This document shows positions 1-64,000 of a stretch of DNA of 64,000 bases, piece after piece (the first letter of the stretch is position 1; each line of letters starts with the position of its first letter). The notes under the pieces are model-generated. The model was not told the DNA's origin. It ran no database searches and saw only the letters and a list, made by a program, of their open reading frames with translations. This DNA comes from Isoetes taiwanensis. Its lineage: Eukaryota; Streptophyta; Lycopodiopsida; Isoetales; Isoetaceae. The translations under genes were made by a program, and so were the position numbers. Location: contig JAJEKV010000003.1 of the NCBI GenBank assembly GCA_021234155.1, forward strand, positions 32,719,166-32,783,165, written 5' to 3'.

Positions 1-165
1 ATTGATTTTTGAGGAGTATTTGGATGTGCACTCTTATGCTTAGGCAGGTTGCTTCACTCGGTGGGTCTCCGCTTATCCGTTGAGATTTTATTCCTGTCTC
101 TGCATTTATACTTGTATTTGACTCTTTGATTGAATAAAGTCTGACGTCCTTCAACAAAAAAAAAA
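1..165 (+). repeat. Poly(A)-tailed retroposon or transcript 3' end
   Basis: An AATAAA signal at about 133-138 is followed, some 20 bases later, by a run of about ten A. This is the form left by a reverse-transcribed, polyadenylated RNA such as a LINE end, a SINE or a processed pseudogene. No coding frame is recognisable, and the body would lie left of the window. Confidence 0.3.
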
Positions 166-295
166 CCTTCAACTCTCTAGGATTGACCCAAAAAACATAT
201 ACCTAGGAGATACTAGAGCTGTGAGCTCCATTTTGTCCCTCATTATTAGACTGATATGTACATATAGGCAGTTTATTAGCGGACTTGTAACTTGT

Positions 296-455
296 TATTG
301 TTAAGTTTTCCCCCCGAAAACCCTCTGTGGCAAGGTTTTTTTAATCTGGATAGTAATAGGCCTGTTGTGTTCGTTGTGTGGTTCCCATAGGCTTTTTGAT
401 CCCTGTGACTTATAAAAGTCACTCCAAGTTAATTCAATTTAATTCAACTCTGCTA
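296..455 (+). repeat. Dispersed repeat R3, copy 1 (LINE/SINE-like 3' end)
   Basis: The block runs from a TTTTCC...GAAAACCCT stem and a T-run followed by AATC to a tail of AATTCAATT units. A related block lies at 34487-34655 and a weaker one at about 41770-41890. The stem, the TTTTTTTAATC box and the short AT-rich tandem tail look like the 3' terminus of a non-LTR retroposon; the family is not identified. Confidence 0.45.
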
Positions 456-1267
456 TGAATAGATAGAAAATATGAAGGAATATGATGTATACACTTGCTT
501 CAATTCTATCTCCACAAAGGTGCCACACAACAACTCCATCTCCAAGGACTGGACAAAACTGCTACATAAAATTGGTGAGAACAAAGTGCAAGATAAGAAA
601 CTCATAAAATGCGAAAGGTTATGTGAAAGCATTTTAGAAATGTAAGGGTCACTCACACAGGTTTAATACTAGCCAGACTTTGATCGCATATATCAGCTTC
701 CTCAAGCTGCCATATAATGCATGATAGGGAATATGCATTGAAGAGATCTATCGTTATCTTAAATTATGCGGATCTAGAAGTGGAATTTCTTTTTTAGACC
801 CAAAGAGTAGTTGTTTAAGTCCATTCTAAGACATTCATAGTCTATTTGTTGCTGCTACTAAATTATTATTCTAAACACAATGTTAGGAGTTTGCAGCTTG
901 GTTTAATTGCAGATTAGAATTTGATGAATGAGCATCTTGAGAATGATGATTAACCAATAATCCACAAAATTAACATGACTCGAACCATGGAATATTAAAT
1001 AAGGTGTCAACATCCCTTGTACTGGAACCAAAGCCATCACGTGTTCATTACTCTAAAATGCTATTCGAACCATGCAAGAACCAAAACATTTTGAAACAAA
1101 CAAGATCATGAATTCTATAGCTGGACCATGAAAACAGCTCCATCATAAAAAGAAGAAGATTAGATATGAACAACTGAAAAAATGAAAGAGTGCATTATGG
1201 TGCATTAAATTTAAGATTGCATATGCACACCTGATGGTGAAGAGAGATGGGAATGAAAGCTTGAAGA
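456..1267. other. No gene seen
   Basis: AT-rich sequence without a convincing coding frame, RNA gene or repeat. It includes the 3' flank of the WD40 gene. Confidence 0.5.
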
Positions 1268-1391
1268 TGGCAAATTTTCTAAAAGGAATGCTTCTATTCA
1301 TATGTAGTGGCAAACTCAACAGGGCTCTTTGGCAAAATTTCTAAGAAGGAATGCCTCTATTCATATGTAGTGGCAAGGGAAAAGGGCTCAA
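1268..1391. repeat. Tandem duplication across the WD40 gene stop codon
   Basis: Two adjacent copies of about 62 bp (1268-1329 and 1331-1391) share GGAATGC.TCTATTCATATG followed by TAGTGGCAA. The second copy contains the last codons and the stop of the minus-strand WD40 gene, so the same peptide end and stop are repeated just downstream in the 3' flank. Confidence 0.7.
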
Positions 1392-2760
1392 CTTCCTCTT
1401 CATCATCATCATCATCAGTAGAAACAATCCAGCTTCTGATTTCTGAGTCCAAACCACCACTGTAAACATGGCAAGAAGAACACTTGAGATCAAGAGAAAC
1501 AGAGAGGGATTTAACAGGGGCTCTGTGGCCGTCAAGAACAGCAAGGCAAGAATGCACATTGTGAGAGTTTCTCTTCCAGATTCGGACAGTTTTATCGGCA
1601 GAGCCACTGCAGAGGATATGAGAGGCAGAAGCCAAGCACAAAACAGCATGTCTGTGGCCTCTGAGAGGACCCAGCAGGCTCATATGCCCAGCAGACTCCT
1701 CCCTCTCCCAGACTAAGATATGTCTATCTCTAGAAGCAGAGTAGAGAATATTTCCATCTGGGCTCAGCTCCAGAGCATTAACAGCAGACTTATGCCCTTC
1801 CAGCGTGGCCAGAAGAGAGTGTTTTTTCTGAGGGGATCTCTCCCAGACCTTGATTTTCGAGTCTGCACAAGCAGTGTACACATAACCTTGTTTTGAAACT
1901 ACCAAGGAGTTTATGGCGTCGTCGTGCGCTTGGACGGATTCTACACACTGCAGGTCGGAAACGCGCCAGAGCTTGAAGGATTTATCCCAAGACGCAGAGT
2001 AGAAATGAAGCCCATCTGGAGACGCAGCAAGAGCTGAGACTGTATCGGCGTGTTGGATCCAAAGAGTCTTTTTATGGCGCCGGACTTGGACGTAGTTTTT
2101 GGGAGGCAGGAAGGTGATGAGAATATTTTTCATTGTCGGAAGGGTCGCAACCTTCTTATGCGCGTTCATCTCTTCCCTGGATGCCTGCCATACTCTGATT
2201 TTGTGATCCTGATGCGCGGAATACACCACCTCGTTCAGAATTAGGAGCGATTTCACCGCTCCCTGATCTCCGGATTTTTGGAAGCATCCCACCTCTCGGA
2301 GCTCCGGGCATTTGAAGAGCTTTATATCGCTGGAGGATGACCCCGCATAGAGCATGCCGCTGCAGCACATCAATGCAGAAGCATAGCCTTCTGAAAACTC
2401 TGTTACCTTGTTGCATCTGTAGAATTTTCCTCGCACTCCTGGTTTCTGACAGACGCTGCCCAGCGACAAAATCGACGAAATTGTGTTGCCGGATTGAAGG
2501 CTTGCTTCCGAATCTAAACTGCATTGTGAGCCGTGTGACTTGTGTCCCTTTCTGGGCTGTGGGCTATTCTGAGAGAGAAGATTGGGATCGAATTCTAGAG
2601 TGGAATTTGGACTTGAAAGCTTTAAAGCGAGTGAGAATTGGTCTTCCAGGCTGAGCTGGGAAAATATACTCGGTTTGATATATGGGTCAGGCTTTGAATC
2701 GCCGGATTCGCTACAAATTAAAGCATGAGACCTAGCTTCCATACTCATGGTTAATGCCAT
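1357..2760 (-). CDS. JGB: WD40-repeat protein, JINGUBANG (JGB) type
   Basis: Intact, intronless frame of 467 residues. The N-terminal third is Ser-rich and low in order. From about residue 120 come six or seven WD40 blades, several closing with Trp-Asp-like pairs: KIRVWQ, SFKLWR, KIKVWER, HILVWER, TVRIWKR and EIRSW. The linker PKNYVQVRRHKKTLWIQHAD and the blade SASWDKSFKLWRVSD match the JGB group of plant WD40 proteins, which in Arabidopsis acts in pollen germination control. The C-terminus is acidic (TDDDDDEEEVE). Length is typical of the family. Met-1 is followed by a second Met four codons on (MALTMSM), so either could start the protein. Family assignment is strong; the exact orthologue is an inference. 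It is the only host gene in the window without a visible lesion. Confidence 0.92.
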   Translation of the reverse strand: MALTMSMEARSHALICSESGDSKPDPYIKPSIFSQLSLEDQFSLALKLSSPNSTLEFDPNLLSQNSPQPRKGHKSHGSQCSLDSEASLQSGNTISSILSLGSVCQKPGVRGKFYRCNKVTEFSEGYASALMCCSGMLYAGSSSSDIKLFKCPELREVGCFQKSGDQGAVKSLLILNEVVYSAHQDHKIRVWQASREEMNAHKKVATLPTMKNILITFLPPKNYVQVRRHKKTLWIQHADTVSALAASPDGLHFYSASWDKSFKLWRVSDLQCVESVQAHDDAINSLVVSKQGYVYTACADSKIKVWERSPQKKHSLLATLEGHKSAVNALELSPDGNILYSASRDRHILVWEREESAGHMSLLGPLRGHRHAVLCLASASHILCSGSADKTVRIWKRNSHNVHSCLAVLDGHRAPVKSLSVSLDLKCSSCHVYSGGLDSEIRSWIVSTDDDDDEEEVEPFSLATTYE

Positions 2761-2948
2761 GATACATCAGCAGAAAGATTTAAGGAAAAACCCTTGGATG
2801 GATATCACAGATAAAAGGACCGATTCACTGATCGAAAAAATGGAGCATTTGATTCCTTCTTATGGAGGAGCGCGAAGGACGGAGCCTCCTTTAGCAAGTG
2901 GGCAAAATGGGGTCTATGGCGGACGATCTAATCCATTCCGGCAGCTTC

Positions 2949-2960
2949 TTATATTTAGCT
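2949..2960 (-). promoter_or_regulatory. Possible TATA box of the WD40 gene
   Basis: On the minus strand CTAAATATAAGA lies about 190 bp before the first ATG of the WD40 gene. Position and sequence fit a plant TATA box, but nothing else supports it. Confidence 0.3.
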
Positions 2961-4259
2961 CTCGAGACCAAGTACATTGATCTTCAAGCCTTGATTTGGG
3001 CACCCTCCCTTTATTTTCCACACCCATTCCATTTTCCCAAGTCCATGCCATTCCTTTGCACCATGTAGCCAATTGGAACTTATTAATTTAGCGCACTGTA
3101 CCTCTTGAAATTTAGACGGGTAGTTTGCCAGTCAAAATCCATGGAGTTCTTTACATTTTTTTCATTTTTGTATCATGCTTCCCACTAATTTATATTATGC
3201 AGGAATTATACCCTTTTAAGATTTACCGCTAGTACTCCCTCCAACTTGGTTTTCCAACATTGTCTCTCCTCCCATGGTACCGGAACTATTGATTTATGAG
3301 GACCACATATTGACCTTCCACTTTATTCCTTGCTCATAAACGAATCTTATCATCATAATCTTATCATCAGCCCACCTTTACCTTTCAATAACTTCTCCGT
3401 ATCTTCACTAACATGACGTTAACTATTCCCGATTTTGTAACCGTTGCTAGATACAAAAATGTCATTTTTGTCAACAATGTCAATATTCATTGCGTGTTTG
3501 AGGACTGTATTTACTCGTATACATAATCAAGCAACATTGTTTAGGTGAAAGCGATCAGCATATACCCAAAATCACTACATGTCCTTAAAGAATCAAGCTT
3601 TACCAAATGTTGAATGAAACAAGAGTGCTTTAATAAGACATTCGAGATGGGGAGATGCATTGAATAATGTTGACAATTTAAGAATTAAGATTTGAATTTA
3701 TAATGGACAAACCAATTAAGACAAGATCTAAGATCATCAATAAAAAATGCAATGAGCAGTCCAAAAATTCCAGTTTCCCACATAAACACATGCTCACGTA
3801 TTTTAGACTTTGAAACGCTGATGATGTGTACATAGGCCTATAACGACAAATATACACATTTGCAAGTTGGCCCTCCATGTGGAATTCATTATATTTATAT
3901 AATGTGATACATAATACCTGACTAAGTTCATTTTTGATAAATTTATCAACACTACAGTATAAGAGCATTGTCCACAAGGAAAATACCCCTTATCGTCAAA
4001 ATCTTTTTTGGGATCTAAATGTTGATAGTTTGTAGTATTTTATGTTAACAAGCTATTTATAAAGTCTAGTTGTTTGATATTATAAACATATAAATTCAAG
4101 GTTGCTCACAATTCTAACACATGTCTAAACCTCACAAAAGAACATGCACTAAAGACCAATAGATTTCTTTTACGCATAGAAGATAAGGAAAACCTTTCCA
4201 TACGTGGATCTATAGCCGCCACTAGAAAAGTGGCGTTCAATATTGCGGCTTGCTATACG
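2961..4259. other. No gene seen
   Basis: AT-rich intergenic sequence; the short frames in it show no family features. Confidence 0.5.
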
Positions 4260-4400
4260 AGAATGATTGAAACAATCTCCTTACATTGTTCATTCAAGCT
4301 TATCATACCCAGTCTATTCTTACAGACGTTGCATTGCATGTGAGAATGACTGAACAAATCTCCTTGCATTGTTCATTCAAGCTTATCATCCCCATTTTAT
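4260..4400 (+). repeat. Local tandem duplication
   Basis: GAGAATGA.TGAA.CAA.TCTCC followed by TT.CATTGTTCATTCAAGCTTATCAT occurs at 4260-4315 and again at 4342-4400 with a few changes. The unit is about 82 bp. Confidence 0.65.
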
Positions 4401-5004
4401 TCCATGGCTCAAAACTTGCTTCAATGTATCCAGATAAATCATGTACAGTTAAGGGTACTTTCTCAGGACCTAGATCTCATGGCCCTACCCTAAACTGTTA
4501 TAATTAAGGTTCTCGTCTTGTATCTCCTATAAATGCTTTCACTGCTAAACTCCATCATCTAGGGTTGAGTGTCCTAGATTATAACATCTTCTGTGCTTTC
4601 TCCTGCTACTGATTTGCCCATTATTACCTTCAATATATGTACTTCATGCTATGGTTCATCTCTCACTATATTATCTGCTCTTCTATCTCAAGAGGCCTCG
4701 TTTAATCTTGTGCCATAATCGGCAAGGGCACAAGAAGTACTAGTCCCATACAAAGGGACATTTTCTCCATTTAGACTTTAAACTTGTCTCTCAACTTGTT
4801 GTACTTTTTCCTTAATTGGTATAAAATTTGTCTCTCATTTTTCAAAAATAAAGGAATAGAATAGAATAGAATAGAAAAGGAGAAAAAAAGAAAGAAAAGA
4901 GAAGGTTCCATTTGCTTCTTCAATAATATATGTGTGAATGGCGAACTAACTTCAGTTCCACAAGTTGGAACATATTTAATGTTCCTCAACAACCACGACT
5001 TAAC

Positions 5005-5135
5005 CAACTAGCCAAAACATCTGGACTATTATGGGAAATCCATCTAACCTTATTACAACAGTGTCAGGAATGCTCCACAAGCACATAACTAGGATGCTGT
5101 CTAGCAGTCTCCCATGGGTTTGTTACAATCATTCA
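5005..5135 (+). repeat. Direct repeat flanking MITE A, left copy
   Basis: CAACT.GCCAAAACATC through CAAGCACAT.ACTAGGAT to GTCTCCCATGG is repeated in the same order at 5876-6005 with moderate divergence. The two copies lie on either side of MITE A (5150-5701), so the MITE entered an older duplicated segment. Confidence 0.6.
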
Positions 5136-5149
5136 CACTAATATTATGC

Positions 5150-5701
5150 ATTAGAGGTAATTTGAGATCTCATTTTGTCCCATTAAGGGATGCTTAAAAA
5201 GCCACATCAGCTTTTTAAACTGTCCAATAAGAGAAGAGCTCCAGTGTATTTTATTCCAGTATTATGTGGCAGCAGTAATTAATGCAGTTCTAACTAACTT
5301 TTGCAGTGTCATTTTTCTACTATAACTTTTGATCAAAAACTCCGATTCAAACACTATTTGTGGCAATGGATTCGTCTCCTCAAGATCTTTCTAATGACAA
5401 CCATTGTTATATCTTTTGGGATGTAAATATATAAGAAAAGAGCAAAAAACTATATTTTTTAAGGTTAACACATATGGCTTGTATTGAAATACATCATAAC
5501 CATATATCAGTTGAAAGATCTTTTCATTCTGCATCGAATGCAACAAACGCCGCAGCATTTTCATGAGTAGATCAAAAGTTATAGGGAAAAAACGACCGCA
5601 ATGAAGTTGTTAATGCTGCATTAATTGCAGTTTGATGTAGAGTGCTCATTCTATTGGAGGATTCTTATGGGGACAAAAGGAGATCTCAAATTACCTCTAA
5701 T
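5150..5701. mobile_element. MITE A, 552 bp, with 32-bp terminal inverted repeats
   Basis: The left end ATTAGAGGTAATTTGAGATC continues into TC.TTTTGTCCC, and the right end is its reverse complement with one mismatch over about 32 bp. There is no coding capacity. A near-identical copy in the same orientation lies at 31788-32340. No target-site duplication longer than 2 bp is evident, so the superfamily is left open. The close match of the two copies implies recent activity. Confidence 0.85.
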
Positions 5702-5875
5702 GCTCGTCTTTGAACATCACAAGACTACACCATTCCATGGTGTAACAAAACCAAGCAAGCTCCTATAAAGACGTGAATTTGAGCCCTTTCTATTGGTCTT
5801 TGTCAACGATATAAAGCCCTTCAATTCATTTCATTTTCATACCCAATATAACATTCCTTTAACTACCTAGGCCTA

Positions 5876-6005
5876 AACAACTGGCCAAAACATCATGATT
5901 ATGGGAATCCGTCCCACCCTCTTATGGGGTATCATGAATGCCCAACAAGCACATTACTAGGATCCTTTTGGGCTTTTAGGCGGTCTCCCATGGATCCATT
6001 ACAAC
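5876..6005 (+). repeat. Direct repeat flanking MITE A, right copy
   Basis: Partner of 5005-5135. Shared landmarks are GCCAAAACATC, TTATGGGAA.CC, CAAGCACAT.ACTAGGAT and GGTCTCCCATGG. Confidence 0.55.
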
Positions 6006-6589
6006 AAGAAAAAGTTGATGCATGGGAATTGTCATTATAAAATGACATCCTCATTGCCTCAAGTTAATTTATTTATAGAACAAACAAGCATACCGATCAA
6101 AGATCTCAATTATTCAACAACATAAGCAAAAGTATAGTGCAAGTGCAAGATGAAGATAAATTTGAGGGTCAAGAGGGTTGACTATATTGATCAATGAAAA
6201 CACATCATCAAGAAGCTTTTAAAGGCTTAAAATATATTCAAACACATAAAATGTTTTCCCCATTTCAATTGATCGAATTGAATAATCAAATCAAACCTAT
6301 GGGACAAATACATGTCACAAAGCATTCCTCTCCAGTGACGGTATTTGAGGTAAAAATCTTTGTAGTAATGCTTCCACGATAAAGCATTTTTATTAGACAT
6401 TATCTGCCAAATTTGCCAATAAAGCAGCAATCTTGCAATATATATAAAAGCCGAACTTGAAGGTGTATTAAGAAGCGTAGACAAGTAAGATTCAAGCATT
6501 GGAGGTCAAGGAAACTAGCTTAAAAGAAGATCCTAATACCAGGACAATAGCAATCTTTTATATAGAAAAACAAGTGCTCAATGACCTCA

Positions 6590-7480
6590 TGAAGGATATC
6601 ACATTAACACTCTGGTCAGTAAGGCAATTGGGGAAGAGGAAGGAGAAGTGCTAGTATCAATATAACTCAAGAATTCATAAATGAGAAGGACAAACCAGAG
6701 CAAGATGATCAAGAAGTAAAACCCTTTGTTTTATCGACTTACATGGATGAATATAGTCCTAACTGTGAAACTAATGCATTTATAGTTGATAGTGGAGCTG
6801 ACGATCAGTAGTTAATTCTACTGATTATCTAGCAGATATATGTGCTAGTAAAAATTTGAGTCATGTGCAGTTAGGAAATGAAGATCTGCAAAAGTTGATG
6901 GGTAAAGGGATGTTAAAATTATTTGACTTGCAAGGAAATAGGGTCAATATTTCCAATGTTTTGTGTGTTCTAGGATTGTATAAAAATCTCATATCTATGT
7001 ATCAACTAGTTGGCTTAGGCTATGAACTAAGATTTGATAAAAAGGGTGTAAAGTATTGCTTGATGGTGAACTAAAGTTCTTTGCAAAACGTGTGGGAAAC
7101 CTTTTCCAGTTCTCAAATAGAGTCTTGCAAAGTATAAATATGTTGTCAGTTTCGTCAGCTTCAACTTGGCATAGGAGACTGGCACATACACATATAAACA
7201 ATATCAGGTACATGATGTTTATTCATGGAGTAGAGGACACAGGTGAAAAGTTTATTTGTTCAGGATGCATGTTAGGAAAGTTAACTAGACTGCCCTTTAG
7301 CAGATCAAAGAAAAGAGCTGCAGGCCCTCTTGACCTTGTGCATACCGATCTTTGTGGACCTTTAAATGTAGAAGGAAGAACGGGTAAGAAATATTACATA
7401 TCCTTCATTGATGATTTCAGTAGAATGGGAAAATGCTATCTGCTATCTTCCAAAGATAAAGCACTTGATGCCTTTACGCT
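6590..7480 (+). mobile_element. Ty1/copia fossil fragment (protease to integrase start)
   Basis: Readable parts in order are a protease active-site stretch (FIVDSGA), a GAG-pre-integrase segment (WHRRLAHTHINNIRYM...CSGCMLGKLTRLPF) and the start of the integrase core (GPLDLVHTDLCGPLN, YYISFIDDFSRMGKCYLL). Reverse transcriptase, RNase H and LTRs are absent. The fragment is broken in several places and truncated at both ends. It stops abruptly before the G+C-rich repeat at 7560. Decay suggests an old insertion. Confidence 0.85.
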
Positions 7481-7559
7481 CTGTTGCATTATCTCTCGTT
7501 GGATTATTGCTCGATTAATCATTTTGAGTATGCAAGGTTTTCAATTTCTATTATTTTTA

Positions 7560-7738
7560 TTCTAGTACTAGAAAAGGGCCCGGCCTGACAGTCGGGCCCT
7601 TTTCTTTTGCACTCATTCCTCGGCTCGGCCCTTCCGGGGCCTCGCCTCGTTTTGGGCTCAACCATGCGGCCTTTTCTTTTGCTCCCTTCCTCGGCTCGGC
7701 CCCTCCGGGCCTCTCCTCGTTTTGGGCCCACCCATGTA
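7560..7738 (+). repeat. G+C-rich tandem pair with a leading hairpin
   Basis: A 14-bp palindrome (TTCTAGTACTAGAA, 7560-7573) runs into a hairpin with arms GAAAAGGGCCCG and CGGGCCCTTTTC (7571-7604). Two copies of a unit of about 75 bp follow: GGCC.TTTTCTTTTGC, TTCCTCGGCTCGGCCC, CTCGTTTTGGGC. Base composition switches sharply from the AT-rich copia fragment. Confidence 0.6.
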
Positions 7739-7739
7739 G

Positions 7740-8345
7740 TCCTACTACTAATTCCAAACTATCACCCATTAAGAGCTTACTCACGCATATATACCTACTA
7801 TCAGTACATACTACCAATTCCAAACTATCACATATTGAGGAGCTTAGTCACATTTACTACCAATTTCAAAGTATCATCCATTGGGAGTTTGCTCACACCT
7901 ACTATCAACTCCAAAGCTCACTCATTAAAAGCTGACTCACACTTACTACACCGATTCAAACTATCACCCATTGGGAGCTTACCCACACCTACTACTACTT
8001 CTAAAGTATCATCCGTTGAGAGCTCACTACATCTACTATGAATTCCAAAGTACAACCCTTATATGTTCAAGAAACTTCCCATGCTACTAAGCATCCATTG
8101 CGCAACCACCCATGAGGAGCATACTCACACATACAACTATGAGTACGCATACCACATTACATCCATGAGGACCTTTACTACTTCTATTACTTGGCACCCG
8201 TGCAAGTGGAGTTTGGTAGCTCACTCCATCTACTATGAATTCCAAAGTACAACGCTTATATGTTCAAGAAACTTCCCATGCTACTAAGCATCCATTGCTC
8301 AACCACCCATGAGGAGAATACTCACACATACAACCATGAGTATGC
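7740..8345 (+). repeat. Minisatellite and 197-bp tandem duplication
   Basis: From 7740 to about 8030, units of roughly 45-60 bp repeat TACTA..AATTC.AAA.TATCA followed by CCATT...AGCTTACTCACA with variation. A unit of about 197 bp starting near 8019 is then repeated from about 8216 (TCTACTATGAATTCCAAAG, ATGTTCAAGAAACTTCCCAT, CAACCACCCATGAGGAG). No function is suggested. Confidence 0.65.
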
Positions 8346-8700
8346 AAACATTTCATTAATTTGGCATTAAAGATTATTCTATTCAAGTCACAAGGTTTGA
8401 AATTGCTTTTTGCAGTTTGGTCAAGTGGTAATATATTAGTCTAGATATAAGATTAAGTCTTAAGTTCAATGATGCATTCAGTGTAAAGTGATTGAGGGTA
8501 TAGCGTATATATCTCATAGACCAGTTGATGCTAATGTAAATTTTCAGTTTTTTTTTTTTTTGTCTCAAGTCGATGCATCTATATGTAGCATACATAGGGT
8601 TTTAGAGAGGATTTGATATGGATGCATAACTCACCATTCCTGAGACCATAGACCATATCCCTAACCCAATTGAATGGGTTATTATAAGAGAAAAAAAAAA

Positions 8701-8714
8701 CACACACACACACA
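8701..8714. repeat. (CA)n microsatellite after an A-run
   Basis: Seven CA units directly follow an A10 run at 8691-8700. Confidence 0.8.
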
Positions 8715-8719
8715 TAGAT

Positions 8720-9539
8720 TCAATAGAAAAAATAAAGAAGTTAGCTCGCTAGTTGTATTAGTTAAAACATTCTTATTAAGATATTGGATTACTTTGATAG
8801 GGGTTCGATCGCATTTCATATTCTAAAACCTTAGGTGAACCTGTATAGAGATGATTCCCCATATGTCATATGTCATATGCCAAAACTTTAGGCGAACATG
8901 TATTCCATATTTCAAAATCATAGGCACCCCCAATTAATAAATCACCATAATCGAAACGAGACGCGTCCAGAGGCCCTAACATACGATATGGGTTGTAGGA
9001 TGGAGGGATTCAATGATCAAGGTTATATGGGAGCACCTCATTTAGAATATATAGCACAATCACAGAATCCACCATGTTATAATCATGCCTTACTAGCACT
9101 AACTAGTTATCTCTAGGATCTGAGACAAAAGCTGACCTTCCAATTGACGATTGCCACGTGATAAAAATCACAATTCAACAAGCTAAGCAGTTGCCTCATG
9201 ATCTTAATTAGACCTCTATGATCATCCGTAAGAATATAATGTGCATCAATACTACTTCCGATCACCTCATATCATGCCTATCTCTGATCCTATAAATAGA
9301 CTTTGTGTTTAAACTGCTAACTCTTCATTAGATCAAACACTAGGTCAAGAAAAATATGAAAATGAAGCAAAGATATAGAGGAGGCAAAGAATGAGCTAAC
9401 GAATCTTGGAGATGAATGTGGAATGAATCTTTACTATAACTGATTTGTTCGAGTTAACTTAGATGGTAATTGACATTTCTGAACAACGCTCATATGTATT
9501 ATACAATAAAAAACTTTTTTTGATAGGTCGTAAACCATA
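8720..9539. other. No gene seen
   Basis: AT-rich sequence. A GGGGTTCGATC B-box-like motif at about 8802 is isolated and not enough to call a tRNA or SINE. Confidence 0.45.
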
Positions 9540-10980
9540 GATATTCCTCGCACTGCCCAGCCAATTACTTGACAATCATGGTTGGTTCAGTGTTTGCAAG
9601 ACTACTAGCCGGCATTCTAGAGCAGCAATTGACAAGATGGACAGAGGTGGCAGAAGTACGAGCCCTCACGCTGGTAGAATTCAGGCCTTGGCAATCAAGC
9701 GCATTGATCTTAACTTCACACTGTAGACTTACTGGATGGATCTGCAGAAGGCAGTCTACAGGTTATATGTGACATGCTTAGGCCGGTTGCAGCCGAGCAG
9801 CTAATTATTCAACAACAACATTGAGGTCCACTAAGGATGCCCTCTTTTCCCAACACTATTTGGGCTCTACTTGGATTAGTTAGAAAACTGGCTTACTAAC
9901 AATGTGGGCGGTAGAGCTCAACATTTGCACTACATCACCAGGTAGCTCATATGTGCTAATGATGTAGACCTTCTAGCTTACATTCTAGAGGACCACCATC
10001 TGGATGTCCTAAACACATTCTGCCAGGCCATTGACATGCTTGCCAATTTGGCCAAGACTAAGGTGGTCCATATCTCATCTTCATGTCAGCCAAGTCCCCC
10101 TTATTCACTTATGGGAGGCAAAAAGTAGAGGTAACACTGGAGACTTCCATCAGATTACAAGTGGCAGCGGGCTAGAAAGCACTTATGCAATGCAGAACAA
10201 TAGTTACAAAGCGGAGCTATGTGATTGGGCCCATCAGTCGCATCTAGGTTCATAATGTAACCTATTCTTCTATGGGGTGGAAAACTGTGGCCCAATGGTG
10301 TCCCTTGGTATCTGGAATGACTTGGAGCAAGTACAGAAAGCCTTCTTGGTCATGGGCACTAGGAGTAAAATCCCTGATTCCATATCAAATCCCGTTGCAA
10401 GAAACAAATTTCTTGCCTCTTTAGAGGGCAGCCCTTGATCGCCACATTGTCTACATTCAAAAGGTGGGCAATATGGACGATGGTCGTCTCCCCGACCTGG
10501 CTTGCGCCATGCCAATGGGCCGCAGTGCTCAGGGCTTGCAGGAAGGAAAGAGAGCTCAATGACTAGCCAGATGGAATAGTTAGGAGCATAGGTGCATACA
10601 GATGCAAACAAAAGCTGATTGGTATAGCTTGAGGCGGTACCTTGACGGTTGCTTCATCAGCAAGCTTTGGGATGCCGGCGCCCTTGAACAGGTTAAGACA
10701 ACAATTGCTAGCACCACATAAATCCCACACTGGAACTGGGCTACAACACTACTTTGTACCCATTTGCCAATGAAAACACTCATTGCCTCGATTTGTATTG
10801 ATGCATAACGTCTTTGAATTTGAAATATGCAGATGGATTGGGAAACCATGCTAAAACAGGCTTTGTGAGTGCTGCCAAATGGGAGCTATTGAAGATGAAT
10901 GTCACAGATCTTTCCAATGTATGATCAAATCCGGAGATGATATGCTGACTTGGTCAGATCCGATCAACTGTTACATGTGA
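9540..10980 (+). mobile_element. LINE-type reverse transcriptase remnant
   Basis: Parts of a non-LTR reverse transcriptase can be read in order, in changing frames. The fingers/palm segment is LTIMVGSVFARLLAGILEQQ. Past the YADD region come TFCQAIDMLANLAKTKVVHI and SSSCQPSPPYSLMGG. A C-terminal zinc-knuckle-like end reads CECCQMGAIEDECH...FQC at about 10862-10925. The catalytic palm (FADD-type) motif is not intact. No tail or target-site duplication was identified. Many stops and frame changes make it a clear pseudogene. The RT fragment with a Cys/His C-terminus fits an autonomous LINE; the clade is not assigned. Confidence 0.7.
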
Positions 10981-11239
10981 TATTGAACATGTTTCAGTGC
11001 GATCATTAGAGGTTTGGTGGAGTCTATTAACGCCCTTGTAAGCGAAGGCCAAATTTGGATTTTAGTTGGTACCCGAACCTGCAGGTATGGGCAAAAAGCC
11101 CCCACGAACCTCAACCGAACCTCAGCCCTGGAGAAACCGAACCTGGTAAACGTCATTATTACTTGTTGTTTTACTCATTACGCCTAAATCCCTCCTCCCC
11201 CCACCTTCCCACCGAACTGAAGCTACAAGGAGTAGCTTC

Positions 11240-11712
11240 GAGCGGGACGCCTCAAGAATGCCTCAATTGGGCGCCAAAGCTTTGGAGGCCATTTCGAATT
11301 TAGTTTTGATGTCAATCCTTGCCCAAATCCGAAGGAATTCTCTAGTTTTCCTTCGTATTTTGGGGAAGAATTGCATCAATTTGGTCACGGATTGTGGAGC
11401 TCTGAAAGCCATCACGCGATCAATTCGATCGGCGGCGAGGTAACTGTTCTATTAATTTTGGCCAATGACAATGAGTAATTCTTTTTTGAATACAGAGACT
11501 GAAAGGCCAATTCCGGGTGGCGGTGCCCAAGAACTGCTTGCCCTACAAAAATCAATATAATCGGAAGGAACAGGTCGATGAGAATGCTCTTCGAAGCTTC
11601 GGTGCAATGAATATTGATCTCGGGGGCTGGGGAAATCAGATCCCATCGATCCGATCACCAGAAGACATCCTGAATTTCATTCTCCATCGGGGCTTATTCA
11701 TTTTGCCTGTAA
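11240..11712 (+). CDS. Possible two-exon start of the first gene of the multi-gene cluster
   Basis: One open stretch (about 11262-11441, reading HFEFSFDVNPCPNPKEF and later HGLWSSESHH) ends at a good donor (GCGAG/GTAACT). After a short intron, an acceptor TTGAATACAG near 11494 precedes a second open stretch containing KNCLPYKNQYNRKEQVDENA and GAMNIDLGGWGNQIPSIRSP. That stretch stays open to about 11774 and has a possible donor (GTAAGG) near 11710. No family is recognised. It is probably coding because of the open frames and flanking splice signals. It may belong to the gene that continues at 12.1 kb. Confidence 0.35.
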
Positions 11713-12101
11713 GGGTAATCAAGGTCTGCTTGGCTATTGCAATAATATTTCAAGTAATTTCGATGTGCATTTGAGAACAATGTACAATCAATTGTGTGGA
11801 GTGCATTGCAATATGGTAGCACATTGTAATTACCTCCAACAGTGTAACTATTTCTTAACCAATGTGTCTAAGAATACGTAAGAACCGCAAGCTTCCAATC
11901 AAAGGTTGCTTATGGAGGTGGAGTCACTTAAACAAGGATTGAAGAGATGCTCGAGGACAATGACAAACCGGAGAGGAAGTTAAAAAGATGAAAAAATGAC
12001 ACCACCGGGCATGAGGGAGAGGAAAAAAGAACCTCAAGGCCCTAAATATACTTGCCCCTAGTGGTGGGGTTTCAAGAAGGATCCACGCTATTAAAAATCT
12101 G

Positions 12102-13969
12102 GTGGATCCTACTATGGCTGAAAAGAAGAAGAGAAAACCTTGTAATATGGCTAGTTTGTTGAAAAAGCTTGTAACTAAAGATGATGTTATAGATATGTTG
12201 AAGCTTCCCCGAGCTAACCATTTAAGAAAAGCCGTTCTTCGAACAAAAGCCACTTACCGAATTGGGAAAGAGTCAAAGTGCTGATAACATGCAAGAATTA
12301 TGTGACAATGTGGGTATCACGACAAGCTTACATTGCTCTCTTTAGATGTTTGCGGGATGGTATCAAGCAATGTGGTATTACTTAAGACCATACCGCCAAG
12401 ACTCGGTTATGTCGAGCAAGCGTAACAAAGAGGAATGCGTAGTACACCTAACATTTGGGAGAGATGTACCGATCACCACATCCGTGCACTTGGGATCACT
12501 AATCACGGGAAAAGTAAGAAGAAGGGTGGTCCGGAAATGATCTATTTGTTCTTAATGAGAAGAATAATTGTTGGATGGATCTCTAAAATGCTTCTTCCGT
12601 TAGTTCGCTTCTATGATATGAAAGTGGAAGAATGTGGAGGAAAACTCCAAATTGCTATAAAGTTGGATGAGATGGAACTAATGGTGAAAAGTATGAGAGG
12701 GTTTTCCGACATTAATGAACAGTATGCTGTCAAATTCTCGATAATGAGGAAGGGAAGTTCTCTGTTCAATCGAGATGACCATATTTGGTGGATAGGGATA
12801 TTTCAAGCACCGAAGAAAATCATGGTGTTCTTTGGGTCTTTCAGCCAGACACCTATTCCTACTATTATTGTGCTCATGGAGTCGGAGAGAAGCTTCGTGT
12901 TCCCCGGATACGGAAATTACGAGGTTGAATGGCATCCGGGTCGCCGATCTAAAGACCATCAAGTGCATGTATAACATGAAACATGGTTCGGTAAGACTAC
13001 CCACGCATGTCCTTACCGCTTGTATGCTAGGGTAGATGATAAGGGGAAGGGAATGAGTACTCTCGAATGTGACCGTGGATCTTTGAACCAACGCGTGAGA
13101 AGGAGGACAAAACTTTGATCCCCGTGACTTGCAATTCCCCGTGAAGAGAATACATATTTGCACTCTCCATGCCTTTCTAAGAATAGTGGATAAGATGGTG
13201 TACATGAGCATTCTTTTTGCTTGGAATAAGTCTCCACAATCAGCCGTAGAGAAAAGTGTATGAAAGATGTTGAGAACGCTTTTCGATCTTGGTCTTCATG
13301 GTGGTGACTATAAAATCCCCGCAAGATCCTAAGAAGGGAGGCAAGGTTCCTTGTAAACCATCTATGGGTGGGGTGAAAGCTAAGAGATTTCTGCCTTGTA
13401 CTAAATTACGAAGAATGGATCATTGCCAACCGGAAAGTGGGAGGGGTATAAGGACTTGCCGGAAGCGTAAGATGACCATACTTCACGTGGGAGGGCAAAA
13501 CTAAAGAAAATTAAAGCGTGGCGTAATCCGGAGCACCGGGTAACTTTGATGGCGAGAAGAAAATGGTGGGTGGAAAGTTAGATGAATTCAGAGTAGCAGT
13601 AACTGAATTCACGAAGTCGTTTATACAAGCATGGGGAGAATGCAATGTCACACATTACATTCATATACTTCACGCCCATGGCTTGTGGTTTGCCAAAGAG
13701 TACGGGAGCTTGGGAATATGGAATACGCAGGAATGGAGAAGTCACATAAGCAAGCCAAGAATGCTTTTTTCAGTTCACACAACATCGAGGTTCGTGGTGG
13801 TAACTCATTGCAACAGATGTGCCAATGGTTCTATAGAAGGATTATCTGCAAGCTAGAGAAAAAAGATAAAGCTAAACAAGACACGACGTTGGCTAGAATA
13901 TTGAGGAGAAAAGTTGAGCAGGAAAAAAAGAAACAGATATGGTGTAGCTCTAGTGCGCAGACAAGTTAA
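12102..13969 (+). pseudogene. Cluster gene 1: conserved-looking large protein, decayed
   Basis: Blocks of plausible protein are read in changing frames: a basic N-terminal part (MAEKKKRKPCNMASLLKKLV), WISKMLLPLVRFYDMKVEEC, KPSMGGVKAKRFLP, then THYIHILHAHGLWFAKEYGS with LGIWNTQ, and GMEKSHKQAKNAFFSSHNIE with MCQWFYRRIICKLEKKDKAK. From memory the HYIH.LHAHG ... YGSL..W.TQGMEKSH ... FYRR pattern occurs in uncharacterised mobile-element-associated proteins of basal plants and some animals; I cannot name the family. The copy is broken in several places. Class P1 palindromes follow its 3' end at 14.1-14.24 kb. Confidence 0.45.
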
Positions 13970-14104
13970 AGCGGTGGCGATCCACAAGGATCGCACGGGG
14001 TAGAAGATATACTGGGAATCAATTGTATGAATAAATTCATATTAATGTATAACTATTGACCATGATGTGCAACTATAATGTTTCAAATATGTTAGGTTGG
14101 CACA

Positions 14105-14236
14105 GGCACGGTGCGAACTTAGTTGGTATTCAATTGCTGAATGATAGTATTCGCGACCGCGGGCTACGGTGCTGTAATGAAGTTGGGAATTAGTTATAGA
14201 TTACCGCTATTCGCGACCGCGGGCCACGGCGGCGAA
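14105..14236. promoter_or_regulatory. Class P1 palindromes after cluster gene 1
   Basis: A half element (CACGGTGCGAA) near 14107 is followed by two near-palindromes at 14150-14174 and 14210-14236, each TTCGCGACCGCGGGC.ACGG.G. They are the divergent members of the family whose perfect form is at 18120-18143. They sit between two plus-strand genes. Confidence 0.6.
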
Positions 14237-14406
14237 AAGCATTTGGTTTTTCGGGCTATCTTTTGCCGTTTTCGCACGGTAGCATCGGTACTTTTATATA
14301 ATTATGCTTGTTATCGATGTTGTTCCGCTTTTGATATTTGTTCTAAGTCATTACATTGCATATTTATCAATCTTGTCCACTCATTTGTTGCATTACGCCG
14401 TAGACA

Positions 14407-15789
14407 ATGGCACGTAATAGCGGTAATGCCGGATCTAACAATCCCAACAACCAAAGAACGAAGAGAAGGCGCCGCCCGGGCGCATTACACATCATGGTGA
14501 AGACAAATGAGGCAGCGCCACTAACTATGTCAAGTGCTTCTAACAACCAGAACGAGAGCACCGCCTTCCGAGTTTAAAACATCCATCAAGGTGTCCGGAC
14601 GCCTGAGTTCGTAATGTTGCCAATGACGCAGAGGAGATTTTTAGAGACATGCTTTCCGAGCCAAGGCGTGTTTACCGTTCTCTTCTCGCCAATTTAGTCT
14701 GAGAAGGAACCTTCGCGTGCAGCCTATCCGTCATGGAGTTCCCGCGTACCGATGATTGCATCGCCGTTAACGCCGATGTGGTAGTTGCACCGCATAACGA
14801 CGTTGCATGTTCCTTCGATGGGAGCCGACACTTGCTTGCTTGAGGCACTCCATTCCTTCGCCGTGGTGGCCTGCATTGATGGCTTCTTTGACGCCAACTC
14901 CTAACTCATTCTCTCAGACCGGGCTAATGAGATAGATTACATAACCGACTTCCTCAGAGTGCCTAGGAAGTTGGATTGGTGGAGATAAACCGGGGGCCGA
15001 CTTGCTTGAAGCCGACAATGAGAATGCTAAGCCCCATGAGGATGACCATCGATGTGCATGTCCGGGATGTTCCCGTTGGTCGATATGCCCGCCCGTAACG
15101 TTCCTATTGCCGCTCGTGCGCTTTTGAACCCTCAATATTATGTACTCGGGTGTCCCTTTCCGTGTCCCCGCGGGACAGCTCAATTAGAAGAAAATATCGT
15201 TTCTACAAGAGGCAATCGCAGCATTCGTGGACGGGTTGTTCGAAACCGTTGTATTAGATGCAGTAGTGCTTCCCGTTGATGAGACTACCGCAATGCGATC
15301 ATCCAAGAGACGAAGAGGAAGACTAAGTTTAAGCACCGCAGTAAGAAACGTGTTTCTGCAAAGGCCCTCCTAAGCTGAATAAGAAGGGCCAGCCGCTTAA
15401 TCAAAAGTTAAGATGGATGCGCTGAAATCCCAAGACTTCCGTAACCACGGGAGTGGGTGCTTCCAAGCTCACAATGGCTAGAATATGTAAGGAGGTGGTT
15501 CAGAGAGATACATTAAGATGAAGAGGGATGGTGCAAGGTACCGGAGACATGGTTACAATTTTCCAATGCCGAACGGTGACTCGATTCATCGCAGATGCCC
15601 TTGATGCTCGCGACGAGGTCACCGAGAATCACATGGTCGTTCTTCAAGACCGTGGTGAAATGTCTTTGTGCATTCCAAGAGAGTGACAATAATGAGGCAG
15701 GATATTGCCTTGACAAATTACTTCCGAGGTATGTAAAGTGTTTTATATTAATGAAACGATCTTTGTTGTTTATTTTGTTTGCTTGCTAG
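14407..15789 (+). pseudogene. Cluster gene 2: unknown protein with basic N-terminus, decayed
   Basis: The frame opens at ATG 14407 with a basic, Asn-rich N-terminus (MARNSGNAGSNNPNNQRTKR continuing RRRPG, NLS-like). Downstream, in changing frames, come FVMLPMTQRRFLETCFPSQG, a Cys/His-rich stretch (EDDHRCACPGCSRWSICP) and a final part around 15500-15720. No domain is recognised. The copy is broken in several places. Three P1 palindromes follow directly at 15828-15969, which supports placing the 3' end near 15.79 kb. Confidence 0.4.
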
Positions 15790-15827
15790 GTATTTTGATT
15801 GTATCTATTCTCTATGTATACTTATAA

Positions 15828-15969
15828 TGCACCGTTGCCACGGTGCGAAATGGGTATAAATTACTTTTGGGAGGGTATTTTTCGCACCGCGGGCCACGGT
15901 GCTTGCAAATTCCGTAAGTTACTGTGTGAGGGCCCGGCAATTTCGCACCGTGGCCACTGTGCGAAATTG
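15828..15969. promoter_or_regulatory. Three class P1 palindromes between convergent genes
   Basis: Near-perfect inverted repeats lie at 15828-15850, 15881-15903 and 15938-15969. The last has arms CAATTTCGCAC and GTGCGAAATTG about the core CGTGGCCACT. They occupy the gap between the 3' end of plus-strand gene 2 and the 3' end of minus-strand gene 3. Each can fold as a hairpin in RNA from either strand. Confidence 0.75.
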
Positions 15970-16164
15970 AATCATTCCATAGAAAGTGAACCACAAGATC
16001 AAAGTGAGCATATTAACATGTTTGAGGATATATTAACATGTTAGAGAACATTTAGAGAACGGCAAGTAACGGAATTATGTCCAAGTAACCTTCCCCTAGG
16101 TTTCTAACCCCTTCCCCTTCCCTCGCGAGGTCTAACCCATGCATCCGGGTTAGGAGTCAAGAGC

Positions 16165-16704
16165 TCACGCTCCTCCCAAACCTGATTCTTCCCACCATAT
16201 GGGGTACCTAGTCATTAGAAAAAGTAATTCCACAGGATGATACTCACAGAAGAAGAGCGAACCTAACTCCACAAAACCGTTGTACTCGTGGTAGTACACC
16301 CTAATAAGGCCATACATCTGTCCCCGGGTAATTTCATGAATGAATTCTGTTATGTATGCATCCAGAGAGTGTGCTAAATAGCCAAAGATTTAAGAAGAGG
16401 CCTCAATTGCTGTAGCATCTCGGCCCAGATAAGGAGGGGGTTCAAGAAGTCCCCTCATTGCAAGTCTCCTATAACATTCGGGATGGATTAATTTCCATCG
16501 GTGGCTCATGACCACAATCAAATCGCCTGCAATGAAGTTGATCAACTCCATTGTAAGCTCCTTGGTAGGATCGTGGCGCAACCTCCACTCCAAGAAATGG
16601 TCCCATAGCTCATCCCATTCCAGCCGCACAAAATGCCCGGGCATGCTTGCAGGCCTTGTGGAGTGGCTGTGGAGGATTCGGGTCCAATCATTTGCAAAGA
16701 GCAA
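16165..16704 (-). pseudogene. Cluster gene 3: unknown Trp-rich protein
   Basis: A minus-strand frame of about 104 residues includes HFVRLEWDELWDHFLEWRLR and VVMSHRWKLIHPECYRRLAM. In the same frame it continues after one interruption for about 73 more residues (IFGYLAHSLDAYITEFIHEI, YPIWWEESGLGGA). Aromatic, Arg/His-rich composition and the long same-frame continuation argue for real coding ancestry. No domain is recognised. The 3' end faces the P1 palindromes at 15.83-15.97 kb. Confidence 0.45.
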
Positions 16705-17015
16705 CTAAGATCAAGTAGCAAAGAACAAGGAGCACTAAGATCAAGGAGCAAGGAGCAAGAAGATCAAAAGAGAAGGAAGATCATGGAGCAAGAAAGCAAG
16801 GAACAAGATCAAGTAGCAAGATCAAGAGCAAGGAACACGGAGCAGACAAGAAATTAGTGGATCAGACAAGAAATTAGTGGAGCAGACAGGAAATTAGTGG
16901 AGCAGACAGAGAGGCAAGGAGCAGACAAGAGGCGGACAAGAGGGGGAAAGAGGCAAAGAAGCGGCATAAGAAGCAGACAAGAGGCAAGGAGCAAACAAGA
17001 AGCAAAGCCAATGAT
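16700..17015 (+). repeat. Purine-rich imperfect tandem tract
   Basis: About 300 bp made almost only of A and G in loose units such as GCAAGGAGCAAGAAGATCA and GGAGCAGACAAGA. It includes three near-repeats of ACAAGAAATTAGTGGA.CAG. It lies upstream of gene 3 on its 5' side. Confidence 0.65.
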
Positions 17016-17059
17016 AGACAGTGAAGGCATAGATGCCTATTTAAAGAGAAATCAGATAT

Positions 17060-17180
17060 ATATGACATTATACGAGTACCATACAAGTATCTATATAATC
17101 CAATAATTTCTATGTATATACGATCAATAATTTTGGTGCGTACATACCATCAATAATTTTGGTGGGTATAAATATACATC
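17060..17180 (+). promoter_or_regulatory. CAATAAT/TATA promoter-like module, plus orientation
   Basis: Three boxes CCAATAATTT, TCAATAATTTTGGTGCG and TCAATAATTTTGGTGGG run into TATAAATATA, followed by a possible short plus-strand frame. The same order (CAATAATTTTGGTTGG then TATAAATATA) recurs in the same orientation at 20050-20125. Spacing of box and TATA is conserved, which makes it look like a core promoter with upstream CAATAAT elements. Confidence 0.5.
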
Positions 17181-17370
17181 AAATTGCCGAGTGCAGCAAC
17201 ATTGGCCATGTGGCCTCCTCCTCGGTCCCGAACGTGATTCCATCACCGCAAGATGAATCACTTAAAAACTTCAAGCAGTTGTCGCGAGCGACAAATACCA
17301 ATGGAAGATCGGATGACCACCGCCTCTCAATCCTCGCTATTATCCCGATCCCTTCGATGTTATCATCCAT
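17179..17370 (-). CDS. Short minus-strand frame, function unknown
   Basis: 63 codons (MDDNIEGIGIIARIERRWSS, RDNCLKFLSDSSCGDG). Its 3' side adjoins the promoter-like module. An overlapping plus-strand frame exists, so coding status is uncertain and no family is recognised. Confidence 0.2.
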   Translation of the reverse strand: MDDNIEGIGIIARIERRWSSDLPLVFVARDNCLKFLSDSSCGDGITFGTEEEATWPMLLHSAI

Positions 17371-17542
17371 CTAATATGGAATAGAGAGCATCAAATGTAC
17401 ATGATAGAAAAGATCACCGGGTGCTCGGTGACAATGACTCGTAAGAGTCCCCTAAATCAATACTTGTCATCCGGATCATATTGTCAATACTTATTTGAAG
17501 AGTTCATGATCGTGTATTTTGTACATTATGCTCGTATATATA

Positions 17543-17600
17543 ACCAATAATGATGCTACAGTGCACGTCAATAATTTTGTTTGATATAAGTACAGCTCCA
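17543..17600 (+). promoter_or_regulatory. Promoter module of cluster gene 4
   Basis: CCAATAATG, CTACAGTGC, TCAATAATT and TATAAGTA (17585-17592) stand in this order 46 bp before the ATG at 17631. The same series with the same spacing precedes gene 7 on the other strand. Conservation outside the coding part points to a shared regulator. Confidence 0.65.
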
Positions 17601-17630
17601 TTCATTCAATGGAGAAGGCATCCATTTGCT

Positions 17631-17876
17631 ATGTCTCGGCCTGGTTATTCTTGTTATTCCATTACTTGCACTATGACATATAATGATCTTTATAGATGTT
17701 CTCAGAGGGGTATCCCCCTTGATTCCTGGCTGGAAGGGGTAGCAGAGGGTCGAAATCATTCTTCCAACGGGGTTTATCGTGTTTTTATCCACCTTCATCG
17801 GGTTCCAGAGCGTCACGTCTATGAGATTAATCGCATCACTCAACTTGCTGCTCATGATGATCCCGATTGCGAATGA
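17631..17876 (+). CDS. Cluster gene 4: small paralogue A (81 aa)
   Basis: Open frame MSRPGYSCYSIT..., 81 residues. The start at 17631 is chosen because the paralogue (gene 7, 19724-19954, other strand) begins with the same PFA-MSR context and both promoters align up to it. Shared residues run through the whole length: TC.MT..DL..C, then GI.LD.WL.G.A.GR, then Y.V.IH...VP. No known domain is recognised; the pattern suggests a compact globular alpha/beta protein. The frame is intact. P1 palindromes follow about 210 bp after the stop. Confidence 0.65.
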   Translation: MSRPGYSCYSITCTMTYNDLYRCSQRGIPLDSWLEGVAEGRNHSSNGVYRVFIHLHRVPERHVYEINRITQLAAHDDPDCE

Positions 17877-18084
17877 TCTTCTGCATTTATGTATGCTATG
17901 CCTTTTGTATGAGTTCTAAATTCTGTTACTAGAATATTTCAGACATTCTCTAGTTATAGGTATGTATCCATAAGAGATAAGAACATATGATTCATCTATT
18001 TACCGTACATTTTCAATTTCGAAAGCTCTTGGCCATTTTCCTTACATGTAGATTCTAAATTCAGATAAGCATTCTCTTCGCAGT

Positions 18085-18199
18085 GTGTGTAGTCACGGTG
18101 CGAAATAATGTGGAATATTTTCGCACCGTGGCCACGGTGCGAATATTTGTTAATTGTAAGCACGGACAACACGATCTTCGCACCGTGGCCACGGTGCAA
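18085..18199. promoter_or_regulatory. Class P1 palindromes, perfect copy, between convergent genes
   Basis: A perfect 24-bp palindrome at 18120-18143 has arms TTCGCACC and GGTGCGAA about GTGGCCAC. A near-perfect copy lies at 18177-18197 and a half copy at 18092-18104 (GTCACGGTGCGAA). They lie between the stop of plus-strand gene 4 and the stop of minus-strand gene 5 (18301). This is the best-preserved member of the class. Confidence 0.8.
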
Positions 18200-18300
18200 G
18201 TAAAATAGAAGCGTAAAACAAATTAAAATGAAACCGAAGTTTATGTTCGATATAACAAGAATAGAGATTTCAAACAAGTCTTTGCATTAATTGACAATGG

Positions 18301-18489
18301 TTACAACTTCATTTTCTTAGAAACATGTAAGTCATCGGACACTTCGACTTCTTCCAATTCGGATTCCTGCAGACCAGCATCCAACAGGTACATAAGGCGA
18401 GGAATCTGGGGCTCCCTCTCTTCCCAAGTCAGTCGAATTGTAGCCTTATCCACGCCGGACAAGGCCAATGCAGATCTACTGGCAGCCAT
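18301..18489 (-). CDS. Cluster gene 5: small unknown protein (62 aa)
   Basis: Frame starting MAASRSALALSGVDKATIRL (a Met three codons earlier is possible). It is followed by an acidic part (SELEEVEVSDD) and a basic end (KKMKL). No family is recognised. It is divergent from gene 6, with a 277-bp gap that holds no palindrome, and convergent with gene 4 across the P1 palindromes. Confidence 0.45.
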   Translation of the reverse strand: MAASRSALALSGVDKATIRLTWEEREPQIPRLMYLLDAGLQESELEEVEVSDDLHVSKKMKL

Positions 18490-18766
18490 AGAATACATAC
18501 AAGCACTGTTTCATTATTTATGGACTTTCCCCAAGTCCATACGTCTCCGAAATTGAGTCAAATTTCTAAAATATGATGGTTTTTTAAATAGAAGGACGGA
18601 ATTTTTCGGGAAACGTGCTGGTAGGTGATATGGCAGAAGCTTTTTCTATTAAGCCAAGGACAAGCCCGCCCAACTCGCGGTCAAGCAAAAGCGCGTCCTG
18701 TGTGTGAGGTGTTGCTAGTGAGGCTTTGTTTTGCAAATCTGTGCAGCATAGATTCATAACGAAGCA

Positions 18767-19204
18767 GTGAGAATGGTTGAAACGAGGCGCCGGTATGGAT
18801 TCACAATGACTGAAATGCAGTCCCATATCAGTGAGCAGATCTTAGCCCACGCGAATCAATTGCAGGTTGAGGTGCAGAATGAGATAAATCAGAATGGAAG
18901 AAACGAAATCAGTGGGCAGGTCATGAAGCTCCTCCGTGGGGATGGGTTGTTAAAGGACAACAATTATCAACTCACTAGGGTGGAGTTGGAAGCTTCCCTG
19001 ATATCATTGAAACGACTTGTCTACAGGGGAGAGGCCCTGAAGAGGCTACTCAAATTAGAGGATGTTTGGCTACACAACTCATTCAGACCATTATTTAAGA
19101 AGCTTTATAAAAAGGAGAAAAGGCAGCGTGAAGATTTGGTAACCAAGCTCATTGTCAACACTCCTCACTCGATCCTTGAATTGGATGAATGGCTGGACAG
19201 ATAG
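18767..19204 (+). CDS. Cluster gene 6: intact unknown alpha-helical protein (145 aa)
   Basis: Open frame of 145 residues; MVETRRR two codons in could be the real start. The sequence is strongly helical and charged: TEMQSHISEQILAHANQLQV, LTRVELEASLISLKRLVYRG, FKKLYKKEKRQREDLVTKLI. It has no signal peptide, membrane segment or recognised domain. It may bind DNA or a partner protein, but that is a guess. Two class P2 palindromes lie 260-350 bp after its stop, in the gap to convergent gene 7. One of the few undamaged frames of the cluster. Confidence 0.6.
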   Translation: MRMVETRRRYGFTMTEMQSHISEQILAHANQLQVEVQNEINQNGRNEISGQVMKLLRGDGLLKDNNYQLTRVELEASLISLKRLVYRGEALKRLLKLEDVWLHNSFRPLFKKLYKKEKRQREDLVTKLIVNTPHSILELDEWLDR

Positions 19205-19462
19205 CGAAATTACATTGATGAGTTCGATCAGGGTGATCTTATTCAAGTCGAACTAGCCATTGACTGAAAACTGGCACCCTGATATTTTCTACTTTGTATT
19301 CTGTTTTTGTCGAACTACCTATGTCGAGGCATGTTGTTTTATTTGGTTTTATAATATGTGTATGACATCTATGTAATGCATTTCTTAATGAATGGAACCG
19401 GTTCTATCTATTTTTATGATGGAGCATAGGCCACAATCCCTAGACACCAATTTGTTTTGTGG

Positions 19463-19551
19463 AAATTGGGCGCCCGCCCAATTTGCCCTCGTAGTCGTCT
19501 GAACAAAGTTTAATACTAGCCTCCAAAGGAAATAGGGCGGCCGCCCAATTT
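19463..19551. promoter_or_regulatory. Two class P2 palindromes between convergent genes
   Basis: Palindromes at 19463-19484 and 19530-19551 have arms AAATTGGGCG and CGCCCAATTT (the second starts AAATAGGGCGG). They lie between the ends of genes 6 (plus) and 7 (minus), as P1 copies do elsewhere. Confidence 0.75.
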
Positions 19552-19723
19552 CGTTAGACTTGCGAGAAAATACAAATATGATTTGTCACAAATATAATTA
19601 ATCCAACTTGAAAACTATGCACCAAGTGTGGATGCTACCTATAACAGATCATTTCAGATATAAATTCTTATGAACTTATGAAATACATCTCATAGATTGT
19701 AATTATTGGTGATTTTGTCAATC

Positions 19724-19954
19724 TCATAAAGCGTCGCCCGGAACCCAAACAATATGGATAGTAACATGGTACTCGCCGGGGGAGTCTTTCGGTCGACCAG
19801 TAGCTATACCATGCAGCCAGGTATCAAGGGTGATCCCTTTGATAATGCATGCATGAAGGTCGTCGAAAGTCATGAGGCAAGTGAGGGTGTCCAAATGCTC
19901 TGGAGGTGGAGGCAATTGGGACCTCTGAAGAACTCTAGCAGGGCGGCGAGACAT
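19724..19954 (-). CDS. Cluster gene 7: small paralogue B (76 aa)
   Basis: Open frame MSRRPARVLQRSQLPPPPEH, then TC.MT..DL..C, GI.LD.WL.G.A.GR and Y.V.IH...VP, ending GDAL. The ATG at 19954 is preferred over an upstream Met because the upstream part aligns with the promoter, not the protein, of paralogue gene 4. An insert of about ten residues (QLPPPPEHLD) distinguishes it from gene 4. Function unknown. The two genes face opposite ways about 1.85 kb apart. Confidence 0.65.
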   Translation of the reverse strand: MSRRPARVLQRSQLPPPPEHLDTLTCLMTFDDLHACIIKGITLDTWLHGIATGRPKDSPGEYHVTIHIVWVPGDAL

Positions 19955-19979
19955 TGCAAAGGGCTGTGCTATGCAATCG

Positions 19980-20060
19980 AATGCGGCAATACTTATAGCC
20001 AAGTAATTATTGATGAAGCACTGTAGTAACATTATTGGGCGTACATACGACTGGTAAGTA
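19980..20060 (-). promoter_or_regulatory. Promoter module of cluster gene 7
   Basis: Read on the minus strand: CCAATAATG, CTACAGTGC, TCAATAATT, then TATAAGTA (19990-19997), 43 bp before the ATG at 19954. It is the counterpart of 17543-17600, with a nearly identical order and spacing of boxes. Confidence 0.65.
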
Positions 20061-20125
20061 TATCCAATAATTATTGTGTATAATACCAACAATAATTTTG
20101 GTTGGTATAAATATATACTTCATGT
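20050..20125 (+). promoter_or_regulatory. CAATAAT/TATA module, plus orientation, back to back with gene 7 promoter
   Basis: CCAATAATTATTG, ACAATAATTTTGGTTGG and TATAAATATATA align with 17100-17175 in the same orientation. No convincing plus-strand gene follows before the palindrome at 20157, so it may drive a lost or non-coding transcript. Confidence 0.4.
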
Positions 20126-20156
20126 TCAACTGCTCGCACTGATAGCCTTAAGGTTC

Positions 20157-20395
20157 AAATTGGGCGCCCGCCCAATTTCCATGAGGGAACTCTTCTAGTG
20201 CAGGGAAATTTTCGCCATGTATTTATTTTCTTGGTCAATGTACATAAGTTTTTTTCAGTCAATCTCATTATAAAAACCTATATAGTGAGTAACAGTGGTG
20301 CGAAATTGGGCGCCCGCCCAATTTGCACCCCCGTGCTCACTCTAAACACATATACACAGAGTGTCAGAGATGCGAAATTGGGCGCCCGCCCAATT
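20157..20395. promoter_or_regulatory. Three class P2 palindromes after cluster gene 8
   Basis: Copies lie at 20157-20178, 20303-20324 and 20374-20395. The middle one extends to arms GGTGCGAAATTGGGCG and CGCCCAATTTGCACC (20297-20329), so its outer arm is the same GGTGCGAA that ends class P1. They lie just past the 3' end of minus-strand gene 8 (stop at 20431). Confidence 0.75.
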
Positions 20396-20430
20396 TGCAC
20401 CCCTGTGCTAGCAAAACATACTCCTTGTGC

Positions 20431-21027
20431 TCAAGGGTCCACCCCTTCAGCTGACGTTGTTGTGTGAGCAGCTTCGCTTTCTTCTCCCCCTGCCTGTGCT
20501 GCTTGCTTAAGGAGTTCCATCTGAGCGTGGAATTCTTCAGTGGTTAGCGTAGCGTCAGGAGCATCCTTCTCAATTTCCATTTCAACATCATCCTCCTTCT
20601 CATTTTCCTCGTCCTCCTGCTCAACTTCCTCCTCCTCCTTCTCAACTTCCTCGTCCTCCTTCTCAACTTCCTCGTCCTCCTTCTCAACTTCCTTCTCCTT
20701 TTCGACATCCTTTTCTTGCTCTGATGGTAGCGGGTCCACAGGTTTAGGTTCTTGTGTCTCCAAGACAACAGAAGGTTCTCCATCCTTGAGGAGTAGCTGC
20801 GTAAACTTCGAGCTACCCTCGATCACATCTTGGGTGCACACTAATGTAGTGCCCGCCAAAGCATTAATGTTATCCTTCTTCTTTCTAAAGAAAGACACGT
20901 CCTTTGCTCCAAAACCTGCAACCTTTCTCAAATGGTCTGTGACAGAATCTTTAGACAACCGGAGAGTGGATTGCAACTCTTGCACCGTTTGTGCGGGGAA
21001 TGGACAAGGAGGTGGAGGAGTGGACAC
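20431..21027 (-). CDS. Cluster gene 8: acidic Glu/Lys-repeat protein (198 aa)
   Basis: Intact frame. Residues 1-70 look folded: AQTVQELQSTLRLSKDSVTD, HLRKVAGFGAKDVSFFRKKK. Residues about 105-150 form a low-complexity repeat of VEKEDEE units, probably a charged single helix or coiled coil. The tail (EEFHAQMELLKQAAQAGGEE) is helical. No known domain is recognised. An overlapping plus-strand Ser-rich frame (20540-21124) is a shadow of the Glu/Lys repeat. Class P2 palindromes follow the stop. Confidence 0.6.
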   Translation of the reverse strand: MSTPPPPCPFPAQTVQELQSTLRLSKDSVTDHLRKVAGFGAKDVSFFRKKKDNINALAGTTLVCTQDVIEGSSKFTQLLLKDGEPSVVLETQEPKPVDPLPSEQEKDVEKEKEVEKEDEEVEKEDEEVEKEEEEVEQEDEENEKEDDVEMEIEKDAPDATLTTEEFHAQMELLKQAAQAGGEESEAAHTTTSAEGVDP

Positions 21028-21671
21028 TACAGCACTTGCCTTGGAGCCGCTTGTTTTCTTTTTACCCCTCGCTATTTTTGCAATGCACGGGCTCTCGATT
21101 TCTTCTCATCCAAAGATTACTTGAGTTGATCAAAAATCTGAGTAAGTTTAAGCTGCATATTCTCATCACTCTCAAAGGCGGTGCTTTTATACCCTTCGCA
21201 CATATTTGCCGCGGCTAAAGGATCCTCCAGAGAAGAAATCAAGGACACTTTGCATCCCTCAAGCATAAATTTTCCGGACAAGGTATGTGCATGTCCTAGA
21301 ATCTAATTGATGTGGCAAAAGGGCACCCAGCGCCTCCGCCACACTCTTGTCACCCCAAGGCCGATACAACCAGTATGCTGAAGCAAAGTACAACCGTTAT
21401 AAGTGGCATTGAAAAGAAATAGACGCAGACCCTGGGTTTAAATCATGTTACCTGCTGCGCACTCATGATCGGGGAGGTTCTTCTCTATGTCCTCCACTTC
21501 TTTCAAGTGCTGCGGGAACTTGGAATACTCTTGAGGATGGTCCGCATCGTTGAAGCATAGATTCAGGTCATTCATTGCAGGGGCAGCTGCTTGGTCTCTG
21601 GCCACATACATTACAAGAGACGAGTCCGCAGCAGCTCGCGAACACGAGGAGGAAGGGTTTTCTTTTTAGGA
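21028..21671. other. No clear gene; possible lost exons
   Basis: Between cluster genes 8 and 9, both on the minus strand. Short minus-strand stretches may be decayed exons, but no frame or palindrome stands out. Confidence 0.4.
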
Positions 21672-24300
21672 TCATTTACGCGCTCCCACCCATACACGAC
21701 TCCCCCCGTCTATAGTCTTCATGGCGGACAAGCATTCACTCAAACGATCTGGACTGATAAAGATCGTGATCCAATATAATTGCTGGTCCGTAAGCACACT
21801 GATCTGGTCCAAGAACTTCTGGTAATCCTCCATGCTCCATTTCTTGATATTTCTGAAATCACATCCAACAAACCGAGCAGAGGTATTGACCACATCAACT
21901 GACATTCCCAGAGGACTGACACGGTAGCATTTGAATGATTTTGATCCCTCTTCCACCGGTCCACGCAGATACTCATTAACCTTCAGGATAAGAGCCTTTG
22001 GAAGGTTAAGCTTTTCTCGCCTCCTTGCGCGCTATCAACCCAATCACCTACTTTGTTGGCTTAACATCAACATCAAATTCTCCGTGAATATAGGATGAAT
22101 TTTCCTCAAATCGGTCATGTTGTCAACATGAAGCTTTTTCACATCTTTGAGATATTTAAGGAGTGCACGCTTTCAAAGTGCTAATCTTCTTCAATTTACC
22201 AGACGGATTTTCATGACACGCCTTCAAGATAATTTTTGGTGGTCTTTATGTGCGTGGTGGTCTGTCATAATCTCTCGGTAAAAGTCTTTGCAGATCCATA
22301 GGATGCATGGACTTTAAAGGTCGCACTTGTTATTCGTGAACATTCTTAGGCGGTCCTTTACCACTATCGTCTCACCCAATTCATCTTTTAGCTGGTCTTC
22401 ATAGAATAACCGAGCCACTTGTAGGCACATATTCCAAGTTTCGTCATCCAGGTACACGAAGTAATCGTAGTCTCGCATGCTAAGCTTCTTCAATGTCTGC
22501 TTCGCTATAGCGAGCCAATCCTGCACATTTGAAATATACAGTCGCAAAATTTAGCAATGCACAAGCTAACATGCAATGCACATGAGGGCCAACAAGAATT
22601 GAACCCGCCCAATTTCATAGACGAGGCTATGCAATTTAACATGCTATATTCACATGGGGCCAACCCAAATTGGGCGCCCGCCCAATTTCATAGACAAGGA
22701 GATGCAATTTGACATGCTATATTCACATGGGGCCAACCCAAATTGGTAGCCCAATTTCATACCCAAGCCGGATGCAATTTAATATGTGTCATGTAGTATC
22801 TCAGATCTGAAATTGAAGGCGCCCAATTTCAAACCCAAGCGGATGCAATTTAACATGTGTCATTAGTATCCTGGCATCTGAAATTGGGCGCCAGCCCAAT
22901 TTCATAGCCAAGACGCTGCCAGAAACATGGGAGGCCTCCCAAATTGGGCCGCCAATTTGATGGCCAAGGGATTTATGAAAAAAGCATCGTGATCCACAAT
23001 TAGAAATGACTTACTGAATATGCGCTATCTTGGGATAGTCCACGCTTTCCTTTCTTCGGCTTTCCATAGAATGCCCATTGATTCCTAAGTCATTGTGATT
23101 TGTTCAAGTAGACATCGATGGATAGTATTCTTGGTGATATCGTTGCTCTCTGGCTGACCTTCACATATTCGGTAGGGAGGAGGTTCCCCGCCAAAGACAC
23201 GACATTTTCTTTTGGCGTAGAAGAAAAAGATAAGATCTTTCGGATGAGCCCTTTCGCCGCCATTCCAACGCCGGGTTGACAAGAATTTGGGCAACCGCTG
23301 AGTAGTGTGATTGCCATTTACAATCCGTAACTCGCATTGTCCAAATCGTGGCCTTCTTCCACTTCGCACGCCCAAAGGATCGGATCAAAGGGTACAACAT
23401 CCGCACAAGGTGGATGCATCTGCACATTAATAAATGATTCATACAGTGTATCAACATGTTCTGGACTGATGACCCTGCAGGTCATATTTGCAGGTGCTTG
23501 ATGCATTTTGAAGATATCCACCTCTATTTCGAATTCAACACCAAGAGGATAGATCCTTTCCCTGTGCTTAATGTTGATCAATGCAGTTTGGGGACAGCTC
23601 ACGTTTGCTTTCTTGAGTCAACGCCCCGCCCGGATGTCGAAAGCACTTCACAATTTGCCTGCCGCCTTCCTCGTGAGCTCAGTGTCGGGCCCCACTCCCC
23701 CATCGGATGCACCTGATGTTGATGGTGGAGTAGGGTCTCTTCTTTTCTTAGACGAGGAAGCTATTGCCTCGTGCCGACTTCGCTTTGTTCCTTGCTTTTC
23801 TGGTGGGGACTGTTCAGATACCTCCTGCGATCTAATGCTAACGTCCGGGCTACGTGATGTTCTTCCCATACCACCAAGAATCAGTTTTGGAGTTGATGTT
23901 TCGATCTTTTCTTCTTAGGAACCTTTTCTAATGACACGGCCTGCGGGTTTTCTCTGTCCCTTTGGTCCGTCACCCTTCTTAGGAACTCCATAACGTGATC
24001 TCAACCACGCCGTGTCATAGACCTTTGGTTGGCTCTTCCCATGATACTGTGTAAAGGGCCTTTGATCGATTTTGTTTGTGATCGAGTATGCACCGCCTAA
24101 GCGTATTAAATCCATCTATAATATCTCCCCGCTTGGTGAGTCCGGATCTCTCAAGGCTTTCGTGAAGAAGACGGACCCAGCCCTTTGCCCCGACACTAAT
24201 GTGAAGCCTCGGTGATGCTTGCATGCATTAGCCGAGGATTGTAAGTCCCAAAGGGTAACCTCGTATCCTTGAAATGACTTATCAAGCACGCCCTCACGAC
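21672..24300 (-). pseudogene. Cluster gene 9: multi-exon protein, possibly SAM-methyltransferase-like
   Basis: Minus-strand blocks from 5' to 3' are a basic N-terminal part near 24.1-23.9 kb (YDTAWLRSRYGVPKKGDGPK), EFEIEVDIFKMHQAPANMTC near 23.5 kb, and GLIRKILSFSSTPKENVVSL ending in AGNLLPTEYVKVSQR near 23.2 kb. Next come DWLAIAKQTLKKLSMRDYDY (22.3-22.5 kb) and WSMEDYQKFLDQISVLTDQQ with LYWITIFISPDRLSECLSAM (21.7-21.96 kb). The STPKENVV..AG segment resembles methyltransferase motif I after motif X, and the last block resembles the helix and strand after motif IV, but the catalytic (N/D)PP(F/Y/W) is not seen. The methyltransferase idea is therefore weak. An intron (about 22.52-23.0 kb) with splice-like borders holds a palindrome array. 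The copy is broken in several places. Confidence 0.35.
22600..22970. repeat. Array of class P2 palindromes inside an intron of gene 9
   Basis: Four to six units of about 75-85 bp each carry AAATTGGGCG..CCCAATTTCATA followed by a variant of GATGCAATTTAACATG and a spacer. The first full palindrome is at 22669-22690 and others have decayed cores. The array lies between an acceptor-like CAAATGTGCAG (about 22524) and a donor-like TCA/GTAAGT (about 23010) of the minus-strand gene. Confidence 0.65.
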
Positions 24301-24714
24301 AACCTCTAACTCGTTGGCCATCTCGGTGCTCATGACATGTCGATTGCTATACCTTGATTCTCAGGTCCTCCGAGTCGGGCTCAGCAAAGAAAGTATGTGC
24401 ACGATCCTTGAGGTGATTAGGTGCTAGACCCGTGGTGGATATTGCCTACCTCTATGCACCAAGTAAATTTATCGCTACGGCAGTCATTAGTTCCCGGGGC
24501 GACTTCAATACCATTGAACCGAATTCCCGCCGCTTCCTTTTTCAGCAAAGCAAATGCCCGTAAGCAACGGAGGGCGGATCCCGGTGCACGGCGGTTTGTT
24601 TAGTTCTCGCCATGGGTGCCTGATAACGCCAATCATGAATCCCATTAGTGGTGTGTCAAACAATTAGAAGAGCAATTTGCCGAAATGCAGGAGATTACAA
24701 AACTAACCAAAGAT

Positions 24715-25480
24715 TGCAGAGGTCCCAAATTGGGGGCCCAATTTGCAGAAAGCGAGGAGATTACAAGAAGAGAGAAGCTCGAGGGTCCCAAATTGGGCAC
24801 CAATTTGCCAGAGCAGCAGGAGGTTACAGGAAGAGAGAGGCCAAGGGTCCCAAATTGGGCGCCACCAATTTGCCGTGAGAGGGTCCCAAATTGGGCGCAC
24901 CAATTTGCAGAAAGCAGAGAGGAGATTACAAGAAGAGAGAAGTCCGAGGGTCCCAAATTGGGCGCCGCCCAATTTGCCAGAAAGCAGCAGGAGGTTACAG
25001 GAAGAGAGAGGCCAGTGGTCCCAAATTGGGCGCCACCAATTTGCCGTGAGCGAGAGGGTCCCAAATTGGCGCCCACCAATTTGCGTGAGAGCAGAGGAGA
25101 TTACAAGAAGAGAGACGCCCGAGGGTCCCAAATTGGGCGCCCGACCAATTTGCCAGAGCAGAGGAGGTTACAGGAAGAGAGAGGCCAGAGGGTCCCAAAT
25201 TGGGTCGCCCAATTTGCTGTGAGAAAGAGGAGGTTACAAGAAGAGAGAGGCAGAGGGTCCCAAATTGGGCCCAATTTACATGAGGTTACCTAGAAGAGAG
25301 ACCTCCAAATGACTTATTTAAAGCAAGAGGCATAAATGGGCTACCAATTTGCCCCAACTTTGGGAGGTTAGGAAAGCAAAGAAGAAGGTTTAGAGCTTTG
25401 ATAGATTTGGGCGCCCGCCCGATTTGCTGATCCAAGGGACTTATGTAGCCAAGAGGAGACAAATTGGGCGCCCTTCTGTG
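24715..25480. repeat. Tandem array of class P2 palindromes, left central array
   Basis: About eight to ten units carry GGTCCCAAATTGGGCGCC.., CCAATTTGC and a purine spacer AGGAGATTACAAGAAGAGAG or AGGTTACAGGAAGAGAG. Unit length is roughly 60-85 bp and the palindrome cores vary in length. Two further copies at 25408-25480 are more scattered. Long open frames through the array are by-products of the repeat. It lies upstream of the leftward gene block. Confidence 0.8.
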
Positions 25481-26640
25481 GTAATTAGAATGATCCAACG
25501 GGCCAAAGGGTTATTGGGTGCAGAGGAGACAACTTCTGAGGTACAAAGTGACAACCAAGCAGAGAGAGGTGCGCGCCATATGATTGGGTGGACACCTTAA
25601 GGCCGCTGGCTTTATCTCCCTCGCACTAATGTAAAGAACTGAAGTTGAAGAAAAGAGCAGTACCTTTTCCTCCCTTCACGGGTCGACTTTCCATGAAAGC
25701 AGTGGCACCTGGAAGCTAGCAGTCAGCGCTTGGAAGAAATCACTTTGAACACGACAGGCGCCTGGTAGCTTGGAGTAAGCGCTTGGAAGAAATCAGTGTG
25801 AACACGAAGGCATAAATATGCTCAGGTCGGCTCAAGAAATCGATATGAACAGGGCTCAAAGAATGCCGAATCTTAAAAAGGAATGGGCGGTTAGGTTTAA
25901 CTGATGAGTGACAAGTGGCGGCCATGCAAAAGAGGACCCTAAAAAATAGACGTTTTTAAGTAAATATGGACCAAAGGACAGAACAATAAAAATAGACAGC
26001 TTTGCAATAAATGTGCCCGAAAAAGTAAAAGCGCTTTTTTTAAATTGACATACACGTCACGTATTGAAATTTAAATTTTAAATTTTGAATTCTCCACGGC
26101 CTCAGCCTAATTTCAAATTTATAGATGCGGTCCTTTGGTACATTTTCAATTTAAAATTAGGGCCCCACCAATATTTGATTTACGTCCCGCCTGCATTTGA
26201 ATTTGAATTTGAATATATAAGAAGAACTATGGTGGGAGAATTGATTTTTGAAATACTCGAGGAAGGCGGGTGGCTAAAGCCATTCGTTTCTCTCACATTC
26301 TTGGGCAAAGAACTTCTTCAAACGGGATGGTCGCGATTCACCAAAGGTAGGTTTCTTTTGGTATATCGTTCATTCTTTGCACGGATTGGTATAGAACATT
26401 ATTGATGATAAGATTCGGCGGATAAAAAGATAATTTTGAGAGATGTATGTTCGGGTCCCTCTATATTCTATCTCGGGTAGCATGGAAGCGAGGGGCCAAA
26501 TGGGTGCCAAATGGGCGGATATACCTCGAATATGTATCATTCTGGTGCACGCTTAGAAAGAGTGGCTATGTTTCATTTATGTACAGCACCTCAAGATTAC
26601 TAGACGAGGGAGCCGTGTTTTAGCGGCTAAGAAGAATCAA
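25481..26640. other. Central region between divergent gene blocks
   Basis: About 1.1 kb between the two palindrome arrays, with leftward genes on one side and rightward genes on the other. It holds local repeats (GGCGCCTGG.AGCTTGGA.TAAGCG and AGCGCTTGGAAGAAATCA.TNTGAACACGA around 25710-25810), an AT-rich stretch at 25.93-26.2 kb and a 106-codon plus-strand frame at 26085 without family features. It could hold divergent promoters or a replication or recombination site; nothing proves this. Confidence 0.35.
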
Positions 26641-26649
26641 GAATGTGGG

Positions 26650-27290
26650 AGGAAATTGGTAGGATGTTCAATTTCAACTCCTTAAAGTTACTAGAGTAGG
26701 AGGGCCACCAACTTCAGCAGCTAAGAAACATCGAATAGGAGGAAATTGGGGCTGCCCAATTTCAACTCCTCAAACTTACTATATCGTGGAGCAAATTAAG
26801 GCCACCAATTTCAGCAAAGAGCCTAAACATCAAGAACAGGGTGGAAATAGGGTGCCCAATTTCAACTCCTCAAAGTTACTATATAGCGAAGCAAATTGGG
26901 CGCCAATTACCGCCAAAACAAGCAGTAATTGTGGTGGAAATTGGGCGGCTGCCCAATTTCAACTCCTCGAAGTTACTAGACCAGGGAGCAAATTGGGCGC
27001 TCGCCCAATTTGAGCAGCAACAGGGAGGAAATAGGGCGGGTGCCCAATTTCACCTTTCCAATTTACGAATAACAAAATAAGTTATTTTGACCAAATTAAG
27101 AACATCAGAACATCGGAGGAAATTGGGCGGCCGCCCAATTTCAACTCCTCGGTTACTAGATCGGGGGAGCAAATTGGGCGCCCAATTTGAGTAAAGAATG
27201 AGGGAGGAAATAGGGCGGGTGCCCAATTTCACCTTTCCAATTTACGTAACAACAGGGAGAAAATTGGGCGCCCGCCCAATTTCACCATCT
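26650..27290. repeat. Tandem array of class P2 palindromes, right central array
   Basis: About nine palindromes alternate in two spacer contexts: GGAAATTGGGCG..CAATTTCAACTCCTC plus AAAGTTACTA, and GGAGCAAATTGGGCGC..CCAATTTGAG. A sub-block AAATAGGGCGGGTGCCCAAT with TTCACCTTTCCAATTTACG occurs twice (about 27030-27066 and 27207-27244). The array ends about 50 bp before the DUF8039-like frame. Confidence 0.8.
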
Positions 27291-27335
27291 AAGGAGCATG
27301 TGCTGTAACTTTGCTCTTGAACTGATTTATTTTTT

Positions 27336-27602
27336 TTGGTGCAGGAGGTGTACCTATTCAAAGATGGTCGGGCAGTTGGCAAAGGGACCATGGGAGCTAG
27401 GGAGAGATGCCACTTTAAAGACATCCCAGATGGACTTGTGAGTGTGGGTGTTCTAGCTGTGTTTGAGGGGCATCATGTTCTCTCTTGGCCTACTCCAGAA
27501 GCAAGTACCTTAGGTGAGGCATTGGGTTCCTTCATTCTCTGGAGGGAAAGTGATGTTCATGACTCCGATGTGGACGCGCCGTCGGCATCAAAAAGACAAT
27601 GA
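27336..27602 (+). CDS. Cluster gene 10a: DUF8039-like segment (88 aa)
   Basis: The frame reads EVYLFKDGRAVGKGTMGARE, IPDGLVSVGVLAVFEGHHVL, PTPEASTLGEALGSFILWRE. The order Gly-rich start, IP.....V.V..V..GH.LP.P, TL.EALG.F..W is that of the plant DUF8039 domain, which is found in proteins encoded by or derived from plant transposons. It follows the right palindrome array and precedes the DUF7869-like frame on the same strand. It may be the start of the same gene or a separate one. No catalytic residues are known for this domain. Confidence 0.5.
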   Translation: MVQEVYLFKDGRAVGKGTMGARERCHFKDIPDGLVSVGVLAVFEGHHVLSWPTPEASTLGEALGSFILWRESDVHDSDVDAPSASKRQ

Positions 27603-27918
27603 GGGGAAGCAACAGAGACACCATGTCGCTAACTAGGTACACACCATCGAGACCCTGACGAAATTTATCACTCTTGTGCTGCCATCCCTGCGGCGTGAAG
27701 GGATTTATATCCTTCACCGTTGGTCCGACGATGCGATTATGTGACCAGTTCTTGGGTATGAAGACCGTAGGGGTGTCACATTATTGAAGGCTTTCCCCTC
27801 CGACAGAGGTGAACTTAGGTGTCCCAAGCATGTTTGACAATACCTAAAGCGGGCATGCTTTTGAGGTGGAATAATGATCTAGTTAGGGTTTGTGGGGTGA
27901 AGGTGTCGGAAATTTTAA

Positions 27919-30419
27919 GTGCGGCAAAGGAACAAAGATGATCTGACGTCGAGCGAGGCAGCTCGGAGGAGAAGCATCCTTGCAGACGAGAAGCGTAAAT
28001 ACACCTTCCATTCTCGTCGGCCAAAGAAAGCATCAAAGCCTCCAAAGATAGATCGGCTAACAACCAATGAAGCCATCTTGAGGTATAGGAAGACCATGTG
28101 TTGCAAACAGAGATGTTGTGAGAAATTCAGTAGGGATCAAGCTATAAACATGAAAAGGATTTCTTTGCCATGAAATCGAAAGAATGGGACCACTTTTGTG
28201 TATGACATGTTAGGCAACAATATGAAGGGTAGAAGGGTTCATCGACTAGTCTTGCAAGGCATCAGTGTCTGTGAGAGGGCTTGGTACCTTGGTCTTGGGA
28301 TTTCAAAGTCGGGGTATCTGAAGTGGAAGGCAGAATTCCGCTCCGGTGCTCGAAAGGCCGAGCATGGCAATTCAGGCACTATGAAAGCACGTGCGGCCAC
28401 CTTGGCCTCAGAGGCTGTTTTTTCCATGTTTGTGAAGGAAAATTGTGAGTCTTTACCTCACCGTAGCAGGAGGAATGATGATGGGATTCGAGAAAACGTG
28501 AGGAAGTTGCCTGCTATGTTTACGAAGACATGCATTCTCGAAGAGGTCAACGCTGAAGTGATGGCTCTCACAGGCAAGAAGGTATCTCCGCTGTGATTTC
28601 ATGGGGCGACGGAGACGAGCTTCAAGGACGCCAAGATTGCTAAGAAGAATGCATTCTCCAAGTGTGACACTTGCGAGGTTATCCGCATCGGTCTGCTGAA
28701 GACCAAGGATGAGGCTAAGAGGAGAATATTGCATGATCGAGAAGGGCACATAGACTAGAGCAAGCAATCATGTCGCACCCAAGATCTTGGTCATGGAGAC
28801 TGTTATCCCACGGGCATCCTCGAGACTTTGTATGTATCATTCACGACAAAATGGATCAGGCAAAGACTATGATTCCAAAGTTGTTCGATTCGCGGAAGTC
28901 CCTTTGGAGACTAGATAAGCTAAAGACTTCATTGACAGTGCACTTACCCACGGCCATGGGAGAGGGTGCTATGGAAATTTTGCTTTGGATCTGTGGTCAG
29001 ACGACTCCAACTTCCATGTAGGTTCTTTGAATAGTATTTTGAAAAGGTTGGAGATGCCTAATGAGTTTGCAGGAGGCCATCTTGCACTGTCTGATCCATC
29101 AGTCCCAGATTGGGCCAGGGCCTTACGTGACACCACTGCGCTAGCGTCCAAGTTGTCGCTGTCTGGGAAGAGCATCCCCGTTGCCATCCCTCAACCTGAG
29201 GGACCCTCATTGAAGCGTCTCCCTCGCAAATTGCTGTTGCAACTAGACAATGCATCCGGACAAAACAAAAATAGGTATGTATTCTCGTATCTTTCATACC
29301 TTGTATATCTGGGTGTTTTCGAGGAGATTGAGTTAGGGTTTATGATGCCTGGCCATACACATGACGATATAGATGCTATGTTTGGAAATTTTTCATCTAC
29401 CTTGAAGAAAGCCGAAGTGCTAACCATGCCCGAGTTGTTGTATGAATTTCATACGTGCAATCTCAACACGCCAGTGCCATATGTTGTTCATAAGGTTCCA
29501 GATTGGAAAGGTTTCATAGAAGGGTATATCCCTGATGGGGAAGATAGATTGACAGGTCACACTGAGCCTCTGACCTTTTTGTTTGCTATGAATGGTGACT
29601 GGCCTGTCATGTACCATAAGGCTCGTCCTACGTTCGTGGATTGGCTACCTGCTGGTGGAATAAGAATGTGGAAAGAAGGAGAGGATGGAAAACCCCTAAT
29701 GCCATCTGGAAATCCGCAGATGCTAGCACCTAAGAGCTCGGTGAAAGACATTGATCAGCTCCGAAACAGTATCCATAAGCATATCCTCCATTGGGTCGCA
29801 TGCTCATTTTAACAAGAAGGGCACACCGAGAGACGACCAAATATACAAAGACAATTTACGGCGACAATTGAATATTGGATGGGACTCTTGGAGCATCCGA
29901 GTAACATCACCAACGTGGAAGGTCCTTACGAGGACTTTGGGCGGCGACTAGGCAAGATAGACTTGACGCATTCTGATGTGGTGGGCGTGGTGGAGCCAAT
30001 TGCAACCATCACTCCCGCTTATGTTGGTCCATTGAAGGATAAGCCTGCGTGCAGAATTCAATCCTTTCAAGGATTTGAAGAAGGGCATGTTTGTATTGGC
30101 GCGCCCTGATGATGTCTTGTGCCCAACATGGCTAGGGTATGCTACAGAAGAACCCCAAATGGATGATAAGAAAGACAACTTCGAGACTATCCAGGTCACT
30201 TGGTGGGAGCCTGTCCCTGTTAGGAACCAGGTGTTCCCAGCCAACTATGTCAATTGTTGGAAGAAGAGATGGAGGCCGACCACTGCTAGTGACCGCATTG
30301 AGATAGAGAGTATCGACTACGCTTGGAGTCCTTCGAATAAGAAGAAGCTACCAAACACTGTCAAGATTCCCACACTTGTTGCAGAAGCATATGCGGCACT
30401 TGCCGGGGATGTATGTTAG
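27919..30419 (+). pseudogene. Cluster gene 10b: DUF7869-like protein, possible DDE-type transposase
   Basis: Blocks in order: a Cys-rich knuckle (TMCCKQRCCEKFS), GISVCERAWYLGLGISKSGY with LKWKAEFRSG, FSKCDTCEVIRIGLLKTKDE, and a final long open stretch from about 28985. That stretch carries LLLQLDNASGQNKNRYVFSY, LGVFEEIELGFMMPGHTHDD continuing IDAMFGNFS, and YIPDGEDRLTGHTEPLTFLF. The LQLDN....NKNRY..... LG.F.E....F...GHTH.DID pattern is the signature of DUF7869, an RNase H-like domain found in plants, algae and animals in repeat-rich families. The two Asp/His-rich motifs could be catalytic. The N-terminal half is interrupted several times; the C-terminal 275 codons are open. A final part (to 30419) includes FVLARPDDVLCPTWLGYATE. 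The stop lies 2 bp from that of convergent gene 11. Confidence 0.6.
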
Positions 30420-30421
30420 TG

Positions 30422-32390
30422 TTATCGAAGCGTCTCTTTTATAAAAAGTCCACAATTCAAGGTATTGTCCATATTTAATGAAACTGTGCTTATACTAAAG
30501 CCACCAAAAATATGCGTGGCGATATCTCTCCTAACAGCCACTACTCGATCAGAATTGGCAGATAATGGGATATGATTACCAATCAACGAGAGGGCCTTGA
30601 GTTTCAAGACCTCTTCTGGTCCATATGGGCTGTACTTAGAATGGAACACAACGATCTCTCCCTTATAAAGGTAGCCCATATAGTGGGCGATACTTGCATC
30701 TCTGCCAAGGGTAACTCTGTCATATGTTGCGGCAAAAATCGCCCACAAAAATCTCCTGCGCAACAAATAATCGTTCTTAGGCACTTAACAAAATAAGCAA
30801 ACTTATGGTAGCTTACCTCCACTTCATCAGATGCAATAACCTCTTTGGTAGAAATGTTGATGGACGACCTTGAAGAGCTTGATTCGCTCTTTGATACTTG
30901 TTTTGCACTATCCTTTTTTAGCCCGATGTACTTCGCCTCGAACTTTACTTACGAGACTTCCTTCAAGCCCATTTACGCCATCTCGAACTCTATCAAAAGC
31001 ATTTCGGGGAGCTATTGAAGTTCCATCATAAGTTAAGAGATGCGAGATCCCTAGGCACTTCCAGGCTCGAAGTCAATGAAGTCGTCTAGACCAACAACGA
31101 AAGCATAGATTTGTCCAAGGACTTCAACTTCCCTCAAACCCGGTAATGGAAGATATATCGTGGAGAAAGAAGATAGTCCTTCCCTCCTATGTTAACCGGC
31201 AAGGCTTCCGTGACACCCCATCTATCAAGATTCTCTTCATGCTCGCGTCACGTCTTCATCCTCGTCCTCGCCGAGCTTTTCCACCAGTTCCTTCTCTTTC
31301 TGCATCAAATACCTCCTCTCTGGTGGTGAGGTTTCAGCAATAGCCTTCACTGTGGTTCTTCCCTATCTGTTGGTGGAACCGTATATATCATGTAAGTAGC
31401 AAACATGATGTCAACCGGATATAAATTATCCTTCCCATCCTTCTCACATAAGTCTTTGGCGGTCTCTTGAGCGACCTTGAACCTTATCTTGGTCACCTTT
31501 GGGAAAAAGCTTCAGAAAGGACTTTAGACTCAATACAATCTTCCCAGTCGAGGGAGAAGGACGCGCTTCACTTTCTGCCACGGCCATGAAACCATGAATG
31601 TACTGACCATACACGTCACTGTGTTTGTTAGCCTCAGAGATTATATCTACCGTTAGGCAGAAGTTATTGTAGACTACAGTGGCGTCTACCGGGTTTTCAG
31701 GCTGTTGAGCGAACTCATCTGGATGTGACAGCCGATACTCTGCTTCCTTCCTAACGATCTGGTCATACCATGCCTGGAACTGTTCCCATTAGAGGTAATT
31801 TGAGATCTCATTTTGTCCCATTAAGGGATGCTTAAAAAGCCACATCAGCTTTTTAAACTGTCCAATAAGAGAAGAGCTCCAATGTATTTTATTCCAGTAT
31901 TATGTGGCAGCAGTAATTAATGCAGTTCTAACTAACTTTTGCAGTGTCATTTTTCTACTATAACTTTTGATCAAAAACTCCGATTCGAACACTATTTGTG
32001 GCAATGGATTCGTCTCCTCAAGATCTTTCTAATGACAACCCATTGCTATATCTTTTGGGATGTAAATATATAAGAAAAGAGCAAAAAACCATATTTTTTA
32101 AGGTTAACACATATGGCTTGTATTGAAATACATCATAACCATATATCACTTGAAAGATTTTTTCATTCTGCATCTAATGCAACAAACGCCGCAGCATTTT
32201 CATGAGTAGATCAAAAGTTATAGGGAAAAAGCGGCGAGAATGAAGTTGTTAATTTTGCATTAATTGCGGTTTGATGTAGAGTACTCATTCTATTGGAGGA
32301 TTCTTATGGGGACAAAAGGAGATCTCAAATTACCTCTAATGCAAGCTTTCTCTGACCTGCCGTTTGACATTGCGGAATTGTAGCGCCTTC
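30422..32390 (-). pseudogene. Cluster gene 11: unknown protein, split by MITE B
   Basis: The minus-strand 3' block (30422-30784) reads FLWAIFAATYDRVTLGRDAS, MGYLYKGEIVVFHSKYSPYG and RRDIATHIFGGFSISTVSLN. Upstream, past a good donor/acceptor pair near 30.82 and 30.75 kb, there is a Ser/Lys-rich stretch, then a block at 31437-31787 (EQFQAWYDQIVRKEAEYRLS, HPDEFAQQPENPVDATVVYN). MITE B (31788-32340) interrupts this block near its start, and the frame resumes beyond it (MSNGRSEKA). No domain is recognised. The copy is broken in several places. Its upstream limit near 32.39 kb is followed by class P1 palindromes that more likely belong to gene 12. Confidence 0.4.
31788..32340. mobile_element. MITE B, 553 bp, second copy of MITE A
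   Basis: Same terminal inverted repeats (ATTAGAGGTAATTTGAGATC...), same length and orientation as 5150-5701, with only about ten to fifteen differences. It interrupts a minus-strand frame of cluster gene 11, so it is younger than the cluster. Confidence 0.85.
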
Positions 32391-32548
32391 TTTAGTGCAA
32401 TAAAAACCCGACGCCTAAAAAAGTAAGTGCCTGGAGCCGACGTGTGAAACTAAAATGTCTTAAGTGTCCTCACGAGAAAATATGTGCCGCACCGTATACG
32501 GTCTTGAGAAAACAAATATAAACCACAAAAGACAACAATAAGGTATTC

Positions 32549-32700
32549 AGCACCGTGGCCCGCGGTGCGACATTTTCTTGAAAAGAAGGCCAAATTTTTG
32601 TTAAGCGCAAAACATACCACACCGCGTAGCCCACGGTAGCGAAACTACACAACACGCGACTACACGAACTCCACATATTTTCGACGGTGTACGGTGCTAT
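32549..32700. promoter_or_regulatory. Class P1 palindromes after cluster gene 12
   Basis: CAGCACCGTGGCCCGCGGTG (32549-32569) is near-palindromic. Degenerate copies follow at about 32617-32643 (ACCGCGTAGCCCACGGTAGC) and 32684-32697. They lie 75-225 bp past the 3' end of minus-strand gene 12. The same class occurs at 14.1-18.2 kb, so both ends of the cluster are marked alike. Confidence 0.65.
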
Positions 32701-32775
32701 CTTTGCAAAAGGTATAAGTTATTGGCAAACAAACTTTGGGATTTGAACCCAAGAACACCATTGTTATTTATTTGT

Positions 32776-34110
32776 TTAACTGTTTTCACTTAAAGAAAGT
32801 ACAACGGGGAGGCATCTGAGCTTTGTTGTATACAATTCTTCCCCACGTTTTCCTACCTTGACACCATCTACCAAAAAATGGAAGACGTTTAAGTCACATT
32901 CTGATTCCAAAATAATTCTTACATCAAATAAAGACCATGCTTCTTCGACTTTTAAAGTTTTAAACAATTGACCACTTTTGAAGATAGCAATGTCAATGAC
33001 ATGAGAATGGGTACCATCGGCATCGTCTTGTTCCCTTTGAACCCCGTCCATCTGCTCCCTTCTTTTACTTCCCTCCATCTTACGTATTTGAAGGTAATGT
33101 AAACTGTTTGCTTTCGAATACAATACCACGATTCGAACGCTTTCTTTCTTTATCCACTTTGTACCTTCTCAACTCCTTCATGCGAGGCCGGGATGACCAT
33201 TCATCACATAAAATGTCATCCAGAAACAACTGACAATCACTTACAGTAAACATTTTTGAAGTCTTCTTGACATTCTCGACATTCTTAAACAAGGTAATAA
33301 ACATATCGATGGGTACATTTACTTTCACGTGTCCACAGACTCCACCTTTCTCCTTCAAAGCACTGAAAATTTCCTGTGACAATTTCAGCTTGGCAAGAAA
33401 ACAGAACCTGGAATCCATTGGGCGGGGAACTAAGTTTGTTATAATGGGGCAATGGTAAGTCCACAATTTTGCCTTTCCGAGGATAATACTCATATTTTAA
33501 GAACCAAATCCCCCTTTCGCAACTGCACACTTACGTTTGACCTTCAAAAAGCAAGGATCCAATATCATAATAGAAAGCACGGAAGATGCTTGTGATAGAA
33601 CTTCGATGGTTCGTGTCCAAAGACATCGGAAATCTGAGCCACGAGATACGTAAACCCAATTAGTTGATTTCTTCAAAATATAATGAATGACGGATTAGCA
33701 CAGATATAATGAAACTCACAATTCGCACGAAGCTCAGGGAAATTACGTCGAGATCTTATCTTTTCTTTTCTCATGTCTGTCGGTGTGTATAGGTGTCTGA
33801 CCTTGATATATACTTCCCCTCTCACCTCGAACCCGACAACAATAGCCTTCCAATGGCTTGAAATAACATTTCTCCTGCCTTTGATCACCCGATGAGGACC
33901 TCTGAGTGGCGGTCGGATTGTCACGAAGCTCCCAAGAAATATATTGAAGCGTAGAAATCGTTTCTCATTTGTGGCCAGGTAATCGCCATCTGAAATGAAC
34001 CGGCAAATTAATTAGATCAAACAGTCTGAATCAGATGAGCTCGCAGAACTAGAAGGATTGAAAGCATTAGCAAACCTGGATGGAGAGACGTGAAAAGAAG
34101 AGCCGTTGAG
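32776..34110 (-). pseudogene. Cluster gene 12: BAH-like domain protein
   Basis: The minus-strand block at 33673-33990 reads LGSFVTIRPPLRGPHRVIKG, HWKAIVVGFEVRGEVYIKVR, HLYTPTDM and FPELRANCEFHYI. This follows the BAH fold: an initial V.I.P strand, a K...GFE..G.V...VR strand followed by the L/Y-P-TDM loop, and an ELR/ELF segment before a polar strand. Next comes FLKYEYYPRKGKIVDLPLPH, which matches the strand after BAH in plant BAH-PHD readers such as EBS/SHL. No PHD finger is seen. Downstream blocks are PRPMDSRFCFLAKLKLSQEI and a final frame (to 32776) FKSGQLFKTLKVEEAWSLFD with a ubiquitin-like or doublecortin-like feel. BAH is a moderate call. The copy is broken in a few places and introns are likely. 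Confidence 0.45.
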
Positions 34111-34111
34111 G

Positions 34112-34123
34112 AGGGGGGGGGGG
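34112..34123 (+). repeat. G12 homopolymer in the promoter of cluster gene 12
   Basis: A run of 12 G lies just downstream of the TATA-like box, within the likely 5' leader of minus-strand gene 12. Confidence 0.8.
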
Positions 34124-34131
34124 TACTTATA
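34124..34131 (-). promoter_or_regulatory. TATAAGTA box of cluster gene 12
   Basis: Minus-strand TATAAGTA is identical to the TATA boxes of genes 4 (17585-17592) and 7 (19990-19997). The CAATAAT boxes are not evident here. Confidence 0.5.
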
Positions 34132-34486
34132 GACACCCCAACATTTGGGCGGTGATTCAGGGCGGGAATAATTTGTAATTATTACTTCCCCCACCGAACC
34201 TCGGGCAGGTAGGTAAGGATAATGCCGAACCTGTATCTTGACGACACCTGGCATGGGAAGGGAGGCATGGATGAAGAAAAGCTGTACCCCCGAATTCTCA
34301 TTGGCCGCGCGATTTCCATGCTGGCATCGAGCTTGGGACAATAAGTGAACCCAAAAAAACTCTAATGTGCTGGGATCATTCCTTCAGGAGGTCATAGATA
34401 TAAGGGATCAGCTATTTCCTTAGACACTCACTTAATATGTACATGTTTCATGATGTATATTTGTACGATTTGTCAGTATTCTTATT

Positions 34487-34655
34487 ACTGCGATGGTTTT
34501 CCCTCGAAAACCCTTCAGGGCAGGGTTTTTTTAATCCGAACAATAATACATCTGTTGTGCTCTCCTATTTGGGTCCCATTCACCAATTGATCTCCGTGGA
34601 CGATAAAAAGCTTTCAATTCGATTAAAATCAATTCAATTCAATTCTTATTGATGG
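34487..34655 (+). repeat. Dispersed repeat R3, copy 2
   Basis: TTTTCCCTCGAAAACCCTTC, a TTTTTTTAATCCG box, CATCTGTTGTG and a tail AATTCAATTCAATTC match 296-455 in order. It resembles a non-LTR retroposon 3' end. Confidence 0.5.
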
Positions 34656-34867
34656 GTTGCCTTTCAAATCAAAGCTTGTTGCTTGCTTCAAGATTCACAC
34701 ATTCCAGTCGCTTACTTGCCTATCAAATCGCACTACATCGACAATTTGCCTGACATTTTGCGCTTCAGATATTGGTTAAATGTGACAATCTTACTCCTTA
34801 TTTTTTCGAGTTCTTAATGGCGAGTTTCACACTTATAATACATGTTTGCTCAACTTTTTTTTTTTTT

Positions 34868-34990
34868 TGGTTGCCCCTAAGGGGGCAAACCCTTGTTTAT
34901 GTGGGTTTGTGGCATATTATAGGTATATGCCAGTATATGCTTGGAATATGTCTATGACTGCTCCAAACCCGTTATTGGCTGTAAACTCTC
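34868..34990 (+). repeat. Dispersed repeat R1, copy 1
   Basis: GGTTGCCCCTAAGGGGGCAA, ACCCTTGTTTATGTGGG and ATATGCTTGGAATATG are shared with 40501-40600, 56779-56945 and 63040-63130. It carries a strong hairpin (TTGCCCC/GGGGCAA). It abuts the broken 5' side of the protease pseudogene. Confidence 0.6.
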
Positions 34991-35169
34991 GGTCATTTTC
35001 GTTGTTGGGCAGCCACTCTTGAAACTGGCTAACCGGAGAGGCCTGCTCTGCCCGGCTATCGTAAGAGTTGTACATAAAGATCTGTAGAGCAAGGTATGAT
35101 AATGATGAAAAAGCTTAGTAATGGCTGGATCCTGAGTACGCCTTCAGATTCTTGAGTTTTTCATTCTAC

Positions 35170-36979
<1,810 letters not shown>

Positions 36980-39900
36980 GTGAGTTACCTTTCATACAAG
37001 CACATAAAAGCAAAAACTTAGTTGCACAAATGAAAATACACATGCACAGAAAAACACAGATACAAACATACACAAAAGTAAAAGACAGTTTTACACAATG
37101 AAGACAGACACAAACACATGCATATACAAGCTTGCATTATAAAAGGATAGGCCTCAATTCCGAATTAAATTCCAAATTGGCATCCTCACAGTCTCTCTTG
37201 CTTCCCTTCCATTGGCTCAACAATGGCATACACATACAAAGAATTGTTTTGAGGAGGATCTTCCGTATAGTATGTATAGTATTGGAATCCTATTATGCAT
37301 TAGAGGATGGCTCTTGTTGCTTTTCTTCTCCCTATTATTTTTTTCTTGTTGTGATTTTCCTCTATATTAGTTCAAGATGCTTCCCCTATGTCACTTCAGG
37401 GGTGCTTCCAAATCGTATGAACAAATTGTAAATCACTGCGCACTTCAATACATACCACTGCCATGAGGTGGTATGAGTTAGAAAAAAAGGTTTGATAAAC
37501 CAACAATTACAAGATTAAACTTAAGAAAGCTTTTGGAAGCATGGTCCAGTAAAATGTTTAAGAAACATTTCAATTGTATATTTTACTATTAATTTTTGTG
37601 AATATATTGTTAATTATAGAAAACACGAAACATGCCAATCTTAATGGCACCATGACATGGCCCCTCCATTGCACAATAGTGAGCTCTTAAAATACTTACT
37701 GTGTATAGATAATGTGTGCCCAATGATATCTCCATTCTTAATGGTTGCATAGCCACACAAGAACAATTGTTAGGAATTTCTATATTTTTTTGTTCTGTCA
37801 AGCCAAGATCATTGTTGTGCACGTGAGACGATGTGAAGAGTTTAACAATGCTATCAGTATTTTTCCCTTGCCTCAATGCTTTTTCCTCATGTCTGATCTG
37901 CCATATTTGTTTTTCTGTAGTATGCAGCTATAGCCACTAGAACTGCATGATAACATATTATTATCATGTTATTGACCACAAGGTGCAGCCACAACATCAT
38001 CTCCATTGGTATTAATAAACGCTATGTTGCAATAAATGTTGGGTACATTCTCTATTCTCAGGACACATCACACAACAGTATAATTTATGAGATAGAATAG
38101 ACAAACTTACAACATCATACTTTGTTGTAGTAAATGGCATTGTCTATTCTCAGGTGACAGAGAAAAGAAATTTATCTGTGGGCGATTTGAATAATGTAAG
38201 TCGGTGCAGTAGGACCATGGCACGGATTGGAAATTGAAAAGTAACCGATTTGTGTCTGGAACAGAAGAAAGAGGCCAAGAAAAGCGACATGGGTGTATTG
38301 AGAAAGGAGTTAAAAGATCATGTAGTGGTTTTGCCAATCACCCTGCAAAATGTCTCCATCCCAAATTGAGATAATGGAACATCCACAAACCAAAACCCTG
38401 CTACTTATTACTGACAATAGTGGGCAACACAATAATTGTCCAAAATCTTCTTGGTTCATTCAATAGAGGTGGTGTCTGCTGATCCTGCATTGGCAGGATA
38501 TAGGTAGAATAAATAAGCGTACAACATCATACTTCACTGGCAATTTGTCAGTGTTATGCAATTTGTCGGTGTTATGTGCACGGACAATGTTAAGAAGCAA
38601 AACGTGAATCCTTATACCTCTATACAAAAACCTGCTTATAAACCTCTAATACACATGTGTTTATTATTCAATCTATCTCACGAAGCCCAACGATGCCAAG
38701 CCAAACATTGCTACATGATAAGTTTCTTATTTGCATTTACTTTCCTCTTTTCTTTTTTTAAGAGGCCATGGAATATTACTATTTTTATTTCTCATGTGTG
38801 GAGTGCATCTTCGAATCCCTTGCCACTTCAATTATTCATGCTCACTTATTCATGCCAACTATAAAAGAGCATGTATATCTTGACATATTAATCATTGACA
38901 TGCTTACCATTTCTAATCATTTAAGTCTAGAAAGATATGCATTTTTGCAAACTGAAGTTGCAAAACATAAGTGAGGTTGCATTAAAGTGGGTTTTACCAA
39001 ATATTTCATAATTAAAGACTGAAATTCTAGACATGGCTATACATATCATGCATAGGAAGGCCCACAAAGGGTTCCATTCTAAAACTTGAGCTACGAAGGG
39101 TTCAAAGGCCCACCCGACTTTATATTTAGCTGGACCTGCAGATTTAAGCTAAATAATTGAAGGAATTATACACGAACGACAAAGCTGCAAAATAGAATCT
39201 TCAATAGAAGAACTCAAATACATCTGTCACGGCTAGTACATTCTTGCTATGCATATGCACATAAGATATGCTCATTATACTCTTTTATTTTACAGGTCAG
39301 CTCTTATATCCGAACATAACACCGTGTTTAATCCTATTGCTATTGAGGTCATCCATTAGGAGAAGCTAAAGACAATGGAGTCATGGTAGCAAACAGATTT
39401 GTAGGGTTGCATGTGTGACCGCATTCAGGTACATCACCCTCTGATTATCCAACGGAAAATTGTAAACCAGATATATTGTAGGCCTTTCTATGGCCCTTCC
39501 CGACCAACCAATATTTGTTGTGCCCTTCTATAGGTGGTATGCATTTGCCAACTTTATCTTCAAGTTGATCAATTTCATCTTTCACAACCAAGTTTGCTGT
39601 AGGTGATGTTGGGGCACTTTACTCCAAACAAAATCACCATCTAGGGTTTAAAACGCAAACCTTCTCATTTGGCTGGGGGGACTTCATCTGCTAAACCAAG
39701 GACATTATCAGCACTTAAAAGAGTGAAATCTTAAAAAACTGAAAGGCCAAGTTCAAAATTGCTATGAGCTTAACGCCAAAGTCTCGTCAATGTAATGTCA
39801 AATCAAACTCACCCTATAACATAGATGTCAATTGCTTCCCTCACATTTAGCCATTCATTCAAATCAAGGTCTGTACTGGGGACTTTAGCTCCAACGTTCT

Positions 39901-40500
39901 TTCAACTTAGATTTACAACAGCTTAGGAATTATCTCAACATAAATTCTAAGAAAGTAACTGCCAAGAGTTATAAGTCCATATATTGTAAACAGAAAGTCT
40001 CTGATTGACCTTGCTCTAGTGTGCGCTTAAGTGGTTTAGACTGCGAATTATGATGACCAATTCAAAATTAGAGCTCGCTGCCTTAATTACAAAAACAATG
40101 AATGCCATAAACTGAAGCCTTCGAAGCAATGTAATACTGCCCCGCATCTTCTAAGCCATCATAGATACATGCCGCCAGAAGAAAGACTCTTGCATTTCTT
40201 TGACTTTATTTATGTCAAGATCCTTCACCTTCTCTGTCCCTGGTCCAACCTCTGTCTCTGTCATTGTTCACATATATATTTATATTTACATATATATCTA
40301 GATCAGACACATTATTTTGAACGACATTGAATCCCTTTCTATGCCCCATTGGTAATCCATACATAGCTCTGTATGAAAGTCCATCCAAATCTTGTTATTA
40401 ATATCTTTATTCGGATAATTGAAAATATATCATCATATGCTAAAAGCACTATTCTATTCTATTCTAAACCTATTCATGTGCTCAATGATTTCTTACGAAA
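36980..40500. other. No gene seen
   Basis: AT-rich sequence. The last exon of a granulin protease was not recognised downstream. Short frames have no family features. A local near-repeat around ACAACATCATACTT.G.TG occurs at 38108 and 38521. Confidence 0.45.
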
Positions 40501-40600
40501 ATTTTTGGGTTGCCCCTAGGGGGCCAAACCCTTGCTCATGTGGGTTTTTCGCATATCCTAAGCATATGCTGGATATTCTGATATGTTGTGGTCCTTGGTA
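40501..40600 (+). repeat. Dispersed repeat R1, copy 2
   Basis: ATTTTTGGGTTGCCCCTAGG, then CCAAACCCTTGCTCATGTGG and CATATCCTAAGCATATGC; shorter than the 56.8-kb copy. Confidence 0.55.
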
Positions 40601-41300
40601 CTGTGGTTGTCAAACTGTTCCCTATTCCACATGTTACAGTGGTGAGAATTCTCTGTCGTATTTTAGACCTATAGTAGCAGTTTATTTTTGTATGTCTTTT
40701 TCTCTTCTAGAGTGATCACAACCGATTTAGATTTTGGAAGTGTACATTCTAGTATAGTACTTGAAGAATATGCTATTATTCACAACATGAATACCTAAGC
40801 TAACCAAAATGCATTGGACCTCTATCATTACCAGCATAAAGTACTGACAGCTGCTTAAATGTGTGTCAATATTGGCTATTGTTCTTATTCTTAGCTTAAA
40901 CGTTTTGGAACGTCCAATCTTATCATTCCTCGCCATATCTCATTTTAAAAAGTTTGGCATTCTCTAGTCTCATTATGTACATGGTTCTTGAAATAAACAA
41001 GATTCTTTGGAAGTATAATGTGTTTAACAAGTGTTGCCTTATGCAGGTTGCACCGATTTCTCAGGGGCTCCCTTCCTTGACTTAATTCCCAAAAAGCCCT
41101 TCGTATTTTTAAAATTCCCAAAATGCCCTTAAATTTTAAATATTTTCCCAAATAGCCCCGTATATTTTATAGTTCTGAAATTCGTGTGTTCTTTATTTCA
41201 CAGGTTGCTAAACTCTTTAGCTGCATTTTGGAAGATAGAGATAGTTCGTTGGCTACAGAGGATTTCGTTTCTAAATATTCGGGGTTATGGTTTTGAATTG

Positions 41301-41390
41301 ATTGTCAAAATATGACTTTGAACTATGATTTAAGCCACTTCACCCTCCGGCCATGGAGGGCAACCCTCCGTGCGCAGCACCTTGTTTTAT
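41301..41390 (+). repeat. Dispersed repeat R2, copy 1
   Basis: ATGATTTAAGCCACTTCACC, then a CCCTCCGG/CCATGGAGGG inverted pair, CAACCCTCCGTGCGCAGCAC and CTTGTT. The match at 63191-63280 is close to base for base. The sharp shared right end suggests a small retroposon or LTR fragment. Confidence 0.6.
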
Positions 41391-41769
41391 TTGCTTGCTT
41401 TTTTGTCCAAAAAGAAGCTTGTAGCTATTGCATCAATTTGTCCAAGATCCCACCAACTATGCACTGAAGCATGTAGGCAATGAGTGCAATTACCATGAGA
41501 GGCGAGATTATGTGATCGTTGCCAGCTACAGGTTATTGCCGATGAAAACCACACATTTATAAGATGCCTTACTCTTGAGATGATTAGGAACAGTTATTTG
41601 ATATTAGCATATACCGTGCTTCTACAACTTCTAAGAGCACCATCTATGCATGACTTGGCATTATACATTCTTCAGGTGCTAGTTACACATATTCAATTGC
41701 TGAGCCAGTAGTAGTCACAATATCTTCTTTATATAAGTTGAGTTTATTTCTTACTTTCTTCCATACTGC

Positions 41770-41890
41770 AAAGGTTTTTCCCTTGAAAACCTTTTGAGAT
41801 TATGGCCCTATTTAATCTACTAGTAATGGTTTAGGGTTTAGGGCCTATCTATCTTCATGGACGTTAAATAATTTATTCTATTGTATTCTA
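41770..41890 (+). repeat. Dispersed repeat R3, diverged copy
   Basis: TTTTTCCCTTGAAAACCTTT, then TATTTAATCTACTAGTAATGG; tail diverged. Weaker match to 296-455. Confidence 0.3.
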
Positions 41891-41955
41891 CCATTACAAG
41901 GTGGAACTACTAAGATGGTAGATAGGTGGCACAATTTAATCCAAAACAATAGCAT

Positions 41956-42316
41956 CACGCTTGGTAATGTTCATGGGGAGGGGCTTTACCCTTTAAAACA
42001 TCTGGGCCGCATTGGCACCACTCGTGGTTCTGCCATCCATAATGCCTCGTTTGACATTATGCTTGGTAATTTTCATGAGAGGCTTTAACCCTTAAAAATT
42101 CTTGGCGGCATTGTCATCACTCGTGGCTCTGCTACCCATGACACCTCACTTGGCAGCGTTGTCTCAACTTTTTTTAAGGGGCGCCCCTCCAATGAAAATT
42201 ACCCAGTACCTAATAGTCATCTAGACGACTTCTTTAAGTGTGTTGAGTTACAATTAATGATTGGTTAGTACTAGACGACTTCTGTAAGTCTGTTGAGTTA
42301 CAATTAATGGTTAGTA
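41956..42316 (+). repeat. Two adjacent tandem duplications
   Basis: A unit of about 100 bp is present at 41956-42060 and 42061-42153 (GCTTGGTAAT.TTCATG, CTTTAACCC, CGGCATTG.CA.CACTCGTGG). A second unit of about 52 bp (AGACGACTTCT.TAAGT, TGTTGAGTTACAATTAATG) is present twice between 42222 and 42316. Confidence 0.65.
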
Positions 42317-43160
42317 TTGCTCACCCCGTGGGGAGGGGGGAGCAACACATCTACTACATTATGTGACACCATAAGTATGGCAACCAAAGAAGGAACATTT
42401 CAAGAGATCGAGCACATTTGCATGGCATATGCCAGGATGGCTTGCTTGTGTAAATGGCTTGGGCTGCGACATGGGAATTGTTCTTTAAACAACTGTCCCG
42501 TGTGCAAAATCAACACATTTATTTTTGAACCTCGTGGTGTGGGATATAGTGTAAGATAATTTGGAACAATTCTGTCTCATTTCAAACACAATATATGGTG
42601 GACATGCATTGTGCAGAATCTGGCATCGAGTGGACATTGTGGAGATCGACTGGACAAAAATAAAGCTGCTGCAACGATGGAGCTCAAGATTGAGGTGTTC
42701 GGAATTAACAGAGACGAGGCCAAAGCTCAAGATTGAGGTGTTCGGAATCTCTTTGCCCGGATTGCACTGCTGCAGCTTGCCGACAAAAGGCCCCTCTCTT
42801 TCCTTCCTGTTCCGATTGCCCAAAGTAAAATAATAATGGAAGAAAGAGAATGCATCATGCAGTGTGCACAGACCATGGGCGCCCCACTCTCGCCATGCCA
42901 AAAAAAAAGGGAACCCTAAACCTACATTTGAAAAATATTGCATAAAATCAATCCTTCCTAGATAAGATTGTGGTTTCATACTCTTTGCTCTTCCAATCCA
43001 ATAGCATTTCCCTATACATGCATTGGGGTTCTTCGCTGCTGATGTTCGGGAATTTGGAACTGGATGTCCATGTCTGGTCCCTGGTCCCTGATTCGGGTAT
43101 GTCATTCATTCTAAGTGGGAGTTGGTTGGAGGTTAGAGAGTCCGCGTCTATGGAATGAAT
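42317..43160. other. Unclear; no supported gene
   Basis: Overlapping frames exist on both strands (for example 42485-43105 minus, 42970-43158 plus), but none shows a domain. A short direct repeat (GCTCAAGATTGAGGTGTTCG) occurs at about 42680 and 42725. The stretch is left uncalled. Confidence 0.3.
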
Positions 43161-44750
43161 CCACCTTGTTAGGTTGGACGTTCACTTCAATGGCTTTGTA
43201 GTGAGGCTTTGTGATCCCACTTGTAAACTATTTTAATACATCTATTGTAGTGCATTGATAGCACATATCTATCACTTTGACCACTTAAAGACAAACATGT
43301 CCAACAAGACAATTACATCTTGCCTTCTTTCGATTCAACAATATCTTCTACCATATCCCCAACATTAACTTAAATATGCCAAGATTGTCAAAAGCTTTCC
43401 ATATGTCGCTATTACGTAATAAAAAAAAGAATATAATACTAATTAGCAATAATAAATCTTTTTTATGATCATAAATATATAGTGTCATGAGAATGGGATG
43501 ATTCCCTTTAGCAATGTTGAAGGTTTGTTGTCAATCTGTACTTCATATTCGAATTCAATAAAGAACAAAATGTAGCTTTTTTTGAGACCCTTCATGATGA
43601 AAAAAATGCATTAAAAACTAACAAATTGGCGAAGAACACAATGTTGTTTTGATAGAGACACTTGTATAAAGAGACTTATTTGCAATTATTGTTGGTACAA
43701 AATTCTAGGATTACCCATATGCTTTATTCTAAGTAGGGTTGCAAAGGAACACCTAATTTCCCGTGACTTGCATATAACAAGCACCAAAATGTGGAATAGA
43801 CAATGTTTCAAAAGCACAGTATTTATTTTGTCTATATTAGAAAGCAGTCAGATGTTGTGCTATAGTTGCCTAATTTATCATCTTATTTATAGGATGTTCG
43901 GAGCTTGTTTTTGGTGAAAAGGATTCAAAGAAGAATTTATGAGTTGGAATTAAGTTCGAACCTGAACTTGGCCTTAGATATAGGCTAGGGTTAGGGCATG
44001 ATAATGTAAGCCAAAACCTTGTAGAGAACTTTGAGTGCAAGCATGTAAGCAACGAAGTACTTATATGATTCTGAACATGGAAATAGGTCGGCCATGAAAT
44101 GGACGGGCTAAACAAACCAGAATCAAAGACATAGAATGTTTTGTTTGTCCATTTCAAAGCTGTACCAAAAACTTATCCGAAAGGCGTTTCTGTAGTTTAG
44201 ACTAGTCTACATAAAGCTGCTGCCAAGGAAGAAAAAAGCTCCCACAGCAGGGAACACAGTGGGCGGCTCCTGGTGACGTTATTCTGAGGCAATGCGCGGA
44301 TATTGTCGCAGAATATTTTCGCTCCATTGGGTTGCCCAGGTGACAAAAGAGGGCCTCTGTTTGTGGCCCAATATGAGGTTTTATAAAAGTGCACGATAAT
44401 GGAAGATGGCATAGTTCTTACCAGAATCTGTTGCTTTCAACAGAGAAAGAAAACCTGAATTTACAACACAGTTTCACACTCAAGACCCTTCCTTGCGTCA
44501 GACCACCTCATTCCTGATACAGTTACTTATGCATTATTGATTTCGGTCGAGTTAAATTACAACTTATAGTTGATTAGAAAAGCCTCTAGTACCTCCTTGA
44601 AAGGTATACATGTGTGGTGCATGTGATCTAAGAAAATAGGAAGTTGACATAGTGGTTTGTAGGTATACAATACAAGACTAAACTAGACTAGAGTTTAAAG
44701 CCATAATCTCTAATAATTGCAGTTCATGCTTTGTTGATACGGATATATGA
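43161..44750. other. No gene seen
   Basis: AT-rich sequence without convincing frames, RNA genes or repeats. Confidence 0.45.
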
Positions 44751-44751
44751 A

Positions 44752-44892
44752 AGGTCACTTACGTGACCTTCCCTATAGCATGGAGGAAAGTTAGGGGCCG
44801 CTTTGCACCAAGCGTCCTCACATGACCTTCCCTATAACATGGAGGAAAGTTAGGAGCCAAGTTAGGGGCCATTTTGCACCACGCGTCCTCAA
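44752..44892 (+). repeat. Tandem duplication of about 65 bp
   Basis: GTGACCTTCCCTATAGCATG with GAGGAAAGTTAGG and TTTGCACCA.GCGTCCTCA is present twice; the second copy carries a small internal re-duplication of GTTAGG.GCCA. Confidence 0.65.
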
Positions 44893-45419
44893 TCCGACAG
44901 TCGAGGCAAAGAACTCGCATACAAAAAAAAAAAGGAAGGAACGTTTGTAGTTGTACTGCCTGGAAATGAAAGTCTGCTAAAACTTGTCACGTGGTGGCAT
45001 CTCATTGGCGTTCAGGGCAGAATGGGTCCTAATTGGGAACCCACCTAGAGGAGCCACTTTTCGGCAGAAAACTGGCATGCGACATCCGCCCGTTTTCCTA
45101 CCAAAAACTGGCTCCCCCGGTGGCTTTTCGCATGTGGGCCAATTTGCATCCACGTAGTGATTTGCAGCCACGTGCCATCTCATTTTTGAGATGCCACTTC
45201 TCTGGTGATGGTGGTGATGGCGCTTCCCGACGATGGCGCTTCTTCTTCTCTGGCGATGCCGCTTCTCGAGTGATGGCGCTTGTTTTGCGGTTTTTTTTCT
45301 TTGGCGCTTCTCCCTTGTTAGATTTCATTAGTTTTTAGTTGCGAAGATGTGGAGCATGGCTTAGGCAATCACTGAAGGCGTAGAGTTGCAGTTCTTAGGT
45401 TTAGAGAAGGAAAGCTTCA

Positions 45420-45680
45420 GGGTAGCCTTCCTTATCTGACTCTCTAGTGTAAAGGGAGAGTCCGATAATTAAGTTATCACTCCTAGGAGTGATAACTAGT
45501 TATCAGTACTAGGAGATTAGTTATCAGTCCGATAAGGTGGTTATCGGTCTTCGCCTCGGGCCAATAACCAAAAAATGCGTGGCCTCGATTGTACGTCCTC
45601 GGCCAGATATTTGGCACGTAAGGCCTCGGCCCGGCCTTCGGCCATAGCGGGCCTCAGCCTTACGTGCAAATATCCTTACC
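45420..45680. repeat. Palindrome and hairpin block
   Basis: A perfect 26-bp palindrome at 45472-45497 (half AGTTATCACTCCT) is followed by partial echoes (AGTTATCAGTACTAGGAG, TTATCAGTCC). A long hairpin has arms ATATTTGGCACGTAAGGC (45607-45624) and GCCTTACGTGCAAATAT (45657-45673) around a G+C-rich loop that is itself self-complementary (GGCCCGGCC, GGCCTTCGGCC). No coding frame overlaps. Confidence 0.6.
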
Positions 45681-46200
45681 TTACCCCCCCTCCCCTTCCA
45701 CATATACGGTAAGGTACAGATCAGCAGAAAAACTCTGCCGAAAATCTATGGGTGGGCAAAAATTAATTAACAATGGGTAACTACTGTAATTCCCCCACAA
45801 ATCAGTGTAACAAATTCATCTGATTAATTGCTCCCACTTGTAAATAAATTTGTTCGATCAACTGCTATGTGGAGGGCTTTAGTACAATTTGAAGGTGCGG
45901 TTCTTTGATTGTTGGGTAGAATAAATTATGTAGCACTTTTTGTATTTGAGATGATGCTAAAGAAAGGGAGGTGTGAATATGAGTGTGGGGGTGCGGCTTT
46001 TTTTAAGTTTTTTCGAAGTATGTTTTCGTGTTTTTTTGTAAGGAATATTCTTAATACATACTCTAAAATGGAGATAACTGACAGTATATAAAATTGGCAG
46101 GAATCTTCATTTCTATATAATATCTTCAACACTTTACACCAAAAATTTGATTTTGCCTGCTACTTTTCTAGATATACAATAACAATTACTTTTAAATAAT

Positions 46201-47760
46201 TTAATTGGCACCTAAAATCATTGCTAGTGTAGCATCCGTCAATACTGCTTGAATCACCTCCTTGTTATCTTTTGGATTATGTCCCAACACCTTGTTGTAG
46301 ACATAACACAAGTGTTTGCAGAGAAGAAATCTACCCTTGCAATCATGTTTCATGAATTCTGGACAATTACATCTACGGTTTGCACTAATCTCAATCTTGT
46401 AAATGTTGATATCTCTTCTGAGCTCATAAATTACATGCTTTCCACATGTGATAATCTGTTTTCCAACTACTTCTGCTTCCATGTCATAACTTCGCTCTAG
46501 ATTCACATCTTCATCGTTACTCAATCTGGCTCTTTTATTGACATGCCTTCCATTTCTAACTCTGACGAAACTACTCGCAGAAGGTGCACCAGAAGAAATA
46601 TCAGTGGAGTACTGATTAGATGTGGACGATAGCCCTCTCACCTCGAATCCGCTACTCATCAATACTTGCAATTCTTCATCCTTTATGTTGACTCCTGTAG
46701 CCACTGGCCAACTACCAAGTCTGCTAGGAGCATTGACTATACTGTAATCCGGATACTATGTATGTTGCACATTGGTTGAACAAAACCACAACATTTGATC
46801 CTGCTCTCCATTACGATGTCTTCTGATCCCATAAAAAGAAGGGGCAACAGTGGATTTGTTCCCCTTGTTAATACGTGTTTGGCATTTACGACCAGTTTTT
46901 GAAACACGACCCATACATTTCACTTCACTTCCAGCAAGTGTCCTCCTCAAGGCCCAACTAGCCTGATGAATATCTACTTCTATGACTCTAATTCTACTGA
47001 TGAACTTCTACTTCTATGACTTTATGTCCACCTCGTCGGCATTCCTCCATTTCCTACATAAATCCAGATGCTGGATACGGTAGGCCTCATAAATGTATTT
47101 ATTTGTGTGACGTTGCAAGCACTGCTCAAAATGAAATTGACATGAGCGTTCTCCACCTAAAATTTCCTGACCATTATTGAACACATCTCGTACTGTTGTC
47201 CAGTTAGCCCGTGCTTCATCGACCATAAATTTCCTAAATTCAGCTACTGTAAAACCTTTGCCCTCCATCACCTTATTTAGTTTTTCCCAAAACAGTCTTT
47301 GTGCAATGTAATCTTCAGTTTTCATGTCACACAAGGCAATAGTCTGTAGAGACCTTATCCTACATGAAAGGAATTACAAAAATGAAATATACAACTTATT
47401 TTGGATCAAAATAAAAAGAAATAACTTACTTTGGATCATAGACATGACACCCTAACGTTGTCCAAGTCATAATACGTTTCACATGATCAAAATGAACTGG
47501 CTTATGCATTCTGGTTGTTTCCTACAAAATATACAATTAAGGGAACCATTGATCATAGATAGTTTTCACATGATCAAAATGAACTGGCTTATGCATTCTG
47601 GTTGTTCCCTACAAAATAAGGGAACCATTGACCATAGATAGTTCTCCTATAAATGGTATGTTCCTTAAGGTTCCTCTCCATTGCACCTCATTTGGTTTCC
47701 CTGTTCCCAATAAACATTCACAACTCATATTCTTGCATTGTAAGTGGCCACAACAATGGG
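46201..47760 (-). pseudogene. MULE-like transposase-derived gene with SWIM zinc finger
   Basis: Minus-strand exons in order: a Cys-containing part near 47.75-47.64 kb (CGHLQCKNMSCECLLGTGKP), 47430-47521 (MHKPVHFDHVKRIMTWTTLG, ends at a good GTAAGT donor), an exon from 47359 down (IALCDMKTEDYIAQRLFWEK, TVRDVFNNGQEILGGERSCQ), then a basic part (MGRVSKTGRKCQTRINKGNK) and the C-terminal frame 46201-46704. The last holds the SWIM finger NRRCNCPEFMKHDCKG...CKH (C-x-C...C-x-H). SWIM fingers follow the DDE domain in Mutator-like and FAR1/FHY3-type transposases; here the DDE core is not clearly preserved. Stops between blocks (for example after FCSTNVQHT near 46756) mark it as decayed. The upstream part is cut off by the LTR element at 47835. 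Confidence 0.6.
47478..47640. repeat. Tandem duplication of about 95 bp in the MULE-like gene
   Basis: CACATGATCAAAATGAACTG with GCTTATGCATTCTGGTTGTT and the tail GGGAACCATTGA.CATAGAT occurs twice, so part of an exon and its acceptor are doubled. Confidence 0.7.
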
Positions 47761-48523
47761 CCAATGGGCGGAATCATCGTCACTTTCCGCCGACACTTGT
47801 TGCAACATCACACTACCAGGTTGAAACCCAAAACTGATATGGTGGTGCTCGGGGGAGTGGTTGTCGGGAGCAAGAGTATGAGAAAGAAAGCTGTAGATGT
47901 TTATATTAATCCTTGGACTAAAGTATCTTAGAGAATATACAATAAGTTAAGTTAACAATTATCCTTAGCTAGACCATTGAATATTTTATCTAATATAGGA
48001 CAAGTTATAAACTATAAGCTAATCTAAGAACCTTAGAAAAGATAGTACACTATTATTATAGGTAAGAGGTACGCATCTATTATATCTATGGGCAAAAAGG
48101 GTATACTTTTAATGTTAAAAAGGGGCTTGGGCTAAATAAAAAGAACGTTATTCAAGTAAGGCTATTAAGGGATACCTTTACCTTTTGTAAGGGAGGTGAA
48201 TGTTACAAAAGGAGCAACTAGTAAGCGTACGGAGGGAGATTTTGTTTCTATCCCAATTGATGATCTATCCCAAATCCTAAGCCTAGCTTATTCCTAAAAT
48301 TTGTGTTTTTGCTACAAAGGTTATGTAGTGGCTATTTTGTCCTATTCCCATTCTTTGGAAGACTCTTGCTCAAGGACAACCCGGTTGAGTGGCGAGCTTA
48401 CCCGGAAGGGTGGAATTGTGTTTATATGACTTGTTTCTAGACGATTGTTTTGCTGTAGAATTCTGGAGACTACCAAATCATATCAATTGGTATCAGAGCT
48501 AAGTCTTTCGACATTCCTGTACA

Positions 48524-49737
48524 ATGGCCCATAACGTGTTTAATATTCCTGCTGACCAATACAACCAAGCCCTGAACATTGCTGCTCAGACCGCAACTCA
48601 GATTGGAATTCCTGCTTCAACAAGCTTTGAAGAAAACCAAAGGAAACTAGAATACATAGCCATACTGTACGGTTATCTTCCAGATATATATCAGCAGCCA
48701 CCTTTGCCTACAAATCCTCCTCCTGTTAACCCTCCACCTCCTAGCACTGAAAGAATCAAATGGCTAGAAAAGGTCGAAGGAATGCCTACATATGGGGGAG
48801 ATAAACGAAGCCCACCTGCAGTTCTAGGATTTTTAGCATCATGGGAAAGTTTCTTTGAGAGAGTCAAAGCTACGGAGGAACAGAAATTACAGGCAATGGA
48901 TAAGTATTTGACTGATATAGCTAGAATCTGGTGGCAAGGTCGGAAAAAGTTATTGCCTCAAATAAAAACCTGGGTTGATTTTAGAAAGGCATTCGAATCG
49001 CATAATTTACATGCTAACTATTATCCAGATCTTAAAAGACAATGGGATCTCTTTAAACAAGGAGAACATGAATCAGTACATCATTTCTATTCAAAGTTTT
49101 CTTATCTTGCAGTTCAAATGGGGGACTTGCAACCAGGAGGATTATCTGAAAGTGAAATAACAAGAAAATTTATAGCAGGATTGAGAGACCCACTATATGC
49201 GGAATTGTGTTTTGCAGAACCTTCCACTATTGACGAAGCTGTAAGGAAAGCTGAAGCTGCAGAGATGAAACTCAATCCGGTGTAGTAAGATATGATATAT
49301 GGGAGGGGTATCCCCAGGAAAATGTCATCCAATCGGATAATGGCAAAAATATTGGCAGTGAAAATAAGAGAGATTATAAGAGACCAAGAACGAGAGATAA
49401 CCAGGATCAGTTGCATAAAGCACGAGGGGAAAATCCGCCTGATAGATCTTTTCCGAAGAAAAGTGGATGCTTTTACTGTGGGGGGCCGCATCTTAAAGTA
49501 GACTGCCCAAAATTAAATACAAGAGGGGATCGAATCAATCGAGGTAATCGGGGAGAACAAAAGGACCAAGGCAAAATGGAAGTTAGAGCAAATCCTCGCT
49601 TTGCTGGGTTCACTGCTCAAGTATCTCAAATGGAAGAAATTCCACCAGAATCTAGTATCAAAGCGAACAAACACGTTTCATTCGCTGACGAAGTACAAAA
49701 GGAAAAGGGAAGGTTGCAAATTGCATATATGAAGTAG
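48524..49737 (+). other. Gag region of the TR-GAG element
   Basis: The region covers a Pro-rich N-terminus (PPLPTNPPPVNPPPPS), a retrotransposon-gag core (FLASWESFFERVKATEEQKL; WWQGRKKLLPQIKTWVDFRK; FYSKFSYLAVQMGDL) and a CCHC zinc knuckle (CFYCGGPHLKVDC: C-x2-C-x4-H-x4-C). The gag core and knuckle are of the Ty3/gypsy-like kind. Start chosen at the first ATG after the primer-binding site. The region is a fossil with about one break. Confidence 0.8.
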
Positions 49738-49872
49738 TAAGATTGTTATTTTTGCCATTTCTTAGGAAAATTCATAGGGGTAAATTTTGTTTGCAATATA
49801 TCTTGAGATAATAATTATGTCTGCAGCATAATTGTTGGTCTTGTTATCCTTATGATTATAATATAAAGCACT

Positions 49873-50045
49873 TTTTTAGCCTAAAGGGCTGGACTTGAAA
49901 ATTTTTAGCCTAAAGGGCTGGACTTGAAAATTTTTAGCCTAAAGGGCTGGATTTGAAAATTTTTAGCCTAAAGGGCTGGACTTGAAAAAACATTTTGCCT
50001 AAAGGGCTGGACGTGAAAACTTTTAGTCTAAAGGGCTGGACTTGA
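49873..50045 (+). repeat. Six tandem 29-31-bp repeats inside the TR-GAG element
   Basis: TTTTTAGCCTAAAGGGCTGG followed by ACTTGAAAA is repeated about six times between gag and the 3' LTR. Each unit contains the inverted pair AGCC...GGCT and could fold as a small hairpin. Confidence 0.8.
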
Positions 50046-50793
50046 CCATTTCTGATTGTGCAGGTTGCAATCATGGACTTGCTTGTGTTAATTTGTCATA
50101 TAACGAGGACGATCAATCTCAAGAAGGGAAGGAATTGATATGGTGGTGCTCGGGGCAGTGGTTGTCAGGAGCAAGAGTATGAGAAAGAAAGCTGTAGATG
50201 TTTATATTAATCCTTGGACTAAAGTATCTTAGAGAATATACAATAAGTTAAGTTAACAATTATCCTTAGCTAGACCATTGGGGGAATATTTTATCTAATA
50301 TAGGACAAGTTATAAACTATAAGCTAATCTAAGAACCTTAGAAAAGATAGTACACTATTATTATAGGTAACAGGTACGCATCTATTATATCTATGGGCAA
50401 AAAGGGTATACTTTTAATGTTAAAAAGGGGCTTGGGCTAAATAAAAAGAACGTTATTCAAGTAAGGCTATTAAGGGATACCTTTACCTTTTGTAAGGGAG
50501 GTGAATGTTACAAAAGGAGCAACTAGTAAGCGTACGGAGGGAGAGTTTGTTTCTATCCAATTGATGATCTATCCCAAATCCTGAGCCTAGCTTATTCCTA
50601 AAATTGTGTTTTTGCTACAAAGGTTATGTAGTGGCTATTTTGTCCTATTCCCATTCTTTGGAAGACTCTTGCTCAAGGACAACCCGGTTGGGTGGTGAGC
50701 TTACCCGGAAGGGTGGAATTGTGTTTATATGACTTGTTTCTAGACGATTATTTTGCTGTAGAATTCTGGAGACTACCAAATCATATCAAAAAC

Positions 50794-51673
50794 ATTGTGA
50801 AACTAGACTATTACTCACAAGGCAAATACCATTGACATCAAATGGTAACTGCATAGATTGCAGTTTGCCTGGAGAAGTCATGCTAAGCACGACATCCATT
50901 TCTCACTTATGCAAATTCCTACGAAAACAATTCCTGCAAGTTGATACAAAGCAAGTTGACCGTTATTTTTTTAATACAAAGCATTCACGAAGATCGAGCC
51001 GTAATATACGGGCGTTTTTGTAAATAATAATGATCCTATAGTTTAGCATAATTTAAAGGAAATCACATTATAGATTACACGTTTTGTTATTTAAAAATAA
51101 AACGGCTACTTAGCAACGACCATTAAAATCAGTATATATATCAATTGCTTTTGTTATGCTTTTGCTTTGGGCGCTTACTTCTTGTTGATGATATATATCC
51201 TTCTTCTTATCGAGGTCAGATTTGCTATCTTACATGTTCAAGTAGTGTATATATCCTTTTTCGTATCGAGGTCAGATTTGCTATTTTGCTATTAAGTAGT
51301 GTACACGTTAAATTAGTGTACATCTTAAGTATATTAAGTGGTTATACCCTTAAAGTATACCCTTAAGGGCTTGATTACATACCTCTAGACTTGCTTGATC
51401 ACACTATGACAGTGGGATAGTGCCTTTTTGTTGACTTGTTTTGTTGTTATGGCAGTGGGATAGTGTCTTTTTCTTCTAATGTTTTGTTCTCATGTTTGTG
51501 TTTGTTGTATTTGGACTGTACATGGAATATAGATGTATACTCTTATGTTAAATTCAAGGTTGCTTAAAGCTGATTTAGAACAGTAGTTCGATGTTAAGTT
51601 GTATGTTGTTGAAGCTGATTTAGAAGAGTGGTTTCATAATGGTTATAGCACATGCTCGCATTTAATTATGCAG
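50794..51673. other. No gene called; upstream remnant of the MULE-like locus
   Basis: The first 200 bp continue the locus interrupted by the LTR element. A tandem pair (TATATATCCTT.TTC.TATCG, AGGTCAGATTTGCTAT) lies at about 51188-51285, and AGTGGGATAGTG.CTTTTT occurs twice near 51410-51470. No supported frame. Confidence 0.4.
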
Positions 51674-54600
51674 GTACGCCAGGTATGGAGGCCAATGGGC
51701 ACGTTGTGGCCCCAGAAATTATTAAAATACGTGACAGCAACAGTGATGTGGCTGTGTCTGGCCCCCCTTCTCGTCCAAGTGCTCCGCCTCCTGTGGCGGT
51801 CACAAATGCTCCCCATGTTGTTAACACTAGAGTTGTCCCTTGATGGACCATAAATGGTTCATTTGTACAGTTCACTTTAAAATTCATATAAAATCAACGG
51901 CATAAAATTCAGTTAAACCCTTTCTACATGTTAATATATGGCAGTCATGTTGCACAGGAAAAATAGTTAAAAATGTATATACCCCTAAAATTGAGAGTTA
52001 TGTTTAGGTGAATCAAGGGGGGTCAAGTCCAGTTTGCTTCATGTTTACATAATGTAAAACTGTCTCAATAAAAGGATTTTTTTGATTTTTTTCATTATAA
52101 TAGTATTTTTCTATACGAGATAAGGATGAATACACAAAAAACCTTGTTCCAATCTGAAGTCTAGAAAGGAAGATATAGTCAGTCAAACATGACAAGGTCA
52201 AAACAGTTTTCTGTCTTCTGTGGACCAATAATAATTCCCAGAAGGCTGTTTCAATTAAAATTCTATAACTTTTGCATGAAAATGATTTTTTACTTCAAAT
52301 TTGGTATATAAGTAGTTGACTAATTGCTTCATGCATAAAAAATATTTGTTGGCCTGCAATTTGAAGCTTCAACTGAGTTATAGTAACAATTTTAAGTGAC
52401 TTTTAATTGATGTTTATTTTGTTATATTTGAAGGAAATTTGTTGAAATAGTATGTCATTAAAAAATTCATATATGAATGCGTGTATGGATATGAAACCAA
52501 TGAAAAAACAAGTAAAGAAAAAGAGCAAAAGGCACGATCATGATAAATCAATAAAGGTTTCTGTACTTAAGACCATTACTGGTCCACAGGTTCATTTTAA
52601 ATCAATAACTTTTTTACCTTATTAGATCTCAAGCTGAATTTTAGGATATTCGTATTTCATGAGATCCTCTATAAATAAAAAATATCTATTGCTAGGTTTG
52701 GGCTAAAAATTTTATTATTAATTCCAAGTTATCATCAAATGTTTTCCATATTTGATCTCTAGATTTATGCCTTGAATATGAACTTCAATCACCATGTTTC
52801 AAACTTCCTAAAGTTAAGATAGCAATGCAAGATGAACCAAGGAAAAATATGAAAAGGTGTGACTAAAGAAGATCAAGATAGACTGTTATGCCGATGCCCG
52901 AATTGATCTATATGACTTCTCATTTAAAAGTCAAGAACATCATCATCTTAATCAATTCTTTAGAGTATAGTTTATATCACATTATATATGATGATAACAT
53001 TAGTTGACTAAGGAGGATTGTCTATCTAAAAGGTGATATCGAAGCACAAAAATTAAGTAGTTAAGGGCTACTTTGAATGTATAAGAAAGTCCACTTAGAC
53101 CTTTCAAAGATTATCTTATAGACGATGAGAAATCATAATATCATTGTAGGGGACAAAATGAATAGAGCCAATGCAAATAAATAGAGAAATTTTCTCAATC
53201 CAGTTGGTTTAATCTTGGACCTATAAATAGTCCATGCTTATTTATATTCAAATCTTGTATATAATATATTATTCTAACATGAAATTTGAGATATATATTG
53301 CCAACAAAGGTTCAAATTTATAAAAATTATAGCCTAGCATAAAAGTTGATCTACATGTACTATGGTCCTACTTAGACTACAACACTTTGGAGCAGCCACA
53401 CATTGTCTAACTTTATAGTAGTGGAAAGTAAGTAGGTTTCTTCATTTTTTTTCTCTAATAAGACCACGCCAAAGACCTCAATATCCCTTTTTATCATATA
53501 TTGAGTCATTTAAAAGGCGTATGGGAGAAATGTAGTGCAATAAGCTAATATTTCAGATGAACTAGAAAAACAGGTACGGAAAGTCTTTTGATCTATTTAT
53601 TTATAGTCATGACTAAACTTCGTGATATTGTCCTCTATTCATCAATAACCATCATTACCTACATTATTGTTGAGTTTTAGACCTATAAGGGTATAATCAA
53701 TGCACCTTGGAACCTTTCTTTGTATTCATCCTGTTATATTAGATCTTGTTTAGATCTAGATAATGCATGGTTATACCCTAATTACACTATATTTGTGTTG
53801 ATAAAGTAAATTCCTATGTAGAGTTAATTAGAATGCATCATTTACTATCCTTATGAGACTTATAGATGGGGGTTATTGAAGCACTTTAACCCATATTTTT
53901 ATTTTGAATTCTGTACGATAATTTCTTTAGTTAATAACGATATTAATAAAACATATAAACATAAAAAAAATTCCTTGGACTATAGTTTGTTTAGTTAAGG
54001 ACTCATTGCCACAAAAATTAAGTCAAAACTTGTAATAATAAGAGAGAAATAATTCTTGAACCTCATGCAGCATTTTTAAGCAAAATAGGGTTTGACGACT
54101 TCAATTGATATCAAATGATAGCGGCAAAACATGGAAACATGCAAATTGATATGTTTTATCATAATATATCAATTAATTTCATATTTAGCAAGGTTTAGAC
54201 ACTTTTATGCTAGAAAATTGAAGAATGCAGTTCTAGAGTGCTGTAAAAATTGCCAAATTCTCCAAAGTTTGAACGATCATACCAATATAAAGGTGAATTC
54301 AGTGGTCATGAAATTCTCACAGGTCGTTAAAAATCAAGTGAAGACTCAAATAATGGTGGTATATTTTAAAATTAAAATTTCTCTTGCGAGATATATCGGT
54401 TTAAGTGGCAGGGGGTATGGTGGACCATTTCTGGTCCATGGACCAGAAATGGTCCCCGGGACAACTCTAGTGTTAATGCTGAAATGCCATGCATTGTTCC
54501 CATGACAGCTGCAAACGGGCTGCCACATCCCAGCCCATTGCCCCATGTTGCAAATCTTGTGGCAAATGGGCTGCCACATCCTGTGGTTGCGTCTACAGGG

Positions 54601-54900
54601 AGCGAACATGTGCATGTAGCGGCCGAGCTACTTGAGAATTTAATTTGTGGGGATAAATACAATAGCTGAAGGGGTAGCAGCTGATGTTAGAGTGCTTCGG
54701 ATTCAATTAAGCAGGCTTTTCCATGCATTGGAGCAATGCATCGGCCTGATGGAATGGGAATAGGTTAAAGTTTCTGTGGAAGAGAGACAGGCATTGAGGG
54801 CCCATATGAATTTGGCCAGGGGAATGTTGATTCGTGAGCTAAGACGAATCAATAATCTGCAACGAAGACATGATGTTGCCTTGAATCTGAGGTACAACTA
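51674..54900 (+). pseudogene. Unrecognised host gene, split by a 2.65-kb transposon
   Basis: The left exon part (51674-51820, after the acceptor TTAATTATGCAG) reads ANGHVVAPEIIKIRDSNSDV and GPPSRPSAPPPVAVTNAPHV. The right part (54477-54900) reads AEMPCIVPMTAANGLPHPSP and LVANGLPHPVVASTGSEHVH, then in another frame ADVRVLRIQLSRLFHALEQC, VSVEERQALRAHMNLARGML, IRELRRINNLQRRHDVALNL, ending RYN-stop. The C-terminal part is helical and looks like a conserved regulator, but I do not recognise the family. Breaks: the insertion, a frame change near 54.65 kb and a TAG at about 54764 after LMEWE. An intron at the frame change cannot be excluded. Confidence 0.5.
51825..54472. mobile_element. Non-autonomous TIR transposon, 2.65 kb, TTAA-flanked
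   Basis: The ends CACTAGAGTTGTCCC and GGGACAACTCTAGTG are exact inverted repeats. TTAA stands on both sides (51821-51824 and 54473-54476). The right end adds a perfect 34-bp palindrome (54422-54455, half GGACCATTTCTGGTCCA). The left end has related GGACCAT/ATGGTTC motifs. The interior is AT-rich and shows no transposase. The CACTA start suggests CACTA/EnSpm, but the 4-bp TTAA duplication suits piggyBac-like elements, and the 3-bp duplication expected for CACTA does not match. Confidence 0.75.
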
Positions 54901-56778
54901 ATTCTGATTTCTTGCTTGCAGGGCGTGTATAGTAGAGCATTGTGTGTTTGAGCATTTACTTGTGCATTGGAATGAGGATGCAGGACGTGTGACGAGAAAG
55001 AATAAAAAGGAAAAAAACAAATTGAGATTTCTGTTTGTAGGCATGAATGATTGACATTCACTGCATGGAAATAGCCCCCCGGCTTTAGGCCGTGGTGGAG
55101 CATTGAAGAGCAGCTTCCTTGAGGGGTTCAACTCCCCGTGCTCCTTGCTTGCTTGCTTGCTTGTTAGAGCATGCAGCTTATGTACAGGTGAGGACATGCG
55201 GAGGAGCAACACGTGCTGAATGAAAGACATGCATGACCAGGTATGAACACACTTTGATTTGCTATTGCTGTGGGTAGGTTCTTGCTGAGGGAGCCACACT
55301 TATCTCAAATGCAGTACGAGGTACAATTTCAAATGTACATGATACACTGAAGATTCCTTTCGTGGAAGCTTAGTTGCAGGTTCTTATTTGAAAGTCTTAT
55401 ACGTTGTCAGCTTGAGCTGCAGCAGTGGTGAAGGAGCATGTTTGAGGTGTGATATGCTGGTGACTTGAGCTGTAACAACCGATAAGGCATGTCAGCCTGC
55501 TGAAGTGGAGCTTGGCTTAGGCCCTTGAAGCCATTAATCTGATAGAAAGCATTGGCAGATGCTTCTATTCTATTCGGCAAAAAGACATCAGAGGTGAGTT
55601 AAAACACTCCATGATTACGCATCTAATTTTTCATTATGCAGTTCTACATTTGTTTATGTGAAGGGCCTTCTTTTCTTTATTTGGAATTTCAATAGTAAGT
55701 TGCACATTGGTATTCTGCTGCTTTCTACATATGTAAAGGCCACAGGGATAAGGCACCCAATGATTTTGCTGTGCCCTTTATGCTGTCATAAGGCATCAGC
55801 TGGGCATCATTTACAGAACGTGTTCTCAACAAGAGAGATAAGGTAGTTTCGATGATTGTTCTATTGGCCACAAAAGGGCGTAACAATGAGCCCATCTGCT
55901 TGCATGGTGCCAAGGTCATGCTCTATGTGTAACAACATAGCAATTTCATGTTCATTTATACCGTCCTAAGTTTCCACTATTGCATTGTTTTACCTCAGAT
56001 CTATGGCAGATCCCTTAGGCCCACAGGGAAGATGCATACTGTCTGTACACATACGTCATAATAATCAGAACAGAAAATGTCAGAATGCATCTGCTCTGTT
56101 GTAAGAATTTCTGGACCTTAAAATCTTAATTAGAGCAAAAAATATGCGTGGAGATGCTGGAAGTACCATGGTTTTTCTGTACCAGGGTCTACTTTCGCTC
56201 TATCTTTATTTTTATCTTTAGCCATAGCCTCGAGAAAGGGAATACGTCTACAACTTTATTTTTAGATAAGTTTACTTCTTATGCTCATTATGGTGTGATG
56301 TCAGTAAGTTGTTTTGCAATTCTTGTCCTCATGATTTCGCTGCACAATAAGCTCGGGTTTTCTTCTCATTTCGTTACTTGTAGTGTGGGACCTTCTTAGC
56401 AATCTAGTTCCTCATGCAGTCTGCCCTAGTTACAGTGCTATGGTAATTGAATGTGTTCTTTGTTACAGTGCTATGGTAATTCAATGTGTTCTTTGAAAGT
56501 TGTCTGTGCATTGCTGACTTAACAAGCTTTAACTTGTTTCACAGACATGTTATATGGTAGTTGGTCTGCCTCTGATGGCAGGGGGTTCAATTCCGCTCTT
56601 TTGCATGAGTATTTGTGACACAGATGTATGTTGACTCTGGGCAATGGTTTATAAATCTTAGGCTGATGTGGAAATGGCAGTTTGACCCCATCATGGAGTC
56701 AACGAACGGCCCAGAACGCTCTATCAGGAATAATTAAGGGAATATTACAGTGACAATGTTACGGCAAACCTATATGTG
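54901..56778. other. No further gene seen
   Basis: 3' flank of the split gene. A GCTTGCTTGCTTGCTTG run is at 55145-55161 and a doubled CAGTGCTATGGTAATT.AATGTGTTCTTTG at 56437-56497. A B-box-like GGTTCAATTCC at 56586 lacks a matching tRNA fold. Confidence 0.4.
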
Positions 56779-56945
56779 AAAATTTTTGGGTTGCCCCTAG
56801 GGGGGTAAACCCTCGTTTATGTGGGGTTTGTGGCATATCCAAGTATATTCTGGCATATGCCTAGAATATCCCGGTGACTGCTCAAAACTGGCGGTCAGAC
56901 TTGTTGCCGGTTGGTGCCGTTCAAACCGCTTAACCGGAATGAAGT
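56779..56945 (+). repeat. Dispersed repeat R1, longest copy
   Basis: AATTTTTGGGTTGCCCCTAG, TAAACCCTCGTTTATGTGGG, CATATGCCTAGAATATCCCG, GTGACTGCTCAAAACTGGCG and TTGTTGCCGGT to CTTAACCGGA. It gives the fullest view of the family. Confidence 0.6.
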
Positions 56946-57309
56946 TTCATGCTGTGGAGTGCAAGGATAAGCTTGAATGAATCCAAGAAAGAGTGTTTCC
57001 GGCTAGACCCATGTTTTTTGAGAAGATAGGCTCTGGAATCTCCATCTTTTCCTGCAACATCTGTATGATTTGTGGCATTGTGATCCTTTTTTTCTAGGTG
57101 TAGAATCCATCGTTTAGAGAAATTTATTCACTGACGTTTCCAGTGTAGAGTAGTTTTACTTTGCTGTTCTTATGCTTACATTTCTGTTTCTGCACTTGCT
57201 TATCGTCGGTGTTGTTATTGATGAACATATTTTTTCTATGCATTATGTGAATACTTGCATAATCCAAGCTAATTTCTGATGGCTTTAACTAGGTAATCAA
57301 TCTTGGCTC

Positions 57310-57642
57310 ATGGCAACAGGAAACAATGGGAGCACCGACAGTATCTGCAGTTCCCCAAGTGAGGAGCAAGGTAATTCAAATGGTACAACAAATAGGAATT
57401 CTGATGAACATCTTTCTCTGCCAGAAGAACAGGCTAAGGTAAGACTTAATATTAAATCATTGCAGGTTGTTGAGCTACGAAATCCTCTTGGTCAATTGTC
57501 AGGAAGATCTCTGGACTTTTGTTCGGCTGATTGTCTAAAGCGTTATCTCCGAGCCCGAAATTGGAGCCTCAAGAAACCTCACAAAATGCTCAAGGAATCT
57601 ATCAAGTGAAGAGAAGCATACAAGCCTGAGGATATACGCTGG
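57310..57642 (+). pseudogene. Sec14-like (CRAL-TRIO) protein, N-terminal exon fragment
   Basis: The frame starts MATGNNGSTDSICSSPSEEQ and enters the CRAL-TRIO N-terminal helix bundle: RNPLGQLSGRSLDFCSADCL, KRYLRARNWSLKKPHKMLKE, then REAYKPEDIRW. This matches plant Sec14-type phosphatidylinositol-transfer proteins (LRARNW..KKA..ML...L.WR..Y.PE.IRW). One lesion: TGA at 57607-57609 where the family has Trp. It ends at a GTAAC donor exactly where family members have an intron, but the next exon is not Sec14: the following open piece encodes DNA polymerase. It is a captured or rearranged 5' gene fragment. Confidence 0.8.
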
Positions 57643-57805
57643 GTAACAACTGTACAATCTTCTGTTATCATTCTCTATTTTAAATTGCATATTGTCTGCA
57701 AGACGGCCAAATCTTCAGGCATGCGTCTTAGCATAGGCAGTATCTTAACAGTTGCAAGTATATGTCAGATTGGTAGCTGTTGGACTAAGGATTTCTTGGT
57801 TTCAG

Positions 57806-60655
57806 AATCAGCCAGCCTTGGTAAAGGATCGCTACAAAATAAGACAAGCCTTTGTTGGTGCACTTGGGAAGTCACTTATTGTAGCAGATTATGGGCAGGT
57901 TTGGCTGGCTATATGAAAACTTCAAATTTACTCACTTACTAGTCTATTCGTTAACCTATAAATATATTTGGTTTTGATGAAGTAGACTTCAATTTTAACT
58001 GTGATTTCTTGCATTAAGGTCTGACAGTTGGAGCTTCGAATATTGGCCCATTTAACAAATTGCAAAAGTATGCTTGAGGCATTTGAAGCTGGTGGCACTT
58101 TTCATTCTAGGACATCAATGAATATGTATCCCCATGTAGAGAAGGCCGTGAAAGATGGTACCGTGCTTCTGGAATGGATGCTAAACCAGGAGAAAGTACA
58201 CCACCAGCACCTTTTTTAAAGGTTGGTGATGCTTCCAAGTGATAGCAGTTTTATGAATTGCAGAATCCTCATCTCTTTTTGGCCTTGCTAGTAGATTTTT
58301 TGCGTTATTTTGTTGATTTGGTTAACCTAGCCAAAATGCTCAACTTTTCAATTGCCTATGGAAAAATGGCTATGGGTCTTGCAAACGATTGGAAGGTATG
58401 TGGTGAAAATGAAAATGACTTTGGAGGATAGAGAGAGATGATGTTATTTATAGATATCTGAGGCTACAGTTGATACGCTCAACACATAAATTATATTTAC
58501 AATCTTATTACTTCCTAGCATACTCCCAAATAAAGCAAGAAAAGCTTCCTCATTCTTTCTTTTAGTTGAATTTTCTCTCTTCTTTAAAATGGTTGGTTGT
58601 GTCTTTGTGGTGCACCCCCGGGGGATTCACCTCTATTATAGGTATATATGCCATGTGCGTTCCTTAGGTTGCCAAAAAACCCATTGTATACGACAGTTCC
58701 ATATGAAAAACCCTTTGTATACGACTACATTATTTGTAAAAGAATACAACCCATATCATATAATTACTTGCCCAAAACACTTTTACTTGACAACCCCTTC
58801 TATACATATACGGTATCTCTATTATTTTATATATAAACTATATATTATCATAGTCATATCATATTATCACAGAATCCCCAACAGTAGAAGCTCACCAAAA
58901 ATGACGGACCCTTATAGTATGAATATGAATCGAACACTGGCGCCACCACAATCCCTCTGGTATCCGTACGTCATTCAAACTATAAAAACCTTATATTTTT
59001 CTTACGTATACGGTACCAGAGAGGCAATAAAAAAGCCCATTTGGTGCACTCACATGTTTCATACCCCATAATCTAGGTGAACTCCCCGGGGGTGCACCTC
59101 GTTTTGGTAGGATCCATGTTTTTAATGTAGTTTTATTTTCGCGCTAGACTAAGCCAGATACATTTGTGCCGACCTTTGGAGCCATCTATTTGTATCTGCA
59201 AACTAATGCATGCCCAGTTGAGGATAATCCATACTTCTCAAGTATACAATATAACAGATTGGACTAGTGTTAAAAGCATTTTAATGTTGAAGTTATTGAT
59301 CACTGCTTTCTCTACATAAATTCAAGCTAGTAGCATGCAGAGCAGTTGCATACCTGTTGCACTGTTCTTGAGCCCTTTTGGAGCTGGTATCCTGCCAGTT
59401 GATTAGCTAAGTAAAATTTCTGAGACACATAGTTGGGAAACCATAACTATGGTGTCATGGGATGTGCTAGTGCTCTATCTCATATGTCATTACGGGTTGG
59501 TCAGTTGCTATTGTTTACGTTTTTGAAAGACTGTAAGTTACTTTTCTTATGAAACTCTCTAGTAGCGGGTCGCATGTTTATAGAACCTTTGGGTAGATGG
59601 TTTCTTGTTGATTTCTGGTGTTCGAAGAGATTCGATATATAGAATTGATGCAGCATAGTGGTCTACACTAACATTGCCGCTGACGAGTAGGTAGATAAAA
59701 CATAAAATGCTGCTCAAAGATGGAAGGAGGGCGCAGGAGAGCATGCCTTTTTGTTGTTTGGCATGTCTAAGTAGGATGGTTAATTGTTGTCATTTTGTCA
59801 CAAAGTTAGCAAGGAAGAGGCACGGAAAACAAAACATGTACACACTTCTTGGCCGCAGTCGTCAACTTCCGGAGATTGCATCCCAAAGTGGAGCCCAACG
59901 AGGCCATGCAGAACGAGCTGCAATCGGTACTCATGTACAGGTTTGATATCTATACAATAGCCTGCTCATGTTGGCTTTATCAACATATAATGAAGTGCTT
60001 TACCACAAAGACTAGACATTAACAGCCATCTCAACTGTTTAGGATGCCATTTAGTGCCAGAAATATGCTACTTGGACATGTTAAGAATTAAAAGTGACAA
60101 CTAATGACAAGTTATGATGGACTTTATGATGCATCTCATGATATTGAAAAGATTAGTTAAAGGCGTTCTAAAATCTCCTTCTAACCTGGCATTTGTGGAG
60201 AGGCATAGATGCATGCAAAAAATTGGAATTATCGCATCAGTTTTATAAATAAGGGCAGAAAAGCTATTCAGAACAATGTTGCCAGTTTAGAATGTCGTTT
60301 ATATGTCTTGATTCTAATTACAACTGTAATATAGGGAATATGTGTGCAATGCTGGAAATAAACAAGAATCCAGACCTTCAAAAACTTGGGTGGAAATTGA
60401 TCTTGCAGGTTTGCACCACGTAATTAGAGAGTAGGACACCTGTTTTATATGATAATTCTCGTAATTACTGGCGTTTCTCATTCAAGTCCATGATGAGGTC
60501 ATTCTAGAAGGGCCCACAGAGTCAGCACAAAAGGCAATGCATTTGGTGGTTGATGCTATGTCCCATCCCTTCAATGGAAAAAAATTTCTCAAGGTGAAGT
60601 TAGATGTGGCCGCAAAATATGCTGAAAGCTAGTATGCAGCAAAGTAATACTTTAA
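57806..60655 (+). pseudogene. Plant organellar DNA polymerase (POLIA/POLIB type), C-terminal half, pseudogene
   Basis: Exons with splice signals: 57806-57898 (NQPALVKDRYKIRQAFVGAL...IVADYGQ, motif A), 58028-58221 (LELRILAHLTNCKSMLEAFE; FHSRTSMNMYPHVEKAVKDG), 58331-58395 (AKMLNFSIAYGKMAMGLAND, the O-helix), about 59812-59940 (KQNMYTLLGRSRQLPEIASQ; AQRGHAERAAIGTHVQ), 60335-60408 (MLEINKNPDLQKLGWKLILQ) and 60488-60646 (HDEVILEGPTESAQKAMHLV, motif C; DAMSHPFNGKKFLKVKLDVA). This is family-A polymerase of mitochondria and plastids. Lesions: a frame slip after VLLEW in exon 2, TAG near 60633 where the family has Trp before YAAK, a short loss at the start of exon 5, and the exon between O-helix and YTLLGR not clearly kept. 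The exonuclease and N-terminal half are absent. Confidence 0.85.
58609..59098. mobile_element. MITE in a polymerase intron, about 490 bp, G+C-rich TIRs
   Basis: The left end GGTGCACCCCCGGGGGATTC with ACCT and the right end AGGTGAACTCCCCGGGGGTG with CACC are inverted copies with one or two differences. The interior is very AT-rich and non-coding. No clear target-site duplication. It lies between the O-helix exon and the next exon of the polymerase pseudogene. Confidence 0.75.
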
Positions 60656-60659
60656 TTTC

Positions 60660-62774
60660 ATTAGAAATGCCATATAAGCATTGAGAAGCTATACAGCAGG
60701 GTTGTTCAATGGCTCTGCCTCATTCTTCATTTTTTGGGATCTATCATTGTATATTATTGTGTAAAATAGGTATTTGAATCACCGATCGAAATATATTACT
60801 GTGTTCTTTAATGCTCTTGGTGCAATATAACGATGGCGTTGATCCTCTAATGTAGAAGCTGTTATATTTTAAAATGGAACCAGCAAAAAAAGATGTCGGC
60901 AGTAACTTTCTTTGTGACTCTAAACCTGGTGATAAAATTCAAATTACAGGTATACAGGTCTTACACAGTGAAAGCTAAATGTTGTATTATATGTGGTATG
61001 TATTCTATGTGTTTTACTGTCGCCAAAACCCTTGAACGTTACAACGCTATATCTACCACACCTAAAACATGGTGTTCAAATCCCAACGATGAAAAAGGGT
61101 GCTGTAGTACTTGGTTCCCATTTGATGGTCAAATTTACTGAAAAAAATGCTGCCCTCCATTTATGTTACCTCCGGAGAAAAAATCACCTCACCTCTTTTT
61201 TAAAGCTTATATGCCCGAAATCCCTCGTTTTTTTTTTTTTTTTTTTTTTTAACCTTATCGGAAATTTTGAAGGATGGCCCAATTTTTCGGGGTTGAAACC
61301 CCCTTATTTTTGAACCAAAAGGACTTTTGAACCAAAGACTAAAAGGGTGGCCAAGAGATTTATGGCTTCTATTTTTACAATTTTAGCTTACCATGTCATT
61401 GGATTTATGGACTCCCATTTTTGTTATCAAAGTCTTTGAGAAACTATCTCAGGTTCTTCATATAATGTTCATGAAACTTCTTTTATAATTTGGCTTTGAA
61501 CAAACTAGAGAAATATCATCATTTGCATCTCCGAAGAAAGCAGTTTGAGATAATGTCTCATGTACTTGATTAAGTATAGGGTATATTGCAAGATGGCCAT
61601 GATCAACTTTTCAAACATATGCAACAAAATTATATGCTTCCTGAATGTATGCTAGAAGCTACATAGCTTAACCACTGCATATCCTGAGACTCGACTTCTT
61701 TATAACGTATACACACTAAAGAATGTCTTTGCATATACTATTATATTGGATTCGGCGATTTAGATAATATATACATGAATGTTGGCTCAGAGCACACAGT
61801 GAATTAAGAAAAATAAGCTTTATAGAATAGACCTCTTAATATGTTTTTCCAAAATGGCATACCCTTCAAAGTCAGGCATACATACGAGTTCTTTCAGTTA
61901 AAGACAATAAGAGTAATGTAGATATAAGGGTTGTTGTCATATCGACAATAACATAACATTAATTCATTATAGTACTCGTGCATAACAGTAACAGTATGAA
62001 CTCAGGAAGTTCATAATAGTAATTCATTGAAAACAAGTGTCACACAAACTAGTTTTAGTGGCGCCGATTAGCATGTGATATATTTAGTAGGGGAAAAAGC
62101 TACATTGAGATAGTGCAGTCAAAACAGCTCATGGAGCTCAAGAACAAAAAAAAAAGGGGGTTTAAAACAAAAAAAAGTTGGCCGAATGCCAGCAGCCGAG
62201 TGTAAATGAGGCTTCAGTCCTCCTTTTTGAGGAGGACAAATCCATTCTAATCGATCTACAATTGGTAATGGACCTGTTGGCCACTTCATCCAGTCTATAA
62301 GGCACTGCAACTCGCATGAGATCGTGGAGGAGATTGCCTCGTCCACCTTCTGCTACGTGACTATGATTGTGGAAGGTGATGTGGGAGGCAGAAAGCAGCA
62401 CAATTGAGTTGGTATCAGACGAATTGGTCTGCGTTCTCAAATGCAGGGGATATAGAAGAGGGTGGAGGTTCGCAGCGCCATTGAAAACTTAGGAGAGAGG
62501 CTTGGCCCCGGGGAGATCGCTCCATCTTCTTCTTGCTGCATGCAGAAAGCTTGTTAGAACTTAAGCAAGCACAAATTCATTTTATATGGACTTGTTGTAA
62601 GTCCATATATATCTCAAATGCGAGCTAATGTCTAGATTAGAAGGTGATTAGTATAACGTAATGGGATATAATAGCATTAAGATGTGAGACTTCTATTCAA
62701 ATTACATGATTGGATAACGTTCACACACGTGTGTAGCATAGAACATTGCAACAAAAGTATACATTAGTGCAGTT
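60660..62774. other. No gene called
   Basis: AT-rich sequence with a T23 run at 61228-61250. Minus-strand frames at 62119-62440 (HDLMRVAVPYRLDEVANRSI) might be a gene fragment, but no family is recognised and lesions cannot be judged. Confidence 0.35.
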
Positions 62775-62800
62775 TGAAATTGGGTGGGCGCCCAATTTCA
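62775..62800. repeat. Solitary class P2 palindrome outside the cluster
   Basis: Arms TGAAATTGGG and CCCAATTTCA about a TGGGCG core: the same motif as at 19.4-27.3 kb, 35 kb away, with no cluster gene recognised nearby. Confidence 0.6.
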
Positions 62801-63039
62801 AGGAACTTCTTTCACTAAATAGTTGAATGGATTCCAAATAACTATTAACATTTAGAAAATAGGGCATAATAAGATGAACTTCACCAACTTTAAGACAATA
62901 AAACTTTACATAATCATCAAGACATCATATAGTTTCCAAAGTTCCCGTATAGCAATTGGAAGTAAAGCTAATATTCAACGTTAAAGCTTCAAATATTATG
63001 CCACACCTAACTACAATTTCGCATTAAGTGGAACACTTA

Positions 63040-63280
63040 TGGCAGCATATGCCTAGGATATGCTGGTGACTGCTCGAAACTGGCTGCTGCCGATAAACTG
63101 GCGGTCAACCTGTTGCCGGTCAGTAAGGATGAAATTCTTGCTGAAAACAAGAATCAAGTATTGTATTGTTTTGAAGTAACAATTTGATTGATTGTGAAAA
63201 CGTGACTTTGAAGTATGATTTAAGCCACTTCACCCTCGGGACACGAAGGGCAACCCTCCGTGCGCAGCACCTTGTTATTT
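63040..63280 (+). repeat. Repeats R1 (partial) and R2 in tandem
   Basis: 63040-63130 matches the right half of R1 (CATATGCCTAGGATATGCTG, GGTGACTGCTCGAAACTGGC, CTGTTGCCGGTC). 63191-63280 matches R2 (ATGATTTAAGCCACTTCACC, CAACCCTCCGTGCGCAGCAC). Their closeness here suggests that R1 and R2 may be parts of one longer family. Confidence 0.55.
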
Positions 63281-63522
63281 TATTAATTTTTTTTACATAT
63301 TGCCTTTTATAATTTATTGATATTAACATTTATAATTTTGCCACCCGTGACAAATTACGTTGGAAAAAATAAAAAAAAAATTGTTGGGATAGGTGGGTTA
63401 GCTCTCGCAAATTTGTCCCAATTGTCCCAAATTAGTTCCAAATTGGCACATAAATGTGGAAATTGAAACCGATGTATATACAAAATAAGGCAATATACAA
63501 AATACAAGTATGTAAAGTTTAT

Positions 63523-64000
63523 CAGCAGGCACAACTGCCATTGTCGCTGTCTGTCTTCATGGCATCGAGACACGTCTTTCCCATCTGAGACTTTGATGCC
63601 AAAGTCCTTCTCCTTCTCCTCCAAGTTCTTGGCCCCGCCTTCTTGGAGCTTTCTTACAACCTTTGTAAAAAATAAATTACAAAAGAAACTATGGTAATCA
63701 GTAGCCTCTCAGTTGACTTCAAGTTAGATACTAACCTCCTTATTGGCTTCATGAAGAGGCCATATGTTCTGTCTCGCAACATATAAGTCAAACTCGGCCA
63801 TTGACATGTTTCCTCTTACATCGCACTGGTCCTTGGTCTTGAGTGGACGCAAATCCATATTGCGTACTGAAAATAAGTTAGTATGCGAAACAGAAAAGCA
63901 ACATATAAATATAAACCATTAAAAAGACCAAAAGACTTACAAAAATGGCCTCGAATTCTCTGATTGGATGTGGCTACCAAACCTATGATTCATTGGCTTT
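63523..64000 (-). CDS. Partial multi-exon gene of unknown function, leaves the window
   Basis: Three minus-strand exons with matching phases and splice signals: from the window edge to about 63943 (PMNHRFGSHIQSENSRPF, donor GTAAGT), 63736-63866 (RNMDLRPLKTKDQCDVRGNM, FDLYVARQNIWPLHEANKE, donor GTTAGT) and from 63660 down (VVRKLQEGGAKNLEEKEKDF; GIKVSDGKDVSRC). The last two join in phase 0 as a charged helical segment. No family is recognised and the 3' end is not certain; the frame runs on to about 63355 without similarity to anything. Confidence 0.5.

Follow-up and report, generated by a model that had tools for sequence, protein, structure and literature searches.

In a 64,000-nt window of contig JAJEKV010000003.1 from Isoetes taiwanensis, the region at approximately 11–34 kb carries small, broken open frames crowded on both strands, as a first-pass annotation had described. 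The G + C content of this region is 0.38–0.50, and that of the flanks is mostly 0.29–0.44, with isolated flank bins of up to 0.47. As proposed, the region is decayed mobile DNA, unusual in its gene content and present in the host in multiple copies with bounded ends. The assignment of all genes to one element did not hold, because further copies in the same 1.66-Gb genome divide the 23-kb cluster exactly into two families, designated A and B (Table 1).

A is interrupted twice in the window, by B (18501–30491, 12 kb) and by a 555-bp MITE. The five other copies of A in which both ends were located cover 11002–11004 to 18500 and 30492 to 34367–34368, and the intervening 12 kb is absent from all of them. 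An intact B-free junction was seen in four A copies; that of c908 (minus strand) falls at the border between two stretches and was left out of the four, and c935 (L021–L023), whose right end was not found, was excluded from the A end counts. Further copies that keep the gene order and have bounded ends were found for A and for B separately but not for the 23-kb whole. The ends of the other copies also shift the borders from the annotated 11240–34270 to 11004–34367. A search for long terminal inverted repeats between 6–19 kb and 27.3–42 kb gave just seven weak matches of 20–69 columns.

The two families differ in their termini (CATTAGAG.. vs AAGCAC..) and in their target duplications (0 vs 4 bp), and no relation between their presumed transposases was detected by profile comparison. 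The dense genes and contiguous span would suit one single undescribed element, but five A copies are free of B, and B occurs elsewhere with its own ends and duplications, which leaves that reading with hardly any credence. We consider it probable, jointly with the whole scenario proposed below, that the cluster consists of two DNA transposons with different transposases, B lying inside A. B entered A gene 5 later, duplicating ATAC, and 4-bp duplications were present in all three B insertions read (TTCT and ATAC among them). The two genes annotated with their stops 2 bp apart (30419/30422) are an artefact of the B/A junction, since the minus-strand frame 30422–30784 begins in A and runs over position 30491 into B.

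Table 1. Features of the nested elements in the window. L and P numbers are our handles for stretches and homologues, respectively.
Feature	Position	Strand	Evidence or remark
Element A, whole span with nested B and MITE	11004..34367		net ~10.8 kb; aligned span of five other copies ends at 11002-11004 and 34367-34368
A left terminal inverted repeat CATTAGAG	11004..11011	+	copy ends
A gene 1, predicted RAG1/Transib-fold transposase, broken here	11517..14022	+	L018 frames of 656 and 210 aa
A-type palindromes (..GCACCGTGGCCACGGTGC..), left group	14150..18200		
A gene 2, broken	14407..15735, end approximate	+	L018, L007, L015 frames; E=3e-11 to 27342-27542
A gene 3	16108..16694	-	200-aa frame in L016
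A gene 4, small protein, kin of B gene 2	17544..17876	+	E=4.5e-16 to L035 154-aa frame
A gene 5, 3' part, severed by B	18304..18496	-	L016:7204-7680 maps to 30736-30479 and 18498-18304
B target-site duplication ATAC	18497..18500 (left); 30492..30495 (right)		
Element B, 11,991 bp, within A gene 5	18501..30491		absent from four A copies at exact junction; own copies elsewhere
B left terminal inverted repeat AAGCACTGTTTCATTATTTATGGAC	18501..18525	+	
B gene 1	18752..19240	+	172-aa frame in L035
B-type palindromes AAATTGGGCG..CGCCCAATTT and tandem arrays	19463..27282		
B gene 2, small protein, kin of A gene 4	19724..20119	-	
B minus-strand frames, exon borders unsettled	20431..22560	-	L035 frames of 290 and 173 aa; 173-aa frame with third-position bias
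B frame, broken here, borders approximate	23013..24600	-	L035 519-aa frame; third-position bias 35,39,74
B DUF7869 gene, three broken frames	27346..30419	+	Pfam E=6.4e-35; homologues P0001-P0010
B right terminal inverted repeat	30467..30491	-	
A gene 5, 5' part, also split by MITE	30496..32459	-	373-aa frame in L016 (L016:6138-7256); L025:4842-5444 reaches 32459
MITE, 555 bp, CATTAGAG ends, no target duplication	31787..32341		within A gene 5
A-type palindromes, right group	32549..32680		32549-32569 computed, rest by eye
A gene 6, broken, borders approximate	32779..34020	-	L016, L019, L013, L010 frames
A right terminal inverted repeat CTCTAATG	34360..34367	-	copy ends

Near-identical palindromes are abundant in the region, as annotated. 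The first kind gave 29 strand-matches with at most three mismatches (0 in 100 shuffles), all inside the region except a pair at 62777, and the second kind gave three matches against 0 expected. They had been taken to unite the genes, but the palindrome families divide as A and B do and thus do not tie the genes together: the ATTGGGCG..CGCCCAAT palindrome occurs 11 times in the B stretch L035 and in none of 12 A-copy stretches, and the GCACCGTGGCCACGGTGC kind occurs in 9 of the 12 A stretches and in none of the 10 B stretches examined. Palindromes and compact genes on both strands might also be expected of an integrated remnant of a large DNA virus. This origin is very improbable given the terminal repeats, the transposon-like copy pattern, and a search of viral contigs that yielded no confirmed relative for the presumed transposase of A or of B; no capsid or viral polymerase gene was present in the frames scanned.

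The ends of A are base-exact in the copies read, which, the window copy aside, provide six left and five right ends. At the single A empty site read (GGAAT/ATGG), target bases were neither duplicated nor lost. The MITE has a copy with 97% identity at 5149–5702, and its empty site, AACTGTTCCCAAGCTTT, present in L010 and L013, likewise lost no target base. A or a relative probably mobilizes this MITE, as the CATTAGAG start is common to both. Insertion without target duplication is demonstrated at this one A empty site and for the MITE. Host end joining can join RAG-made ends, and the absent duplication might reflect A ends joined into chance breaks rather than a property of the transposase; the empty sites number just one for A and one for the MITE. 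The base-exact ends of A and the intact target bases at both empty sites argue against such joining, which we regard as decidedly unlikely.

A gene 1 appears to encode the transposase of A. In both structure searches, only RAG1 and Transib chains exceeded noise. The two catalytic D residues of the RNase H core are present in the family (motifs KLDE and WH..DLKT), and in the model of homologue P0018, D367 is placed within a strand and D464 where a strand ends, in blocks with pLDDT of 77–79. A C..C motif follows the second D in L018 and in 13 of 15 homologues (P0012 is without it, and P0024 was not scored by the regular expression), 19–21 residues past that D in those read off, in agreement with a C(2)C between the second D and the E. 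The H(3-4)H motif before the last E reads HILYIH, HILYNH, and HILHAH in P0018, P0025, and L018, respectively, with the E 19–20 residues further; the other 13 of 15 homologues stop earlier or are without the E motif. For E759 of the P0018 model, the surrounding stretch has pLDDT values under 50, and its placement beside the D residues is poorly modelled.

Searches by sequence returned only Pfam matches below the cut-off for A gene 1, mostly coiled coil (E values of at least 0.0033), and nothing plausible in the PDB. The RAG1 match could be to a generic RNase H core with helices, placing A gene 1 in another DDE superfamily, but RAG1 and Transib chains alone rose above noise, and C(2)C, H(4)H, and E come in the order of the CMCT clade, making this unlikely. 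Predicted fold and motif order together suggest a DDE transposase with the RAG1/Transib/CACTA fold as the product of A gene 1. A differs from RAG1, HzTransib, and ProtoRAG (BbRAGL) in identity (10–14%) and in its CATTAGAG ends. Transposition by Transib and RAG generates 5-bp duplications, and A generated none.

The annotated DUF7869 protein of B was verified by Pfam (PF25273, 120.9 bits vs a cut-off of 26). Its gene spans both a DUF8039-like start and a "BAH-like" end: the stretch 30036–30419, to which the annotated BAH-like domain belongs, is no separate gene but forms the C-terminal end of the DUF7869 protein and aligns weakly to residues 816–925 of P0001 (25% identity, E = 0.001). Among the frames scanned, Pfam returned no match to DUF8039 itself, but in its N-terminal domain the B protein does resemble a domain of A gene 2. 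As a guess, exon 1 is placed at ~26230–26346. The other long frames of B matched no known family by Pfam, and A gene 3 matched none at E ≤ 10; these scans covered the frames other than plus-strand ~22.0–27.3 kb, one plus-strand frame of 19.0–22.0 kb, and minus-strand 27–30 kb. The annotated methyltransferase-like protein found no support, with no methyltransferase in Pfam or in the PDB at E ≤ 10. A search of the PMC literature returned nothing on DUF7869 or DUF8039.

The place of the DUF7869 protein in a bounded multi-copy element suggests that it is the likely transposase of B. It could instead be a passenger, with B mobilized by the product of a different B gene or by a helper element; the structure model of the B protein allows no reading (pLDDT 37), and the other long frames are without a known family. 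Relatives of ~940 aa with conserved D residues nevertheless occur in a moss and other sources, and one cluster comprises 168 member sequences, so that passenger status is considered rather unlikely.

We propose that the A transposase recognizes the CATTAGAG ends and, by RAG-like catalysis, joins them at directly opposed target positions, as the fold, motif order, and empty site would suggest. Strand joining at directly opposed positions would leave no duplicated target bases. Two gene families are common to A and B, namely A gene 4 with B gene 2, and A gene 2 with the N-terminus of the DUF7869 protein; the accessory genes are similar in sequence and may have been exchanged. There is about an even chance that A is a separate plant lineage of the RAG1/Transib fold that inserts without target duplication and has traded accessory genes, in the same genome, with an unrelated, also undescribed 4-bp DUF7869 family. 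In that case, strand transfers to directly opposed positions would be possible for a RAG-type active site.

The origin of V(D)J recombination is studied through RAG1 and related transposons, and the described relatives, as far as the accessible text on them goes, duplicate 2–5 bp of their target. If true, a lineage in plants that shares this catalytic layout but makes no duplication would allow strand-transfer geometry in the RAG1 fold to be tested by comparison. High-copy families of transposases that have no Pfam entry would also explain why such clusters resemble genes of unknown function.

A may possibly belong to an already described lineage, chiefly Lanisha (Maumus, McDaniel and Carey, Repbase Reports 2020), in which case the novelty would be limited to the insertion habit and gene set. 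The available part of PMC12730594 lists Lanisha as a CMCT lineage and gives it the same C(2)C and H(3-4)H motifs. The moss Ceratodon also has a DUF7869 relative (P0005). The authors of Lanisha reportedly work on this moss, and the PMC literature search returned nothing joining Lanisha with Ceratodon. Against Lanisha stand the clade's duplications of 2–5 bp (PMC12730594, in part), compared with none in A.

The closest known system for A is the CMCT clade as presented in that part. A shares with it the D-D-C(2)C-H(4)H-E order, the 5'-CA..TG-3' termini (CATTAGAG..CTCTAATG), and the predicted RNase H core seen in RAG1 and Transib. Sequence comparison with curated families gave A only Pfam matches below the cut-off. 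A differs from the clade in having five further genes without an assigned function and, at its empty site, no 2–5 bp duplication; A is therefore described as a relative of the clade and was not filed as a member. A PMC search with all terms found nothing matching transposons without duplication or RAG/Transib in plants. Spy, of the PHIS superfamily, likewise combines terminal inverted repeats with a lack of target duplication in the portion of PMC4482050 at hand, but it targets AAATTT with a Harbinger-type transposase, whereas A entered GGAAT/ATGG and has a predicted RAG-like fold. The fold matches of A were to RAG1 and Transib, and the lack of a Harbinger match among them carries little weight; the flanks read, from six A and two MITE copies, showed no insertion in AAATTT. 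B may be compared with Sola2, for which the accessible part of PMC3627910 gives AT-rich 4-bp duplications (AWWT and similar) and a transposase of considerable length, 888 aa in one example. B also has 4-bp duplications and a long presumed transposase, but TTCT is among its three duplications, and neither TTCT nor ATAC is purely AT. The gene sharing between A and B parallels that of fungal TET/JBP-carrying transposons, in which, according to the same part of PMC12730594, related accessory genes occur across different superfamilies; A and B differ from these in their plant host and in that neither common gene has an assigned function.

The host assembly searched for copies comprised 1.658 Gb in 1110 contigs. 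Query 11240-14000, from multi-gene transposon A, for which 40 of 724 candidates were scored, returned at least 46 host matches, and at least 29 of these (window excluded) spanned almost its entire length at 90-94%. Six A copies were fetched for comparison, five of which aligned from 11002-11004 to 34367-34368 without DUF7869 transposon B and without the MITE; for the sixth, c935, the right part was not found within the 30 kb fetched. The B-free junction read GAATACATACTAAAGCC (L010, L016, L025) or GAATACATATTAAAGCC (L019). In the window, ATAC flanks both sides of B, whose inverted ends are AAGCAC[T/A]GTTTCATTA. Query 18560-20560, from B, gave at least 63 host matches, including at least 39 besides the window of at least 1.4 kb at 85-98% (40 of 703 candidates scored). 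Two B copies read at both ends carried target duplications TTAA and TTCT, and the duplication was 4 bp long in all three cases, including the window's B. The first-pass annotation had described one single element; five A copies without B, and copies of B elsewhere, demonstrate two. The host-genome search that it proposed did yield many copies, but of A and B separately. Its shared palindromes, thought to unite the genes, formed two families that sorted with A and B, respectively, in every stretch read, and are possibly binding sites or RNA hairpins.

Features of the window
Feature	Position	Remark
A	11004-34367	net ~10.8 kb
B	18501-30491	nested in A gene 5
B DUF7869 gene	27346-30419	broken
MITE	31787-32341	555 bp
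Second MITE copy	5149-5702	97% identical, CATTAGAG start; duplication not visible here either
WD40 protein	1360-2766	469 aa, single frame; probably host gene
Protease and integrase fragments	6700-7500	Copia-like (by eye)
Protease fragments beside A	35100-36960	motifs (by eye) taken to be papain-type cysteine protease with granulin-like end; probably broken host gene
Direct repeats	47832-48486 / 50133-50789	97.7% identical
Retrotrans_gag frame between the repeats	48503-49282	Pfam E = 1.3e-13
Young LTR retrotransposon	47832-50789	without most of pol
Lone B-type palindrome	62777-62798	possibly remnant of another B insertion

The bases adjoining the A ends, CATTAGAG and CTCTAATG, were non-repeating in five A copies and the window, with three exceptions: AT (c1054-), T (window) and a TCTA microsatellite (c919-). 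The c1054- host site is a repeat, LINE-like by its frames as judged by eye, and its joined flanks had 29 host matches, 13 covering all 300 bases. Three fetched empty sites (L039-L041) read ..GGAATATGGCC.. through the junction with zero bases gained or lost, indicating that the AT is no duplication. The MITE shares the CATTAGAG start with A, and its empty site, AACTGTTCCCAAGCTTT in L010 and L013, likewise revealed no target duplication.

Short open frames on both strands crowd 11-34 kb (GC 0.38-0.50). DUF7869 was the sole Pfam family from these frames (E = 6.4e-35; translated with X at stops), in a scan excluding plus-strand frames at ~22.0-27.3 kb, one at 19.0-22.0 kb and minus-strand frames at 27-30 kb; further scans of the region's frames, one with two frames at E ≤ 0.1, gave zero families. 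Over three frames, the B DUF7869 protein aligned to proteins reaching ~940 aa in length, among them one of the moss Ceratodon purpureus, and these frames are therefore read as one broken gene; a stretch previously called BAH-like is its end (weak alignment, E = 0.001). A gene 2 resembles the N-terminal domain of this protein (E = 3e-11), A gene 4 resembles B gene 2 (E = 4.5e-16), and one stretch of B copy L035 is 79% identical to 17125-17459 of A. Comparison of the presumed A and B transposases found no relation.

One of the two B copies with both ends read, c928, agreed with the window's B to 97.7% across the left 1.6 kb and to 66-75% deeper inside (L037:1-10000, L038:1-4000), and thus the B subfamilies are mosaic. 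Stretch L036:2756-3504 holds ~750 bp missing in the window's B, with two near-identical 93-aa minus-strand frames. Mean K2P among eight A copies was 0.044 (window's A versus others, 0.046-0.053); mean divergence of the B left 1.5 kb was 0.049 (range, 0.010-0.067), with 0.010 between the window's B and copy c1072. By position, the insertion of B into A is the younger event.

Codon positions were counted per frame. In B, the 519-aa (35,39,74) and 173-aa (27,21,55) frames, each compared with two further sequences (taken by exclusion to be the window's B and c928), had the third-position excess that selection on protein would give; it was absent from the 290-aa (73,42,63), 172-aa and 154-aa frames. 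None of nine A frames had a significant excess, and four deviated otherwise (p < 0.05): gene 1 (100,142,122), one gene 2 frame (117,172,168), gene 4 (24,46,22) and one gene 6 frame (42,31,21). This pattern fits decay of A copies after insertion.

A, whose gene 1 is a predicted RAG1/Transib-fold transposase, shares the features given for the CMCT transposases in the part of the source consulted, the catalytic E as judged by motif order, except target duplication (PMC12730594). Spy, according to the portion consulted, also lacks the duplication, but it inserts at AAATTT and is kin to Harbinger (PMC4482050). On these grounds A is described as a lineage adjoining the CMCT clade, not filed as a member. 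Should A belong to Lanisha, a superfamily named with that clade, its novelty would be confined to the lack of target duplication and to the genes it carries.
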